Below are positions 1 through 64,000 of a stretch of DNA of 64,000 bases, one piece after another (within the stretch, counting starts at the first letter, position 1; each line of letters begins with the position of its first letter). Origin of the DNA: Jaapia argillacea MUCL 33604. Lineage: Eukaryota; Basidiomycota; Agaricomycetes; Jaapiales; Jaapiaceae. The notes beneath the pieces are model-generated. The model ran no database searches and was not told the origin of the DNA. It saw only the letters and a program-made list of their open reading frames with translations. Where the stretch lies: the NCBI GenBank assembly GCA_000697665.1, contig KL197738.1:171145-235144 (forward strand). Reading direction: 5' to 3'. The position numbers and the translations under genes were made by a program.

Positions 1-630
1 GATGGAAGTTCACCATTGTAACGGGGTGATTTGATACACCTGACCAAAAAATGTCGAGCCTCGTTAATGCCACAATAACGATGGCAGGATCATACCTTGA
101 ACCAAACTGTGCCAGAGCCATCCCAAGTACTGACGTTGCCTGGGGCTTTAGCCATGTACACATTCACGACCTGGACCAACGATAAAGGTAAGCTAAAAGG
201 GAAACTATAAATGGTAAGGTAGAGCTCCTTACGCTTGCGTGATACATGGTGTTGTCACAAGCAAATCCAATAGATGACCCCGCAGCGACGGTGGCAGTTG
301 AGGCAACCGCGTTAGTGGCCGAGGTGTAGCAGCGGATGTCGGTGCTGTTGACGTTGGTAACCTGAGATCGACGAAATTAGTTGTTAACTCCAAGCAGGGA
401 GCGGTATATTGACGCACAGGAGCCTGAGAGTTATAGTTGTTGGTCTCTCGGACATACTCCCATGCTGTGGTGGTCGTGCCGCCCACAATGAGCGAAGGGA
501 AAGTATCTAGACATTGGAACATCAGAAAAATCGATCCCCGAATCCTGAACGAGAGCTAGAATAACATACAATGGGCCAGAGTCGAGGAGACCGCGGCGAG
601 GAGGGTTGCGACGCGAGCGAAGGACTTCAT
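1..630 (-). CDS. AA9 lytic polysaccharide monooxygenase, copy 1 (3' end off the window)
   Basis: A secreted copper enzyme of the AA9 family (old GH61) that cuts cellulose or related glucans oxidatively outside the cell. Readable exons on the minus strand are 570-630, 506-418, 361-233, 170-96 and 39 to the left edge; all junctions keep frame. Exon 1 gives a 19-residue signal peptide followed by His. Intron 1 splits the next codon so that the mature protein starts H-Y-T-F, which puts the histidine-brace His at the N-terminus as AA9 needs. Exon 2 carries the family run [10 protein letters not shown], and exon 3 ends in MYH, the second copper His. The ATG at 630 lies 67 bases from a TATA box, as in its three neighbours. 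The last exons lie outside the window, so integrity cannot be judged. Confidence 0.9.
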
Positions 631-696
631 CTTGGACTGAGAGGCGACCACTACTGCAGAGGGTTGCTGGTCAATCTCTGCAATGGGTTTCCTCCT

Positions 697-702
697 CTTA
701 TA
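697..702 (-). promoter_or_regulatory. TATA box of AA9 copy 1
   Basis: On the minus strand this reads TATAAG inside a conserved GTATAAGAGGAGG. It lies 67 bases from the ATG at 630, and the sequence between is conserved with the other copies. Confidence 0.7.
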
Positions 703-2074
703 CCTGAGGAACGGAAAGTTAGCTCGGTCGTGGAGCATCACGCGGGGTACGGATGCGTATTTTTAGTCGCGTTCACTGAGTGAACCGGCGACCAGCTGCA
801 TGATCGCAAAACTGGTGTCCAAATTCTTTCCACAGCTCAGAACCGTAGATGATGGTCAGTGGCAGGCCGACGGTCCCGACAAGGAGACGAGACTTTTCCC
901 GCAGCCGAATTTCACCCAATATTCCAGATATTTTCCGGCCAGAAGTCGCCTTCAACTCCATTGAGGATAGGCGGGCAGGAAAGAAAAGTCGAGCTGGGCT
1001 TGTCCTCGATGTGCTGTGGGTGAGGATGATCGGGCGCCGTGGGACTGAAGGTAGGAGCAACTCCGAGCAAGGACTTCAAAGCATAATTTGGTGTGGTTCA
1101 AGTTGATGAGCCACGCGGGTGGGACTTCAAGTTGAAGATGCGAGGATCCCGGGAAGCAACGTTGGATGACGATGGCGCGTGTGTGGTGGCAGGGTCACAA
1201 CAGAACATCTGACAAGATACAAAAACCCCATCGGGCACTGCGAAACCTGTGAGACAGTAGGAAAGTCAGCACCATTTCTCCATGTGCGAAGCAGAAGCAA
1301 GACAGAGCAAAGAACTTGAAATCAGCTCCAAACCTCGTAACGAGTAAAGACGAAAGCCGGAAATATACAATCCACTTTCCGAAGTAGATCATCCATCAAA
1401 TCCAGTAACGATGGAGACCGAACCAGAGACGAACCACTCCCCAACGGTAAACTGGCCCGGGCAAACTGACATCATACTGTGCAACTGCACCGCATCATAC
1501 CAACCCAGATCGCGGAGAAGAGGGACTTGAGGCGACATACCTACTCATAGCACTTTTCGCCGCAACTAAACGGAGCTCATGCCGTCCTTCAGTCTGCGGG
1601 GCTAAGTGGTGCAGAATGGTCTCTTGTCGACGTTCGACGGACCTGTTGCTTGACGACAAGGGCCTGAGACTCAAAAAATCCATCAAAATTTGACGTAATG
1701 GGCTCTGAGCCCTACCAGCCGCATTGCCGGCTTCCTCCTCAAAGCCTGGTGATGTCAAGACGTCGAAAGAGACCGAGGAGACTCGAAAGAGCTTTCCGCT
1801 CGCTGTAATCCATTATCAATGCACGTTACAGTTCAACGTCCAGCAGCGCCCGGTGTTGCTCAATGCTTTCAAAAATCATATGCACGTGATCATAAGTGCT
1901 GAGGAAGTTCGAATTGAACCTTCGCGCAACTGCAAACCTCCGTTACTAAAATCAAACATTCGGGTGGGAAACATAATACACAATGGGTTATTTAATTTGC
2001 TCTAGAATCGTGGATCTAAGCTGGTTGAACACTTTTGACCGTCCTATCGCATATCGCTCATATACTCCAAGCAT

Positions 2075-3129
2075 CTATCCAGTCCAGACGGCCTGTAATT
2101 CACCATTCGTCAGTGACTCAAGCGAACAGCGGCCTGGAGGGAGGAAACTCACTGGTCCGGGTTGGGTATAAGTGGCGGGGATGGGAGAGTAGATGTTGAT
2201 CAAAATGCCAGGTTCGTAACCGGTGTAGGCCCCAGGGAAAGCAACAAGGGGTCCTGGTGTGCCGGAGCCGCCTCCAGTAACATTGACCTGTCCGCACGCC
2301 AACTGTATGACGCAAGAAGTCAGCGACCCCTTCGGTCGAAATAAACTGGGAAAGAACGTGCATAGAATTGAGCACCGCTGTAGGTGGACGCCGCATGAAT
2401 AGCAATATTTTCAACGCGGACGAGGTACTGTCCACTTGGAAGATTCTTTGGAATAGCGAAGTTTACTGTCGACTGTCCTTCCGCAGGGAAAGTGATGGAA
2501 GTTCCACCATTAGTGACGGCGGTAATTTGGTACACCTGGGGGAGGGGTGACGTTGATCCTCGTTAATGATACAATACCAACAGCAAGATCATACCTTGAA
2601 CCAAACTGTGCCAGAGCCATCCCAAGCGGAGACGTTGCCTGGAGCCTTAGCCATGTACACATTCACGACCTGGACCAACGATAAAGGTAAGCCGAAAGGG
2701 AAGCTACAAACATGAAGATGAAGGCTCCTTACGCTAGGGTGATACATCGTGTTGTCACAGGCGAATCCAATAGTGGCACCAGCAGCGACGGTGGCAGTTG
2801 AGGAAATCGCGTTGGTGATCGAGGTGTAGCAGCGGATGTCGGTGCTGTTGACGTTGGTAACCTAAGGCCGACGAAATTAGTTATTAACCTCAAGCAGGGA
2901 GTAGGATATGGACATACGGGATCCTGAGATTCGGCATTGTCGGTCTCTCGGACGTATTCCCATGCTGTGGTGGTCGTGCCGCCCACAATGAGAGAAGGGA
3001 AAGTATCTAGACATCGGAATATAAGACAACTCGATCCCTGAATCCTCAACCAGATATAGACAATATACAATGGGCCAGAGTCGAGGAGACCGCGGCGAGG
3101 AGGGTTGCAACGAGAGCCAAAGACTTCAT
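2075..3129 (-). CDS. AA9 lytic polysaccharide monooxygenase, copy 2
   Basis: Complete gene of seven exons: 3129-3069, 3006-2918, 2861-2733, 2669-2595, 2535-2362, 2302-2153 and 2092-2075. They code for 231 residues, the usual length for a single-domain AA9 with no cellulose-binding module. Residues 1-19 form the signal peptide; His20 becomes the N-terminal copper ligand (H-Y-T-F). The second copper His is His91 in MYHPS. The outer-sphere His165 (IAIHAA), Gln174 (GAQFY) and axial Tyr214 (ILINIYSP) are all present, so it looks catalytically sound. The gene ends GPAVWTG. Intron 5 must start with GC rather than GT to keep frame, and intron 6 is 60 bases with no stop. The enzyme would act on plant cell-wall glucan together with cellobiose dehydrogenase or another electron donor. 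Confidence 0.93.
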
Positions 3130-3195
3130 CTTGAACTGAGAGGCGACCACTGCTGCAGAGCGTTGCTGGATAACCTCTGCATTGTGGTACCTCCT

Positions 3196-3201
3196 CTTAT
3201 A
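3196..3201 (-). promoter_or_regulatory. TATA box of AA9 copy 2
   Basis: Same GTATAAGAGGAGG context, 67 bases from the ATG at 3129. The equal spacing in all units supports it as the real core promoter. Confidence 0.7.
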
Positions 3202-4775
3202 CCTGAGGAACGGACAGTTAGCTCGGAGAGTAATGCATCACGAGGAGTGTGGACGCGTATTTTTAGTCGAGTTCACCAAGTGAAGCAGCGACCACTGACC
3301 AGCCGCAAGGTTGCGACACTTGTGTCCAAATCTGCCACAGCTCGGAAGCGTAGATCACAGTCGGTGACATCCCGACAGTCCCGACAAGGAGACGAGAGTT
3401 TTCCTAGAGCCGAGTTTCATCCAATATTCCAGATATTTTCCAGACAAAATCCCCTTCAACTCCATCGGGATGGTGAGAGCGGGAAAGCAAAGTCGAGTTG
3501 AACACTGGTGTTGATGTGGTGTTGTTGATGAGGACCGGTCAGCCCCAAGCACTGAGAGTAAAGTGACGACTCGAAAGATATTTTGAAGTTGTCTATGAGC
3601 CACGTGGGCGAGACTTAGAGATGCGAGCGAGAAGCAGCCATTAGATGACTATGGCGTGTGCAGCAGTAGGATTGCAACAGAACATCTGACAAGATATAAA
3701 AACCACATCGGGCACTGGAAAGTTCGTGTGAGACAGTGTGTAAGTGAACACCATTTCGCTGCGAGTCAAATAAAAATGCAGAGGGAGTGAAGAAATCAGT
3801 TCAAAAACTCGCAACGAGTAAAAACTAAAGCCGGACATATATCAATCCACTGTCCGAAGCAAATCATCCATCCAATCCAACAGCGATGGAAACTGAACAA
3901 GAGGCGAGCCACTCCCAAAGAGTCAGCTCCCCGACAAACTGTCATCATACAGCTGCACCGCATACTATACCAACCCAGATCGAGGAGAAGAGGGTTTGGG
4001 AACAACTCACCTAAATCGTAGCAGAGGCAAGCGCCAGTCCCCGACTCCCCATTGATTCAAAGGGCTAATATTCAATATTAATCTTTGAGAGGAATGACAC
4101 AGCATCGATTACCCGAGTTGTAACAGCTAGCCTAGTATTGTCATTCGATTTGAGGATCCCAGACATCTCAACATACGTGTTATTCATGAATTCCGTGTCG
4201 AGAATAGTTGGACTAAACAAGAGTGAGTCGGAACTCGAATGAAAAAAGAACCTCCAGTGGGAAGAAATCTATCCTTTACAACCGAAGATTTGAGCAAGTC
4301 TGAAATGCTGATGATTCGCTTGAAGGGCATTGTAACTGATGGACTCTGATGGACTTCGGCTACAAGTCCAAGTGGCGGGGTAAGCTGGTAGATGAGTAAG
4401 TTATATCGCCCATATGAGTGATTTCTATAAACAGAAGAACTTTCACACGTGCAATCGTGCAATCGAAACGAGTTGTCTGTCCAATCAAGCACGAGAAAAC
4501 CCTCCTCCTTACTTCATGGGAGTCGGGGACAGTTAATCCCTTCATGCGCATTCAATGTTCAACGTCCAACGTCCAGCAGCGTTCGCCGTCGCTTTCGAAA
4601 ATTAAAATGCACGTGATCACCAAGTCAGGAACTTTCGCACTATGCCACTAAGTTCAAACATTCGGCTGGGAAACATACACACAATGGGTTATTTAATTTG
4701 CTCTAGAATCGTGGATCCAAACTGGTTGAACACTTATAACCGTTCTGTCACATATCGCTCATGTACTCGAAGCGT

Positions 4776-5829
4776 CTACCCAGTCCAGACGGCCTGTAAT
4801 TCACCAGTCGTCAGTGACTCGAGCGAACAGCGGTCTGGAGGGGGTGAACTCACTGGTCCAGGTTGTGTGTAATTGGCGGGGATGGGAGAGTAGATGTTGA
4901 TCAGAATGCCAGGTTCGTAACCGGTGTAGGCCCCAGGGAAAGCAACAAGGGGTCCTGGTGTGCCGGAGCCGCCTCCAGTAACGTTGATCTGTCCGCACGC
5001 CAACTATATAACTCAAGTAGTCAGCCATCGCCTTGACGAATATATCAATGGGAAAGGACATGCATAGAATTGAGCACCCCCATGGGCGGATGCCGCATGA
5101 ATAGCAATATTTTCAACGCGGACAAGGTACTGTCCACTTGGAAGATTCTTTGGAATAGCGAAGTTTACTGTCGATTGTCCTTCAGCAGGGAAAGTGATGG
5201 AAGTTCCACCGTTAGTAACAGCGGTGATTTGGTACACCTGACCGAAAAACAATGAGCCCTTTTAATTCCAGAAATAACTACGGCAGAATCATACCTTGAA
5301 CCAAACCGTGCCAGAGCCGTCCCAAGCGGAGACGTTGCCTGGGGCTTTAGCCATGTACACATTCACGACCTGGACCAATGACAAAGGTAAGCCGAAAGGG
5401 AAACCACAAACGTGAAGATAAAGGCTCCTTACACTCGGGTGATACATCGTGTTGTCACAAGCGAATCCGATAGTGGCACCAGCAGCAACGGTGGCAGTTG
5501 AGGAAATCGCGTTGGTGGTCGAGGTATAGCAGCGGATGTCGGGGATGGTGACGTCGGTAACCTAAAGTCGACGAAATTAGTTATTAACTCCAAGCAGGGA
5601 GCGCCATATCGACGCACGGGTGCCTGAGAATTATAGTTGTTGGTCTCTCGGACGTACTCCCATGCTGTGGTAGTCGTGCCGCCCACAATGAGAGAAGGGA
5701 AAGTATCTAGACGTCGGAAGATAAGACTGCACAATCACCGGATCCTGCATGAGATATAGACAACATACAGTGCGCCAGAGTCGACGAGACCGCGGCGAGG
5801 AGGGTTGCAGCGCAAGCGAAGGACTTCAT
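4776..5829 (-). CDS. AA9 lytic polysaccharide monooxygenase, copy 3
   Basis: Seven exons with the same lengths as copy 2: 5829-5769, 5706-5618, 5561-5433, 5369-5295, 5237-5064, 5003-4854 and 4793-4776, again 231 residues. The signal peptide, the mature H-Y-T-F start, MYHPS, IAIHAA, GAQFY and the INIY axial tyrosine are intact. It differs from its neighbours mainly in exon 3, where the run after the second intron reads VTDVT instead of VTNVN, and in a Cys-rich signal-peptide core. The fifth intron again opens with GC (GCATGT), and the last intron is again 60 bases and stop-free. Nothing suggests decay. Close similarity in introns and spacers points to a recent duplicate, perhaps kept for dosage. 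Confidence 0.92.
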
Positions 5830-5895
5830 CTTGAACTGAGAGGCTATCGCTACTGCAGAGGGATGCTGGCTAACCTCTGCATTGTGGTACCTCCT

Positions 5896-5901
5896 CTTAT
5901 A
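5896..5901 (-). promoter_or_regulatory. TATA box of AA9 copy 3
   Basis: Same element, 67 bases from the ATG at 5829; the upstream flank is CCCCAGG instead of CCTCAGG. Confidence 0.7.
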
Positions 5902-6973
5902 CCTGGGGAACGGAGAGTTAGCTCGGAGGGTAGCATCACGCGGAGTGTGTCGGCGTATTTTTAGTCGAGTTCACCGAGTGAAACAGCGACCACCGACCGG
6001 TCGTAAGACTGGGACACTGGTGTCCTTTTGTTATCCACGTCTTGGATGATGGTTAACCACAACCCGACAGTCCCGACAAGGAGACGAGACTTTTCCCCCA
6101 GCCGAATTTCACCCAATATTCCAGATATTCTCCGGCCAAAGTCGCCTTCAACTTCAATGGGCCGAGGAGAGGTGGAGAAAAAGTCAAGCTGGGCTTGTTC
6201 TCGATGTGTTGGTGGTGAGGATGATCAACCGCCGAGGACTGAAGGTACGAGCAAGGGCTTCAAAAGGTATTTCGGCATCGATCGAGTTGATGAGCCACGC
6301 TGGTGTGGCTTCAAGTTGAAGATGCGAAGATCCCGAGAAGAAATAGTTGGATGATGATGGCGCGTGTGTGGCAATAGGGTCGTAACAGAACATCTGACAA
6401 GTTACATAAACCCCATCGGGCACTGGGAAACCTATGAGACAGTAGGGAAGTCAGCACCATTTCGCCACGTGGAAAGTGGAAGCAACATGGAGGGAATGGA
6501 TGCGAATTCAAAAAATTCGTAACGAATGAAAACGAAGCCGGACATATATCAATCCACCTTCCGAAGCAGATCATCCATCCAATCCAGTACCGATGGAAAC
6601 TGAACAGGAGACGAACCACTTCCCAAGGGTCACCTAGTCCTGGCAAACTGTCATCATACAGCAGCACAGCAGCACCGCGTGTACCAACCCAGATCGCGGA
6701 GAAGATGGGTTCGGAAGAACATACCGAAACTGTTCATCGCTCAATGCACGTTCGACGTCCAGCAGGGTTCACCGTCGCTTTCGAAAAAATCAAATGCACG
6801 TGATCACCCTGTCAGGAACTTTCGCGCGGCTGCAAACATGGACCACGAAAATCAAACATTCGGCAGGGAAACATATACACAATGGGCTATTTAATTTGCT
6901 CTAGAATCGTGGATCTAAGCTGGTTGAACACTTTTGACCATCCTATCGCATATCGCTCATATATTCGAAGCAT

Positions 6974-8025
6974 CTATCCAGTCCAGACGGCCTGTAATTC
7001 ACCAGTCGTCAGTGACTCAAGCCAACAGCAGCCAGGAGGGAGGAAACTCACTGGTCCGGGTTGGGTGTAAGTAGCGGGGATGGGGGAGTAGATGTTGATC
7101 AAAATGCCAGGTTCGTAACCGGTGTAGGCCCCAGGGAAAGCAACAAGGGGTCCTGGTGTGCCGGAGCCGCCTCCAGTAACACTGACCTGTCCGCACGCCA
7201 ACTATATGACGCAAGAAGTCAGTCATCACTTCGGTCGAGATAAACTGGGAAAGGACGTGCATAGAATTGAGCACCCCCGTAGGTGGACGCCGCGTGGATA
7301 GCAATATTTTCAACGCGGACAAGGTACTGCCCAGTCGGGAGATTCTTTGGAATCGTGAAGTTTACTGTCGACTGTCCTTCCGCAGGGAAAGTGATGGAAG
7401 TTCCACCATTAGTGACGGCGGTAATTTGGTACACCTGGGGGAGGGGCATTGATCCCCATTAATGATACAATACCAATAGCAAGATCATACCTTGAACCAA
7501 ACTGTGCCAGAGCCGTCCCAAGCGGAGACGTTGCTTGGGGCTTTAGCCATGTACACATTCACGACCTGAACCAACGATAAAGGTAAGCCGAAAGGGAAAC
7601 TACAGACATGAAGATAAAGGCTCCTTACACTAGGGTGATACATCGTGTTGTCACAAGCGAATCCAATAGTGGCACCAGCAGCGACGGTGGCAGTCGAGGA
7701 AATCGCATTGGTGGTCGAGGTGTAGCAGCGGATGTCGGTGAGGTTGACGTTGGTAACCTAAGGTCAACGAAATTAGGTATCAACCCCAAGTAGGGAGGAT
7801 GGTATGGACGTACGGGATCCTGAGATACATAATTGTTGGTCTCTCGGACGTATTCCCATGCTGTGGTGGTCGTGCCGCCCACGATGAGAGAAGGGAAAGT
7901 ATCTAGACATCGGAACATAAGATAACTCGATCCCTGAATCGTGAACGAGAGATAGACAACATACAATGCGCCAGAGTCGAGGAGATCGCGGCGAGGAGGG
8001 TTGCAAAGAGAGCGAAGGACTTCAT
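6974..8025 (-). CDS. AA9 lytic polysaccharide monooxygenase, copy 4
   Basis: Seven exons: 8025-7965, 7902-7814, 7757-7629, 7565-7491, 7434-7261, 7201-7052 and 6991-6974, coding for 231 residues. All AA9 landmarks are present: signal peptide of 19, mature N-terminal His, MYHPS, the IAIHAA-GAQFY pair and the INIY tyrosine. This is the promoter-distal end of the array, next to the palmitoyltransferase gene, which lies on the same strand. Between its TATA box and that gene, a short direct repeat (about 8145-8180 and 8202-8237, both with CTTAGTCGAGTTCACC) is private to this unit. The GC-starting fifth intron and stop-free last intron are conserved. Confidence 0.92.
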
Positions 8026-8091
8026 CTTGAACTGAGAGGCTATCGCTACTACAGAGGATTGCTGGCTAACCTCTGCATTGCGTTACCTCCT

Positions 8092-8097
8092 CTTATA
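8092..8097 (-). promoter_or_regulatory. TATA box of AA9 copy 4
   Basis: Reads CTATAAGAGGAGG, one change from the others, 67 bases from the ATG at 8025. Confidence 0.7.
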
Positions 8098-8951
8098 GCT
8101 GAGGAACGGAGCGTTAGTTCGGACGTGGGGCTTCACGCGGAGTGTAGACGCGTATTCTTAGTCGAGTTCACCAAGTGAAACAGCGCCTGGGGAGTGTGGA
8201 TGCGTATTCTTAGTCGAGTTCACCGAGTGAAGCAGCGACCAGCTGCAAGATTGCGACACTGGCATCCAAATTTGCCACGGCTCGGAATCGTATATGATGG
8301 TAGGCGACATCCCGCCAGTCCCGACAAGGAGACGAGACTTTTCCTAGAGCCGAGTTTCATCCAATAGTCCAGATATTTTCCGGTCAAAATCGCCGTCAAC
8401 TGCATTGGGATGGCGAGAGAAGGAAAGAAAAGTCGAGTTGAACACTGGTCTCGATGTGGTATTGGTGGTGAGGATCAGTAAGCCCCACCACTGAGAGCAA
8501 AGTGACGACTTGGAAAATATTTTGATGGTGTTTATTAGCCACGTGGGCGGGACTTGCAGATGCGAAAATCGCGAGAAGCAGCAATTAGAAGACTATGGCG
8601 CGTGTGTAGCAGTAGGCTTGCAACAGAACATCTGACAAGATACAAAAATCTGTGAGACAGGGGGTGAGTGAACGCCATTTCGCCGAGAGTAAAAAAAGCA
8701 GAGGAGGGAGTGAAGAAATCAGTTCAAAAACTCGTAATGAGTAAAAACTAAAGCCGGACATATATCAATCCACTTTCCGAAGGAGATCATCCATCCAATC
8801 CAGCACCGATGGAAACTGAACAAGAGGCGAACCACTTCCAAAGGGTCAACTGGCCCCGGCAAACTGTCATCATATAACTACACCGCGCATACCAACCCAC
8901 ATCGAGGAGAACAGGGGCTTGGGACGACATACCTAAACTAGACAGGGAACC

Positions 8952-10562
8952 CTAGTCCCTAGCTGCACTCCCCTCCCTTCGCGCAGGAGGCTGATCCTCT
9001 TCCTCCTCTTCATCTTCATCAGTTAGTTCGTCACCTTCCCTCACTCCTAAATGTCGTTCATACCCTTCTCTTCGCGCCCACGTTCGGCCATCAGTATAGG
9101 GCTCGATTCGGAATGGGAAACAGAGAGTCCACAAAGGACTTGGGGTGGGTGGTCAGCAAGCTACGAGTACGAAATGCGGTGGAATGCCCTCACTAGCCAT
9201 CCTGCCCAACGTTGAAAAAAACCTCGAGATTCTTCCGTTTTCTACATGAATAACCGTGAGATCCTGGAAACCGAACGCTGGAACCACTCGTCCTTACCCA
9301 AGGTCATATGAATTAACGAAGGTCTGCGCCAAGGGAAACAACCCATTCAATTCCACATTCACTGGGCAACGTGGAAGAAATTGACTCACGTCACCCCTTC
9401 CCTTAGCTATTTTCCTGTACACTTCATGATCCTGACTCTCCACGCTCGTCTCCCCATTCACGATGCCCCACAAATGCCACGAGAGCATAATCCCCACAGC
9501 CAAGAACAAGACACCAGAGAGGATGTACGTCAGGATGAACGCCAATGCAGGTACGAAGTGGTCCCAGTGGTCCTGAAAAGGCAGGGAAATGAGCCGAATA
9601 AAACTGAGAGGGAGAGAGTAGACTCACGTTGAATGTGAAGCCGATCGCTTCGAAGAAATGTGGATATCCGAGGATACAGTAGCAGAAACATGACAGGATT
9701 AGGTAGGCCCTGCACAATCCGATAGTGTCAGTCATACTAATCACAGAGACCAAACGCGACGCGATGAACATAAACAAGATGAAATGGCGTTCATTGTGAA
9801 GCCCGACGCATTGGTTTATCCCTAGACATGATACCCTAAGAAATCCCCAATTTCAGACAAAAAGAACGAGCACACTAACACTAAAACCCTATGTTAGTAC
9901 CATATATGCGTACAAGAACGACGGATACTCACTGGACAATGATGATCAAACTTCAACACGCAACGATTGCATATCCGACAATGATGAGACCTCTCAGAGG
10001 ATCAAACATACGACCCAAAAGCCACTATCAGCCATCATAGTTCCTGGCTTAAACACGCCCCCAAAGACCAAAAAAGGCACCAACCTCAGGTCTCATCAAT
10101 CCACACCTCTTACACCGCGTCACAGACCCTCTACTCATCTTCACTCCTCCCTCCCCAGTCCATCTAACACCCGTCAACGCCCTATTCCTTGCCACTTTCC
10201 TCTTCCTCGCCCATCGCCATCCCTTGCAGCTCTCTGGTGGGGGGTCATCAACGAACCCCGGAGGAACAGTGCACACGTAGTAATAGTGCATCCAAAGATT
10301 GGAAGCGATGAGTGTGCATATGGGCCATGATAGTAGAGGAAAAGATAGGTCCGGTAGAACCACAAAGACTGCCAGCGAACGAGTAAGTACGGTCATGGCT
10401 GCGCACAACGTTGGCATCGAACGACTCACAAAAACATATTGTGCCCGTCGAGATGAGGACTATAGCCAAGAAAATGAACAAAGGCCCAGCAGCGCCCGTC
10501 ACTTTATCACCCAATCTTTCCAGCCATTTGAAGCAACGAAACACAGTCCGCGCACACGTCAT
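8952..10562 (-). CDS. DHHC-family protein S-acyltransferase (palmitoyltransferase)
   Basis: A multi-pass membrane enzyme that transfers palmitate to cysteines of target proteins. Exons I can place are 10562-10430, 10368-10085, 9992-9933, a single base at 9880, 9821-9770, 9709-9628 and one starting at 9572; the C-terminal exon ends at 8952. Exon 1 holds the first membrane helix. Exon 2 holds the second helix and [12 protein letters not shown], then the first zinc cysteines ([10 protein letters not shown]). Exon 3 gives RSHHCRIC and the catalytic DHHC. The next gives [14 protein letters not shown]. Two more helices follow, and the GETSVES motif stands for the family's TTxE. The tail is acidic (DEDEEEEED). 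Keeping the invariant Trp after DHHC-Pro needs a one-base exon, see findings. Which yeast Pfa protein it matches I cannot say. Confidence 0.88.
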
Positions 10563-13038
10563 GGGGAAGAGGGAGAGTTACGACCTTGCCCTATTTGGCC
10601 GCGTCCATGTTGAAGTTGCAGTGATCCTTGCTCTGTTCACCCTCGTTTCACTGCTTCAATTCATACCACCAACTCGTACTCCACCAACACTACCGTCGAT
10701 ACCTGCAAGGAAAATATGTACTGGCCTACCCTCTCGCTCGCCTGGATAGGCTTGAGTGTCTAACTTCTTAGCGTCCTTGTGTTAGGCGGAACGTACGGGT
10801 TATTTGGGTGGCATGAACAGCAGTAGGACGGCCGCTTGAGTGTGAGTACCGAGCTAGCTGGGTAGAAGAAGACCTAAGTTCTAATATACTTTCTTAGGTG
10901 ATATCCTTCATCTAACGAGGGATCGGGCTGGAAATGGTGCGAAAGTCTCGCTCGATGGGTGGGCCACAGGTAAGTCCATCTCATTTCGTCTATCCACTCC
11001 AATCCCCACCCTTGTCAACTCAACAGATAGATTTGCCCTCGCTTTGGGACTCCCTCCTCTCCTTACGCCTCTGCACCCTTCCCCGTATCTGCACCTGTCT
11101 CATCTCGCTTCCCTCCGTCGAACGCAGGCTCCGTGGAGCTATGCACGACTCACATCTCCGACGCGTCTTTGGGAAGGCGTTCATGGAGGCGCCAATTTGT
11201 TTGACGAAGCGGACGATTGGCTCGCATGTGCTGAGACCCCGAGAGAACCTTCTGCTCTTGTGACCCAAGTCGAGTCCGGTCGAACTATTTGTATGGTTCG
11301 ACAACGTGTCGACACTTCCCCAGACTATCATGGCAATCATCGAATTATGGCTTCGTACAGGGACGACTATGGACCCTATGGATGATACAACTATCTGTCC
11401 GAACGCATCGGCGAATCCCATCTATCAACTCGATTGCGACCTCCTCTGACCTTCGGAACTCAATCCCACATCGAACGTGCCACGATCCCGACATCCTGAT
11501 TACCACAAGTTGGAAACTCCCGAAGGCGTATTAAGAATGGATGGGTGTTGGAGAGGTCGATAGCTATGGAAGGCGTTAGACTTGCGTTTGAGTCGAATTG
11601 GCTGTTTGCCGATCCGGAGGTGAGGTTGTGGATTTGATGAGGACACGGAAGGTGGTGCAGTTGGATGGAGCTGGGTTCACCATCGGGAAGTGATGAGATA
11701 CCTCCGTTGTACTACGATACCTGTACGAAATCCCTGTAGAACCCGCTAAGAATATCATCGAATTATACAGTCAAGTCGTTCGAACGCTCTGCGTGGAATG
11801 GAAGCGGAACTGGACATACATAAGCTCGCAACCTCGACCTCCGGTCCAACCAGCAACATAGATGTTGGTGATGTTGACACCACTTCTTGTACGATAAGGT
11901 GAGGAACGCACAGATACAACTCTACTTGCTTGGACCACAGTTATTATACATGCCGGGATACTCCACGCCACACAATGCCATACCTCCACGATTCAGTCAC
12001 GAATGCTCATCAACTGGGAGCGCTTCACTTCCAATCGTGTCGCCATTCCCACATCCCAAACCCTCCCTCCTCTGGTTCATCCCCGATCCAGATGAACACC
12101 CCATCATCTGGGTTTCCTCCACAAGTTCTCCCGGGGCAGGTCGACGGGTACACCGACTGAGAAGTCAGACGACTCCGCTGAAAGTTTCCCTTGATTCGCG
12201 AAGCCCTTCAGCGAGGAAGAGTTCAATTGGGATGTGGAGTTCGGGGATGATCGAGTTCGGAATTCGGTGTTGTGGACACACTGTGACTGAGGGTATAAGG
12301 TGTCGATGTTGTTGGGAATGGGGTTGACCCTGAACAGGTGGATCTGTCGTGCTGCAGTTCAGCGATCTCCGAGACCAATGGTTCCTGCTGGGGCGGACCG
12401 TTCTCGTTCAACAGCGGAGGATTCCTGTAAACTAGTATGAACGACTCGACATAGTCGAAGACATATAGAACACGTCGAAACTCACCATTTAACACGCCAT
12501 CCTTTCTCCCCCGAACATGCTCACCATCTCCTTCACAAAGTTCTCTTCCGCTTCTCCCTCAAAGTTCATTGATGCCACTTCCCACACTCGTTGCGCTTCG
12601 CACACCGACGAGGTATTGACAACTCAATGGATAACAGCTTGAGTGCTCGTGGCCAATGCGGCTGTTGGATGAACCCTGCGTCGCGAGGAAGAAACGAGTG
12701 TGGAGTCGTCGTGCTGGATGTACGAATCAATGGTCATGTGGCGGCCATCGGACGTTCGAAGGTGGTGAAGGTATGGGCTCGGGAAGAGGGCCTGTGACCG
12801 GTGCCGAGGGCAGGAGCGAAAGGTCATGCAGCGAATGCGACGAGTGTACGGTTACTCGAATGCGTCGTTGTGCCAGAAGGTGCGGCTTCCGAATTGGATT
12901 GCATGCCTTGAGCGTGTATGCCACGATCGATTCGGTAGCATACTGAGAGGGAAAGTGTTGAAGTCTTGGATTAGGGTTAGGACTCATTTGAGTACTACCG
13001 TGGTGACGATGCCACGGATCGGATAAATGAGTCAGCCG
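10563..13038. other. Unresolved region, possible unrecognised genes
   Basis: About 2.5 kb after the palmitoyltransferase start. The first 370 bases would hold its promoter. From about 10930 to 12330 the plus strand has overlapping open frames and plausible splice sites. An example is an ATG at 10934, a donor at 10970 and an acceptor before 11029, giving a predicted start MVRKSRSMGGPQ. No frame wins clearly, no domain is recognisable, and the minus strand has an equally long open frame at 11020-11421. From 12490 to 13038 open frames on both strands are short. I see no transposon signature. A real but unfamiliar intron-rich gene is likely, but its structure cannot be called from sequence alone. 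Confidence 0.3.
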
Positions 13039-13470
13039 TCATTGTAAGAAATCGGGTACAGGGAGGTTCAGACGTACAATTGGCTCTTTGAATTCTTCCC
13101 AAAGATTTCTCTCCCTCTGCCGTCTTGACGAAATGGGTACGCGAGGAGCAATCTCCCATCCATCTTCCTCCTTGCCAGAACAATTTTGGGGTAGGTCTAC
13201 TACTTGGTTGAGATAGTTGGAAGCGTCACGAACTTGTTCATCGTCCATTACGTGAGGCGGGCCAGGCCTAGATGGAGGGTTGTGCCCATCTCCGTCGTCG
13301 TCGTCGGAATCATCGTCGTCGGAATCATCATCATCGGAATCATGGAATCGATGAAAAAGGCCCGGAGGAGGTCTGTCCGATCTGCGTTTATGTGGACCAG
13401 AAGGGATGTGGTGGATTTGTATGGATTGGATGTATGGGAGACGGGTTAGGTGTTCGGCTCCTAATGTCAC
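13039..13470 (-). CDS. Hypothetical acidic-linker protein or exon
   Basis: An open frame of 143 codons that I do not recognise. It has a basic, His- and Pro-containing start, then a strongly acidic run built on repeated S-D-D-D-D units (residues about 45-61), and then a mixed region ending PIVRLNLPVPDFLQ. The acidic run comes from an imperfect repeat of CGTCGTCGGAATCAT-type units at about 13290-13345, so part of the frame could simply be open because the repeat has no stops. It may be one exon of a larger minus-strand gene, because 13471-14300 also lacks a clear plus-strand gene. No neighbour gives a clue to function. Confidence 0.35.
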   Translation of the reverse strand: MTLGAEHLTRLPYIQSIQIHHIPSGPHKRRSDRPPPGLFHRFHDSDDDDSDDDDSDDDDGDGHNPPSRPGPPHVMDDEQVRDASNYLNQVVDLPQNCSGKEEDGWEIAPRVPISSRRQRERNLWEEFKEPIVRLNLPVPDFLQ

Positions 13471-14546
13471 TGGGGTGTCCTATATCCATACCGAAAGAAA
13501 GCTATGTCAGCCCCGGGGTGGGATAAGAGAGTGAGGAATGAAAATGACAAAGGTGGTAATGATCGAAAACGACAACGAACGAAAATTACAATGGAAACTC
13601 GGTGTCACGAGAGGGCGATATATGCCTGAAAGAAAGAACCAAAAGACGAACTCACATCCTTAACCTCCCCAACACCCAAGCAATCTCCAACGCCCTCAAC
13701 GCAGGTCCAAACACCCACGCAACACAACGCAACAAATCATCATCCCAAGTCAATTCGCGAATCCGAAAGCTTGAGCGGGTGACTCGATGGGGTTTAGGTA
13801 GGACAAGTATCGAGGTTGGTGAACCCGGCCAATTGATTGAAAGCAGCGGAGTAAAGGTTGGCATCAGCCACCAATTCCGGTTCCCTAAACGCCAAATGAT
13901 CATGAACGCTATATTCCCTCATCTCCAGATTCCTCCTTGCCAAGCTTCGGCGTATGGCGGTTATGGCGTAGGTGTTCGGGGGTGTGATACGATCGTGATC
14001 GTGTAGGTGGGTATGGAGGTGAGAGATTCGACCACGGAGGGAAACGAGAGTGGGTCTGAGAAACGGGGGCGGGTGGGGGTTTCGTGTGCTAGAGCTGCGT
14101 TTGGGTGTTGGGCGTTTGGGAGGGTAATGTTAGGAGGGGAGGAGGTACGACTTGGGGAGAGGGAGAAGATTGGGATATTTGATCTGCTACATTTGCCTTC
14201 GCACCCTGGACTTGTGTTGGCTCCAACTTTGAAGAGTGAGGTGGGGTATGTCTGGGTTCATTCGTTGAGGATGGGATGATGGGCGCGAAGATTTTGAAGT
14301 GGGTGGAACGAATGATAGCTTACCAGAACCTGTCGCAGTCAGCTCCAGAGGCTACTCCCGAGACGACTAGACAGGGCATTGGCCCAGTCGGAGACATGGC
14401 GAGATGAACGGTGTGTTTTGGAACGCCTAATATATCGCCTCGTTACAGTTGGAATTCGAAATGGTTGAAAGACAAACTGGGGAAGCGCTCAGCGTAGACG
14501 AGAACTATGGTGGAGGCCAAGGACGTGAGCCGAGAGGCAGCCACGA
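13471..14546. other. Intergenic or unresolved sequence
   Basis: Short open frames on both strands, none with a recognisable domain or convincing splice pattern. The last 150 bases probably include the promoter of the P-loop gene. Confidence 0.3.
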
Positions 14547-14690
14547 ATGACTTGCGTGTTGACGGTGCAAAAGGAAGAGACGTTTCGCCGAGATGTCCCC
14601 ATCGCGACAATGCAGTGCACACTCGTGCAGGCGCTCGTCGTTATCGATCGTCCGGTCATCTCTCGCAACTCTCACCAGGATCATCATCTC

Positions 14691-15886
14691 ATGGACAACC
14701 GAACCCTTCGACTCAGGCAGAATTATAGCCAATTCCGCGTTCTGGTGATGGGCAAAGCAAACGCAGGAAAGACGACGATTCTACAAAAGGTCTGCAACAC
14801 GACGGATCAGCCAAAGATCTACAACTCTGATGGCGAGGAGGTAGGTGGCGGATTGGATTTCATTGCGAGGAGTGATCCCTGATCACACATCGTCTGCCTA
14901 CCAGATTGACCTCTCCGCCGTTGCACCAAGCAGGGAGGTATGTAGTAGACTATTCAATCACTCGATCTGAGCCAATACCAAGCGACAGCGGGGTGTACAC
15001 AACATCGAGAATGAGATGATATTTGAGGCCAATCGCCGATATATTTTTCATGATTCTCGTGGATTTGAATGTGGATCCACTGAGGAATTCAAGATTGTAC
15101 AAGATTTCATTAAACAGCGAGGGATGGAAACAGCCTCATGGAGACAGTTGCATGCTATTTGGTGGGTTATCAGTGTTCTGTCCAATGGGCCTGGCATTGA
15201 TCAATTACCTGGAAAGGTATTGTCTCCCAACTGACAATGCCAGTCGTCTCTTGACTGGAGCAGAGGCAAGATTTTTCCAGGAGTGTGATCCTGGAGCTGG
15301 TAGGTTTTCAGTTGCTGTTGGGTGGAGAATTATGAATGAAAGCTTTGCAGTTCCAGTGATTGCAATATACACAAAATTTGATGATTTTGTGCTTCAGACT
15401 CAGCAATTCTTTATGAATCAAGGAGAGGAAGAGGAAGATGCTTTTGAAAAGGCATCTTTATCTGCACCCAATCGTTTCACTGAAGAATATGCAAAAGTTT
15501 TCAATGAAACAAGGTTTCCACCTTCAATGGATGTTCAACTTCAAGGAAAGGATTGTTCATCTCTATATAGGATCTATCATTCACATGTGATATAGATATG
15601 GACAAGCCAGATACGAACTGCAACAAGTTGCTGGAGAAAACTGCAGATGCCCTTGGTGATGATGTATTGAGGCAGCTATTTGTGTGTATTCAGAACAATA
15701 ATTTAGATTTATGTGGAAAATGGGGAGTTAAAAGGTGAGAAGCTTTTAGTATTATTTGTCTCAACTGATAAGAGATACAGAGCTTGTGAGTTGGTATATA
15801 AAGAATATAGGGATCAAAAAGAGTTGCTTTTTGAGAAATGGGTTGGAGGAGTATTATCTTGGTATCCATGGATAGTTAGTACCTGA
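14691..15886 (+). CDS. P-loop GTPase-like protein
   Basis: A small G-domain protein of a kind common in mushroom genomes; its cellular role is unknown. Exons that keep frame throughout: 14691-14840, 14905-14937, 14989-15161, 15217-15299, 15351-15554, 15596-15734 and 15781-15886, for 295 residues. The G1 loop is GKANAGKTT, the G3 motif is the DSRG of FHDSRGFE, and the G4 motif is TKFD, so GTP binding is expected. After the G domain come NCNKLLEKTADALGDD and a C-terminal segment ending WYPWIVST. The frame is open upstream to 14547, so a longer start is possible; 14691 was chosen because homologous proteins begin shortly before the P-loop. By eye, base use shifts to clearly AT-rich from about 14990, unlike the genes to the left. 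The 15555 donor (GTTCAT) is weak. Confidence 0.65.
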
Positions 15887-15894
15887 TAAATTTT

Positions 15895-16080
15895 GGCCTC
15901 AGTCCTTCAGGCAACTGATGTTCTCTGCTCCCTGGGTTGCATCGACAGGATGTGAGTGCTTTGTCCACTTTGGCCCCAGTCTCTCAGCCAGCTCATGTTC
16001 TCTGCTCCCTGGGTTGCATCGACAGAGAGTGAGTGCTTTGTCCACTTTGGCCCCAGTGTCTTAACCAGCTCATGTTCTCC
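15895..16080 (+). repeat. 77-base tandem repeat
   Basis: Two full units and part of a third (starts at 15895, 15972 and 16049), each with CTCTGCTCCCTGGGTTGCAT, ATCGACAG and CTTTGTCCACTTTGGCC. It lies just after the P-loop gene. On the minus strand it leaves an open frame of 67 codons, which I regard as a by-product of the period not containing stops. Confidence 0.85.
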
Positions 16081-16237
16081 ATTGTACCAGTTTGTAAGTA
16101 GTAGTATCATTATCTGTTCACCTCTTTGTTAAATCTTTGTTCAATACTTTAATTATATGAGTAGAAAGTAAGCAGCTCAATAACTCTCCTTCTAGTATTC
16201 ATATCTATATTGACTTGACATGGTTTTACTTGTGTAG

Positions 16238-16646
16238 GCACGCTACTCCTCACTTCTGGACAATTTCTGTAACTGGCTCCAAGCTCAGGTATACTCTAAT
16301 ATTGCTACTTTTGTATTTTAATGTTATAATTTTCTAGACCATTGAACTTTCAACTCATCAACAAGCCATCTATGCCATTGCTAGTATGTCGCATTAACAT
16401 GTGTCATTGGCATATTTTACCTTCATCTAGCCAGTGCTATCATTGCAAAGCACTCCTTTCTTCACTGGGGCACAATAACTTGGGATGCAATATTTCAGCA
16501 AATGTGGCATGATGTCAAGGCATTGGAACTTTTGAATCAGCTTTTGCATGCCATCAAAAGTTTGGAGATGGACCTTGAGTCTTTTTGGGCTGATACAGAA
16601 GGGTGTCAGAGAGTCTTGCATTCTCTTATTGGTGATCATCAGCTTG
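16238..16646 (+). CDS. Exons of an unrecognised gene (partial)
   Basis: Three exons join in frame: 16238-16288, 16338-16391 (approximate end) and one from about 16433 to 16646. They give a helical, soluble-looking segment with LLDNFCNWLQAQ, HQQAIYAIA and FWADTEGCQRVLHSLIGDH. Introns have good GT-AG ends. The gene may begin upstream or be a further part of the P-loop gene's transcript. Its 3' part seems to have been separated by the large retroelement that begins at 17057, because similarly AT-rich sequence resumes at 40489. I do not recognise a domain. Confidence 0.4.
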
Positions 16647-17051
16647 GTATGTGTTCAACTTTACTCCTCCACTTTTCCATTTTTAAACTAGTTTGCAGTT
16701 CTGTAGAATTGATCAATTTCCTTTACTTCTGAAATCCCACCCTGTATAATGTACCTTGTGTCTCTACACTTCAGACAAGGCTAGATAAATGCATCTGCTG
16801 TATCACCACCATATGAAACTCCTGATTTAAGCTCTGAAGACATTGATAGCAAGTGGAGGTTAGAGCTTGGATGAGATCTGTATCTGAGAACAGAAGGGAT
16901 TGATAGGATCAGCTGGCTTCAAGACCACAATGAGACAAGCCATAAACCTCACCAGTGTTGTGCAAATAACTGTGAGCCAATACAGACAAAGTGTAAAGAT
17001 AACATACCAAGAAAAAACCCAAGTCTAGCAAGTGATAGTGGGATAAAGAGA
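16647..17051. other. AT-rich flank of the mobile block
   Basis: No clear gene. The sequence keeps the AT-rich character of 15-16.6 kb and may contain distal exons of the preceding gene. It ends in the target duplication of the outer LTR element. Confidence 0.35.
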
Positions 17052-17056
17052 CAACC
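17052..17056. repeat. Left target-site duplication CAACC
   Basis: The five bases before the LTR at 17057 read CAACC, and the five after the LTR ending at 40488 (40489-40493) read the same. This ties the two LTRs to one insertion of 23.4 kb. Confidence 0.85.
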
Positions 17057-18273
17057 TGTTATGAGTGCCTTAGTGTTAGCATAAGGTAGCGAATAAGGCT
17101 TGTAAGTCCTTTGGGTATTTCTTGCTAACTAGTACTCAGGCTATGATCTTGTGGCAATAGAGGATGACAAGAATGAGCAAACCGGTTGAAGGATACAACT
17201 AAAGCGCTGTATTGTTCAAGTGGACAAGCTACCGAATACATAGTAGCTAGGCGTCCTTATGTACTACAGGAACAATGAAGAGTCGAACAATGTACTATGG
17301 ACAATAGCGAGTGAGACAATGTACTTTAGACAATGGCAAACGAGTTAAGGTTCAGAGACAATGACAAAGTACAATGAAAGAAGAACAAAAGGATAACAAA
17401 CAATGATGAGGCTGTACGAGGCTATATGTGGTGAGTCATTGGATGTTAATGGTAGTACAGAGTTCGAGATAAGATAAGATAAAAGGAATCGTACTAAGGA
17501 TCATAGACAAGGGAAATGATACTGTTAAGATCGTTACTTCAACGAAGTATACAATGAAAGACTTGATACTTCTCTGATGGTACCTAGGCTACAGCCACAG
17601 AGTAGAACGACGAGAGGATGAGAGACTATCAGAGGTTTCCAGACAGATGATCAGACAGGGACCAAGTTGGAACAATGTGAATAAAGATAACGATCTATAT
17701 TGACAAAGTGAACAAGATGGGGAATACTAGCAAATACAGGGAAGTATATATACTAAGATGAAGCACAGTCCGTAGTCTGTAGTAGTGATGAGTAAGACAG
17801 TAGTAAGACAGTAGTAATCATGAGTCAAAGTGAGTCAGGAGGATAGGAGTCCGTAGTTAGGGGTCCATAGTCCATAGTCCACAGTTGATGGTCTGATAGA
17901 TGAGTCAGAGACATAGGGGTCCATAGTCCGTGGCCTGGGTCGTACTGGAAGGTGGAATGTTGGTTGGAGTGTCGATGGTTTGAGTGCGAATGAGGGATGA
18001 TGCACTAGAAGTTGGATGTGCAGGAACAAGGATGTATCGGAGGGATGTCGAAAGGATATGTACCCGTCCCTTGTGTTCAGGAGGAATACGATCGTGGTGC
18101 TTGATGATCCCATATATGGAAGGATCAGATATCCGCAAGGAGTGTCGAATAACAAGAAAAATGAAAAATAGGCGTAGCAAGGTGTGATTCTTAACAGATA
18201 CGAAGATGATGAAGTCTGATGAAAATACAAACAATACAAATGAAAATATACAAGTCCGAATGCATTCACAACA
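17057..18273 (-). repeat. 3' LTR of the Gypsy element (carries a nested solo LTR)
   Basis: Starts TGTTATGAG and ends CATTCACAACA on the plus strand. Without the nested element (674 bases plus one 5-base duplication) it is 538 bases, exactly the length of the partner LTR at 39951-40488. It lies downstream of a purine-rich tract on the minus strand, as a 3' LTR should. Confidence 0.92.
17523..18196. mobile_element. Solo LTR of a different retroelement family, nested in the 3' LTR
   Basis: A 674-base element starting TGTTAAGA and ending TCTTAACA, a perfect 8-base terminal inversion of the TG...CA type. It is flanked by the 5-base duplication GATAC (17518-17522 and 18197-18201). The partner LTR at 40 kb has the uninterrupted site. 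Length, ends and duplication size fit a solo LTR. It shares no obvious sequence with the host LTR. Confidence 0.85.
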
Positions 18274-18287
18274 CCACCCCCTCTCTA
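18274..18287 (-). other. Polypurine tract of the Gypsy element
   Basis: On the minus strand this reads AGAGAGGGGGTGG just before the 3' LTR start (TGTTGTGAATGC). It is the expected plus-strand priming site for reverse transcription. Confidence 0.75.
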
Positions 18288-19485
18288 AAGTCCGACATTG
18301 TCCCTAATGTCCTAATTAAGCCTTAGGGGCGACAGGGGCAGGTTCAGAAGGGTACCAGGAGGGGAGTTGAGGGCCCATGAGACCGTCTGACCCAGCCAAA
18401 CATTTTCCCTGTTCGATCCAGTAGGAGTGGGTCCACTCAGCTGTCTGGAGAGCGGTCGCTGACGACGATACTTGTTCCATAAGGAAGTCAAAGAGGTCGT
18501 TTTCGATGCAGATGCGGTCGGTGTACGGGATGGAAGGGGTCGACCAGTGTAGGGGTGGAAGCGGGGTGTGGCTGGTGGAGTTGTGATGAGTGGTGGTGGG
18601 TCGTGATCGTAGAAGGGGCTTACAATGGTTGGTTTTTTTACACCTATAGATGCTCGGAGATACAGACAATCCTCTGAATCCGCCATCACAATGGCCGACC
18701 CATAGGATGCGAGACCACAGGGAAGAAAGTCTACTCGAGCCCTTGCGGCCTGGGATGGCGGTTTGCAATCGCATTTGACAGTCATCCCCCCCAGCATTTG
18801 GGTCGGCGACGTCTTTTCTCCTTGTTGGTTTGAGGCCAGATGTCCTCCGAATCCACAATAGCCTCATTGTTCCATCCCTCGTTTCGAGTCTTATTCCACT
18901 CATCTACTTGTTCCTATGTCCATCCGGTTCTCCAAGCATCGGCAGGTGTGGGTTCGTTAGGCAGGGTTGGCAGAGCGGGCCATTCAGACAGAGGGGTTTC
19001 AGGTACAGATACTAGTGAAGGCAATGATGGGTGATTAGACATTTTGCTCTGAACTAATGCATATGTACCTGCTAGTGCGAATGGATGAGGGGTTGGTACT
19101 CGAGGATTGGGTGCGTCTGCTGGTGACACTGACAGGTGTCTGGAGAAGGGTCGGGGGTGTTGTTCCTCGAGGTCTAAGTCAGTAGTCAACGTGAAGGAGG
19201 AGTCCCCCAGGGTGGAGAGGAGAGGGGATATGGGCTGATAGTCAGACTTGTGGAGGGAGGATGTTGGAGAGTCAGGGTGGTAGGAGGCACTGGAGGCAAC
19301 GTCGGTGTCTGGATCGATGGGGAATTGAGCGGGTTCTACTGTCAGGAGTTTGGATAGGTGGAGGCGAGTGAGCGGGGGTAGGATGGCAGCGTCTGCTCGT
19401 AGATCACTGGCGGGATCGTAGCGGATGGTGACAACTGGGGTTAGGTAGTAAATTACCCCTTCGGAGGCGTCCCTGTAGTAGTACT
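18288..19485 (-). other. Gypsy-derived region between the KDZ insertion and the 3' LTR
   Basis: Open, Pro- and Ser-rich frames run on the minus strand, for example at 19189-18914 and 18903-18316. I do not recognise a domain. Being inside the LTR pair and outside the KDZ terminal repeats, it belongs to the retroelement, probably a post-integrase reading frame that some mushroom chromoviruses carry. Condition: broken. Confidence 0.45.
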
Positions 19486-19620
19486 ATAATGAGTTGGGTA
19501 AGTCTCCAGCCAACACATTACAATGGGGCGGAAAGGAAACCTCAGCTAAACTACTGTGGTACATTACAATGGGCTGGTGAAACACATAATAATGTGCAAC
19601 CAGCTCCCGAACACCGCTTG
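19486..19620 (+). repeat. Left terminal inverted repeat of the KDZ transposon
   Basis: Carries ATTACAATG at 19517, then 37 bases, a second ATTACAATG, then 14 bases and ATAATAATG. Read on the opposite strand, the right end shows ATTACAATG, 37 bases, ATTATAATG, 14 bases and ATAATAATG. The identical spacing shows these are true terminal repeats. Confidence 0.75.
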
Positions 19621-19812
19621 CTGGGCTGCAAAAAAACACAGAAAAAGAAAAAGAAAAACATACAGAACTGTTGAAACATACCAAAAAAACATCCAAAAAA
19701 CATCCAGAAAGTACACAAATCAGGGTGCGGAGAGGAAGGGGGTGATAAGAACAGAAAAAAGCGACATAGCAATAACAACACCATGGGGGTGTGGGGGAGA
19801 GGGGAGGACTGT

Positions 19813-22800
19813 TCAATCACCAATCTCGGCATCCAATTCACTGCTCTGCCACAATCCATTGTCGTTGTCAAAGTCATCGCTCAGACTTGGGATGCCGTTG
19901 AGTAGGGCCTTGTCTTCATCGTTATCATCCGCTTCACGATCCATCCCCGTGATGATGGTGGAGGCCTTGGCTTGGGTACGAGCGGCCCTCCATGATTTCT
20001 CCCAAACTGCAGCGCGGCGATGTTCATAAAAGGCTTGCTCCAAAGTGTATGCGATCAAACCCTCCTTTAAATCGGGTGACATCGAGGGAGGAGGAGGTAG
20101 AGGATGGTGAATATGAGGGCTGGTAGGAGTGTACTGAATGACGGCTTGATGATGGGCCAGATGGGCAGCCTCCTCGAGTTCTTGACGACGAGTGGCCTGA
20201 TTCTCCCACCAGACAGCCTTCCACTTGCAATACTCAATGGTGCGATGCATCTCTTCATCAAGCAGAGCCACCTCTTTGACCCATCTCTCTGCTCGAGCCT
20301 TTGCCTTTGCCCATTCAATTTGGAGGGCTAAAGAAAAGAAATACTCTATAAGATTGATAAAATTGATAGACAAACTGTAAAAACTGACCTTCGCACATGT
20401 GCGGACCATCACCGTCATCCTTGTCATACTTTCCCTCAAGCCAAATCCAAGAGAGCTCTTGGTGACCTTCTCCAGGCTTAACAGTATCACCTCCCACCTG
20501 AACACCAGTCTTCTTCACCAGCCTCTCACCGTCCATCTGCTCAGTCTCCTTCAGGTCACTCTCATTCAGGCCTCGGACATCTTCCGGCTTCGGGACCTGC
20601 AATACTTTCTCCCATTGGCCTGGCCCTTGAAGAGCCATATAGGCTGCTCTTGAACGGCAATACCTGCTGACGCTTGAGGTGATCTTGGATTCAACCTGAC
20701 TGAGCATGCTGCATGCTCGGGTGTTGGCGATTTGGCCAGTGATATTCTTGATCTTGAACTTGGAAAGGTATGTTTGCATGCGAAGGTAGTTCCAAACATT
20801 ATGAAGAGCGTCCACCGCCTCGGCATGGCGAAGTCTTGCCTCCAGGGAGACCAGGCCGCTAGAACACCCTCTGGACCGCATGACTGTAGATAGGTCTGAA
20901 GGGAGGTAGAGCTTGGCATTTTCTGGGCCGGTGCTTTGGGTGGATCGAATACGAATGGCTTCAGCCTCTCGAATTGCTTCAACGCCTGGCATGTGGATAG
21001 CTTGAAGTTTGTAGAACCAGTCAACCTTTTGTTGAAGGCCGGTTTGTCGGTTCTGAAGCTCTGCAGCCTGCAGAGTAGTGGGGCCCAGGGTGGCCTTGAC
21101 ATCTTTGGACAGTGTTTCTCTGCAGAGATGTCAGAACGAATCAAAAGATACATAGAGCATTCAAACACTCACTGAGCCTTCTCAACATCCAAACCCAGAA
21201 TCAGAAAAGCCGTGGCACTGGACACCGCATTGACGGCTATCCCAACATTGCCTGCTTCCTCCTCCTGCATCACCATCTTCCGAACCTTGGAAAGGGTCAT
21301 AGCTAGAGACACTGAAGTGAGCCATGAGTGTACTCTCTAACGAATAGTGAATACGCACTATCTTCTGAAGTCTCATAAGGGCATGGCTTGCTATGATTGG
21401 CCTCCCATTCTACTAACATCTTCTCCCAGCCCTCCAGCTCCTTCAGACGATCACACTTTAGCTTGGCATGGAAGATCTTGAAGGCCGACATGTGCTTGAT
21501 AGCCTCAATGACAGCTTCAACAAGCAATTGAAGCAATGCTTTCTCTGGATAAGAGATTAGCTCAGGCTTGATTAGTTAGGAAGAGAACACTCACCCATGC
21601 CAATTGTCTTCAACCAGTTCATGAAGGCACAGAAATCATTGATGGTATCTTGACGAGTGCCAGGGCCCATCTCCTTTGTACTTGGCCCTGCTCCATTCAG
21701 CCATGCCCAAAGCCGCTCGGGACCTTCGCCGTTGGATTGACCAACACCATATCTGAAGTTAAACGAGAAAGGAGCCTGACACTTTTTTGCGTGCCCTGCG
21801 AGATGGAACTTGTTGACGAGGAAAGCGATACGGTCTTCAGGGGTCGAGAGGCGGAGGTGCTTGGGGAGACTCTTCATGCACTTGTAGAGGTTCTTCTTCC
21901 ACTCACACCCAATGTCGTACGAGTCGACGATCTTGATGGAAGGATTGATGCCTTGCAGGCTGGAGCAAAAAACAAAGTCGACATTGCAGAATCTGTCGCA
22001 CAAGGATCAGCAGATGTAAAAGAAGAAAAGAAACCCATGCATACCACTCTCCCTTCTGTAAATCTGCAAAGCCACTCTCCCTCCATTGATCGTGTCAGCA
22101 GCTGACTCCACACACCCTGGTAGATCGTAGACCCTTCGTTTGCTTGGTGTTGGCGTCCAGGAGGGTGGCGAATCCGGCACAACCCTTCACGTCCTCCTCG
22201 GAAGCATGGTTGAGAACATGCAAGGAGTACGGTGCATTGTCGACAAAATAGGCTTGGCCGTTGCTAAGAGTTGGGTCTCGCTCCTCGCTCGATCGCAGCC
22301 GGTTGCTCATGCAAAAGTTGCAGTCTTTATGGATGAACAATCGGTAAAGCCACCTGTCGCTGAGGTCAGCCTACAACTCGGGAGCCATAACACATACACG
22401 TACCTTGTGTCACCAGCCGCATTCTCCCAACCAGCTGGTAGATTCACTCCAGGAATAGGACACGCCTGACACCTGACAGCTAGGCCCCCAGCAGGGGTAT
22501 TGGCAAGACCATCAGGGTCATGACCACGCCCCGCTTGCTTCCCCATCAAAACATGTTGGAACTCCCATATCATAAGCATGAAGGAGGGCAGCCGGTCCTT
22601 AACTGACGTTAGCTGACGAAACACGTTTGGCAATTAACCTACTCACTGGCAGCTTCACCAGCCCCATGGTGTTGGTTCGAAGCTCAAGCGTACGATAGAA
22701 GTCATAGGCTGACAGCTTACCCTGCAGGTTGAGGGCTTGGAAGTGTCGAAGGGCGCGAAGGGTCGTGCATGTTTGAGGCTCCAACAGCGTCGCAGGCCAC

Positions 22801-23667
22801 CACCCAGATTGTAGCAGCTGCAGATGCTTAGGCGTCATGATGACACCGCAGCCGCAGAAGTTGACATTCACTTGATGAATACCATTGATATCGAGAATCA
22901 TGAAATCCTTGTGGGCGGCCTTCGCATAAAGGCATCGCTGCCCAGGAGGGTGGCCAAGTTGGATCCATAGCCCAAGACCCTTTAGGGTTCTTCGATGAAA
23001 GAAGCTGTCCTCCCATTCCTAGATCATAGGAAATCAATGCCTAAAAACATGGAGGAAGGCGAGAACACGTACCTCAACACGATGCAGAGGCGTTCATTGA
23101 TGGCGCCTAACCAAGCACTCTGCACACACCACATCTCCTCCAAAGCAGTCCCGACACCGAAAAAATGCTGCTTGCCGACAATCCGGACAACCTAAGCCAT
23201 GAGAACATCCCATTCCCTCCAGGGAAATGAGCTCATCCAGGTACTCGTCGCAGTAGGGGATCCAAGTCTTCAGCGGGTCATCCTGAACGAAGAGAACAGA
23301 GTTAGTATGTTCAAGCAAACGGTATCTGCAAGTCGCTCACCGAGTTCGCGTACCTCTTGGCTCTACAAGGAAGGCATTGGTGGGAGCCTGATACAGGTTC
23401 AACCTCGGCATCAGCAATATCCTCAGCCGCATCCATCTCAACCTCAGGCTCCACATTGACTCAAGCAAGGGGAAAAGGTGAGGGTCGAGCTACTTTGACT
23501 TGATGATCCTGTCTCAATAATCGTCGACTGTCGTGAGAGACAGAGAGGTCGGTTACAACTGCAGTCCTGACGGATGGGTGCCAGACCTCAGCAGTTGAGG
23601 CAATGGGCTTGCGTTTCTTCCTCTTCCTGATAGCGGCATTGAGTTTGGCTGTCTCGGAGGGCGACAT
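19813..23667 (-). CDS. KDZ transposase with CxC2-like zinc cluster
   Basis: The transposase of the KDZ element, expected to bind its ends and move it in the nucleus. Start chosen at the ATG at 23667 (MSPSETAKLNAAIRKRKKRK), a basic start typical of the family; stop at 19813 after ELDAEIGD. It has many exons. The CxC2 cysteine cluster follows an acidic linker (CSHGLGCPDCRQ, then FRCRDC and CAEC near 23200-23100). Next come MILDINGIHQVNVNFCGC and FYRTLELRTNT, and then the core catalytic region: SYDIGCEWKKNL (about 21930), NKFHLAGHAKKCQ, NGEGPERLWAW and EMGPGTRQDTINDF (about 21660). The C-terminal third is helical and charged (EEMHRTIEYCKWKAVWWENQ). I see no clear internal break, so it may be intact, although I have not verified every junction. 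Confidence 0.85.
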
Positions 23668-23834
23668 ATTGGAGGATACAACAGTCTGGAAGGTAAGAAG
23701 TTGGGTTACAACATGGCAAGGAAGTTTGGCTGAGCAGTTCTGAAACGGAGGGCGCTTATGCATAGTTCATTAAGATACCCGATTGATTAGTAATCTGACT
23801 AGCATATGAGTGGCATTAAGTAGAAAATAGCTAG

Positions 23835-25557
23835 CTAAGCTTCAGTATCTGCAGGTGGATTGAACTCGTGAATACGAGAGAATCTATCTAAAGCAAGCTG
23901 CCAATGTAAGGCTTGTTTGCCGCGAATTTTCTCCAGTAAGCTAGGGTTGCCTTCCTGAAGAGATCTAATGGACTGAAGCCCGTACTCAGCCCACCTGAAA
24001 AGCCCTCCAGCAGCATATTGAGTGAACAAATAGCGACGTTCATGCGGCTGAATGGCAGTGTTGCCATGTAGAAGGGTGCTAGATGGTATCAGGATGGTTG
24101 AGCCTGGCAGAAACTTGATGATAAGCTTTAGGTCGAAAAGAACAAAGTGCACCCCCTTTGTCGGATCGTACTGGCCAATAGCGGTAACGGCACACCAACC
24201 TGGTGCATAGTTCTCTCCATTGACGTGCGGCTTGGTCACTGCACTGGGGCTGAGGTTGAACATCGCAGCAGGCCAGACGCTGTTGTCAAATATTTGACGG
24301 CAGTGGGGGTACGCCTCGTAGATCTGATTAAGGGTTGCTTGATAGTGATTGTGGAGACGCGGGGTGTAAAAGGAAAAAAGGGTGTTGTTATGCCCTGCGA
24401 TCCGACGAAACACACGGGTTTGTACAAGCTGTTGAAAGGCACGAGCATGCTGTGCAGAGTTCGCCAGATTCCCAGGCACCTAAGTGTCTGTGAGAACAGG
24501 CATGAACACATGCAACGGGCAACTCACCTTTTGACTGCCTCCGTGCGAAACCCCTCCCCCAAGAAACATGTAGTTTCCCCACCAATGGCAAAGCTCTTCC
24601 TCCGAGAAGCGACATGCAGCCCTGGCACTCTCCATTGCTTCAACAGCTTCTCTCACAACCCCATGGTCCCAAGAATCTTCTACTCGGCATTGTGGCGGAT
24701 CTCGAGGAGGAGGGGCAAGGACAACTACTACGTGATCCTTTGCGTCAGTAACGACGCCGTGTGTACTGCCACAGCCAAACCATGAGAACAGCAGACTAGT
24801 GAAGAGACCGGGTACTCACCAACCATCCCAGTGGCGATACTCAAAGCCCATGGCGATAAGCTCCTCAGCTGTGAAGACCTGATCGGCCTGCTTCAACACT
24901 CTCATACCAACAAAGCCTTCTGCAGCAGGCATTAACACTTGATTCGCATCAATCACGCCTAGGACTGCCAGCTGGGAGTAGGACTTGGAGATTGCAGGTC
25001 GAAGCTTGCGCTTCACATACACGTTTGAAGCGGCTTTGCATCGCTTCAGAAGGGCTCGCTTTGCGTCACGATTATTCTTGGTGTTGGATCTTGATTGACA
25101 AAGCTTGGTGGGGAGCGAGCAAGGCATCCGAGATACTGCAGATGGCTCGGGAGGTTTGAGAAGGTTTGAGATAGGAGAGAGAGGGAAGAAAGGCGTAGGA
25201 TGAGAAGCACATGTAGAAGTTGGGATGCGAGGCGAGGCTGGAGGGCTGGAAAGCGGCAAGCTTGGAGGGCTGGATAGTGGCGAGAGGGAGGTGCACGTCT
25301 CAGATGATTCATCAGCGACAATTGAATCCCCAGGCTTACAGACGTCCTCTACAGCAACGTGAAGAGCTTGGAGTAGGAGCGATCCAAAGTCAAAGGACGT
25401 GGCGGGCGCTATGACAAAAGGGGAGAACTCCCTTCCGGAACAAGTCTAACAAAGAGCAGTTAGGCTGGAGCAGCTGAGAGGATGGGGAAGGGCTTACTGT
25501 CTGTACCATTGAACTCAAAACTAAATGATGCAGAACATCTAGATGCGGGAAAGCCAT
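23835..25557 (-). CDS. TET/JBP-family 2-oxoglutarate/Fe(II) dioxygenase, KDZ cargo
   Basis: Related to enzymes that oxidise 5-methylcytosine or thymine in DNA. Four exons join in frame: 25557-25498, 25445-24820, 24765-24528 and 24479-23835, coding for 522 residues. The N-terminal 150 residues are Ser- and Pro-rich; a basic stretch and a conserved lead-in follow (EYRHWDG, VVVVLAPPP, SARAACRFSEEEL). The double-stranded beta-helix core is in the last exon: GWCAVTAIG, the DLKL strand, LPGSTILIPSS, the distal iron ligand His446 in LLHGN, the 2-oxoglutarate Arg region ERRY (456-457), and FTQYAAGGLFRW. The first iron-ligand motif reads PHVNGEN, so Asn395 stands where the family has Asp. That may cost activity. 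The gene lies 167 bases upstream of the transposase start, on the same strand. Confidence 0.78.
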
Positions 25558-26219
25558 TAGTTGGAACGAGCAAGGAGTAAACTGACTTACTAGGCTCAGG
25601 AAGGGCAAGCCAAAAGCATTAAACGACTGGAAAGATAGTGATGAACGTCAGTGACATTCAACAAAAGGTAAGAATGCAAAGGGCTGGCACCCACAGCCTG
25701 GAGAGGCTACCGCCAGCGCCGACCCATAATGCCTATGAAGACTTTGCAACGCCTTTGCTAGGGAGTGCAGAAGTGGGCGCCAGCAAATAACAACTCACCG
25801 GGTAGTTAGACAGACGGAAAATATGTGTGAGCTATAGTAAAATGTGTAGTGTAATGACAGGGTGGATGAACGAAGAGATGAAGCTTGCGATGGTGTGTAG
25901 ATATCACGTTCTCAGTTTGAACTTGCAGGCTCGTGGTATTTCACTCGTGCCGTGGATCTATGGGTGGCCTCAAGTTGCTCAGACATTGGCTGAGGCTTGG
26001 TTGCCCTGAACTTCATGCCATACGACATTTGCCTCCCTTACTTTTTAAGAATACTTTAATTATGTCCTGAACTAAATGAACTTGTGTTTGAGCTTGGTGT
26101 AATTCACCAAAAGCTTCCTTAGGAATCGACATTGATTGATCTGATGGACCCAAGATAGGATGCTTTAGCACATGTCTAGTTAGGGGGTATCTCAAATAGG
26201 GCTTCAACAATCCTTCCCC
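25558..26219. other. KDZ intergenic region
   Basis: About 660 bases between the TET/JBP gene and the next cargo gene. No convincing coding sequence. It should hold the promoter of the TET/JBP gene and the 3' end signals of the gene to its right. Confidence 0.5.
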
Positions 26220-27782
26220 TCACACGCCAACGCAAAAAACTTCACACCTCGCAAGCACCTGCTGATACCCCTCAACAGCACCCCCCTCCGAACTGAACAC
26301 CTCCACCTCCACACCATTGATGTCTCCAGCTGCAGTATGAGCATCAGAACTTTCAACAAAGATAGTCAGCATGGCGCGGCAGTCAGATTCTGTCAAAGCA
26401 ACTCACAGAGTTTGAAAGACGCCCGTTGTCTTACCGGTGTACACGCAGTACCAGCATCTTGTGGCCTCGGGCTGGCTTTGGCGAGCATGGACGACTGGAA
26501 GGAGGATCCTCGTTATGCCAGATTGCTCTGCCAATAAAAACTCGTGGAGCACTTCTTCATACAAGTTGTAGCCTTGAAACACTTGAAACGGAACTTTTTT
26601 CACTCTGGCACAGGCCTTGCTCCTATTTCAGGTCAGTAAAAGGCTACGTTGATCAACAATGAGCGTCCTTACCAGTCAGTGAAGATGCCAACTTGCACCC
26701 CCTTGAAAACAACGTAGAAGCATCGAGCGTTTGTACCATGGTCTCGTGGAATTACTCGCAGTAGTGGCACCAGAGGGCCAGTTGCTGGAGGAGGAAGTCG
26801 ACCTTGAGCTACCTGAAGCTCGCCTTGGGTTCCAGCTACCTGGACGGTATCCATGGCCTCCTCAAAGGTTCAAAATCTGTTTTGGACTTGATGTGGAACG
26901 CCCTGCGATAGGTGGGCTGCAACAGGCCTGGGTTCGATGTTTTGAGCTGCAGCTCGGTGGGGGTAGAAGAAGAAGTGCGCACCAGTGTCTTGTGACTCCA
27001 ACCGCCCTTCCGACCATAACTCCATACGCCTTTGGGCGTTCTTTTTCCCTGGTTTGAAGTGACTGAACCGTCGTGTCGGGGGCCTCATCAAGCAACTTCG
27101 ATGCTCTGACCCTGTTTCATCGGGTGTCAATTGGCCGGATATCTTCAAAAGATAGACTCGGCGATGCTTGCCATTGATCTGTGGACAACGTCCTGTTCCC
27201 AACTGTCACAATATATGAATTACCATTGGAACCCTGATACCCTCCAGGAGTATCAAACCAATCCAACCCAACCGCAGCCAAAGGGAGTCGTTGGGCTTGG
27301 TGGTCGGTTGTATCAGAGCTGGAGAAAGCAGTGGTGGTGGAGCATAGACTGATAGAGGAGATGGATGGGCTGACCAAGGAGACGGTGGATGGGTTGACCG
27401 AGGAGATGGTGGATGGGCGGACCGAGGAGATGGAGGATGGGCTGATCGAGGAGATGGTGGATGGACTGATTGAGGAGACAGCAGATGGGCTACTGGATGA
27501 TCTACTGGCAGTTGTGGGTGGGCTTTGAAACTGCTGAGGCTCAGCTGGACGAGGATTCAGTAAGGGCTGGCTTGTAGCCTGTCTCAAGCGATGCTGAGTA
27601 GTGAGCGGAGCAGGGTATTGATACCCATGGAAAGGCTGGTTTGATGAAGTTTGGGAGCTAGAGGATTCTTCACGAGCAGGAGGATAGGTAGAACCTGGGG
27701 CTTGCAGATAGGAGACATCACTGAGTTCGGGGTTGTTCTCAAGCACCAGTTGGCCAAGCCTGATGATCAAGTCAAGATCCAT
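26220..27782 (-). CDS. KDZ cargo protein with RNase H1 N-terminal-type (Cauli_VI) domain
   Basis: Starts at the ATG at 27782 (MDLDLIIRLGQLVLENN). The first 130 codons lead into a low-complexity run built on repeated S-S-I-S-P-S and S-V-x-P-S-T units. Further along, two exons splice in frame to give FYVVFKGVQVGIFTDW followed by SKACARVKKVPFQVFQGYN and YEEVLHEF. This matches the small RNA-DNA-hybrid-binding domain at the N-terminus of RNase H1. A second, degenerate start of the same kind (WYCVYTGKTTGVF) follows at about 26450, with an in-frame TGA soon after. The last stretch ends CEVFCVGV and stop at 26220. The middle exons (27100-26750) are hard to order, so the gene may be damaged. No catalytic RNase H core is visible. 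Confidence 0.5.
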
Positions 27783-27951
27783 GTCTAGCTGAGGTGTGTT
27801 GAACGTTTATCGTTGTATACAGTATCCTCGCAGTCATGCCCTTTACTTCTTCTCAAAGTCACGCCTTTCGCTTACGTCTAAACGTCAATTCGCCAGCTCA
27901 TAAATCTTGTGTTCCAGCGCGTTCTTTGTTCCTTCATTCCACTCTGTCACC
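27783..27951. promoter_or_regulatory. Short divergent promoter region inside the KDZ element
   Basis: Only 169 bases separate the ATG of the minus-strand cargo gene (27782) from the ATG of the plus-strand accessory gene (27952). A shared two-way promoter is likely; no single element stands out. Confidence 0.5.
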
Positions 27952-30900
27952 ATGGAGGAGAGCCAGCCGACCACTCCGCCAACCCAGGATGCCAGCCCCT
28001 CTCTACCAACGACCCATCCTGAGGAGGGTCAGTTGCAACCTCCTGACAAGAAATCACGTGGAGCTCCTTCAAAAGTAACCGGTTCAAAACGTCTCTTCCT
28101 GCTCAAGTACAACGATGACTGGATCCGCGCCCACAACAAAAGCAACAACATGTCCGTCAGCTCCATCAATGAGATGGTCATGAAGCTCTGGTGTCTCAAG
28201 TATGGTTTTGACCTCCCGTAAGAGCAGAATCTCGAGGTCGACAATGAGGACCCCCCCTTCTCTCGTTTGGACGAGCCTTTGAACATGACGGATGATGAGC
28301 TACCCATGTACAAGTCCTTGAGGGTGGTACGTCGCAACTATATGCGTTTGTTCATTGTGATTTGGCTGACTCGACTCGACATTGTCAGGTAATCGGCAAC
28401 TGGTATCATAACCGTAACACCCACCTCCTGAAGCTGACTCCGAAGGGCGAGGTTGTACAAATCATTCAAGATGTTGTCGGAAAGGGTCTCTCTGGTCCTC
28501 CAAGACGACAACAGGCCATTCACATTTTTTACCGAGAGCACAAGCCTTCCATTGAGGCTGAGGTGGATTCAAAGTGGCCTGAGTTGGAGGCTGCTGCTAA
28601 GCAGGCAGGGAAGAAGGGTTGTTGATTGAATGAGTGTATGAAGGTTGCACAGAGGCGCCTTCCCTGTGAACCTGCCGAGGTTCAGAGGAGGTTCGAGCAG
28701 CAGGCTGAGGAGGAGACACGAGCCCTAAATGCTGATTGGGATAAGCAGAAGGAGATTGTGGCGTCGCCAGGTAGAAGGAGCCCAGAGGAGTATCAGAGGT
28801 ATGTCACCCTTCACATTTAAGTCGAGGGTTACTAATAACATCTGCAGGGCCATCAAGAACGTCGGAGACTTCCAATCCATCCTATCCGCGTTATGCGAGG
28901 CCCTAGGGCTGAATGGATATTTATTTCTTACTGGCCCTATGCCTCGATACCAAGGAGAATGTGGTGTGATAACGTGGGTTGTTTTTTCTTCTCCATTCAA
29001 CGCTGCCGCTCACTCCATCTCTGGTAGCTTGCACCATGGTAAGACTATAGGGCTTATCAGCCAATCGTTGAAACGGAGCAACCCCGAGGGCTATGAAACT
29101 GTTGCCACTATGATTTTGGAGTGGGGCACTCAATGCTTCAGTAAGCCTTATTTTCACCTTATTATGATAAGTGATGTTTATACGCCCTGTAGCTAAGGAA
29201 GAGATGCATGCTCAAGCATTGTCATCAAGCCCTCTGGCGGGGAGCCCAGCATCGGGGTATATTGTCAAGCCTGTTGCCGCTTCCTCTTCGACATCATCCA
29301 GAGCTGCCGCAGTCAGTTTTCACCCTCGAAGTCGGACGCCATCTCCGCCCTTCGGTGATCCTCAGGATCATGATTCGCTCGAACATAGCCAAGCCCCTGC
29401 GTCTTACCAGCTGGATCGAACGCCGACCCCGCCGCCTTTATTCTTCCCTCAGGATCAGCCTTCATCGCCTCCACTGCAATCACCTCTCCCAAACTCTCTT
29501 GACCAACATGTCTCCGATCCATCAGCGTCACAATCGTTTCTGTTCCCACGTATGTCAACCTCCTCCAATGCCAGGTTTTCCAATTGGCTACTCAACAACG
29601 TTGACTTCATGGAGGAGGGGGGTTTGGATGAAGAGCAGTGTTCTGATTGGGATATGCTACTGAGCGATGATTTCGATGGGCTTATGTTCTCTCCTGCGGG
29701 GATTTCTCCACTCCCAGCTGATCAGAACAGCTCGCAGCTTGTATCGCTCTCGCCGTTGCCAACTGCTGTCAGGTCCTTGCTGTCGATTGAGGCTGGCGAG
29801 CCACGGATCACATCTCAGCCGCCTTCCACAACCGCTACAGAAGATTCGCCATCTTCATCCATCGCTGTTGCACTGTCAACTGAATTGAGCAACCTGCATT
29901 CCATTCCTCAAGCACCTTCCTCGAGATCCTTGCTGTCGATTGAGGTCAGCGAGCCGTCGACAACGTCTCAACCCTCCTCCTCAAGCGCTGTGAGAACCCA
30001 GCCTCCATCCACGGATGTCAACCCACTATCGACTGAGGTTTGCAAGCCGCAGGCCTTAGCTGTTTGGGCATCATGTTCAACCTCTTCCGGATCAGTGCCT
30101 AGCAGGTTAGAGGCTCTTCCCAGTAGGGCCGTGGGCAGGAGTGCAGGCCCATTATGTGGGACCGGGAGCGTTGGCCGAAGTTTATGCTGGAAGGCATTGT
30201 GTATATGTGGGGCTTAAAGCTGGGCCCAAAGTGGAGGGTCCTTGTCAGCCTCTATGTTGAGATGGAGCGTCGTCTTGGATTTATGGTATGTTTTGAATTT
30301 TTTTGCTTTGTCTGTATGACGCTGATGACGTTTACATTGTTGCAGGAAAAAGGCCCTGGTGTAATGGCTCCAGGTATCCCTGATGCTATCAAGAAGTGGA
30401 AAGCCTCGAGGTGCCCTTGGAGTAACACCAAGGCTCCTTTTTCAGAGAACTCAGCCTCTGCAGTCCAGGACCATATTTCCAAGTGGACTGCTTGGTGGAT
30501 GGCAATGCAGCCATCAGCTCGACTCACCTCTGGTGGAGCGTTGGCTCGGGTTGATGTTTTAGACTGGAAGTGTTACGACTTTGCATATCCATTTCATTTT
30601 TGATTACCTTATCTTATCTCAGACACCTTATCTCATCTTATTGCGTCCTCTCCCCAGCTCGTTCTATTTATAACTCGTTGTACTATTATTAACTCGACTG
30701 CTGGTCTATACCCCATTCGGCAGGTTACCGACTCCCTGAACGTTCCACTTTATTCTCTACCTTTCTATCATGTTCTCTCGTATTCCCTGGACGCTATTCT
30801 TAGCGCCTTCTATACCATTCTACTATGTTCTCCCTTTCTAGCCCTGGTATATAAGGCGCTCTCGCCCCCCTGTATTCCTTAAAGCTTGTCCACTTGAACA

Positions 30901-31486
30901 ATACAGCCTCTTAGCCTGTACCCTTCAAACTGGTTCGCTCTCGCTCGTCATCCTCTACCGCCTCAACTTGTCGTAGCCTGAGTACTTGGTAAGCGAAGTA
31001 CCCAAAGGACTTACAAGCCTTACTCGCTACCTTCGCTAACACTAAGGCACTCGTAACAGGAAGGACCTTCATCGGGGTGGACAGAACGGCTTCATCACAG
31101 TTCTGATGGGGTTATTGTGGTGGGGGAACACTGTTAATGCTGGCCAGGTGGAGGTCTCGGATGTCGCTCTTTTGGAAGTGGTGGATGATGTAGAGTGGGT
31201 TCTCCAATCCATGATCTCAACTTGGCCAGTGGGTGGGACTACCGATGTGGCTACAGAGGTGAGAGGTGAGCCAGTGCCAGGTGAAGTCAGAGGCCAGAAG
31301 CGAAGGTAAGTTTTGACATTTTTCTTAACACCCAGTTCCTTACCTGCTCAACAGGGCATGAGCAGATGATGATGAACCTTCTGCAAATCTGGCCCCTAGA
31401 AGGAAAAGGTAAATTCTTTGGTATTTCGTTCAGTGGAGTTTGCTTTGTTGATCAAAAATGTTTTTAGAGGCAATCGCAACACGTGA
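27952..31486 (+). pseudogene. Decayed KDZ accessory gene (unknown function)
   Basis: A multi-exon plus-strand gene of a kind often found beside KDZ transposases in mushrooms; the function is not known. Start MEESQPTTPPTQDASP. The conserved N-terminal part has LFLLKYNDDWIRAHN and VMKLWCLKYGFDLP. Next come RQQAIHIFYREHKPSIE and LNGYLFLTGPMPRYQGE, then a Ser/Pro-rich middle with three near-identical RSLLSIE units, and a C-terminal block with NGFITVLMGLLWWGN. It has in-frame stops after FDLP (TAA, about 28219), after GKKGC (TGA, about 28624) and possibly near 31359. A solo LTR interrupts the codon run after VLDWK at 30571. The TAA overlaps a good splice-donor sequence (GTAAGA), so that one site could instead be an intron edge. 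Confidence 0.65.
30566..31063 (+). mobile_element. Solo LTR of the Gypsy family inside the KDZ accessory gene
   Basis: The LTR is 30571-31058 (488 bases), starting TGTTACGA and ending TCGTAACA, flanked by the perfect duplication GGAAG (30566-30570 and 31059-31063). It shares long stretches with the 538-base LTRs at 17 and 40 kb but in opposite orientation, so it would have been transcribed rightward; a TATATAAGG box lies near 30848. It post-dates the KDZ insertion. Confidence 0.88.
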
Positions 31487-31519
31487 GGCTTCGACCTGAC
31501 TAAACGCCCGCTGTGTTGA

Positions 31520-31730
31520 GTTGTTTTCAGGTTCTTGTCTCCGACTCCGCCTTCGAATGCACCTGCCCTCTTATCTCCAACCCCATTGTCATCTTCACCT
31601 GCTGTCTTGTCTCCAACACCAACGTCGTCTTTACCCACTCGCTCGTCTTCAACTTCAACATCGTCTTTACCCACTTGCTCGTCTTCAACTTCAACGTCGT
31701 CTTCACCTGCTTCGTCATTTCCCCACATTG
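31520..31730 (+). repeat. Imperfect short tandem repeat, Ser/Thr/Pro-coding or acidic-coding
   Basis: Imperfect units of about 30-36 bases around TCGTCTTCAACTTCAACATC and CTTTACCCACT. The repeat keeps frames open on both strands: S/T/P-rich on plus, D/E/V-rich on minus. It may be the low-complexity tail of the accessory gene; I do not call a separate gene. Confidence 0.5.
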
Positions 31731-32049
31731 AATATCGTCTTCACCCGTCTTGAACCCTAATATCGTCTAATCTCAACATGCAAACTGCAAGTCGTCTGGC
31801 TTTCTCTTGGTTCCCGTTTCTATACCCTCCCCCCTCCTGCTCTTTTCTTTTACAGAAGACCCTCTTTTATACTCTAAGTAATGGTTATTGTAGTTTTTCA
31901 TTTTTTCTTTCAGGTGCTCCTTTGGGAACTTCTGTGCGTTTGTTTTCTGTTCCTTTGTCTTCCGTCTTTTATGTTTTCGGGAGTTTCTGTGTGTTTGTTT
32001 TCTGTCTTTTATGTTCCTCTATTTTCCATAATTCCTTTTTTGGGCCCCG
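31731..32049. other. KDZ right-end noncoding region
   Basis: T-rich sequence on the plus strand between the repeat and the terminal inverted repeat. No gene is seen. Confidence 0.5.
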
Positions 32050-32186
32050 TAAGCGGTTGCAAAGTGGCAGTAGGGCATTATTATGTACTGCAGAGATGCA
32101 TTATAATGTGCATCAGAAGAATAGCTGAGGGATACTCTCTGGTGCATTGTAATTGACAAAATGGGTAATTGTCCTAGTACTTTATA
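32050..32186 (-). repeat. Right terminal inverted repeat of the KDZ transposon
   Basis: Mirror of the left end with the same motif spacing; the outermost ATTACAATG is on the minus strand at 32153-32145. Both ends also share CCTCAGCTA between the first two motifs and ACCGCTT beyond the third. Confidence 0.75.
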
Positions 32187-34497
32187 ATACTGGTACAGGG
32201 ACTGGTGCCCTTCGACTTCTTCGAGCATGTCGCTTATGGTGGGGCGGTGCATGCTGACTGTGAGGCATTCAACCTGTGTTGGGTCATTGCGGAGGGTCCA
32301 TAGGGAGGCCTGGAGATATCCTGCTTTATGCAGGTAGTCGGTGACGAGGCCTTGCTCCCATTCGATGGTGTCGGCATGGTCGACGACTTTGCCATGCTCA
32401 TTCCTGGTGTAGCGAGGGCCAATAAAGAAGTGTGCAGTGGGGGTGATGCAGTTGAAAAGGTGGATGGCGTTGATGACTGAGAGCATGATGTGGTTGGTGG
32501 GTGTTTGGTCAGAAGACGAAAGTAGATGATAGTCAAGTTGGAGTTTTAGCTGGTTGGCTAAGAGGCTGCTGGTGCTGCTGGAGTATTCGATGAGAAATGA
32601 AGTTTTGCAGCTTTGCTAGGTGTGCTTTTATATGCTCTGGATTCGGATGTTTTGAGAGTACTTCGGGAATCTGTAGGTAGTTCTCCTTTGTTGTCCGTTC
32701 TACCTCTCTATTGATCCAGAAACGTGTCCATTGTTCTTCAGGTACCTTGAGTAGCGTCAATGCAATTTGCACAGGTTTCGGTGCTTTTGGGTTCTTCTCA
32801 TGGAATGAGTCGACTAATTTCGCCGAGTTATGTAGATTGCCGATATCTTCCCAAGTATTTTCTGATTCAGGGTAGCCTTTCCATTTGACTAAGTATTTGA
32901 TCTTCTTGGTTTTTCCAATGACCTTCGATTTAACAACTTCCTCCACTTCGTATTCCTCCTCGCCTTCTATTAAATCCGGAGGGGGTTGTGGGAAATTGAT
33001 TCCATGTTCTTCCGTTTCTCGATATGATGTAAGTAATCCTGCATGGAATACTGGATGGATTCTCCATTTCTTCGGTGGTGTCAGTTTGTAAGTGCCGGAT
33101 CCTATGATTGCTTCGATGGGAAAAGGTCTGTGTTGTCTTGGAGATAGTTTGGTGCTAGGATATTCTGTTTTGACATTTTTTCCTTCTAACCATACTTTGT
33201 CTCCTATGGCGAAGTTCGGTCCTTTTACTCCATAGGCATCGTGTTGTTTCTTCATTGCTTCGGCAGCAATATGTAAACAAGCTTCTGCTTCTCATCTTGA
33301 TTCTTTTAGTTCTTCAAGACATTGGTCGGCTGTGGGGATGTCTGGTACAGGTCTAAATGATCCCACTGTTTCGGCACGGAAGCCATGCATGAGTTTGAAC
33401 AGTGTTTGTTTGGTGGCAGTATGTACTCGTGTGTTATGAGTTAATTCAGCGGTGAAGAGTAATGATGGCCAGTTGTTTTGGGTGCGGTTGCAGTATGCTC
33501 GAAAGTATACTTCCAATTCCAAATTGACTATTTCGGTGGCTCCGTCCGTTTGTGGGTGAAATCCTGTGCTTAGTGCAGATTTGATGTTGAGTCGTTCTAG
33601 AATTGCTTGGAGTACTTTGGAGACGAATTGTGGTCCTCGATCTGATATGATTTTGTCCAGTAATCCGTAGTGTCTAAATGGTCCGTCCATCAGGAGTTTG
33701 GCTGTTCCATCAGCATCTATAGTTTTGTGACATGGCGTGGCGACAATAGTTTTAGTGAATCGGTCGGTCATGACATGAATTGTGTCATATCCATCCGCTT
33801 CTGGTAGTCCAGTGATGAAGTCTTGGGTTACGATCTGCCAAGGTCATGTGGGGATCTCTGTAGGATGTAGTGGTTCTTGAGTTGGATTCGTATTTGGTTT
33901 AATTGTCTGACAGGTGGCACATCCATCAACGTAATTTTTTACGAAAACTGACATTCCTGGCCACCAATAATCTCTTTGTACTATTTCTAATGTCTTGTAT
34001 CTCCCGGGATGTCCCATCAATACGGGGTCGTGACAGGATTTGACTATTTTGCGTCGTAATTCCATGTCTTTGGGGATGTAGATCTTTCCTTGATAGAGAA
34101 TTAATCTGTCTTCCTGGTTCCATTCTTCTAGTCCCTTCTTCAGAGATCGTGGCCCTTGCTTCCTGATGATGTCTAAGGCTGTTGCTACTGATTCATCAAG
34201 CTCTGTGTGGTTCTGAATTTCCTCTTTGAGTCCTAAGTCACCTTCTAATGTTGTGACAGCTGCTCTAATGGTGATTCGAACTTGTCGTGCTAGTATGGGG
34301 GAGTGGGTTGAGGCGTTTCCTCGACCTGTAAGATTGATTGTTTTCGCAAAAAGATTGGGGCCTAATAGTATTCTGTCCAAGTTGTCTGAATCCACCCCCT
34401 CCTTATGGTCTTGTTGTCTCGAAAGACTGTCAGACTTGTTTGTCTTTCCAGGTTTGTGAATCAAATTGAATTCGAATCTTGTCAAAAATTGGCCCAT
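32187..34497 (-). mobile_element. Gypsy integrase and chromodomain region
   Basis: Part of the retroelement. On the minus strand: a zinc-binding integrase N-terminus (HPGRYKTLEI, then CATCQ), the core with the family's usual runs (MTDRFTKTI, SDRGPQFVS, FHPQTDGATE), and the C-terminal domain. A chromodomain follows (EVEEVVKSK, YLVKWKGY, NTWED) near 32830-32960. It would direct insertion toward marked chromatin in this group. After it, 32532-32187 continues with coding-looking sequence up to the KDZ transposon. Condition: broken. Confidence 0.88.
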
Positions 34498-36433
34498 CGG
34501 GCCTGTCTGCGGCTTAGTTTCTGCACATTTCGGAAGTACTCGAGGTTCTTGTGATCAGTGTATATTTGGATAGGATGTGTACATCCTTCAAGGTAATGGT
34601 GCCAAGCTTCCAATGATCGGATTATTGCTAACAGTTCTTTGTCGTAGATGTCATAATTCCTCTTGGCATCGGTTAGGGATTTGGACAGGTATGCGACTGG
34701 GTGCCATTTGCCGTCTGTTTCTCTCTGAGTTACAGCGCCTTTCATAAGTATGCAGAAAGACAAATTTTTTCAACAAGCCTCCTAGCCACAAACGAAGCTA
34801 ATTCGGGTCGCTATGTGTCATGGCTCCCCAAAAGATGTGGAGCGAGTACCGAAAGTCTCCACGATCGATGAAGCTTCCTTTCCAAGAACTCCATACGAAG
34901 GACATCAATTTGGGACCAAATGCCCATAGTTGGGGCTCACATACCTCAATGGTCCTTTGTTGCTTGGTTTCTCTTAGTTCCTCTTAGTTTCTCATGGAGC
35001 AAGTCAGACTAATGAACAGTCACAGATGGGTCAGAATGGTCTGATGTGATGGAAGAGTTCCAAATCTAGCATTGGATTTGAGGTGGGGCTGCTCGAGAAA
35101 AAATCATCTTTCCGCATACTTATGAAAGGCGCTGTAACACTGCTCTGGTTGCATAATCGGAGGCATCACATTCTATCTGGAATTCCTTGGTGGTGTCTGG
35201 CATGACCAGTGTCGGGGATGATGTGAATGCCATCTTCAGGCTGTCAAATGCTTCCTGGCATCTCAGAGTCCATTCCCATTCATGATCCTTCTTTGTCAAT
35301 TCGAATAATGGTTTTGTGATTCTGGAGAAATCTTTGATGAATCATTGGTAGAAATTGCAGAATCCAAGGAATGATTGAACTTCCTTGACCTTCTTCGGTT
35401 CTGGCCATTCTGTGATTCCTGCCACCTTGATCGGATCCATTTCCACAAGATTGTGGGATACGATCAATCCCAAATATTCGATTTTCGGTACTTCGAATGT
35501 GCATTTCTCTGGTTTGAGAAATAGGTCGTTATCTTGCAGTATTTTCATTATGCGATGGAGTATTTGTCAATGATGTATGAGATCTTTTGTGAATATTAGG
35601 ATGTCGTCCAGGTATACGACCACATAACCCTCGTCGATGAGTTCTTTGAATAGTTTGTTCATCATCATCTGGAATGTTGCCGGTGAATTCATGAGTCCGA
35701 ATAACATAACCCAGGGTTCGAATAATCCCCGGTTGGTTTTGAATGCGGCCTTCCATTTGTCTCCTTCCTTGATTCTGACGTTATTGTATCCCCAGCAAAG
35801 GTCCAATTTGGAATAGACCTTAGCTCCTTTTAGTTTGTCGACTAATTCCGATATCAATGGAATGGGATATGTGTTCTTGATGGTTTGGGAGTTCAGGTAT
35901 CAGTAATCTTGAGTTGGCCGGAGTTTCCCATCCTTCTTTTTGGCAAAGAAGAATGGTGATGATAATGGGGATTTAGAAGGTTGGATGTATTTCTTTCGTA
36001 GTTGTTCTTCCAGGAATGAGTTGAGTTCCTTTTGTTCTGCTGGTGACAGTGGATATGTTTTGCAGTTATTTGGTTTCCACCCATCCTTGAGTTCGATGGC
36101 GTGGTCCCAGGGTCTTGGTATAGGGAATCTTTCTGATGCTCCCTTCTCAAATACCTTCTGGTATTTCTGATATTCTCTTGGCACCATTTCCTCTAAGGTT
36201 TTCTCTTTTTGTCCCTGGGCGGCTCTTTCCGCTAATTCGATTGATTTATTTCCTTGTGCCCAAATTTGTATAAGTGATGGATGTTCGGTGTCATTGATGA
36301 TGTCTTCGTCTTCTGGTATGGGATCCCCGATTTGGACTCTATATGCTTTGATCCCCTCGTATGCCCATTTGTGGGTGCCTTCCTCGATCTGAAGTGTTTT
36401 GTCATTTATCCAAAGTTCTTTTGACAGTTCCAC
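34482..36433 (-). mobile_element. Gypsy reverse transcriptase and RNase H region
   Basis: Part of the retroelement. Recognised by [24 protein letters not shown], the YLDD active-site box in [11 protein letters not shown] (about 35620), and RNase H runs (YTDHKNLEYF, about 34550). A MITE of 402 bases sits between the reverse transcriptase and RNase H parts. Condition: broken. Confidence 0.88.
34733..35134. mobile_element. MITE with TA target duplication (mariner type)
   Basis: A 402-base insert with terminal inverted repeats of about 27 bases beginning CAGCGCCTTTCATAAGTATG, flanked on both sides by TA (34731-34732 and 35135-35136). The TA duplication and lack of coding capacity suggest a non-autonomous Tc1/mariner relative. 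It lies in the reverse transcriptase-RNase H part of the Gypsy element and is therefore younger than it. Confidence 0.8.
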
Positions 36434-36442
36434 GCTTGTGTT

Positions 36443-37054
36443 TCATTTAGGCGGTTTGGTTCGTGTGGTTCTGACGACAGGTGGTTCTATTTTGACCCTT
36501 GCTTTGGGTGGTCGTAATTTGGGTTTTGTCTGCATGGTTACTCCTTCTTCTGATATCTTGCAAGTTTTGGGGCATCGTGTAAATTTGAGGATGTAAGATC
36601 GCCAATCAATCTCCAGATTGTGTTTGAGTAACCAGTCACTTCCCAAAATGATGTTACTTTTCCTGATATTGGTTACATAGAGGCGGTTCCTTTCTTCATG
36701 TCGTCCTCCTTCCCTCCCATATATCCTGATGCCCAATTCGACGTAATGATTGATTTCACCATTTGTATTCTCGGTATCGTCGATGTTATGGACGGGAATG
36801 GGTCTTGCCAATTTCTGAAGGTGCATTTGTTTCTTGAGTGCGTATTTGTAGCTGATTAAGTTTCCTGTGGCTCTGCTGTCAATTAGAGCTTCTGTTGTGG
36901 CTGTTTTGTTTCTCCCGATAAGTCCCACTTGAATACACAACGAAGGAGTTCCTGAATTCCTAAGTGTGGATACATTGATCAAGTCCAGAATGTCCAAAAT
37001 ACTATATCTGTTATAATTATGAGAGAAACGTCCAATTACCTTCTCATTCGCCAC
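36443..37054 (-). mobile_element. Gypsy protease-like region
   Basis: Part of the retroelement, between the gag zinc knuckle and the reverse transcriptase. Retropepsin-type layout with EALIDS near the middle and the later SNIILGSDWLLKHN run that closes the fold in this group. Condition: degenerate. Confidence 0.7.
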
Positions 37055-37239
37055 CGATGGAAGGTATTTTAAAAACCCAATTTGGAAAGTTGTTCCTGCA
37101 TTCCCTGAATGACTTCCTCCTTCTCGTCCTCTGCTGTTTCTTTCAGTAGTTCCTCAATTCTTTCCATAGTGGATCAGGGATGTCCTTCTTCTTCCCTCTC
37201 TACTTCTGCTACTCGTGCTTGAAATCGGTGAGGGAATCT

Positions 37240-39938
37240 TCATTGTCTGGGTCTTTTGGACAGGCATTTATTGGAGAAGTGTCCCGGTTTACGACAGTAG
37301 AAGCATGCTCCCTTCTCTCTTAGAGCCTTTCTATCTGCATCTGTAAGCTTCTTAAATCGAGTTGTCATCCCCGAATGGTTAAATTTTGTGGCATCAATGT
37401 CCATAGGTACACCCATGTCAAGTCTAGTGGATTGATAATTGCAATTATACAACGGTGGGTGTTCATTTGTATCCAGGTAGATGGGTTTGGATTTCCGAAA
37501 TCGCCAAGATTCTTCATTCCTGGCTTGTTCGCAATGCAGGTCTTCTCAGATGGCGGCGGCTTTGAATTCTGCGAAGGTACTTGGTGGTGTGGGAAGGTGT
37601 ACGAGAACTTTGAGTATGTCCCAGCTGAGTCCTCGTTTGAAGTATTCCCATAAGGCTAGATCATCAAATTTGGTATGTCAAGCTAGATCCTCGAATTTGG
37701 CAATGTACTGGTCAACAGTAGTGCGTCCCTGATGAAGGCTCTGGATCTGCATTCTTGCTGTTGCTCCTTTGTCTAATTCTCTGAATGCTTCTTTCAAAGC
37801 CTTGGAGAATTCTTCCCAATTATCCTTTATCTTTATCGCCGCTGCTTTCTTTGCGTCTATATCCCCCAGTAATTGCATCGCCCACGATCCTGCCGTGCCT
37901 TCCTTCATAAAGGAAAGGCTATAGGCGACTTTGGACCATTCATCTGGGAAGTCTCCTTGGTTGGCACCAAGTACGAGTTTGACTTCTGATAGGAATTTGT
38001 CGGTTTTACAGCGGTCTCCTGTGAATGGAGTTGGTGCGGTGAGTTTGGGTCCTTTGGGTGTGGGAGTAGTCATAACGATAGGTGGCGGTGGTGGAGGAAT
38101 TGGTGGTGGTGCAGGTGGAGAAGGCAGTCATTGTGGTTGGAATAAGACCGGATCAAGGGGATTTGGCAGGTTAACGAAAGGGTGTTCGGTATCTATAGGT
38201 TTGTCTTCTTGAGGATCGATCAGATCGGTTTCAGGGTTCTGTGTCTCGGCTGGTACGGTATCTGTACCGAGTGGTTGTCATATGGTGTGGTCTTCTTCAA
38301 TCTGATCTGTTTTGTCTGCTTCCGAATCTGTTTCGTTTGACGCTTGAAGGTTCGGATTTGGTGTAGTTGCACGACTTGGTTGTGCGGAAGGTGTAGTTGT
38401 GTAATCAGTTGATTCCCTTGTGTGTAACCGAGATGGAGCACGTGAAGGAAGTCGAGGAGAGTGTAGTCGAGGAGTCCTCGTGGTTCCTTGTCTAGAATAT
38501 GGATTGTGATAGGGTAAAGCTGTGGATATTGATAATGGTTCTGGTTCTTGTGGTGATAGGGTGCGTAAATGTTCTCGTTCCCAATCAACGTAGGTCGGAA
38601 ACTGTTCCTTGAACGGATGTTGTGGACTATTTGCAAATTGAACTTCGTTGGTTGTGGTACTCCAGACAAGTAGTTGTCTGTCAGGGGCGTAGAGTAATTT
38701 TGTACTCGGGTCATATTGTTACGACTCTGTATACCTGTTTCATTTTTCAGTTATCTTATCTTATCTCAGACATCTTATCTCGTCTTATCGCGTCTCCTCG
38801 GACCTATTCTATTTATATCACATTGTACCATTATTAGCTTCGCTTCTTGATGTATACCCATTCGGCAGGATACCGATCTCATTACTGATCTCCGGTACTT
38901 TCTATTCTCTTCTCTATGTTTCCATCATGTTCTCTTCCGTTCCCTGGACGCTATTCTTAACGCCTTCTATACCATTCTACTATGTTCTCCCTTTCTGGCC
39001 CTAGTATATAAGGTGCTCTCGCCCTCTTGTATTCCTTAAGCTTGTCCACTTGAATAATACAGCTCTTTAGCCTGTACCCTTCAACTAGTTCGCTCTTGTT
39101 CGTCATCCTCTATAGCCTCAAGTCGTAGCCTGAGTACTAGTCGCTAAAGTGCTCCTAACACATGCTTGGTCAAATTGCTTTTCGGTGACAGCTTTAGCTT
39201 CGTCGACTGTCGCGGCTCGGAGGTTGTTTCTGAACTTTGGTGAAACCGCTTGTTCTGTAATGGCGTCTTTATTTAGGAATATTCGTGAAGGATTGTAAGG
39301 ATATTGCATATCCCGATTAAAAGATTGATTATGATATCAAGGATTTCAGATAAGACCATGTGGATGAGTGAATAAGGAATGATTAGGGTTTTGGAGGTGA
39401 CAATCGTTTGTTGAGGATAAGGTAGTTGGTGATGGTGAATTGGATGGCTGTGAGGACGACGCAATGGAATTCAATTAAGAATTCCGTGAGACTAAGTGGA
39501 CTAGGTCGTGGGATCGCTGCTGGGATTGGTGCAGGGTCTGGGTTCCTAGTACTGGTTGTTCGGAGTGCGTCGTACGCTGGTGGTGTGTTGCGGGGGTTGT
39601 TAACACAATGTGGTGATGACTGTTTCGGTTGCAATGTTGGTTTGGACAAGTCGGGTGAGGTTGTCGTCCTGAACCTGTGTTATTTCGTGGAGACGTCGTG
39701 ATGATAGATCGTTGGGATCTATTTGTTCTGTAACAGGGAATTCTTAGTTGTCTCGGCATTCGTCGCACTTCCGTCGGATTTCTCGTAGGTACCGATCGAG
39801 TCGTGATGCGATGTCGATGAGTACGTCACTGAGGAACTGTAGGAAGAGGATGACGAACTGGATGTGTATGGGGCGTGTGGGTGGAATGATCGCAGATCCT
39901 GACTGTGTCGGTATCGTAGAGTGAGTAGGGTTGGTAAG
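37240..39938 (-). mobile_element. Gypsy gag region
   Basis: Part of the retroelement. The retrotransposon gag domain is at about 38073-37680 (TAPTPFTGDRCKTDKFL, SWAMQLLGD, ALKEAFRE). A CCHC zinc knuckle follows at about 37300 (CFYCRKPGHFSNKC). Upstream, 39938-38220 holds a long low-complexity gag leader, interrupted by a solo LTR at 38717-39160. Condition: broken. Confidence 0.82.
38717..39160 (+). mobile_element. Solo LTR of the Gypsy family inside the gag leader
   Basis: 444 bases, TGTTACGACT to GCTCCTAACA, with the same orientation and many of the same internal blocks as the solo LTR at 30571, including the TATATAAGG box (about 39004). No clean target duplication is visible (CATAT to the left, CATGC to the right), so it may be older or its edges have changed. 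Confidence 0.75.
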
Positions 39939-39948
39939 AGCTTGTCCA
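39939..39948 (-). other. Primer-binding site, self-priming type
   Basis: On the minus strand TGGACAAGCT lies two bases after the 5' LTR. It is the exact complement of AGCTTGTCCA, found inside the LTR itself about 35 bases after its TATA box, where the transcript should begin. That is the arrangement of self-primed elements such as Tf1; no tRNA 3' end fits obviously. Confidence 0.6.
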
Positions 39949-39950
39949 AG

Positions 39951-40488
39951 TGTTATGAGCGCCTTAGCATTAGCGTAAGGTAGCAAATAAGGCTTGTAAG
40001 TCCTTTGGGTATTTCTTGCTAACTAGTACTCAGGCTACGATCTTGAGGCAATAGAGGATGACGAGAATGAGCAAACCGGTTGAAGGATACAACTAAAGCG
40101 CTGTATTGTTCAAGTGGACAAGCTACCGAATACATAGTAGCTAGACGTCCTTATATACTACAGGAACAATGAAGAGTCAAACAATGTACTATGGACAATA
40201 GCGAGTGAGACAATGTACTTTAGACAATGGCAATCGAGTTAAGGTTCAGAGACAATGATGAAGTACAATGAAAGAAGAACAAAAGGATAACAAACAATGA
40301 CAAGGCTGTACGAGGCTATATGTGGCAAGTCATTGGATGTTAATGGTAGTACAGAGTTCGAGATAAGATAAGATAAAAGGAATCGTACTAAGGATCATAG
40401 ACAAGGGAAATGATACGAAGACGATGAAGTCTGATGAAAATACAAACAATACAAATGAAAATATACAAGTCCGAATGCATTCACAACA
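39951..40488 (-). repeat. 5' LTR of the Gypsy element
   Basis: 538 bases, TGTTATGAGC to TTCACAACA on the plus strand, followed by the right copy of the CAACC duplication (40489-40493). It would drive transcription leftward, in agreement with the coding direction of the element. Confidence 0.92.
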
Positions 40489-41071
40489 CAACCCAGTCCA
40501 TTGACAGGCTTCAGCTTCTTAATCTGTGAATGCATCCAGAAGCTTTGTGCAGAGAATTATGTTGACTTAAATAAATTTCAAGACCTGAGGCTATCCACTG
40601 AATACTACTGAATAACACTCATGATCATTGACATCATGCAATAGGGATTTTTCACCCCCCAGAATATGGACAAACAAACCCAAATATTGGGGAATTCGGT
40701 TGGTATTCATTCCTTTGCTACAGAGATGAGTATCACACTGTTTGCTGCCAGGTCTTGGTTGCATCTGGTCTATAATATACAAGCTTTAATACTACCAGGT
40801 CAGATTTTGAAAAGAAGTCCTCAACACTGAGAGAGAGGAACGAAATCCAGAATGTGGGTCCCATTTTATCCAGATTTCTCACGCCATAATATGAGTGGCG
40901 AAAACTCCCTAATAACAACAATATATGGCTGGACAGCGAGTTCAAACACCAGCCATCCTCCACATTCTCAACAGAGGGCAATACAATACCCCAACCTATT
41001 ATCCCAACATCTCATATCCATGCACATCTCCATACAATATATCCACCAACCAAAGCCACTGGACCAGCTCT
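40489..41071. other. Right flank of the mobile block
   Basis: AT-rich sequence like that left of 17052, so it was probably continuous with it before the retroelement arrived. It may hold the remaining 3' part of the unknown gene at 16238. No exon can be called with confidence. Its right end is the 3' flank of the F-box gene. Confidence 0.4.
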
Positions 41072-43488
41072 TCATCTCTCCCTCAATGACAGAACCAACG
41101 GTCCCTCCAACAGGATTGCCTTCCTCTCCAGTGTCCAACTCCTCCAAGTCCCAATGAATGTCTGTCCAGCATGTACATACCCCCTGAATATAATCCTACC
41201 ACCTTCCGCATCAGGTAACCCCATCGCAGGACTGATCTACAAGAAATGAGGGGGTGGGTAGGAGGAAGGAGGGAGGGACATACGGGAATCTGAATGGGAG
41301 CAGTGAGGCCGTCATAAGGACGGACACAGCCGTAATATTGAAAGGCATCCCAAGCTTCGCCATGTCGAGTATCGGTCTACAAAAGAAAGCAGATCAGCAA
41401 CGAGGAGCAGTGAGGACGAAAACGAGAAACTAACCTTGCCAGTAAAGACGATATCACCAACCCCATCACAAGGCCTCCCATCATCCTCATCCTCATCCTC
41501 ACTCTCCACCTCCTCATTCTCACCCGAAACCTCACTCCCATAACTCCCTTCATCCTCTGGTTCAGGAGAACCCACCTCATCCTCATCCCCGTCAGATGAC
41601 CCCATCTCAACCTCCATCTCAACTTCATGATCCTCCAACGTCATCTCCTCAAAATCCTGCTCCAAATGCAACCGAGTCTTCCAACGGACACTCCATCTCC
41701 CGTCTCTTAATCCACATCATCATCCGCCTCTCCACCCTCTCCGCCATCTGAATACAAACACACCTATCAGGAGAATGCGAACTCTTCTTCCCCAGTACGT
41801 AAGTCTCGTAAGTATATTTCGCTCCTTTCATACTATACATGGTCAAGCGTCCCTATCACACATGCATCAGTACCATGACCACAAAAGAAACGAAGACGAA
41901 AGACGTACACTGTTACCCTCTTGGAGAGACCTCCACGTGGGGAACCAAGCATTGTTGATCCCATGCTCGTCGACGTCCGTGAAGGGGTATGGAGTATTAG
42001 GCGAGATGCAGTGATGCTCTTGAATATGCATATAAACGGGTCTTCCGTTGACGAAAGGATTGGTTTGGGTGAACGAAGGTGGCATACTGGCTGTCCGGAC
42101 GAGGTCCATGTAGATCGGCTCCGACGGGACCTATGAGAGATGCAAGGGGTCAACAATGAATAAAACCGAACGAAAACGACGCGAGTGAAAAAGAACATAC
42201 GAGCATCCGACCGTGCCACAACCCCGACAATATCCCAATGTCGTAAACCTGTCCTTTCCCCTCAGGCCGCCTCCACAACCCCCCCTTCATCATACACCAC
42301 CTCTCCCACTCCTCACACTCGGCGGCTTCCTCTCATCCTTTCCACGTTCGTCCTCGCCTCCACCACCCTCCCACCAATTCCACCTCGGAGCCTCCTCCCA
42401 CTTCGCCAGCGGAAACACATTAAACTCATATATATCATCCTTCGTCAAACCCGTCGGATACTCCACCGACCTCAAAGGTGGCAATATATCGGGTATACGA
42501 ATGGGTACGACTTCACGACGGGTGAAATAGATTCGTTTGGCTGCGGTTGAGGTCTCAGGTGAGAGGTATTGTGAGGCGGAGATGGTGACCGAAATGGGGG
42601 ATTTCTTTGTGGATTTTGGTTGAGGAGCGGTAGATTGGCCAAGGGCCGTGTGCGGTTCGAGCTGAGTGTGGTTGGGTCGGAGAGAGGTCGGAGTGGACGA
42701 GGGGGAGTTCGCAGTGGACGTCAGGCGCGTAGAAAGACGGGTGCTGTGTAGTTTGTTAGCGAGGAGGCTGAGGTGAGACGGAAGAGACACGTACCCGCAA
42801 GGCGAGATGGACGAAGGGGGTGACGAGGCCAATCATTTGCCACCAATCTGGAGGCACCTCCTTCCCGAGTTTCTCTACGGGACTGGGTGAGTATCAATGG
42901 ACCGGCGGAGGCGAAACAGAGTACCTTTCGCTGTGAAGAACCAGTGAAACCACATCGCAAGGGAGTTAATAGCATCATCCGCAGACGCCCATGAAATCTA
43001 CCCCGATCTTCCCAATGCCTCACCCTAATAAACAAATCCACAAACAAATCCGCACCAACAGCTTCAAGCTGATCTGATTCCTCCCATCATTTTCCACCAC
43101 CGTCAACACCACCTCCCAAAACCTATCCTACAAAGCCGGCGCCTGCGAAGTAGCGTGTTTGAAAAAAATGGAGCGTGTCGCAATTCTTGCGCAACTGTTC
43201 TGCGAAATGTACGGGGAGGATCTCGCTCTCGCGTGACCTCGGTTTGAAAGCGCTGTTATCGAAGCAGGCTTTGAAAACACGACCATAGAGGACTTGAGAA
43301 TTGGGGTTGTCGAAAGCCAAGGTGACATAGATTTGTTTGCATGTGGTGAGTAGGGCGTGGACGATTTTTGGAGGGCCGATCGGATCTAGCAAGACGGCTT
43401 CGACGGTAATGCTTTCAAGGATTTCTCGAGGGAGGTTGCAGAGCAGGGATGACTGCTGGACTATCCTGGAGGAGATGAGTCTTGTCAT
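41072..43488 (-). CDS. F-box domain protein (basidiomycete type)
   Basis: Likely substrate-recognition subunit of an SCF ubiquitin ligase; the target is unknown. The ATG at 43488 was chosen as the first in frame ahead of the F-box (LPREILESITVEAVL, then LLTTCKQIY and LYGRVFKACFD, about 43440-43230). Later exons carry VLTVVENDGRNQ (about 43100), RIYFTRREVVPIRIPDILPP (about 42500) and KDDIYEFNVFPLAKWEEAP. An acidic hinge of about 50 residues is at 41640-41460, and the C-terminal module runs DGVGDIVFTGK, HGEAWDAFQYYGCVRPYDGL and FRGYVHAGQTFIGTWR. That module is shared by many mushroom F-box proteins. Stop at 41072. Many small introns; not every junction was checked. Confidence 0.8.
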
Positions 43489-44097
43489 CGTCGAAGACAA
43501 CGTCGGGGAGATAACGCTGAGGGTGAGGAAAGGAGGGAAGGAAGACGGCGAGGTGCAGGTAGATCAGAGGCCTCTGAATCAGCGATGCCTTCGCATCTGA
43601 TTGTCTCAAACGTCGTAGGGTTCCGTTGAACCACCCGTCGATACAAAGGCCCAAGCTCAGGGGACACGACAAAATAGCTGGCTGAGCTAGAAGTGAAGTT
43701 GAAATAAGGGAACAGTAACTTGTGAGACAGATTTTGGATGTGTTGAACTTGCAATTATACTTGAACTCAGCGCTAAGCCAGTGCACCAAAGTTGAGTGAT
43801 CCTGCGGTGTTGAGTACAGCAACAGCCGTTTCCGAAAAAACTCTAGAGAATGTTCACGATATCCAATACAACACTATACTAGAATCTCAGAGAGGCGTTC
43901 CATTGCTACATTCACTCGAACAATAAAAATACCACAAAAAAAATCAAGAAAAACCGAAAACAAAGCGAAGAACCAGTCAAAAAAATATATGGTAGCAGCA
44001 GACGGTGAACAATAAGCAAGATGCGGGATAGACACGCGAAACGCTAATGGAAGGTGTCGCATACAAGCAGGCTTGCAGAGATGGAAGACAATAATCC
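43489..44097. other. Intergenic region between the F-box gene and DSN1
   Basis: Holds the promoter of the F-box gene and the 3' flank of DSN1. An A-rich stretch lies near 43920-43985. No gene is seen. Confidence 0.5.
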
Positions 44098-46302
44098 TCA
44101 TCTCCCTCTCCCAGGCGTAGTAGCCCTCCTCGGCGTCCCAGGAAGTTTCCGTGGTGTAGGCGGTGGAACACCCGTCAGTCTCCTATCCACAACCCCACCC
44201 GCAGCAGAAGCTTCATTCACCCTCTGCACCTCCCTCACCGCTCTCCTCGCCGCATCCCCAACTTTCGCCTGCGGTCGCTCCGCATCTATTCGCGATAACG
44301 CTCTCAACAAATCTTGTGGGTCTGTCGGCGGTGCCACTCGGGACGGATTCGTACTTGGTGGGAGGTATGATGATAGAGTACCTGGGGTAGAGGAGAGGGA
44401 GGATGAGGGAATTGGTTGGGAACGTGTTGCTAGGGATAGGGAGAGGAGGGCAAAACGTCGATCTAGGTCTTCTTCGCTTAGATGTGTGGTCCGAAGTGAA
44501 CAGTCCACCAATGCGTGAAGGTGATCAATCTGTCAAGAAAGAGTAAATCAATCAGAGGGTGCCTTCAAAGAACCAAAACCAATCAACACTCACGATGGGT
44601 TCGCATTCCTCCACCCTCCGACTGAGCGGACTTGTCCTACCACCGTCCTCACCGACAATACTCCTCGCCAACGCTACCCCCTCACTCCCCCTAAACTCCT
44701 CAGGAAGCTCATAATCCCTCGGACCCCAATCTTCCACCTCCTGCGACATGGCTCGTTGTTTACCTTTGGCCTTCGCAGAGCGAGCTCGCGTCTCCTTCAT
44801 CTTCTCCGTTTCAGCCATCACCCTCGCTCTATGTTGGTTATAATAAGTAGCGACTTCGCCCCAAGCTTGGTCCTCGGCCATCGCTCTGTACACCCAAATC
44901 AGTCTATACCACAGAATGCAAGGTGATGAATAGACAAACCGTTCGTTATGTTCCGTAAACTTAATCTCCCTAGCCCTATTCTTCACATTCTGCTCATTCT
45001 CTCTCATCTTCTTCGGCGGGACGTCCAACCCATCCAACACCCCACCCACACTAAACACATTCGTATCAATCCTCTTCTCGGCCAACATCCTAATCACATC
45101 ATCCTGCAACTCCTTCAACAAAGCTGCGTCGTCGGGTGAGAGTGGAGGGAGCGGGGGTGGGTCTTTACCAGGGTTACTCGATTTTCGTCTTGATGACGAC
45201 GGTTCGGGAGTGGAAGGATGGGAATTGGGGCGAGGTGCGGCGGCTCGAGATGAACACCATATTAGGAGCTGACGGGCACGCTGGGGTTCGGGGAGGTCGC
45301 AATCAATGTGTTTGTAGAAACTGGAGTCTGAAACGGATGGGTGTGGTTGGGCTAGCATAAGATGGATTACTGGGCGGATAAGGATGAAAGATGGAATATA
45401 CTCACTAATGACACCTGTTTGCTCAAAACTCGCACTAACTCGTTTCCCACGAGAAACAGAACTCCTCCGTCGATGATGACTCTCTCCCCTCATCGACCTA
45501 TTCCTCTCAATCGTTGGTGTCTCACGGGCTGCCAATGGCTGTGACATATCCCTATGGTGAATCGATCCATTGGACGGATGTAACGGTTGAGATTTCGGAA
45601 AAGCCGGGAAAGCGAAGTTGGGATTGATGTTATTGCCCCATAAGTTCTCAGCTTGAACGCGGGATTGTTGACGTAGATGTTCGGCTTCAGAATTCATCAA
45701 CCGAACATCTTCGTCTAATTCTGGGTCGGGACGCGTTGTTGATTGAGGTGGTTGTTGAATTGTGGTTGGAACTTTGGTGGTGGTAGGGTTAGGAGGTCGA
45801 GAATCTGCTCGGAACTTCTTGGATGGTGGTTGTGAGGGACCGGCTTGAGATGTGGAAGGGGGTTTCGTCGGATAAGGACCCGTTGATTGTGGTCGGGGCG
45901 GATGTTGGGATTGTGGTGGTGGCTGGGAGGATGGTGGTGGAACGGAAGGGGGACGCGCCGGAGGTGCACGAACGATCACCAAACCACCTGGCTGCTCTTC
46001 TCCATTGATTACTACGATGGAAAGTCAGATACCTGACGGAACACGCAGTAATCCGACTCACATTTGCGTTTATTGGATGAACCACCTTTCGTTGATCCCT
46101 AACACATATCCAGACGTCAGCCACCCCCACCATAATCCCACCAACTTTCCCGGAAGCTCACCTCTTTCTTAACCCTCTTTGTCCCAGTAAAAAGTGGATT
46201 CCCCTCATCGGCAGCTTTGCGTTTCGAGGTGGGTGGTTGAGGGTCTGTAGGTAACATTGGCTGCTCGAGTCCACCGCCAAATAACGACCTACTTGCGGTC
46301 AT
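44098..46302 (-). CDS. DSN1: Kinetochore protein Dsn1 (Mis13 family, MIS12 complex)
   Basis: Subunit of the MIS12 complex that links centromeric chromatin to the outer kinetochore. Start at the ATG at 46302 (MTASRSLFGGGLEQP), followed by a basic, likely nuclear-targeting run (SKRKAADEG, TKRVKKE). A long Pro-rich, probably disordered region comes next (45960-45730), then an Arg/Ser patch (about 45480), as in fungal Mis13 proteins. The family signature is FYKHIDCDLPEPQRARQLLIW (split here as FYKHIDCDLP and EPQRARQLLIWC, about 45310), then a helical region with LKELQDDVIRMLAEKRIDTN and AEDQAWGEVATYYNQHRARV. The C-terminal exon starts SLRTTHLSEEDL and ends TTPGRGR. Introns fall at about 46170, 46050, 45400, 44930 and 44560. 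Confidence 0.82.
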
Positions 46303-47812
46303 ATATGTTTCGAGGGGGCTATCAGACCTATTTGCCGCGGGTAGGCGGTCGGGTGGTGGTCGCTGTATCGGACGATGAGGAGAGCAGCGTCGGCGACGGT
46401 GATGGCGGAAATCAACAGGGTAAGTCGGACTTCCAAAATTAGTTCCCACCCATGCAGCAATCAACGAAACGCGTCGGTGGCTGACTTGGAATCCACGAAC
46501 AATGCTTTGCCAGTTATGATCATCGTCGTTCTGTTATCCGTCGTCGTCGTCGTCGTCGTCGACGGTATCGGCTGCCGGAGCTTCAAGCGCACCGTTCTCA
46601 CGCTTCACGATTTCTAGCCCCTTTCGAGTCCCTGTTGCTTGGACTACGTCCTTATCAATGTGGCCTTCTGTTTCGTTCGAATCCTTGTCTCCCTCGTTGT
46701 CCGAAAAGCTGGACCAACTTGTGTCGAACGTTGATTTCAGTCACTGTAATCCCCTTTATTCTGAAAAAGGTCACCTCGCTGCCATCTGCTCGTTCGCCCC
46801 AAAACACTCACCCAGATCAAGCCAACTCTTCCTTCTGCCTGGCAATGACATCTTCCTACCTCTTCCTACTCGCGTGATTCGATTCTCCAAGAATCATTCT
46901 TCCTTGGCAACTGCCTAAGCATGAACTGGGAGCCGCGGGAGAATAGGCCGCCTCATCCTGTGAGACTAACAGATATCCTCGCGCTCAATCGTTTGTTACA
47001 AACCAACCCTCAGCCAAAATTGCGATTCCTTTCTGCTACTGGTGGAACCCGTTCTTGCACCATTGATATATCATCCCATCGCTGATAAATCGTGGCAAGC
47101 TCCCGAAAGGACGGAAGATAGCGCGAGACTCGCTATCTTCCGTCAATCTACTCACATACTTCACCAGTCTGACGACTTCTGGATCTCGTCCCGCATGCCG
47201 CGGCCACCTCAATCTCTCACATGCTATGCTAATATTCGTCTCCCCGGTCTTGTCTCCTTTATTCCTGTCTTGATGTCGCCATCGGTAACTGCAAACAGCT
47301 ATTGCAATTCAGCCTATTTCTCAGGCAGATTCCCCGATCGTGTGGTCCCCGTCTTCACCACACAACACTCTTACCCATGAGCTCACGGAAAATCCTCACC
47401 TCCCCCTCCATCTAACGGACGGATTCTACCGTCCAGCAACTCAACCTCGCTCTGATTCGTCACGCCACAATCCACCCGAAACCCGCCACAACTCGCCACA
47501 TCATCCGAAATCCGAACCCATCTCCGAACCCGATCAAGTCTTAATCGGTCCATCACATGACCTGCTTTAAATTCTCTCGCCCGGGCCCGTAAGTGCGAAT
47601 ACGCCGAATAGGTCTTGCCTTCTCCAAATCCTCCCAAATCCCTTACTCATCTCAGACCCCACCATCACCTCATATATAATCCCTATTCCCTATTCCCCCA
47701 CATCCCTCGTTCCATACCCTGCCACTTGGCTTGGCCCCTCAAAACAAGTGACACATCCGCTGTGCCCTCGGATCTAAATTATCGTAAAAGACTATCGTCC
47801 CCCTGATCAAAC
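46303..47812. other. Intergenic region upstream of DSN1 and the IDO gene
   Basis: About 1.5 kb between two divergent genes, so it should hold both promoters. It has a short GTC microsatellite. Open frames are short, overlapping and without recognisable domains. Confidence 0.5.
46540..46561 (+). repeat. GTC trinucleotide repeat
   Basis: Seven uninterrupted GTC units followed by GAC, within the divergent intergenic region. Confidence 0.85.
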
Positions 47813-49331
47813 ATGGAGTTCCTTTTACCTGATCATTTCTTGTCGTTACCTCGTCCCGACGTCAATGTTGGTACCGCACCTGGTGTACCGGATACTTCCA
47901 CTCTTGCCGCACACGATTTCGACGTTGATACCAGAACTGGTTTCATGCCTCCACAAGCCCCCTTAACTTCTTTGCCTGCGCAATGGGTAGCTTGGGAAGA
48001 CGTCCTCGCTGATGCTGCTCATGGGAAATTGAAATTGGGGAGTAGAGTTGATTTGGATGAGGAGGATAGAGAGCTTTCTGAGTGTTGGCGCGGCCGAGTG
48101 AGGAAGGTGAGTCATTATCATAAATCTCTTCGATAGTTCCTGACCTAAAGGATATCAGCTCTCCATCCTCCCCACCGAAGACTTATATAAGTCCGAGTTA
48201 CTCCTCCGTCGCGCCCACCACGTCCTAAGCTGGATAATGCATTTCTACATCCATACCCTGCCCCCCTCACACGATATCCTAATACCAAGCCCAATCACCA
48301 TCCCCCTCCTCCGCATCTGCGACCAACTTCAACTCCCACCAGTCCTAACCTACTCCGACGACGTCTTATACAACTGGTACATCGGCAACGCAGACCCATC
48401 AGACCCGTCACCGTCACCAACGATCGAGAACCTTCGTTGTATCACGTTGTTCACGGGAACGAGAGACGAAGAAGAGTTTTACCTCGCTTCTGCTCGTATT
48501 GAACTACGAGGTGTAGAAGCTCTCGAGTTGATGAGGATGACTATGGACGAAGCGTTCGTAGGAGACTCGATCGCATTCCGTCGTATCACGTCCTATCTCA
48601 ACGCTATGGTCACCGTCATTGCCGACATGACTAAACTACTCTTACAAGTCCGAGAAGGCTGCGATCCGATCGTGTTTTATAACGAGATCAGACCATGGTT
48701 CAAAGGCGCCGATTCGGGAGAGAAGAAGTGGGTGTTTGAGGGGTTAGACGAACATCCCGACATCTTAGAACCCGTCGAACTTTCAGGTCCTAGCGCGGGC
48801 CAAAGCTCACTCGTTCATGCACTAGATATCTTCCTCGGTGTAGATCAATACTCCCATTCCCCCGCTCTCACAGGCCGAGCACCGAGCACTTCCAGTTCCC
48901 AAACAGACTACACAATCCAACGTTCATTCCTCTCCCGCATGCAAACCTACATGCCGCGGCACCACCGCGCCTTCCTCCGTCACCTCTCCTCCAACCCCCG
49001 TCCCCTCCGCACCCTCGTCTCTTCCCACTCCGACTCGTACCCCGAACTCCTAGAAGCATACAACGCATCAGTCAAAGCACTCAAAAAGTTTAGAGATGCC
49101 CACATGCGAATCGTCGCTCTTTATATCATAGGGCCTAGTCGGAAGGCGCTTGTGAAGCCAGAGGATGATGATAAGAAGCCTTATTTTGAGGAAGGGGAGG
49201 AGGAGAAGAGTGTTGTTGCGAGGCCGTTGAAGGGGACTGGAGGGACGGATTTGGTTAGGTTCCTTAAGGGCGTTAGGGATCAGACTGCTGGGGCGGTCAT
49301 GTCGACGCCTGTTGCTCATGAACTGTCGTAG
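47813..49331 (+). CDS. BNA2: Indoleamine 2,3-dioxygenase
   Basis: Heme enzyme that opens the indole ring of tryptophan to N-formylkynurenine, the first step of the kynurenine route to NAD. Two exons, 47813-48106 and 48159-49331, give 488 residues, a normal length for a fungal IDO. The N-terminal part has PGVPDTSTLAAHDFDVDTRT. The core has GPSAGQSSLVHALDIFLGVD, then YMPRHHRAFL, in which the second His of HHR matches the proximal heme ligand (His346 in the human enzyme). Next are AYNASVKALKKFRDAH and the substrate-site loop GTGGTDLVRFLK. All key parts are present and nothing looks broken. A short acidic insert (EEGEEEKS) precedes the GTGGTD loop. The gene is divergent from DSN1. Confidence 0.95.
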
Positions 49332-49896
49332 ATATTGTAGAACAGTGCATTTGCAAACGACATCAATTCAATTTGCTGCATATTCTGCGGGGTGTACCAA
49401 CATCGTTCACGTCGAACAGGCAAGAAGCCGCGCATATATCCCCCTTGTATATGTCCGTCGCGAGTTCCGATACGCGTTGAAACCAGGATGGAGTGGAGGT
49501 GATTGGCAAGGTCCGCAGATGAAGGAACATCGAACGAACAGCCGCGGGAGACGCAGGTGGGCGCTTCCTTCTTCGTGAGACCTCACTGCGTCAGTACAAC
49601 CCTACTTACGTCATCTGAAAACCATAGCGTCTTGCTGTCCACCCACCAAGTCCAATATCCAAATTCCATTGCAAGAGTGGGGGGTGGTGATTATATGCTC
49701 GTACTCAAACCTCAAAATCACACAGGGGATGGTCGTTAGGTCGTCTACATGTACTAAGTGACCAAAGACAAATACAGTAGAGAAAAAGGACCCAAATAAT
49801 GTAGCGCGCCAAGGGGGGGGATAGGTCTGTCCGTTGATGTCCTACTTTTAGCACTGTGGATGGTGGGCGATAAAGGGTAGGGAAAGGATAGGATGA
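49332..49896. other. Convergent intergenic region
   Basis: Lies between the 3' ends of the IDO and cytochrome c genes, so it should hold both transcript ends. It includes a run of nine G (about 49814). No gene is seen. Confidence 0.5.
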
Positions 49897-50398
49897 TCAG
49901 TCAGAGTCAGGACGGAGGAGTGGAAGGAGACGAACCGATGACTTGAGGTAAGTAATAAGGTCATTCCGGTCCTTATCCTTTTTCAAACCAGCAAACGCCA
50001 TCTTCGTACCAGGAATGTACTTCTTTGGGTTCTCGAGGTAATCGAACAAAGTCTGCTCGTCCCAGGTGATACCCTTGTTGACGTTGGCAGCGGTGTAGGA
50101 GAAGCCTTCTGCTTGACCTGTTTTGCGTCCGAAGAGTCTAAGCGCACACAAAGGGGGATAGGAAGAAAGGATGGTATTGTCAGCCGCCGGTGAAGGGGAA
50201 GGGAGAGCGCGGGAAACGTACCCGTGAAGGTTAGGTCCTACTTTGTGAGGACCGCCCGACTCGACGGTATGGCACTGAGCACAACGAGTCTTGAACAACC
50301 CAGCACCCTTTCCAGCATCACCTACGCGACAAAAGCCATCAGTCTCCAATCCACACATCACACCCGCGAAAGAAGCGCGTACCAGCAGAGTAAGGCAT
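49897..50398 (-). CDS. CYC1: Cytochrome c
   Basis: Electron carrier of the mitochondrial intermembrane space, between complexes III and IV. Exons 50398-50383, 50321-50222 and 50137-49897 join in frame. The first codes only MPYSAG, where the split Gly codon confirms the tiny first exon. The heme-binding CAQCH and [17 protein letters not shown] are in exon 2. Exon 3 starts [15 protein letters not shown] and includes the sixth heme ligand Met in PGTKMAFAG. After the usual end LITYLKSS the frame continues for ten more residues ([12 protein letters not shown] is the visible tail). That tail is unusual. It could be a real extension, or a short 3' intron may start at the GTTCGT there. Confidence 0.93.
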
Positions 50399-50605
50399 AT
50401 CTAATTCTAAAGCTTAGAAAAGTGTCGTTAACGCAAGAGACCAAGATATCAGGACTGTTCCAACAAAGGACAGGCGATATGGGCGGCGATAGTGGTGGTG
50501 GTGATGAGATGGAACGAGGTGGATGGACTGCGAGGTGAATTGAGGAGGAACGGAAAGTTGGAGTTGAAAAATGTTTCTTGAGTGCGGGGGTGACGTAAGC
50601 AGACT

Positions 50606-50908
50606 CTAACCGATTTTCCCCGTTTGGGCCAAGCCAATCGGTGCAGCGGGATATGTCGGGCCGAGACCGTTGGGCGGCGACGATGGTGGCGAGACCTGTC
50701 TTTCATTTGTGTAACTTCGTGATTGGTCTGTGGGACTACGAATGGCGTTTGGGTATCCCGTGGGCGTGTAGTATTCGGAGGCGGGGATGAGGATCACAGG
50801 CTGGAGGGTGAGGACGGACTCGGGCGAAGCGTCCACATTCCGAATCGTGGTGGCGTCACTGCAACTCACCTGCGGATCATTGATGAGGGCATCCACCTCT
50901 CTCATCAT
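50606..50908 (-). CDS. Hypothetical small protein or exon
   Basis: Open frame of 100 codons starting with a true ATG pair (MMREVDALINDPQ), Ser/Pro-rich in its second half and ending GLAQTGKIG. A good splice donor (CAG/GTGAGT) lies after codon 13, which argues that this may be the first exon of something else or that the open frame is chance. No domain is seen. It lies upstream of cytochrome c and could also overlap its promoter. Confidence 0.25.
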   Translation of the reverse strand: MMREVDALINDPQVSCSDATTIRNVDASPESVLTLQPVILIPASEYYTPTGYPNAIRSPTDQSRSYTNERQVSPPSSPPNGLGPTYPAAPIGLAQTGKIG

Positions 50909-51629
50909 AGTACTATTCCTCCCATGTCGTCAATTCCGCGATGTAGACCTGTGTCGAGCTACATCTCATGCTCAAAGCGTTGATCCGCGCCACTATGTCA
51001 CCGGAGTCGGATTGTGGGTACTTATCGTCGTGGGGTTCATATTCGTGAGGGTACCAATCCAGGGAGGAAAGTGTATAGCTTGGCGATACCGTGCAGGCTA
51101 TGTCAGATTCAAATCCTTGGCGTATCTTGAAAAGTCTTCTGCTGCTCGCCTCCGAGGGTTGAAAAATTAAATATTTACACAGGAACTTGAATCCGTTATA
51201 GGCTCACTCTGCGATGAACAACGGTCCAATAACCAGGCATTCAGATCTGTTTTTGGCCACTATTCGGTACGATCATCGTTCCCATAGTCTATTCTGGTAT
51301 CCATCTGTTGCCCTTTGCGATCCGACAGATGACTTCGGGGGTGACCTCGTTTTGAGCTCCCCTCCGCAAAGAGTTCTGCATCCATGATCGAACCACGATC
51401 ATAAACCTTAATGTCACCACTAATTTTGGACCTTGGAATCCAAGGTTTGCGACAAATTTGGAGTGAGATTGCTCCTTTGCAGCTATGTACCTGCGAATCA
51501 CTCATTTCGGCCTGTCGAATCTGATATGTAGGCAACTTCGGACTTGATACCCTGGTGACCTCACTATGAATCACCACTCCATTTTGAGTTCCGCATTATC
51601 GAGAAACACGGTCATAGACCACTTTCCAT

Positions 51630-51910
51630 CAAATTTTGGGCCTGTTAGGGATACACTCGGCCTCCCTTCCAATTCGACGAACACAGCCCCTGCCGCTCCA
51701 GTCGCCCTTTTCATTGACAGATTCAACGCCAGCTGGTCCCCGCGCCTCTCGTTTCACATCGTCCCTCTTCTCCGCCGACAACGTTCCTGCAAAGTTCCGG
51801 TTTATTGTCTGTAGACTCGGACCTTGTGTTACGATACTGAGGTAAATGACACTCAGGTAAACCCTTGAGATGGAAGTTCTGACTGAGGCACCTGACCATG
51901 TCTTGACACG
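51630..51910. repeat. Partial copy of the 0.9-kb noncoding repeat
   Basis: Matches the first third of the two units to its right: GACGAACACAG, CCCCGCGCCTCTCGTTTCAC, CGACAACGTTCCTGC and GTAGACTCGGA all recur in order. Confidence 0.75.
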
Positions 51911-51989
51911 GCCGCGGGGCTGGTCTATGGCGCCATAGACCAGCCCCCACCAATTCTTGGGCCCGCCAGCCTCAGCACATACTCATTCC

Positions 51990-52890
51990 GGTTGGATCAA
52001 AGTCAGTGATACACTCGGTCTCCCTTCCGGGTTGACGAACACAGGTCCCACCGCTCGACTCACGCTTTCATTGACATGTTTAACGCCAGCTGGTCCCCGC
52101 GCCTCTCGTTTCACATCGTCGTTCTTCTCCGCGGACAACGTTCCTGCAAACTTCCGGTTTCCGTGTCTGTAGACTCGGATTTGTGTTACTACACTCAGTA
52201 CATTTTATGATCATTCAGGTGAACGCCTGAGACGAAAGTTCCGAATGAGGCACCTGGCCATGTCCTGACTCACGTTCTTCAAGTTTACACGTACGTCTAG
52301 TCTATTCATCTGTCTTCTGGTGCGCGAGAACCAACCGGCTACCTCTAGCTTAGATCGACGGACAAGCGTGTCTTTACTCTGGACAAAATCTCGACTGCTT
52401 GCCCCCATCCTAACGGCACTCCGCGCCAGCATAACTCGACTTAACATGGGAGTGTCTCTTCTGGTCCGAGAGAATCAACCGGTTACTTGGGTTGTACCCT
52501 CTTAGCTTAGATCAAGGCAGAAACGTGTCTTACTCTGGACAAAAAATCTCCACTGCTTGCCTCCATCCTAACAGCATTCCGAACCCCCCATAAGTTCATT
52601 GCGCAGGTGAGTATCTAGGGCACCAAGTTCGTTCGACCCCATAATGAATCCCTAGTGCCTCTCGAGGTTGATCGGTGCAAGTTTTTGATCACCGACAGCC
52701 TCATGTAACCGGCGTCTACCGTTCCCCCGTCCCATCATGGTATGGAGGAGGCACCCCTCAAGGCTAAAATCCTCCCCTTCTCGTCCTTCTCAATCTTCCA
52801 TAATTCAATTACCATATTCTAGCCTCTGGCCAATCATCCACATTTATCCCACCGCTTAATCCGTTTCCGGCGTTGGACTCCGCGGTTATG
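51990..52890. repeat. Noncoding tandem repeat, unit 1
   Basis: About 0.9 kb. Shared blocks in order: GACGAACACAG, GCGCCTCTCGTTTCAC, GACAACGTTCCTGC, CGAGAACCAACCGG, GTGTCTTACTCTGGA, TGATCACCGACAGCCTC, ACCGGCGTCTACCG and TTTATCCCACCGCTTAAT. It contains an internal second copy of the GAGAATCAACCGG part (about 52460-52580). Confidence 0.75.
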
Positions 52891-53039
52891 CAACTCAGCC
52901 CGCGTGTCCAGTTTTTCATACCTTGCGAAGGGGAACTCGAACCAAAGCACCATCCCCCTCCCTCCCAACACCCGAAATCATACACTTTCAACCTAGTGAC
53001 GTCGATCCTCCAGCCCTAATACACACTTATTTTGAACAA

Positions 53040-53720
53040 AGTTTGACGAACACAGCTCCTACCACTCGAGTCATCATTTTCTTCGACATATCCAATACTA
53101 GCTCGTCACTGCGCCTTTCGTTTCACATCCTCGCTGTTCTCCGCCGACAACGTTCCTGCCAAGTTCCGGTTTCCGCATCTGTAGACTGGGACTTGCCTTG
53201 CCACGCTCAGATAAACACTTGTGATCGAGGTTCTGAATGACACAACTGGTCATGTCTTGACTCGTACGTCTGGTCTTCTATCTTCTGGTACGCGAGAACC
53301 AACCGGTTACATGGGTTGTACCCCTTAACTTAGCTACAGGGAGAAACGTGTCGTACTCTGGATAAAATCGAGACTGCATGCCTCCGCGCTGATAGCATTC
53401 CGCTCCGACGTAAACCTGACTGAGCGGATGAATTTCTGGGGCACAGGTTCCTTCCACCCCATAATGCAACCCACTGCGTTTTTGAGGTTGATGGGTGTAG
53501 CCCACGGAACAATTTCTGATCACCAACAGCCTCGTGAAACCGGCGTCTACCGTCGTCTTCACGGTCATGGTCTGGAGGTCAGTGATACCATCCTCTCGTT
53601 CTCGTTCTTCTCCATTTTCCACAATTCAAATATCATCTTCTAGTCCCTAGCCGATCATCCACCTTTATCCCACCGCTTAATTCATTTCCGGTGGTTGGAT
53701 TGCGCAACATATAACAAACT
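53040..53720. repeat. Noncoding tandem repeat, unit 2
   Basis: Same order of blocks as unit 1, slightly shorter because the inner duplication is absent. By eye the two are roughly three-quarters identical. No coding potential is shared, so selection on a protein did not keep the blocks alike. Confidence 0.75.
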
Positions 53721-54548
53721 GTACGCAGGATGGGCTATAAAACGCAGAGGGAACTCGCTTTCAACGAACCAAATCACTCTCACCCACAAAATCCTACTTT
53801 TTCTAGCCTTCGGGGCTACATGGCTTCATGTATCCCTTATTCTGTGTCATCGACTTGAGCACAGTGCCGTGCTCAAGACGGTGACCTGGAGTGAGGCGTA
53901 CACCGAGTCCCGCCCTCCTGTTATCTTATCATAGACGTTTCGACAACAAGACAATCCGCTGTTCACTATGATCCCTACTTTTTGGTTCTCACCATCCCCC
54001 ACCGGCCTTTCACGAGCAGTGGTACGTGACCTCGCCCTCTGCCGTCTTCCTGGGATCCAGGTTCCGTCGTGAGAGGAGTACTGAAGTATCATTGAATTGT
54101 TCCCCCCATGTCGTGTAACTTAGTTGTTCATTACTCACCTGCATTTTTTCTGGGTTCATGTATGCTCCGATGCTCCGAAATATTTGTTCGTTGGATGTGT
54201 CATCTCACAGTCGCTACTAAGTATCGGCGCGAAGCGCAAAGCCTAGTCCCCACTTGCAAATATCACTCACCTCGAGCTTTCGAGTTGGTCGATCTGTTTG
54301 GCCGCGTGGCAATGATTGTAGTACCCCTTGAGGCTATGTGTCTAACCTGTCACACGCAGGAATCCAAGTAGTGCGCGGTACCAGCATTCGCTGGGAAGCA
54401 GCGCTCCACCGACATGTGATAATGCAAAGGCCTCGTTCCTGCCAGGTGGGCCTACATTTATGGCGATGGAAGCAGTGCAATGAGTCCAATCGCGGGCGGC
54501 TTAGAGAAGCCCGATACATCAACAATGACAATCACACAAATACGTCAT

Positions 54549-57484
54549 TCAAACACTCAAGGCATTCTTCCACCGCGCCCCTCCAACATCCCTCAATACT
54601 CTCTCTACCTCCATCTGTTCCAGATTCAGAATGACCCGTCTCTCATCATCGGGTTTCCTAGACACAGTAGCACCATCCTCAATCAGCATCGCGCGCGAGG
54701 CTAACAGCGAGTCCAGAATCATCCCAAGCTCTCCGGCGGTGGGCTTGCGCGTTGGATCATCTTCGCCAGTGAGGATGTTCATATATATCAGATGCTGATG
54801 CTGGACCTGTAAAACCAAGACAATGGGAGAATTCACTTCAATACATCAGGTTTGGAAGTATGATGGGGGGAGGACATACATTTCCCCACTTGACCTCCTC
54901 CACGCCCTCATTCTTGACGCATTTCAACAACGCAGCCAACATCAACCTCTCGTGAAAGCTACATTCCCGGATATATGCAGCTGTTGGGCTGTTCTGCATC
55001 ACCTTGATGACTTCTTTCACGTCATCCGTTCGAGCCGTGCGTTTGCGAGCGTGGACCAACTCTACAGTACGCCTGCCGTACCGTGATTTAGAACACGACG
55101 ACGTAAAGGTGGAGGGGGCTTACCTGCAAATATCAAGGACGCGACGAGCGTCACCGCTAATGGAAGACACCTTCATAGCAGCAAACTTGATCCCGTCGGC
55201 TGATATCACCTCTTGAACATCTTCTTTCAAACCTTCTTTGGAGCTCAACATCCTCGCATGAACGATTTTCTCAAGTTGAGGGGTAGTATACGGTTGGAAG
55301 TTTATTCGGATCATCCCTGCCACGACAAAATCAACCAGGATAACGAATGGGTAGAAGGGATAGGACGAACCGAGACGACTCCGTACTCGACCACTCATGA
55401 CACGTTCCGGAAGGTCCATCGTATTCGCAACAGCGATAACCACCAACTTCGACCCAACAAGCGTCGGCCAATTGAAGAAATTATAAACGACGTCTTGTTT
55501 CGCAGTCACCAATTGGTCCAGCTCGTCCATCAGTACTACACTAACAAACAAAGGTCCATCAGCTTTGCTTAGCGGTAAGGAGAGAGAGGTGTAACACACC
55601 AAGCGTGTCCACCAGGTCCGGTAGCGCTCCCACTGAAATGTTTCGTCAATTGCTTCAGAGCTTCTTTAGAACTAATCTTCAAATGTCCTTCTTCGGACAC
55701 GTCGTGCCCTGAAACTGCTTCCCATAGGAGACCATAAGCGGCCGAGGGTTCGGGGATTTTCAGGCCGTTGATCTCGACATAGGTGAAGGGGTTAGTTTCC
55801 TGGTAAAGGGAGGAGAGGGTACGACGGTTAGCGGAGAAGAAAAGGTGAGGTGGTGCATTGGCTTACACTATTCTGGGCCATTCGCTTGAGTTCTCGGACG
55901 ATAGCATGCACAGTAGCCGTCTTCCCTGTCCCAGGCACACCAGAAATATCTACCATGGTTCCAGTCATAATCAGTGTCAAAAACCTCGATACAAAAGACA
56001 AACTCATACTCACAAACACAACCCCCACTCCCCTCCTCAACCAACTCCTCAACACATCTCAACACCCTCTTATACTCCTCTTCTCTACAAACCAGCTCGT
56101 CAGGTCTAGCGCCTACATGCAACACATGCATAGCTCTCAACCAAGGGTCTTTGCCGATTTTGGCCAGTTCGGTTTGGAGGGAGTGGGCTTGGGAGGTTGC
56201 ATCTGGAGGTGGTGGACGGAGTTTGGTGGAGGAACGACGAGCGCGAAGACGAAGTGCTGCTTTGGAGTGGGGGGTTGGGGCTGCTAGGGAGGTAGCAGCG
56301 GTGCCGGGAACGGGACGTTTCCGACGCGGGGTACGGGGTGTGCGAGGGGTGCGGGGCGTTGTGGGAGGTGCTGGCGAGGCGGCACGTTTACGTTTCTTTG
56401 ATGGTGTCTTTGGAGGTTCGGAAGGTTGGTTCCTCGATTCCTCTTCCACGTCGCCGTCCGGGGATGCTTCATGGTCCCCATCGTCATCGCCTACCTCCTC
56501 CTCAATCTCCATGTCGATCTCCTTCTTGGCCCTCGTCACTCTCTTTCTCGGACTCTTCTTCGGGCTGGCTTTTACACTCACAACGTCCTCAACGTCCTCC
56601 ACAGTAACATTCCAAACATCGCCAGTCCAACTACCGTCGTCGTCGTCTTCCTCGCTACACAGAGCGCGTCGTCGATGATCCTCCCAATCAAATTCGTAAT
56701 ACAACCCACGTCGGCCGTCCATTGCAGAGCCACAGAAGAATGCATTCTGTTCGACGATATGGCTAGTCGAGCCTCCACCTAGCTTGGCGCGTTTGGAGAA
56801 GGAAGTCGCCCAGGCGGTCGAGCTGCGGGGCTCGGCGCGTTCGGATGGGATACTGGATACTGTGCAGTGAGACATGATGGCGGAAGGGTGGACAGTGGCC
56901 GAGGATGCCAGAGAGTAATAGATCTCGTTCTAGAGGCCAGCGTTAGCTAAACTCCAATACGAAGCGTATCAATACTTGCTCACCTCGAAATGATCTCTCT
57001 TTGCACGGATGGTAGCTAGTTCAGCAGGTCGTAGGAACCAATGCACTCTCACTCGCATCTTCTCCTCTTCGCTGCTCCTATCTTCTTCGTCCATGGGCCT
57101 AACTTCCCACATTGCAACAATAACACCAACACTTGGTCTATTGGAGTTGGTGCTGACCAAAACCGTATCACCAACACTAAATAAGTCATCTCCTCTCCCT
57201 TTCTCCTTTCCCTTCCTCATTCGCGTGGTTCGACCCACTCTGGGGAGTAAGCTCGTGTTACGACGAAAGAAAGCCGTGTAGAACAAAGTTTCTGTGGGTT
57301 GTTCGGCATCGAGCTGTTCTTCATTGTACAGATCACTTGCTTGCGTAGGTCGGCTCAGCACAGGCGCCGTTGACCAGACTGTGGAGAGATTAGAGTTGGT
57401 GTCGGCAGGTTGTGATGGTTCAACAACTGGCTGATATCGCTGCGATTTACGCGTAGGAGTTATAGGCTCGAGTTTTCTGACCAT
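54549..57484 (-). CDS. ORC1: Origin recognition complex subunit 1
   Basis: The AAA+ ATPase subunit of the complex that marks replication origins. Start MVRKLEPITPTRKSQRYQ at 57484; stop at 54549. The N-terminal exon carries a BAH-type nucleosome-binding domain (DDLFSVGDTVLVST, GVIVAMWEVRP, RVRVHWFLRPAEL). The next exon has a long basic, phosphorylatable linker with TPRTPRTPRTPR. The AAA+ part has Walker A GVPGTGKTA (about 55940), NPFTYVEINGLKIPEP, Walker B VVLMDELDQL (about 55540), sensor-1 IAVANTMDLPERV and sensor-2 region SGDARRVLDICR. The C-terminal winged-helix exons end RDVGGARWKNALSV. It looks complete. Its 5' end is copied at 60962-61587. Confidence 0.93.
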
Positions 57485-58587
57485 GATGGTGGTACCGGTT
57501 TGAGAAATGAAGGTCCAAATCGCGTCCACAAGGGGTACATACTGATCACGTTCACATGACTTGTGACCAAGTCGCCGCAACTGCCGACTTCGTATTGCGG
57601 CTAGTGTCCTCGCAGTTTAGGCCATCTCTGGCTCTGATATTGTGCTACAATCCACAAAATTACTCGTGAGCCCACCTAATATATCCCTACTGGTTTTTCC
57701 GTCTCGACCTTTGCTACTTGGGCTAGGTCAACTTCGCGAGCTCAGGCTGCAGATCGTACAGAGACGTACCGTTTATCCTTTGTTGAAAGGAGTTCTAACC
57801 AGGACCGACTGCTTTTACGCTTGAGCCATTCTTTGGCACGCCAAATTACTCTGGCTGCAACGGGGTCCTTTCGCGATGAGCAGTCGAACCACCCGCAGCA
57901 TTCCCTTTGTGCAAACAGCCGCATTCCGCCTCGTAGTTATTCGCGCCAGTTTAATGAACGAACCGTCATGCACTGCGGCATGGGGTATTGCCCCACAGTC
58001 AATCGACTCTGCCGCCGGCCTCGTGTCCGCTTGTCTGTTGTCCAATGGGTCAACTTTTCGCCAAGAAACATTGGTATTGATTACACCGCGTACGAGTTCA
58101 AGTTGGTGATGATGATGGATTCTGTAGCGCCGCTGCGCACAACTACGAGTACAGATGCGGGGCAGGTACCACCATGCACGGCTTTCACCCTCCTAGAACC
58201 CAATTTGCTCACTCGTTCAGTTGGTGGAACCAGAAATACTTAAGGACTCAGATTCCAGGAGTCTAGAAGTTTTTGGTGAGAGGTGAGGATTTTCTGTGCT
58301 AGATTGAACGGTTGCCATGATTGAAATTTACTTCTATTAAGGTTGTTGCACCCATTCAACAATTTGATCTCCGCCCCCCCGCTAGTTCAGCGCTTGTGTT
58401 AGCAGCTGCCCTTCGTCTGTTCTTCTCTTCTGCGTTGTCGATCATCCGGTCCATACAAGCGCAGGGTTTTAATATGGGTATCCTGCTGACGAATTTCTTC
58501 ATCGGTCATCCCAGCGTCTCTCCCCGCTAGGGATCAGTGTCAGGATCGCCAGCAGACTGCCATAGTTCTCAAACGACTCAGCAAACG
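57485..58587. other. Divergent intergenic region between ORC1 and the DUF6533 gene
   Basis: About 1.1 kb. It should hold both promoters. It is duplicated with the rest of the segment (compare 61588-62593). No gene is seen. Confidence 0.5.
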
Positions 58588-60050
58588 ATGGCGCTCGCTG
58601 CTCATGACGCGTTAATGATCAATTATAGCGCTCGTATGTACCGTCTTTCCCTAATTGTTCTGTCGAATCCTGATCCTGCACTCTACTACTGTAGTATCTT
58701 CTATAGCGTTCTTGGTCTGGGATCTTCTGTTAACATTCGACGATGAGGTGACCTATATCTGGCCGTACGTTTCAACCCCTCCAAACATTGCCAAGTCTAC
58801 CAACTGACTTCAGCCCTTTCCCCCCAGCCAACCCAAACGGTCACCGTCGAAATGGCTCTTCCTGTTTACTCGATACTACTCACTCGTGTGCCAAATGTCG
58901 GTCTGCCACTTCTGAATCATCACTTCCCACGTCTCGACCTCAATTTCGATTGACGCATTGCTTCTATATCATCAGGGCATTATTTCTCAGATCTCTCGGA
59001 CTATTTGGAACATCCTATTCCTACCGTGCATGTCTCTCATGGGTGGCATTCCAATCGACATCACTCGGAGCATTGACGGTATCCGTCGAGCTTATACTAA
59101 CGATAAGAGGTACTATCCCCCTACAACTTCCGCTGTTCCCCCCAATCAGCGTCTCACGGCGTTACACACACGTCCCAGTTTACGCCCTATATGCTGGTAG
59201 CAGACATATCCGGATATTTATAGTCGCTCTGTTCACTTTCGAGCAAGTCGCGATGATGCCTTGCTTGATCATCACACTCTCTCGAACGCGTTTTACGACC
59301 GGTTGTATCGCCGCAGTCACAAAGTCTGGTATTGTATTCCTTGCCATCTTCGCGTAAGTTAGCCTCCAACTTCTTTCGTGGACCTCCTGAATTGACCCTT
59401 TACGGTCTCAACAGCACAACATCCTTGATGAACCAAATAGTTCTCTTCGTTCTGGCATTATACAAATCGATCGAGGCGATTCGTAAATCACACGGGAGGT
59501 GTAGAGTGGCGACTATCGTAGCTCGCGATAGCTTATGGGTTTTCATTCTTATTACTTGTGTGTCTACCGCTCAGATTCGTTCACTCGGGGATCATCATCT
59601 GAACTTCACCTCGTAGTTGTCTTAGTGATTGAAGGATTTCTTTTTCAGTTTCTCGGACCTGTGATGCAGACATGGTTATTCACGTGAGTATCCCTCATGT
59701 CCTTGCCCCCTCACATCTCCCCGACCAAAGATCCCCTACAGCTGGATGTTATCGATTTTCACATTTTCGGTGAGCTCTCCATCAAACCCCTCCCACCTTA
59801 CCCGTACACATTCCTCACTCGGAGCGACCCACAGAGCTGCCGACTAATACTCAACATCTGTCGCTTGGGAGCGAAAGGCTCTTCGGTCGGGATGGAACCC
59901 GACGAGGTGGTGTTGACGTCCAATATGGAAGGTATCTTGTTGGACGTGCTTCATCCACCGCAGGTTAGGACGTGTCATTCGGGGGGAATGACGCGTTTGA
60001 GGGTGGGAGGTGCTCGAGTCGACGACACAAATATGATAATCAGGGTTTGA
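58588..60050 (+). CDS. DUF6533 seven-helix membrane protein, paralogue 1
   Basis: A large mushroom family of unknown function. In-frame exons: 58588-58633, 58695-58764, 58828-58896, 58976-59109, 59179-59353 and one from 59415; at least one more exon carries the end at 60050. Start MALAAHDALMINYSAL. The DUF6533 signature is FLVWDLLLTFDDEVTYIWP followed after an intron by SKWLFLFTRYYSLVCQM. Later helices are in CLSWVAFQSTSLGALTVSVE, VYALYAGSRHIRIFIVALF and NQIVLFVLALYKSIEAI; RDSLWVFILIT precedes the last pair. The tail contains SCRLILNICRLGAK, the typical end of the family. The role may be signalling or sensing but is not known. Confidence 0.82.
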
Positions 60051-60961
60051 TGTTCTGATCAGCCTATCGCCTCACTTTGCATATTGTGAAATGTACTGGT
60101 ATTCATCCGAGTGGAGGAATGTAGAATACGGGGGATTTATATAGATGGAGGATATCTGATGGTTATCAATCCTTTCCTCGCCTCGAGCGCATCGGCGAGT
60201 GTACTCAGTAATCCTATGTAAACGAGTCTGAAGCTCAGAGTATGGGACGAATGAACGTAATCTGTGCTGCACTGTCATGCCACATATCTTAAGCAACGCT
60301 AAAGCAGACACTGACCGCAAGCAAACAAAGGAGAGAATGAAAGGGAAGTCTGAGTTGGGTAGCAGTCAAGAGCAGTCAATGATAAAACAAAAACAAAAAA
60401 CAAGGGAGGACGAGATCCCTTTCTTGGAACTTGAAGCTTGAAGGGAAGAAGACTGGAAAACGTAATGAAAAGCTATCGTGTTGCTTGCGAGACTGATAAT
60501 CTTATGGGGAAACCTCGATCGAAGGCACCAACATGCTCTGTAGACGAGCAATTAGGGTAGGTGATATAAGAAGGCGAGAATTACAGGGAGCCCAGCAATG
60601 AACAGCGAGCACGGTGGTGGTGATAGTAGGGAAAGGGGGAGAAGGTACTACTATTCGCAGCGACCGGACAATCTTAGATCTTCCGGGACCGCAGGTAAAT
60701 TGCCCTCCCACTCATGAGTCGTCTGGGTCTCCTGTGTCTCACACATACTCTCCGGGTCCTCCTCCCGACTCGTACAGAGACAGCGAAATCTCTCCAGTAT
60801 ATCCACCATACTGGACGGATCCAACCCACAACAACCTTGCATTACCTTCGTCAGAACGCACGAGTGGCGGATCTCGACAATTGCAACACCAAACGCATGG
60901 CTCGCCGGGCAAGGACTCAGGGCCGTTGGTCCTGGGTTCAAGTCAGAAGGAAGGCCCGGTG
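60051..60961. other. Spacer between the two duplicated segments
   Basis: About 0.9 kb not found in the other unit. It contains the DUF6533 gene's 3' flank and short open frames without recognisable domains, including a 122-codon Pro/Ser-rich plus frame at 60614-60982 that runs across the duplication junction and is probably not a gene. Confidence 0.45.
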
Positions 60962-61587
60962 GGATGCTGGATACCGCAGTGAGATATGATGGCGGTAGGG
61001 TGGACAGTGGCTGAAGATGCGTAATAGATCTCGTTCTAGAGACCAACGTGAGATCAACTCCAACGCGAAAGTATCAGTACTTGATCACCTCGAAATGGTC
61101 TCTCTTTGCACGGATGGTAGCTAACTCAGCAGGCCGCAGGAACCAATGCACTCTCACTCGCATCTTCCTCTCTTCATTGCTCCCCTCTTCTTCGCCTATC
61201 GGCCGAACTTCCCACATTGCAACAATGGCGCCAACACTTGGTCTATTGGAGTTGGTACTGACCAAAACCGTGTCACCGACACTAAACAAGTCATCTGCTC
61301 TCCCTTTCTCCTTTCCCTTCCTCGTGCGCGTGGTTCGACCCACTCTGGGGAGTAAGCTCGTTTACGACGAAAAAAGCCGTGTAGAATAAGTTTCTGTGGG
61401 TTGTTCGGCATCGAGCTGTTCGTCGTTGTACAGATCACTTGGTTGTGTAGATCGGGTCAGCACAGGCACCGTTGACCAGACTGGTAGGGAGATCAGAGTT
61501 GGTGTCGGCAGGTTGTGAGGGTTCAACAATTGGCTGATATCGTTGTGATTTACGCGTAGGAGTTACAGGCTCGAGTTTTCTGACCAT
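60962..61587 (-). pseudogene. Truncated ORC1 copy (5' exons only)
   Basis: Carries the BAH-domain exon (DDLFSVGDTVLVST, AIVAMWEVRPIGEEE, RVRVHWFLRPAEL) and the start of the next exon, then ends at the duplication edge. There is no ATPase part, so it cannot replace Orc1. Compared with the true gene it has three single-base losses near 61365-61390, which together restore the length frame but change the residues between. The start ATG (61587) is kept. It could still be transcribed from the copied promoter and yield an isolated BAH fragment, but decay is the likelier reading. Confidence 0.82.
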
Positions 61588-62593
61588 GATGGTGGTACAG
61601 GCTCAAGAAATGAAAGTCCAAAATGACTTGTGACCTTGAAATCCTTGCAACTGGACCCCTTCTGACTTCGTATCGCTGATGCCTTCGCAGTTTGGGCTAT
61701 CTCTAGCTCTGACATTGTGCTGCAATCCACAAATTCTTCATGACCCCACCTAATATAGCCCTGTTGATTTTTTCATCTTGCCCTTTGCCACCCGCCAGGC
61801 CCCAAGTCGACTTTGTAAGGTTCAGGTCGTACCGTTCATCTTCTGTTGCAAAAGCTCTAACCAGGACCCACTGGTTTTACACATGTCATTCTTTGGCACG
61901 CCAAATTACTCCAACTGTAACGGGGTCCTTTCAAGTTGTGCTGATGACAAAGGACAATCGGTCAAACTCTTTCGCGAGGAGCAGTCGAACCACCTGCACC
62001 GCTCCCCTTGTGCAAACAGCCGCATTCCGTCTCGCACTCTTTATGTTCCTCGCGGTAGTTTTCAATGGAAGAAGCAGAAGATTTACCCCCAATTTACGCG
62101 ATTCTGCCGTCGGCTCTGTGTCCACTTCTTCGCAGTGAGCCTAACGTTTATCAAGAAGTATCGCTATTGATTGTATTTTACATGCGACTTTGACCAGTAC
62201 CTCCTAGAATCCAATGCGCTCAGCCTCTCGCCCACTCGGCTGATGTACCAGAAACTAAGTACCCAGACTCGAAGAGTCCAGCAGAACTTCCCTGTTGAGA
62301 CTCGAGAGATGAAGATTTTTTATCCGTCATGGAACGGTCCCTGTCTTTGAAATTGCTTCCGTTAAAGTTATTGCACCAATCAACGAACATCGGCGGCCGC
62401 TCGCTCGCAGTTACCCATTACGCTCTTTTGTAACTCTTCTGGCCTGCACTGTCCAATCCATTTAAACGCGAAATGCTTTAAGGTGGATATCCTGCTGACA
62501 CCATTGGTCGTTTGTCATCCCCGTCCTCTCCCTTCACGCTCGGGATCAGCGTCAGCGTTGGTGCCCCGTTATTGTGAAATGACCGAGCAAACG

Positions 62594-64000
62594 ATGGCGT
62601 CCGCTGCTCACGACACATTAATGATCAATTACAGCTCTCGTATGTACTGTCTCCAACTTATTGTATTGTCGAATGCTGATGTCGCAACCCACTACCGCTG
62701 CAGTATCTTCTATAGCATTCTTGGTCTGGGATATTATGGTAACATTCGATGAGGAGGTGGCATATATCTGGCCGTACGTTCTAACCTCTTCAGACGTAAC
62801 CGACTCGACCGACTGACTTCAGCCCCTCCCCAGTCAACCGAAGCGGTCACCGTCGAAATGGCTCTTCCTCTTTACTCGGTATTTCTCACTCGCATGCCAA
62901 ATGTCAGTCTCTCGCTCAACATCTCGTCCTTCACGTCCATTATTTTGACCCACCCATCTTCTTTTTATATCCTCAGAGCACTATTCGCCAGATCCATCGG
63001 AATATTTGAGACATCCAACTCCATCCCCCGCGGATGTATCTCCTGGCTGGTTTTCCAATCGATATCAGCCCAAGCAATGATGACATCCGTCGAGCTTATC
63101 TTAATGATCAGAGGTACGACCCCCCTCACAACTGTTTCCCATCAACCGCTAACAGTGTTACATACATACCTCAGTTTACGCACTATATGCTGGTAGTCGA
63201 CACATCAGGATGTTCATTGTAGCTCTGTTCGGGTTCGGGTTCAGCATTACTATACCCTCCTTATCAATGTCACTTGCTCAAATACGTTTCACAACTGACT
63301 GTTCACCAAAAGCCACTAGTGTGGTATATCGTTTTATCTTAGCGTCGGTCCCTTCCCTTCTTCAGTGTATCCATTGAACTGACCCTGCTGGCATCACATA
63401 TCATCTGCAGGACGACATGCTTGATGAATCAAATACTTCTTTGCGTTCTGGCATTGTACAAATCAATCAAAACGATTCATAAATCGCACAGGAGGAATAG
63501 AGTAGCGAGTGTTGTAGCTCGCGATAGTTTATGGGTTTTCCTTCTTATCACTGGTGTGTCCATTGCTCGAATTCTTACGCTCGAGGTTCATGAACTCAAC
63601 TTCACCCAAGCTGTCTTACCACTTGAAGGATTGCTGTGGCAGTTCCTCGGGCCCGTGATGCGGACATGGATATTTACGTGAGTTTATTTCCACGTCTTTG
63701 GGCTCTTGCATCTCCCTGACCATAATATACTGTTGGCCATGGTAGCTGGGGAATGTCGATCTTAACATTCTCGGTAGGAGCCTTCTCAAACCCTCATCAC
63801 GTTACCCACATACATTTCGCAGAGCTGCCGACTCGTACTCAATATTTGTCGCTTGGGAGCGAAACACTCGTCGGACGGGACGGAACCCGACGAGGTAGTG
63901 TTGACGTCCAACTTGGAAGGCATCATGTTGGATGTATTCGATCCACCACAGATTAGAACGTGCGATTCGGGGAGGATGACGCGTTTGAGGGGGGGGGGTT
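62594..64000 (+). CDS. DUF6533 seven-helix membrane protein, paralogue 2 (3' end off the window)
   Basis: Second copy from the tandem duplication, same exon plan. Start MASAAHDTLMINYSS. Landmarks kept: TFDEEVAYIWP, KWLFLFTRYFSLACQM, CISWLVFQSIS, NQILLCVLALYKSI and RDSLWVFLLIT. Changes from paralogue 1 are spread through the gene, and many are silent or conservative, which suggests it has stayed under some selection. The visible part ends in the cytoplasmic tail (VVLTSNLEGIMLDV); the stop is not in the window. Confidence 0.78.

Follow-up and report, generated by a model that had tools for sequence, protein, structure and literature searches.

Among the systems described so far, those closest to the locus analyzed here are TET-bearing Kyakuja transposons of the KDZ superfamily, chromodomain Ty3/Gypsy retrotransposons (chromoviruses) and the nested TE clusters of Laccaria bicolor. 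TET-carrying Kyakuja elements are described by Kojima 2025 (PMC12730594) as having a 7-bp target duplication and CA..TG ends but lacking inverted repeats, and the same source gives an 8-bp target duplication for Zisupton and for the described Dileera element. With respect to the TET dioxygenases, work on CcTet reports that alanine at any of His326, Asp328 and His376 abolished 5mC oxidation (PMC11040006). Here, we analyzed a 64-kb stretch (the window, C30:171145-235144) of a searchable 43.7-Mb host genome (95 contigs), which may be that of an Agaricomycete to judge from its KDZ and TET/JBP content. We observe that a single minus-strand chromodomain Ty3/Gypsy element at 17057-40488 brackets a whole nest of insertions, with a 12,744-bp KDZ element inside it at 19464-32207 (Table 1). 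As read from the sequence, this nest is very probably the product of separate, ordinary insertions, with Gypsy arriving first, KDZ second and a solo LTR third.

Table 1. Features of the nest, with positions in the window, strand and the evidence that places each feature
Feature	Position	Strand	Basis
Left 5-bp target duplication of Gypsy, CAACC	17052-17056		Flanks and empty sites
3' LTR of Gypsy, with 674-bp insert	17057-18273	-	LTR alignment
674-bp LTR-like insert in 3' LTR, TGTTAAG...CTTAACA, duplication GATAC	17523-18196		LTR alignment
Polypurine tract AGAGAGGGGGTGG (minus strand), just inside 3' LTR	18274-18286	-	Shared with relatives
136-bp patch in place of 21 bp seen in two Gypsy relatives inspected	18653-18788		Match on C11, 99.3% identity over 138 bp
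Left 7-bp target duplication of KDZ, CCCTTCG	19457-19463		Gypsy copies reading through
KDZ DNA transposon, 12,744 bp	19464-32207	-	Gypsy and KDZ relatives break at its ends
KDZ transposase domain PF18758, two pieces with GT..AG intron candidate between	21575-22370	-	Pfam
CxC2 cysteine cluster associated with KDZ transposases, E 1.4e-41	22602-23018	-	Pfam
TET/JBP-like dioxygenase ORF, 214 aa, HVN motif (N codon 24219-24221)	23838-24479	-	Relatives
Probable upstream exons of TET-like gene, GT..AG intron candidates at both joints	24483-25445	-	Inference
Third KDZ gene, approximate limits	27803-31420	+	Relatives on C1 at 68%
Solo LTR inside third KDZ gene, duplication GGAAG at 30566-30570 and 31059-31063	30571-31058	+	LTR match, empty site in relative
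Right 7-bp target duplication of KDZ, CCCTTCG	32208-32214		Gypsy copies reading through
Gypsy coding region: gag, protease, RT, integrase, SH3, chromodomain	32536-38127	-	Domain search
402-bp MITE-like element between RT part and rest of pol, inverted ends CAGCGCC..GGCGCTG, TA duplication	34733-35134		Relatives
444-bp solo LTR near gag end, no clear duplication (CATAT / CATGC)	38717-39160	+	LTR match
5' LTR of Gypsy, 538 bp	39951-40488	-	LTR alignment
Right 5-bp target duplication of Gypsy, CAACC	40489-40493		Flanks and empty sites

The outer element shows the gag-protease-RT-integrase-chromodomain order, paired TG..CA LTRs, 5-bp duplication and polypurine tract of the chromoviruses, and differs from these only by the later insertions that interrupt it. 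It is placed on the minus strand because the polypurine tract adjoins the left LTR and the coding region runs leftward, with gag at 38 kb and the chromodomain at 32.5 kb; this copy and its relatives share the tract as well as a primer-side motif where the LTRs border the interior. Perfect 5-bp duplications are also present in the four of five fetched Gypsy copies that had both outer edges read (GAAAA, ATAGA, GTAGG and ATATC), as well as around two other single LTRs of the family (CTTCT and CTTTT). At first sight the two outer LTRs are very unequal (left, 1,217 bp; right, 538 bp), as would be expected of two unrelated insertions or of an assembly join, with CAACC matching by chance (1 in 1,024 for five given bases). 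The length gap, however, is due to a 674-bp insert flanked by a duplication of its own, and when this insert is skipped the two LTRs align over 538 columns with 19 differences (96.5% identical), against no more than 88% identity for the other family matches scored (40 of 267 candidates). Furthermore, the window contains no N, and the left flank is a dispersed repeat (16 matches in the genome, including itself), with left and right flanks abutting in three paralogous copies of that repeat, with a 5-bp overlap on C16 and C1 and a 3-bp overlap on C24. A single CAACC is found at two of these three empty sites, which are flank copies and not the allele itself (C16, 75/81 identical to the joined flanks; C1, 69/81), and C24 carries a mutated equivalent (58/83 columns identical). 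We consider an unrelated origin of the two LTRs, or an assembly join, extremely unlikely, and read them as the ends of one Gypsy insertion that brackets everything between them.

The limits of the KDZ element come from a genome search in which Gypsy relatives match up to ~19464 and again from 32208, and KDZ relatives match on the other side of both points. Gypsy copies on C39, C9, C70, C12 and C47 run uninterrupted across the KDZ site with the target present once (5/5 fetched), as CCCTTCG in two copies and as one-base variants in three, indicating that KDZ arrived later than Gypsy. Like the flank copies, all of these empty sites are paralogues within the host genome of one strain, with 74 to 86% identity over 65 to 70 bases of KDZ junction. 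The ends are fixed only through the Gypsy copies reading across them, since duplicated 7-mers by themselves occur near chance expectation (18 exact pairs between two 500-base segments at the ends versus ~15 expected by simple arithmetic). TAGTACT, a candidate target duplication, was dropped on the evidence of the empty sites. An inverted-repeat scan at the KDZ ends gave short matches only, and the terminal inverted repeats are imperfect, with 18/22 identities at positions 7 to 28 (core TCCCTGTA) and 20/30 positions overall, a score reached by 2 of 200,000 random 30-mer pairs drawn from the window. Further copies of the left end are present at C34 and at two places on C1, and of the right end at one place on C1.

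Compared with the TET-bearing Kyakuja elements of Agaricomycetes (PMC12730594), the window element is alike in its KDZ transposase, TET/JBP-like gene, 7-bp duplication and one CA/TG terminus (TG/CA as read here), and differs in its other terminus, which is GA/TC (with GA also seen in three other left ends), in its imperfect inverted repeats and in the HVN motif of its TET-like ORF. As the duplication length fits Kyakuja but the ends fit only in part, and with Kyakuja set apart from Zisupton and Dileera by description and not by a tree, we file the insert as KDZ. The superfamily assignment itself follows from PF18758, which is above cut-off in the window and was matched in 0/14 control genomes; in the host genome it gives 71 matches, merged to 41 loci.

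Of the three KDZ genes, the third showed no Pfam family above cut-off when scanned in pieces, and its relatives are two places on C1 (68%), with C36 and C29 matching it weakly. A solo LTR interrupts this gene, and one KDZ relative on C1 has the GGAAG site once and lacks this LTR, which makes the solo LTR the latest of the three layers. With its third gene split and an HVN motif in its TET-like ORF, this KDZ copy looks dead and is probably immobile, as judged from its sequence. We regard the relative order of Gypsy, KDZ and solo LTR as established by these nested sites, a claim that covers order and not absolute age. In the sequence of events read from these sites, the Gypsy element integrated on the minus strand into the dispersed repeat, duplicating CAACC, and the 12.7-kb KDZ element then entered its 3' region downstream of the chromodomain, duplicating CCCTTCG and bringing along the genes for its transposase, for a TET/JBP-like dioxygenase and for a third protein. 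This movement would have been cut-and-paste, catalyzed by the transposase. Finally, an LTR element entered the third gene, duplicating GGAAG, and was presumably reduced to a solo LTR by LTR-LTR recombination; CpG methylation and deamination would later have eroded the whole block, and the CG-to-CA type of change in the iron ligand of TET would be part of this erosion.

These observations confirm the arrangement noted in the initial annotation of this DNA and bear out part of its interpretation, namely the sizes of the elements and the argument from the shared CAACC, the position of KDZ between chromodomain and 3' LTR (where the PF18758 and CxC2 domains are located) and the order of the layers. 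Its list of insertions stands for the three layers that it named but misses three others, as well as the 136-bp patch. The 674-bp insert in the 3' LTR probably represents a solo LTR from a different family; a relative of it (80%) lies next to the Gypsy copy on C47, and five fetched Gypsy relatives align unbroken across the insertion point. The 402-bp MITE-like element is absent from the four Gypsy relatives that cover its site, and at the 444-bp solo LTR the comparison consists of one Gypsy relative (C12). The MITE-like element and the two additional LTR-like inserts also entered Gypsy, and are placed within it only, with no order relative to KDZ.

KDZ-TET pairing is routine in this genome, and the window element follows the prevailing layout. 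A genome search with Tet_JBP (PF12851) gave 26 matches at E values up to 0.1 (17 above cut-off), with 19 of them having a KDZ domain 1.1 to 2.1 kb downstream on the same strand and 7 lacking one. A protein search added seven TET-like places, of which the window and C29 have a downstream KDZ domain and five do not (a weak ninth match, on C17, is left out of the count), giving 21 pairs among 33 TET-like matches. The C29 pair was considered as a second copy inside the same Gypsy and rejected, the 9 kb examined there containing one LTR with its own CTTCT duplication and no match to the Gypsy interior. The initial annotation had called the arrangement unusual, a description that the 21 pairs do not support. 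This is in line with work on Laccaria bicolor, where TEs are reported as tightly nested or clustered (PMC3411680); the window nest is similar in kind and differs from those clusters, as they are presented there, in that a single nest is resolved here into its layers, with their duplications and empty sites. Among the titles and abstract openings of the literature matches listed, we found no KDZ-TET element resolved inside a Gypsy element.

The KDZ element sits cleanly within the Gypsy LTRs, and Gypsy-family LTRs lie near KDZ loci more often than a uniform distribution would predict (10/41 matches within 20 kb versus ~1.6 expected, the 10 including the window's own two), both of which would also suit a Gypsy that had captured KDZ-TET elsewhere, with the composite then retrotransposed here as a unit, i.e., as a TET-carrying retrotransposon. 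Against such a composite stand the ten other Gypsy copies that are matched on both sides of the KDZ site: five read through empty, four (C54, C8, C29 and C14) have gaps well under 1 kb, as judged from matches, and the tenth (C24) has an 8.6-kb gap, likewise placed by matches, in which the PF18758 search lists no KDZ domain. In addition, the TET-like gene, which runs in the sense of the Gypsy transcript, keeps its GT..AG intron candidates, an RNA of 23 kb is improbable, and Kojima 2025 (PMC12730594), in the parts read, reports no retrotransposon encoding TET/JBP. A composite is in our view extremely unlikely, and separate insertions of Gypsy and KDZ remain the preferred reading.

Since the window ORF has no Pfam or PDB match on its own, its TET/JBP label rests on its relatives; PDB sequence searches started from the ORF, from its alignment and from two relatives yielded no relevant entry, with one dehydrogenase at an E value of 1.9. 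PF12851 was matched by 2/5 aligned members, both below the curated cut-off (best, 20.7 bits versus 34.9). The lack of a direct match, together with a weak match of one relative to PF13640, would suit some other 2OG-Fe(II) oxygenase carried by KDZ, and weak PF12851 matches can be chance, as indicated by E. coli, the only one of the 14 control genomes to show a match, which lies below cut-off. That reading is quite unlikely, however, given that PF12851 is the best match of the C24 and C50 relatives (E = 2.6e-4 and 0.0063, respectively), that the C24 gene was also recovered by the PF12851 genome search, and that the window ORF shares with 19/26 of the PF12851 matches its placement upstream of a KDZ domain. 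We take the ORF to be TET/JBP-like and read it as a putative decayed relative. Its metal-ligand motif is HVN, versus HxD (HVD, HTD or HLD) in 7/7 genome relatives covering the motif, a count that leaves out an eighth match, on C17, that does not span it; three of the seven have an in-frame stop. Of the Fe(II) ligands HxD...H of TET/JBP proteins, the window ORF keeps the distal H and lacks the D. The base preceding the N codon is C and the D-to-N change has CG-to-CA form, which suggests that it arose by CpG deamination, and the encoded protein is probably inactive. Its active site would then have been damaged by the very kind of decay that such an enzyme may counteract.

CpG-type changes also dominate the LTR comparison, accounting for 15/19 differences between the window Gypsy LTRs (including four sites with TG in one LTR and CA in the other) and for 11/12, 9/14 and 7/9 in three other elements (42/54 in the four together). 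The non-CpG differences amount to 4 of 538 sites (0.74% versus 3.5% for all differences), and the K2P distance of the pair, 0.036, is about five times the non-CpG divergence. Because most LTR differences are CpG-type, plain LTR dating is unreliable here and we give no calendar date; the proposal that the arrangement is datable is not supported in its simple sense. Observed/expected CpG ratios are 0.57 to 0.60 in KDZ, 0.65 to 0.68 in most of the Gypsy interior and 0.80 to 0.94 in the flanks. The two solo LTRs, at 30571 and at 38717, have ratios of ~1.0, in keeping with their late arrival. A 794-bp Gypsy stretch adjoining the right LTR has a ratio of 1.2. The overall pattern is one of CpG decay, and it need not be RIP.

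It could be imagined that TET-bearing KDZ elements and this Gypsy family occur in the same neighborhoods because TET near KDZ relaxes methylation and lets Gypsy land or survive there, and that when the TET iron ligand is lost by CpG deamination the neighborhood closes and decays, as in the window nest; we consider this scenario very unlikely. A simple story of protection by TET is opposed by the C29 stretch, where the TET relative has HVD but also a stop and the CpG ratio is 0.50, and by the spread from 0.27 to 0.92 in four unmasked Gypsy stretches elsewhere, all of these being mixed stretches and not single elements.

The nest is real and well resolved, yet of a known kind, and its modestly interesting part is that the TET-bearing transposon is itself CpG-depleted. 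For a TET-carrying KDZ element, the precise ends and the 7-bp duplication are now available together with five relatives that have the site empty, and the locus shows that a TET gene found inside LTRs can be a nested passenger and not retroelement cargo. The CpG-type majority of LTR differences in the four elements compared is a warning against plain LTR dating here, and raises the question of whether elements with a TET gene are in fact spared methylation-driven mutation.

The Gypsy element, a chromodomain Ty3/Gypsy retroelement, has inserted into a dispersed repeat (see table) that is matched, in full or in part, at 15 further places in the genome. On the right flank, a stretch at ~40642-40911 is absent from C16, one of the contigs with a paralogous empty site, and is matched at 86% on contigs C31 and C2; it is probably another small repeat insertion. 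Both window edges carry duplications: the best-matching part of the tandem unit is present in four copies, and the copies of the duplicated block are 74-82% identical in their two long pieces.

Features in and around the nested insertion
Feature	Window position	Description
Tandem copies	1-8940	Diverged, unit of ~2.2-2.7 kb
Dispersed repeat	16300-17056	Gypsy landing site
Patch	18653-18788	136 bp, replacing 21 bp of Gypsy
Host genes	44555-50400	Mis12-Mtw1 family, indoleamine 2,3-dioxygenase, cytochrome c
Duplicated block	56842-63999	Copies ~4.0-4.1 kb apart

Within the Gypsy element, the replacement patch matches contig C11 (~864536-864673, locus L020) with 99.3% identity over 138 bp and looks like repair filler or the product of template switching. 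The CpG observed/expected ratio is 1.2 in the stretch adjoining the 5' LTR (39157-39950), compared with ~0.67 across most of the Gypsy interior.

On contig C1 (locus L063, near base 6304), reversed gene-3 sequence of one KDZ element adjoins the left end of another, which suggests an insertion of KDZ into KDZ.

Genome-wide, 10 of 41 LTR matches of the nest's Gypsy family have a KDZ locus no more than 20 kb away, against ~1.6 expected under uniform placement; these 10 include both LTRs of the window itself and three matches on contig C39. Among the scored matches, the nearest LTR relatives of the window Gypsy are on contigs C29 (88%) and C24 (86%), 7 kb and 14 kb, respectively, from the KDZs of the two closest TET relatives. 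This excess of Gypsy-family LTRs near KDZ loci may be explained by transposon-rich regions.
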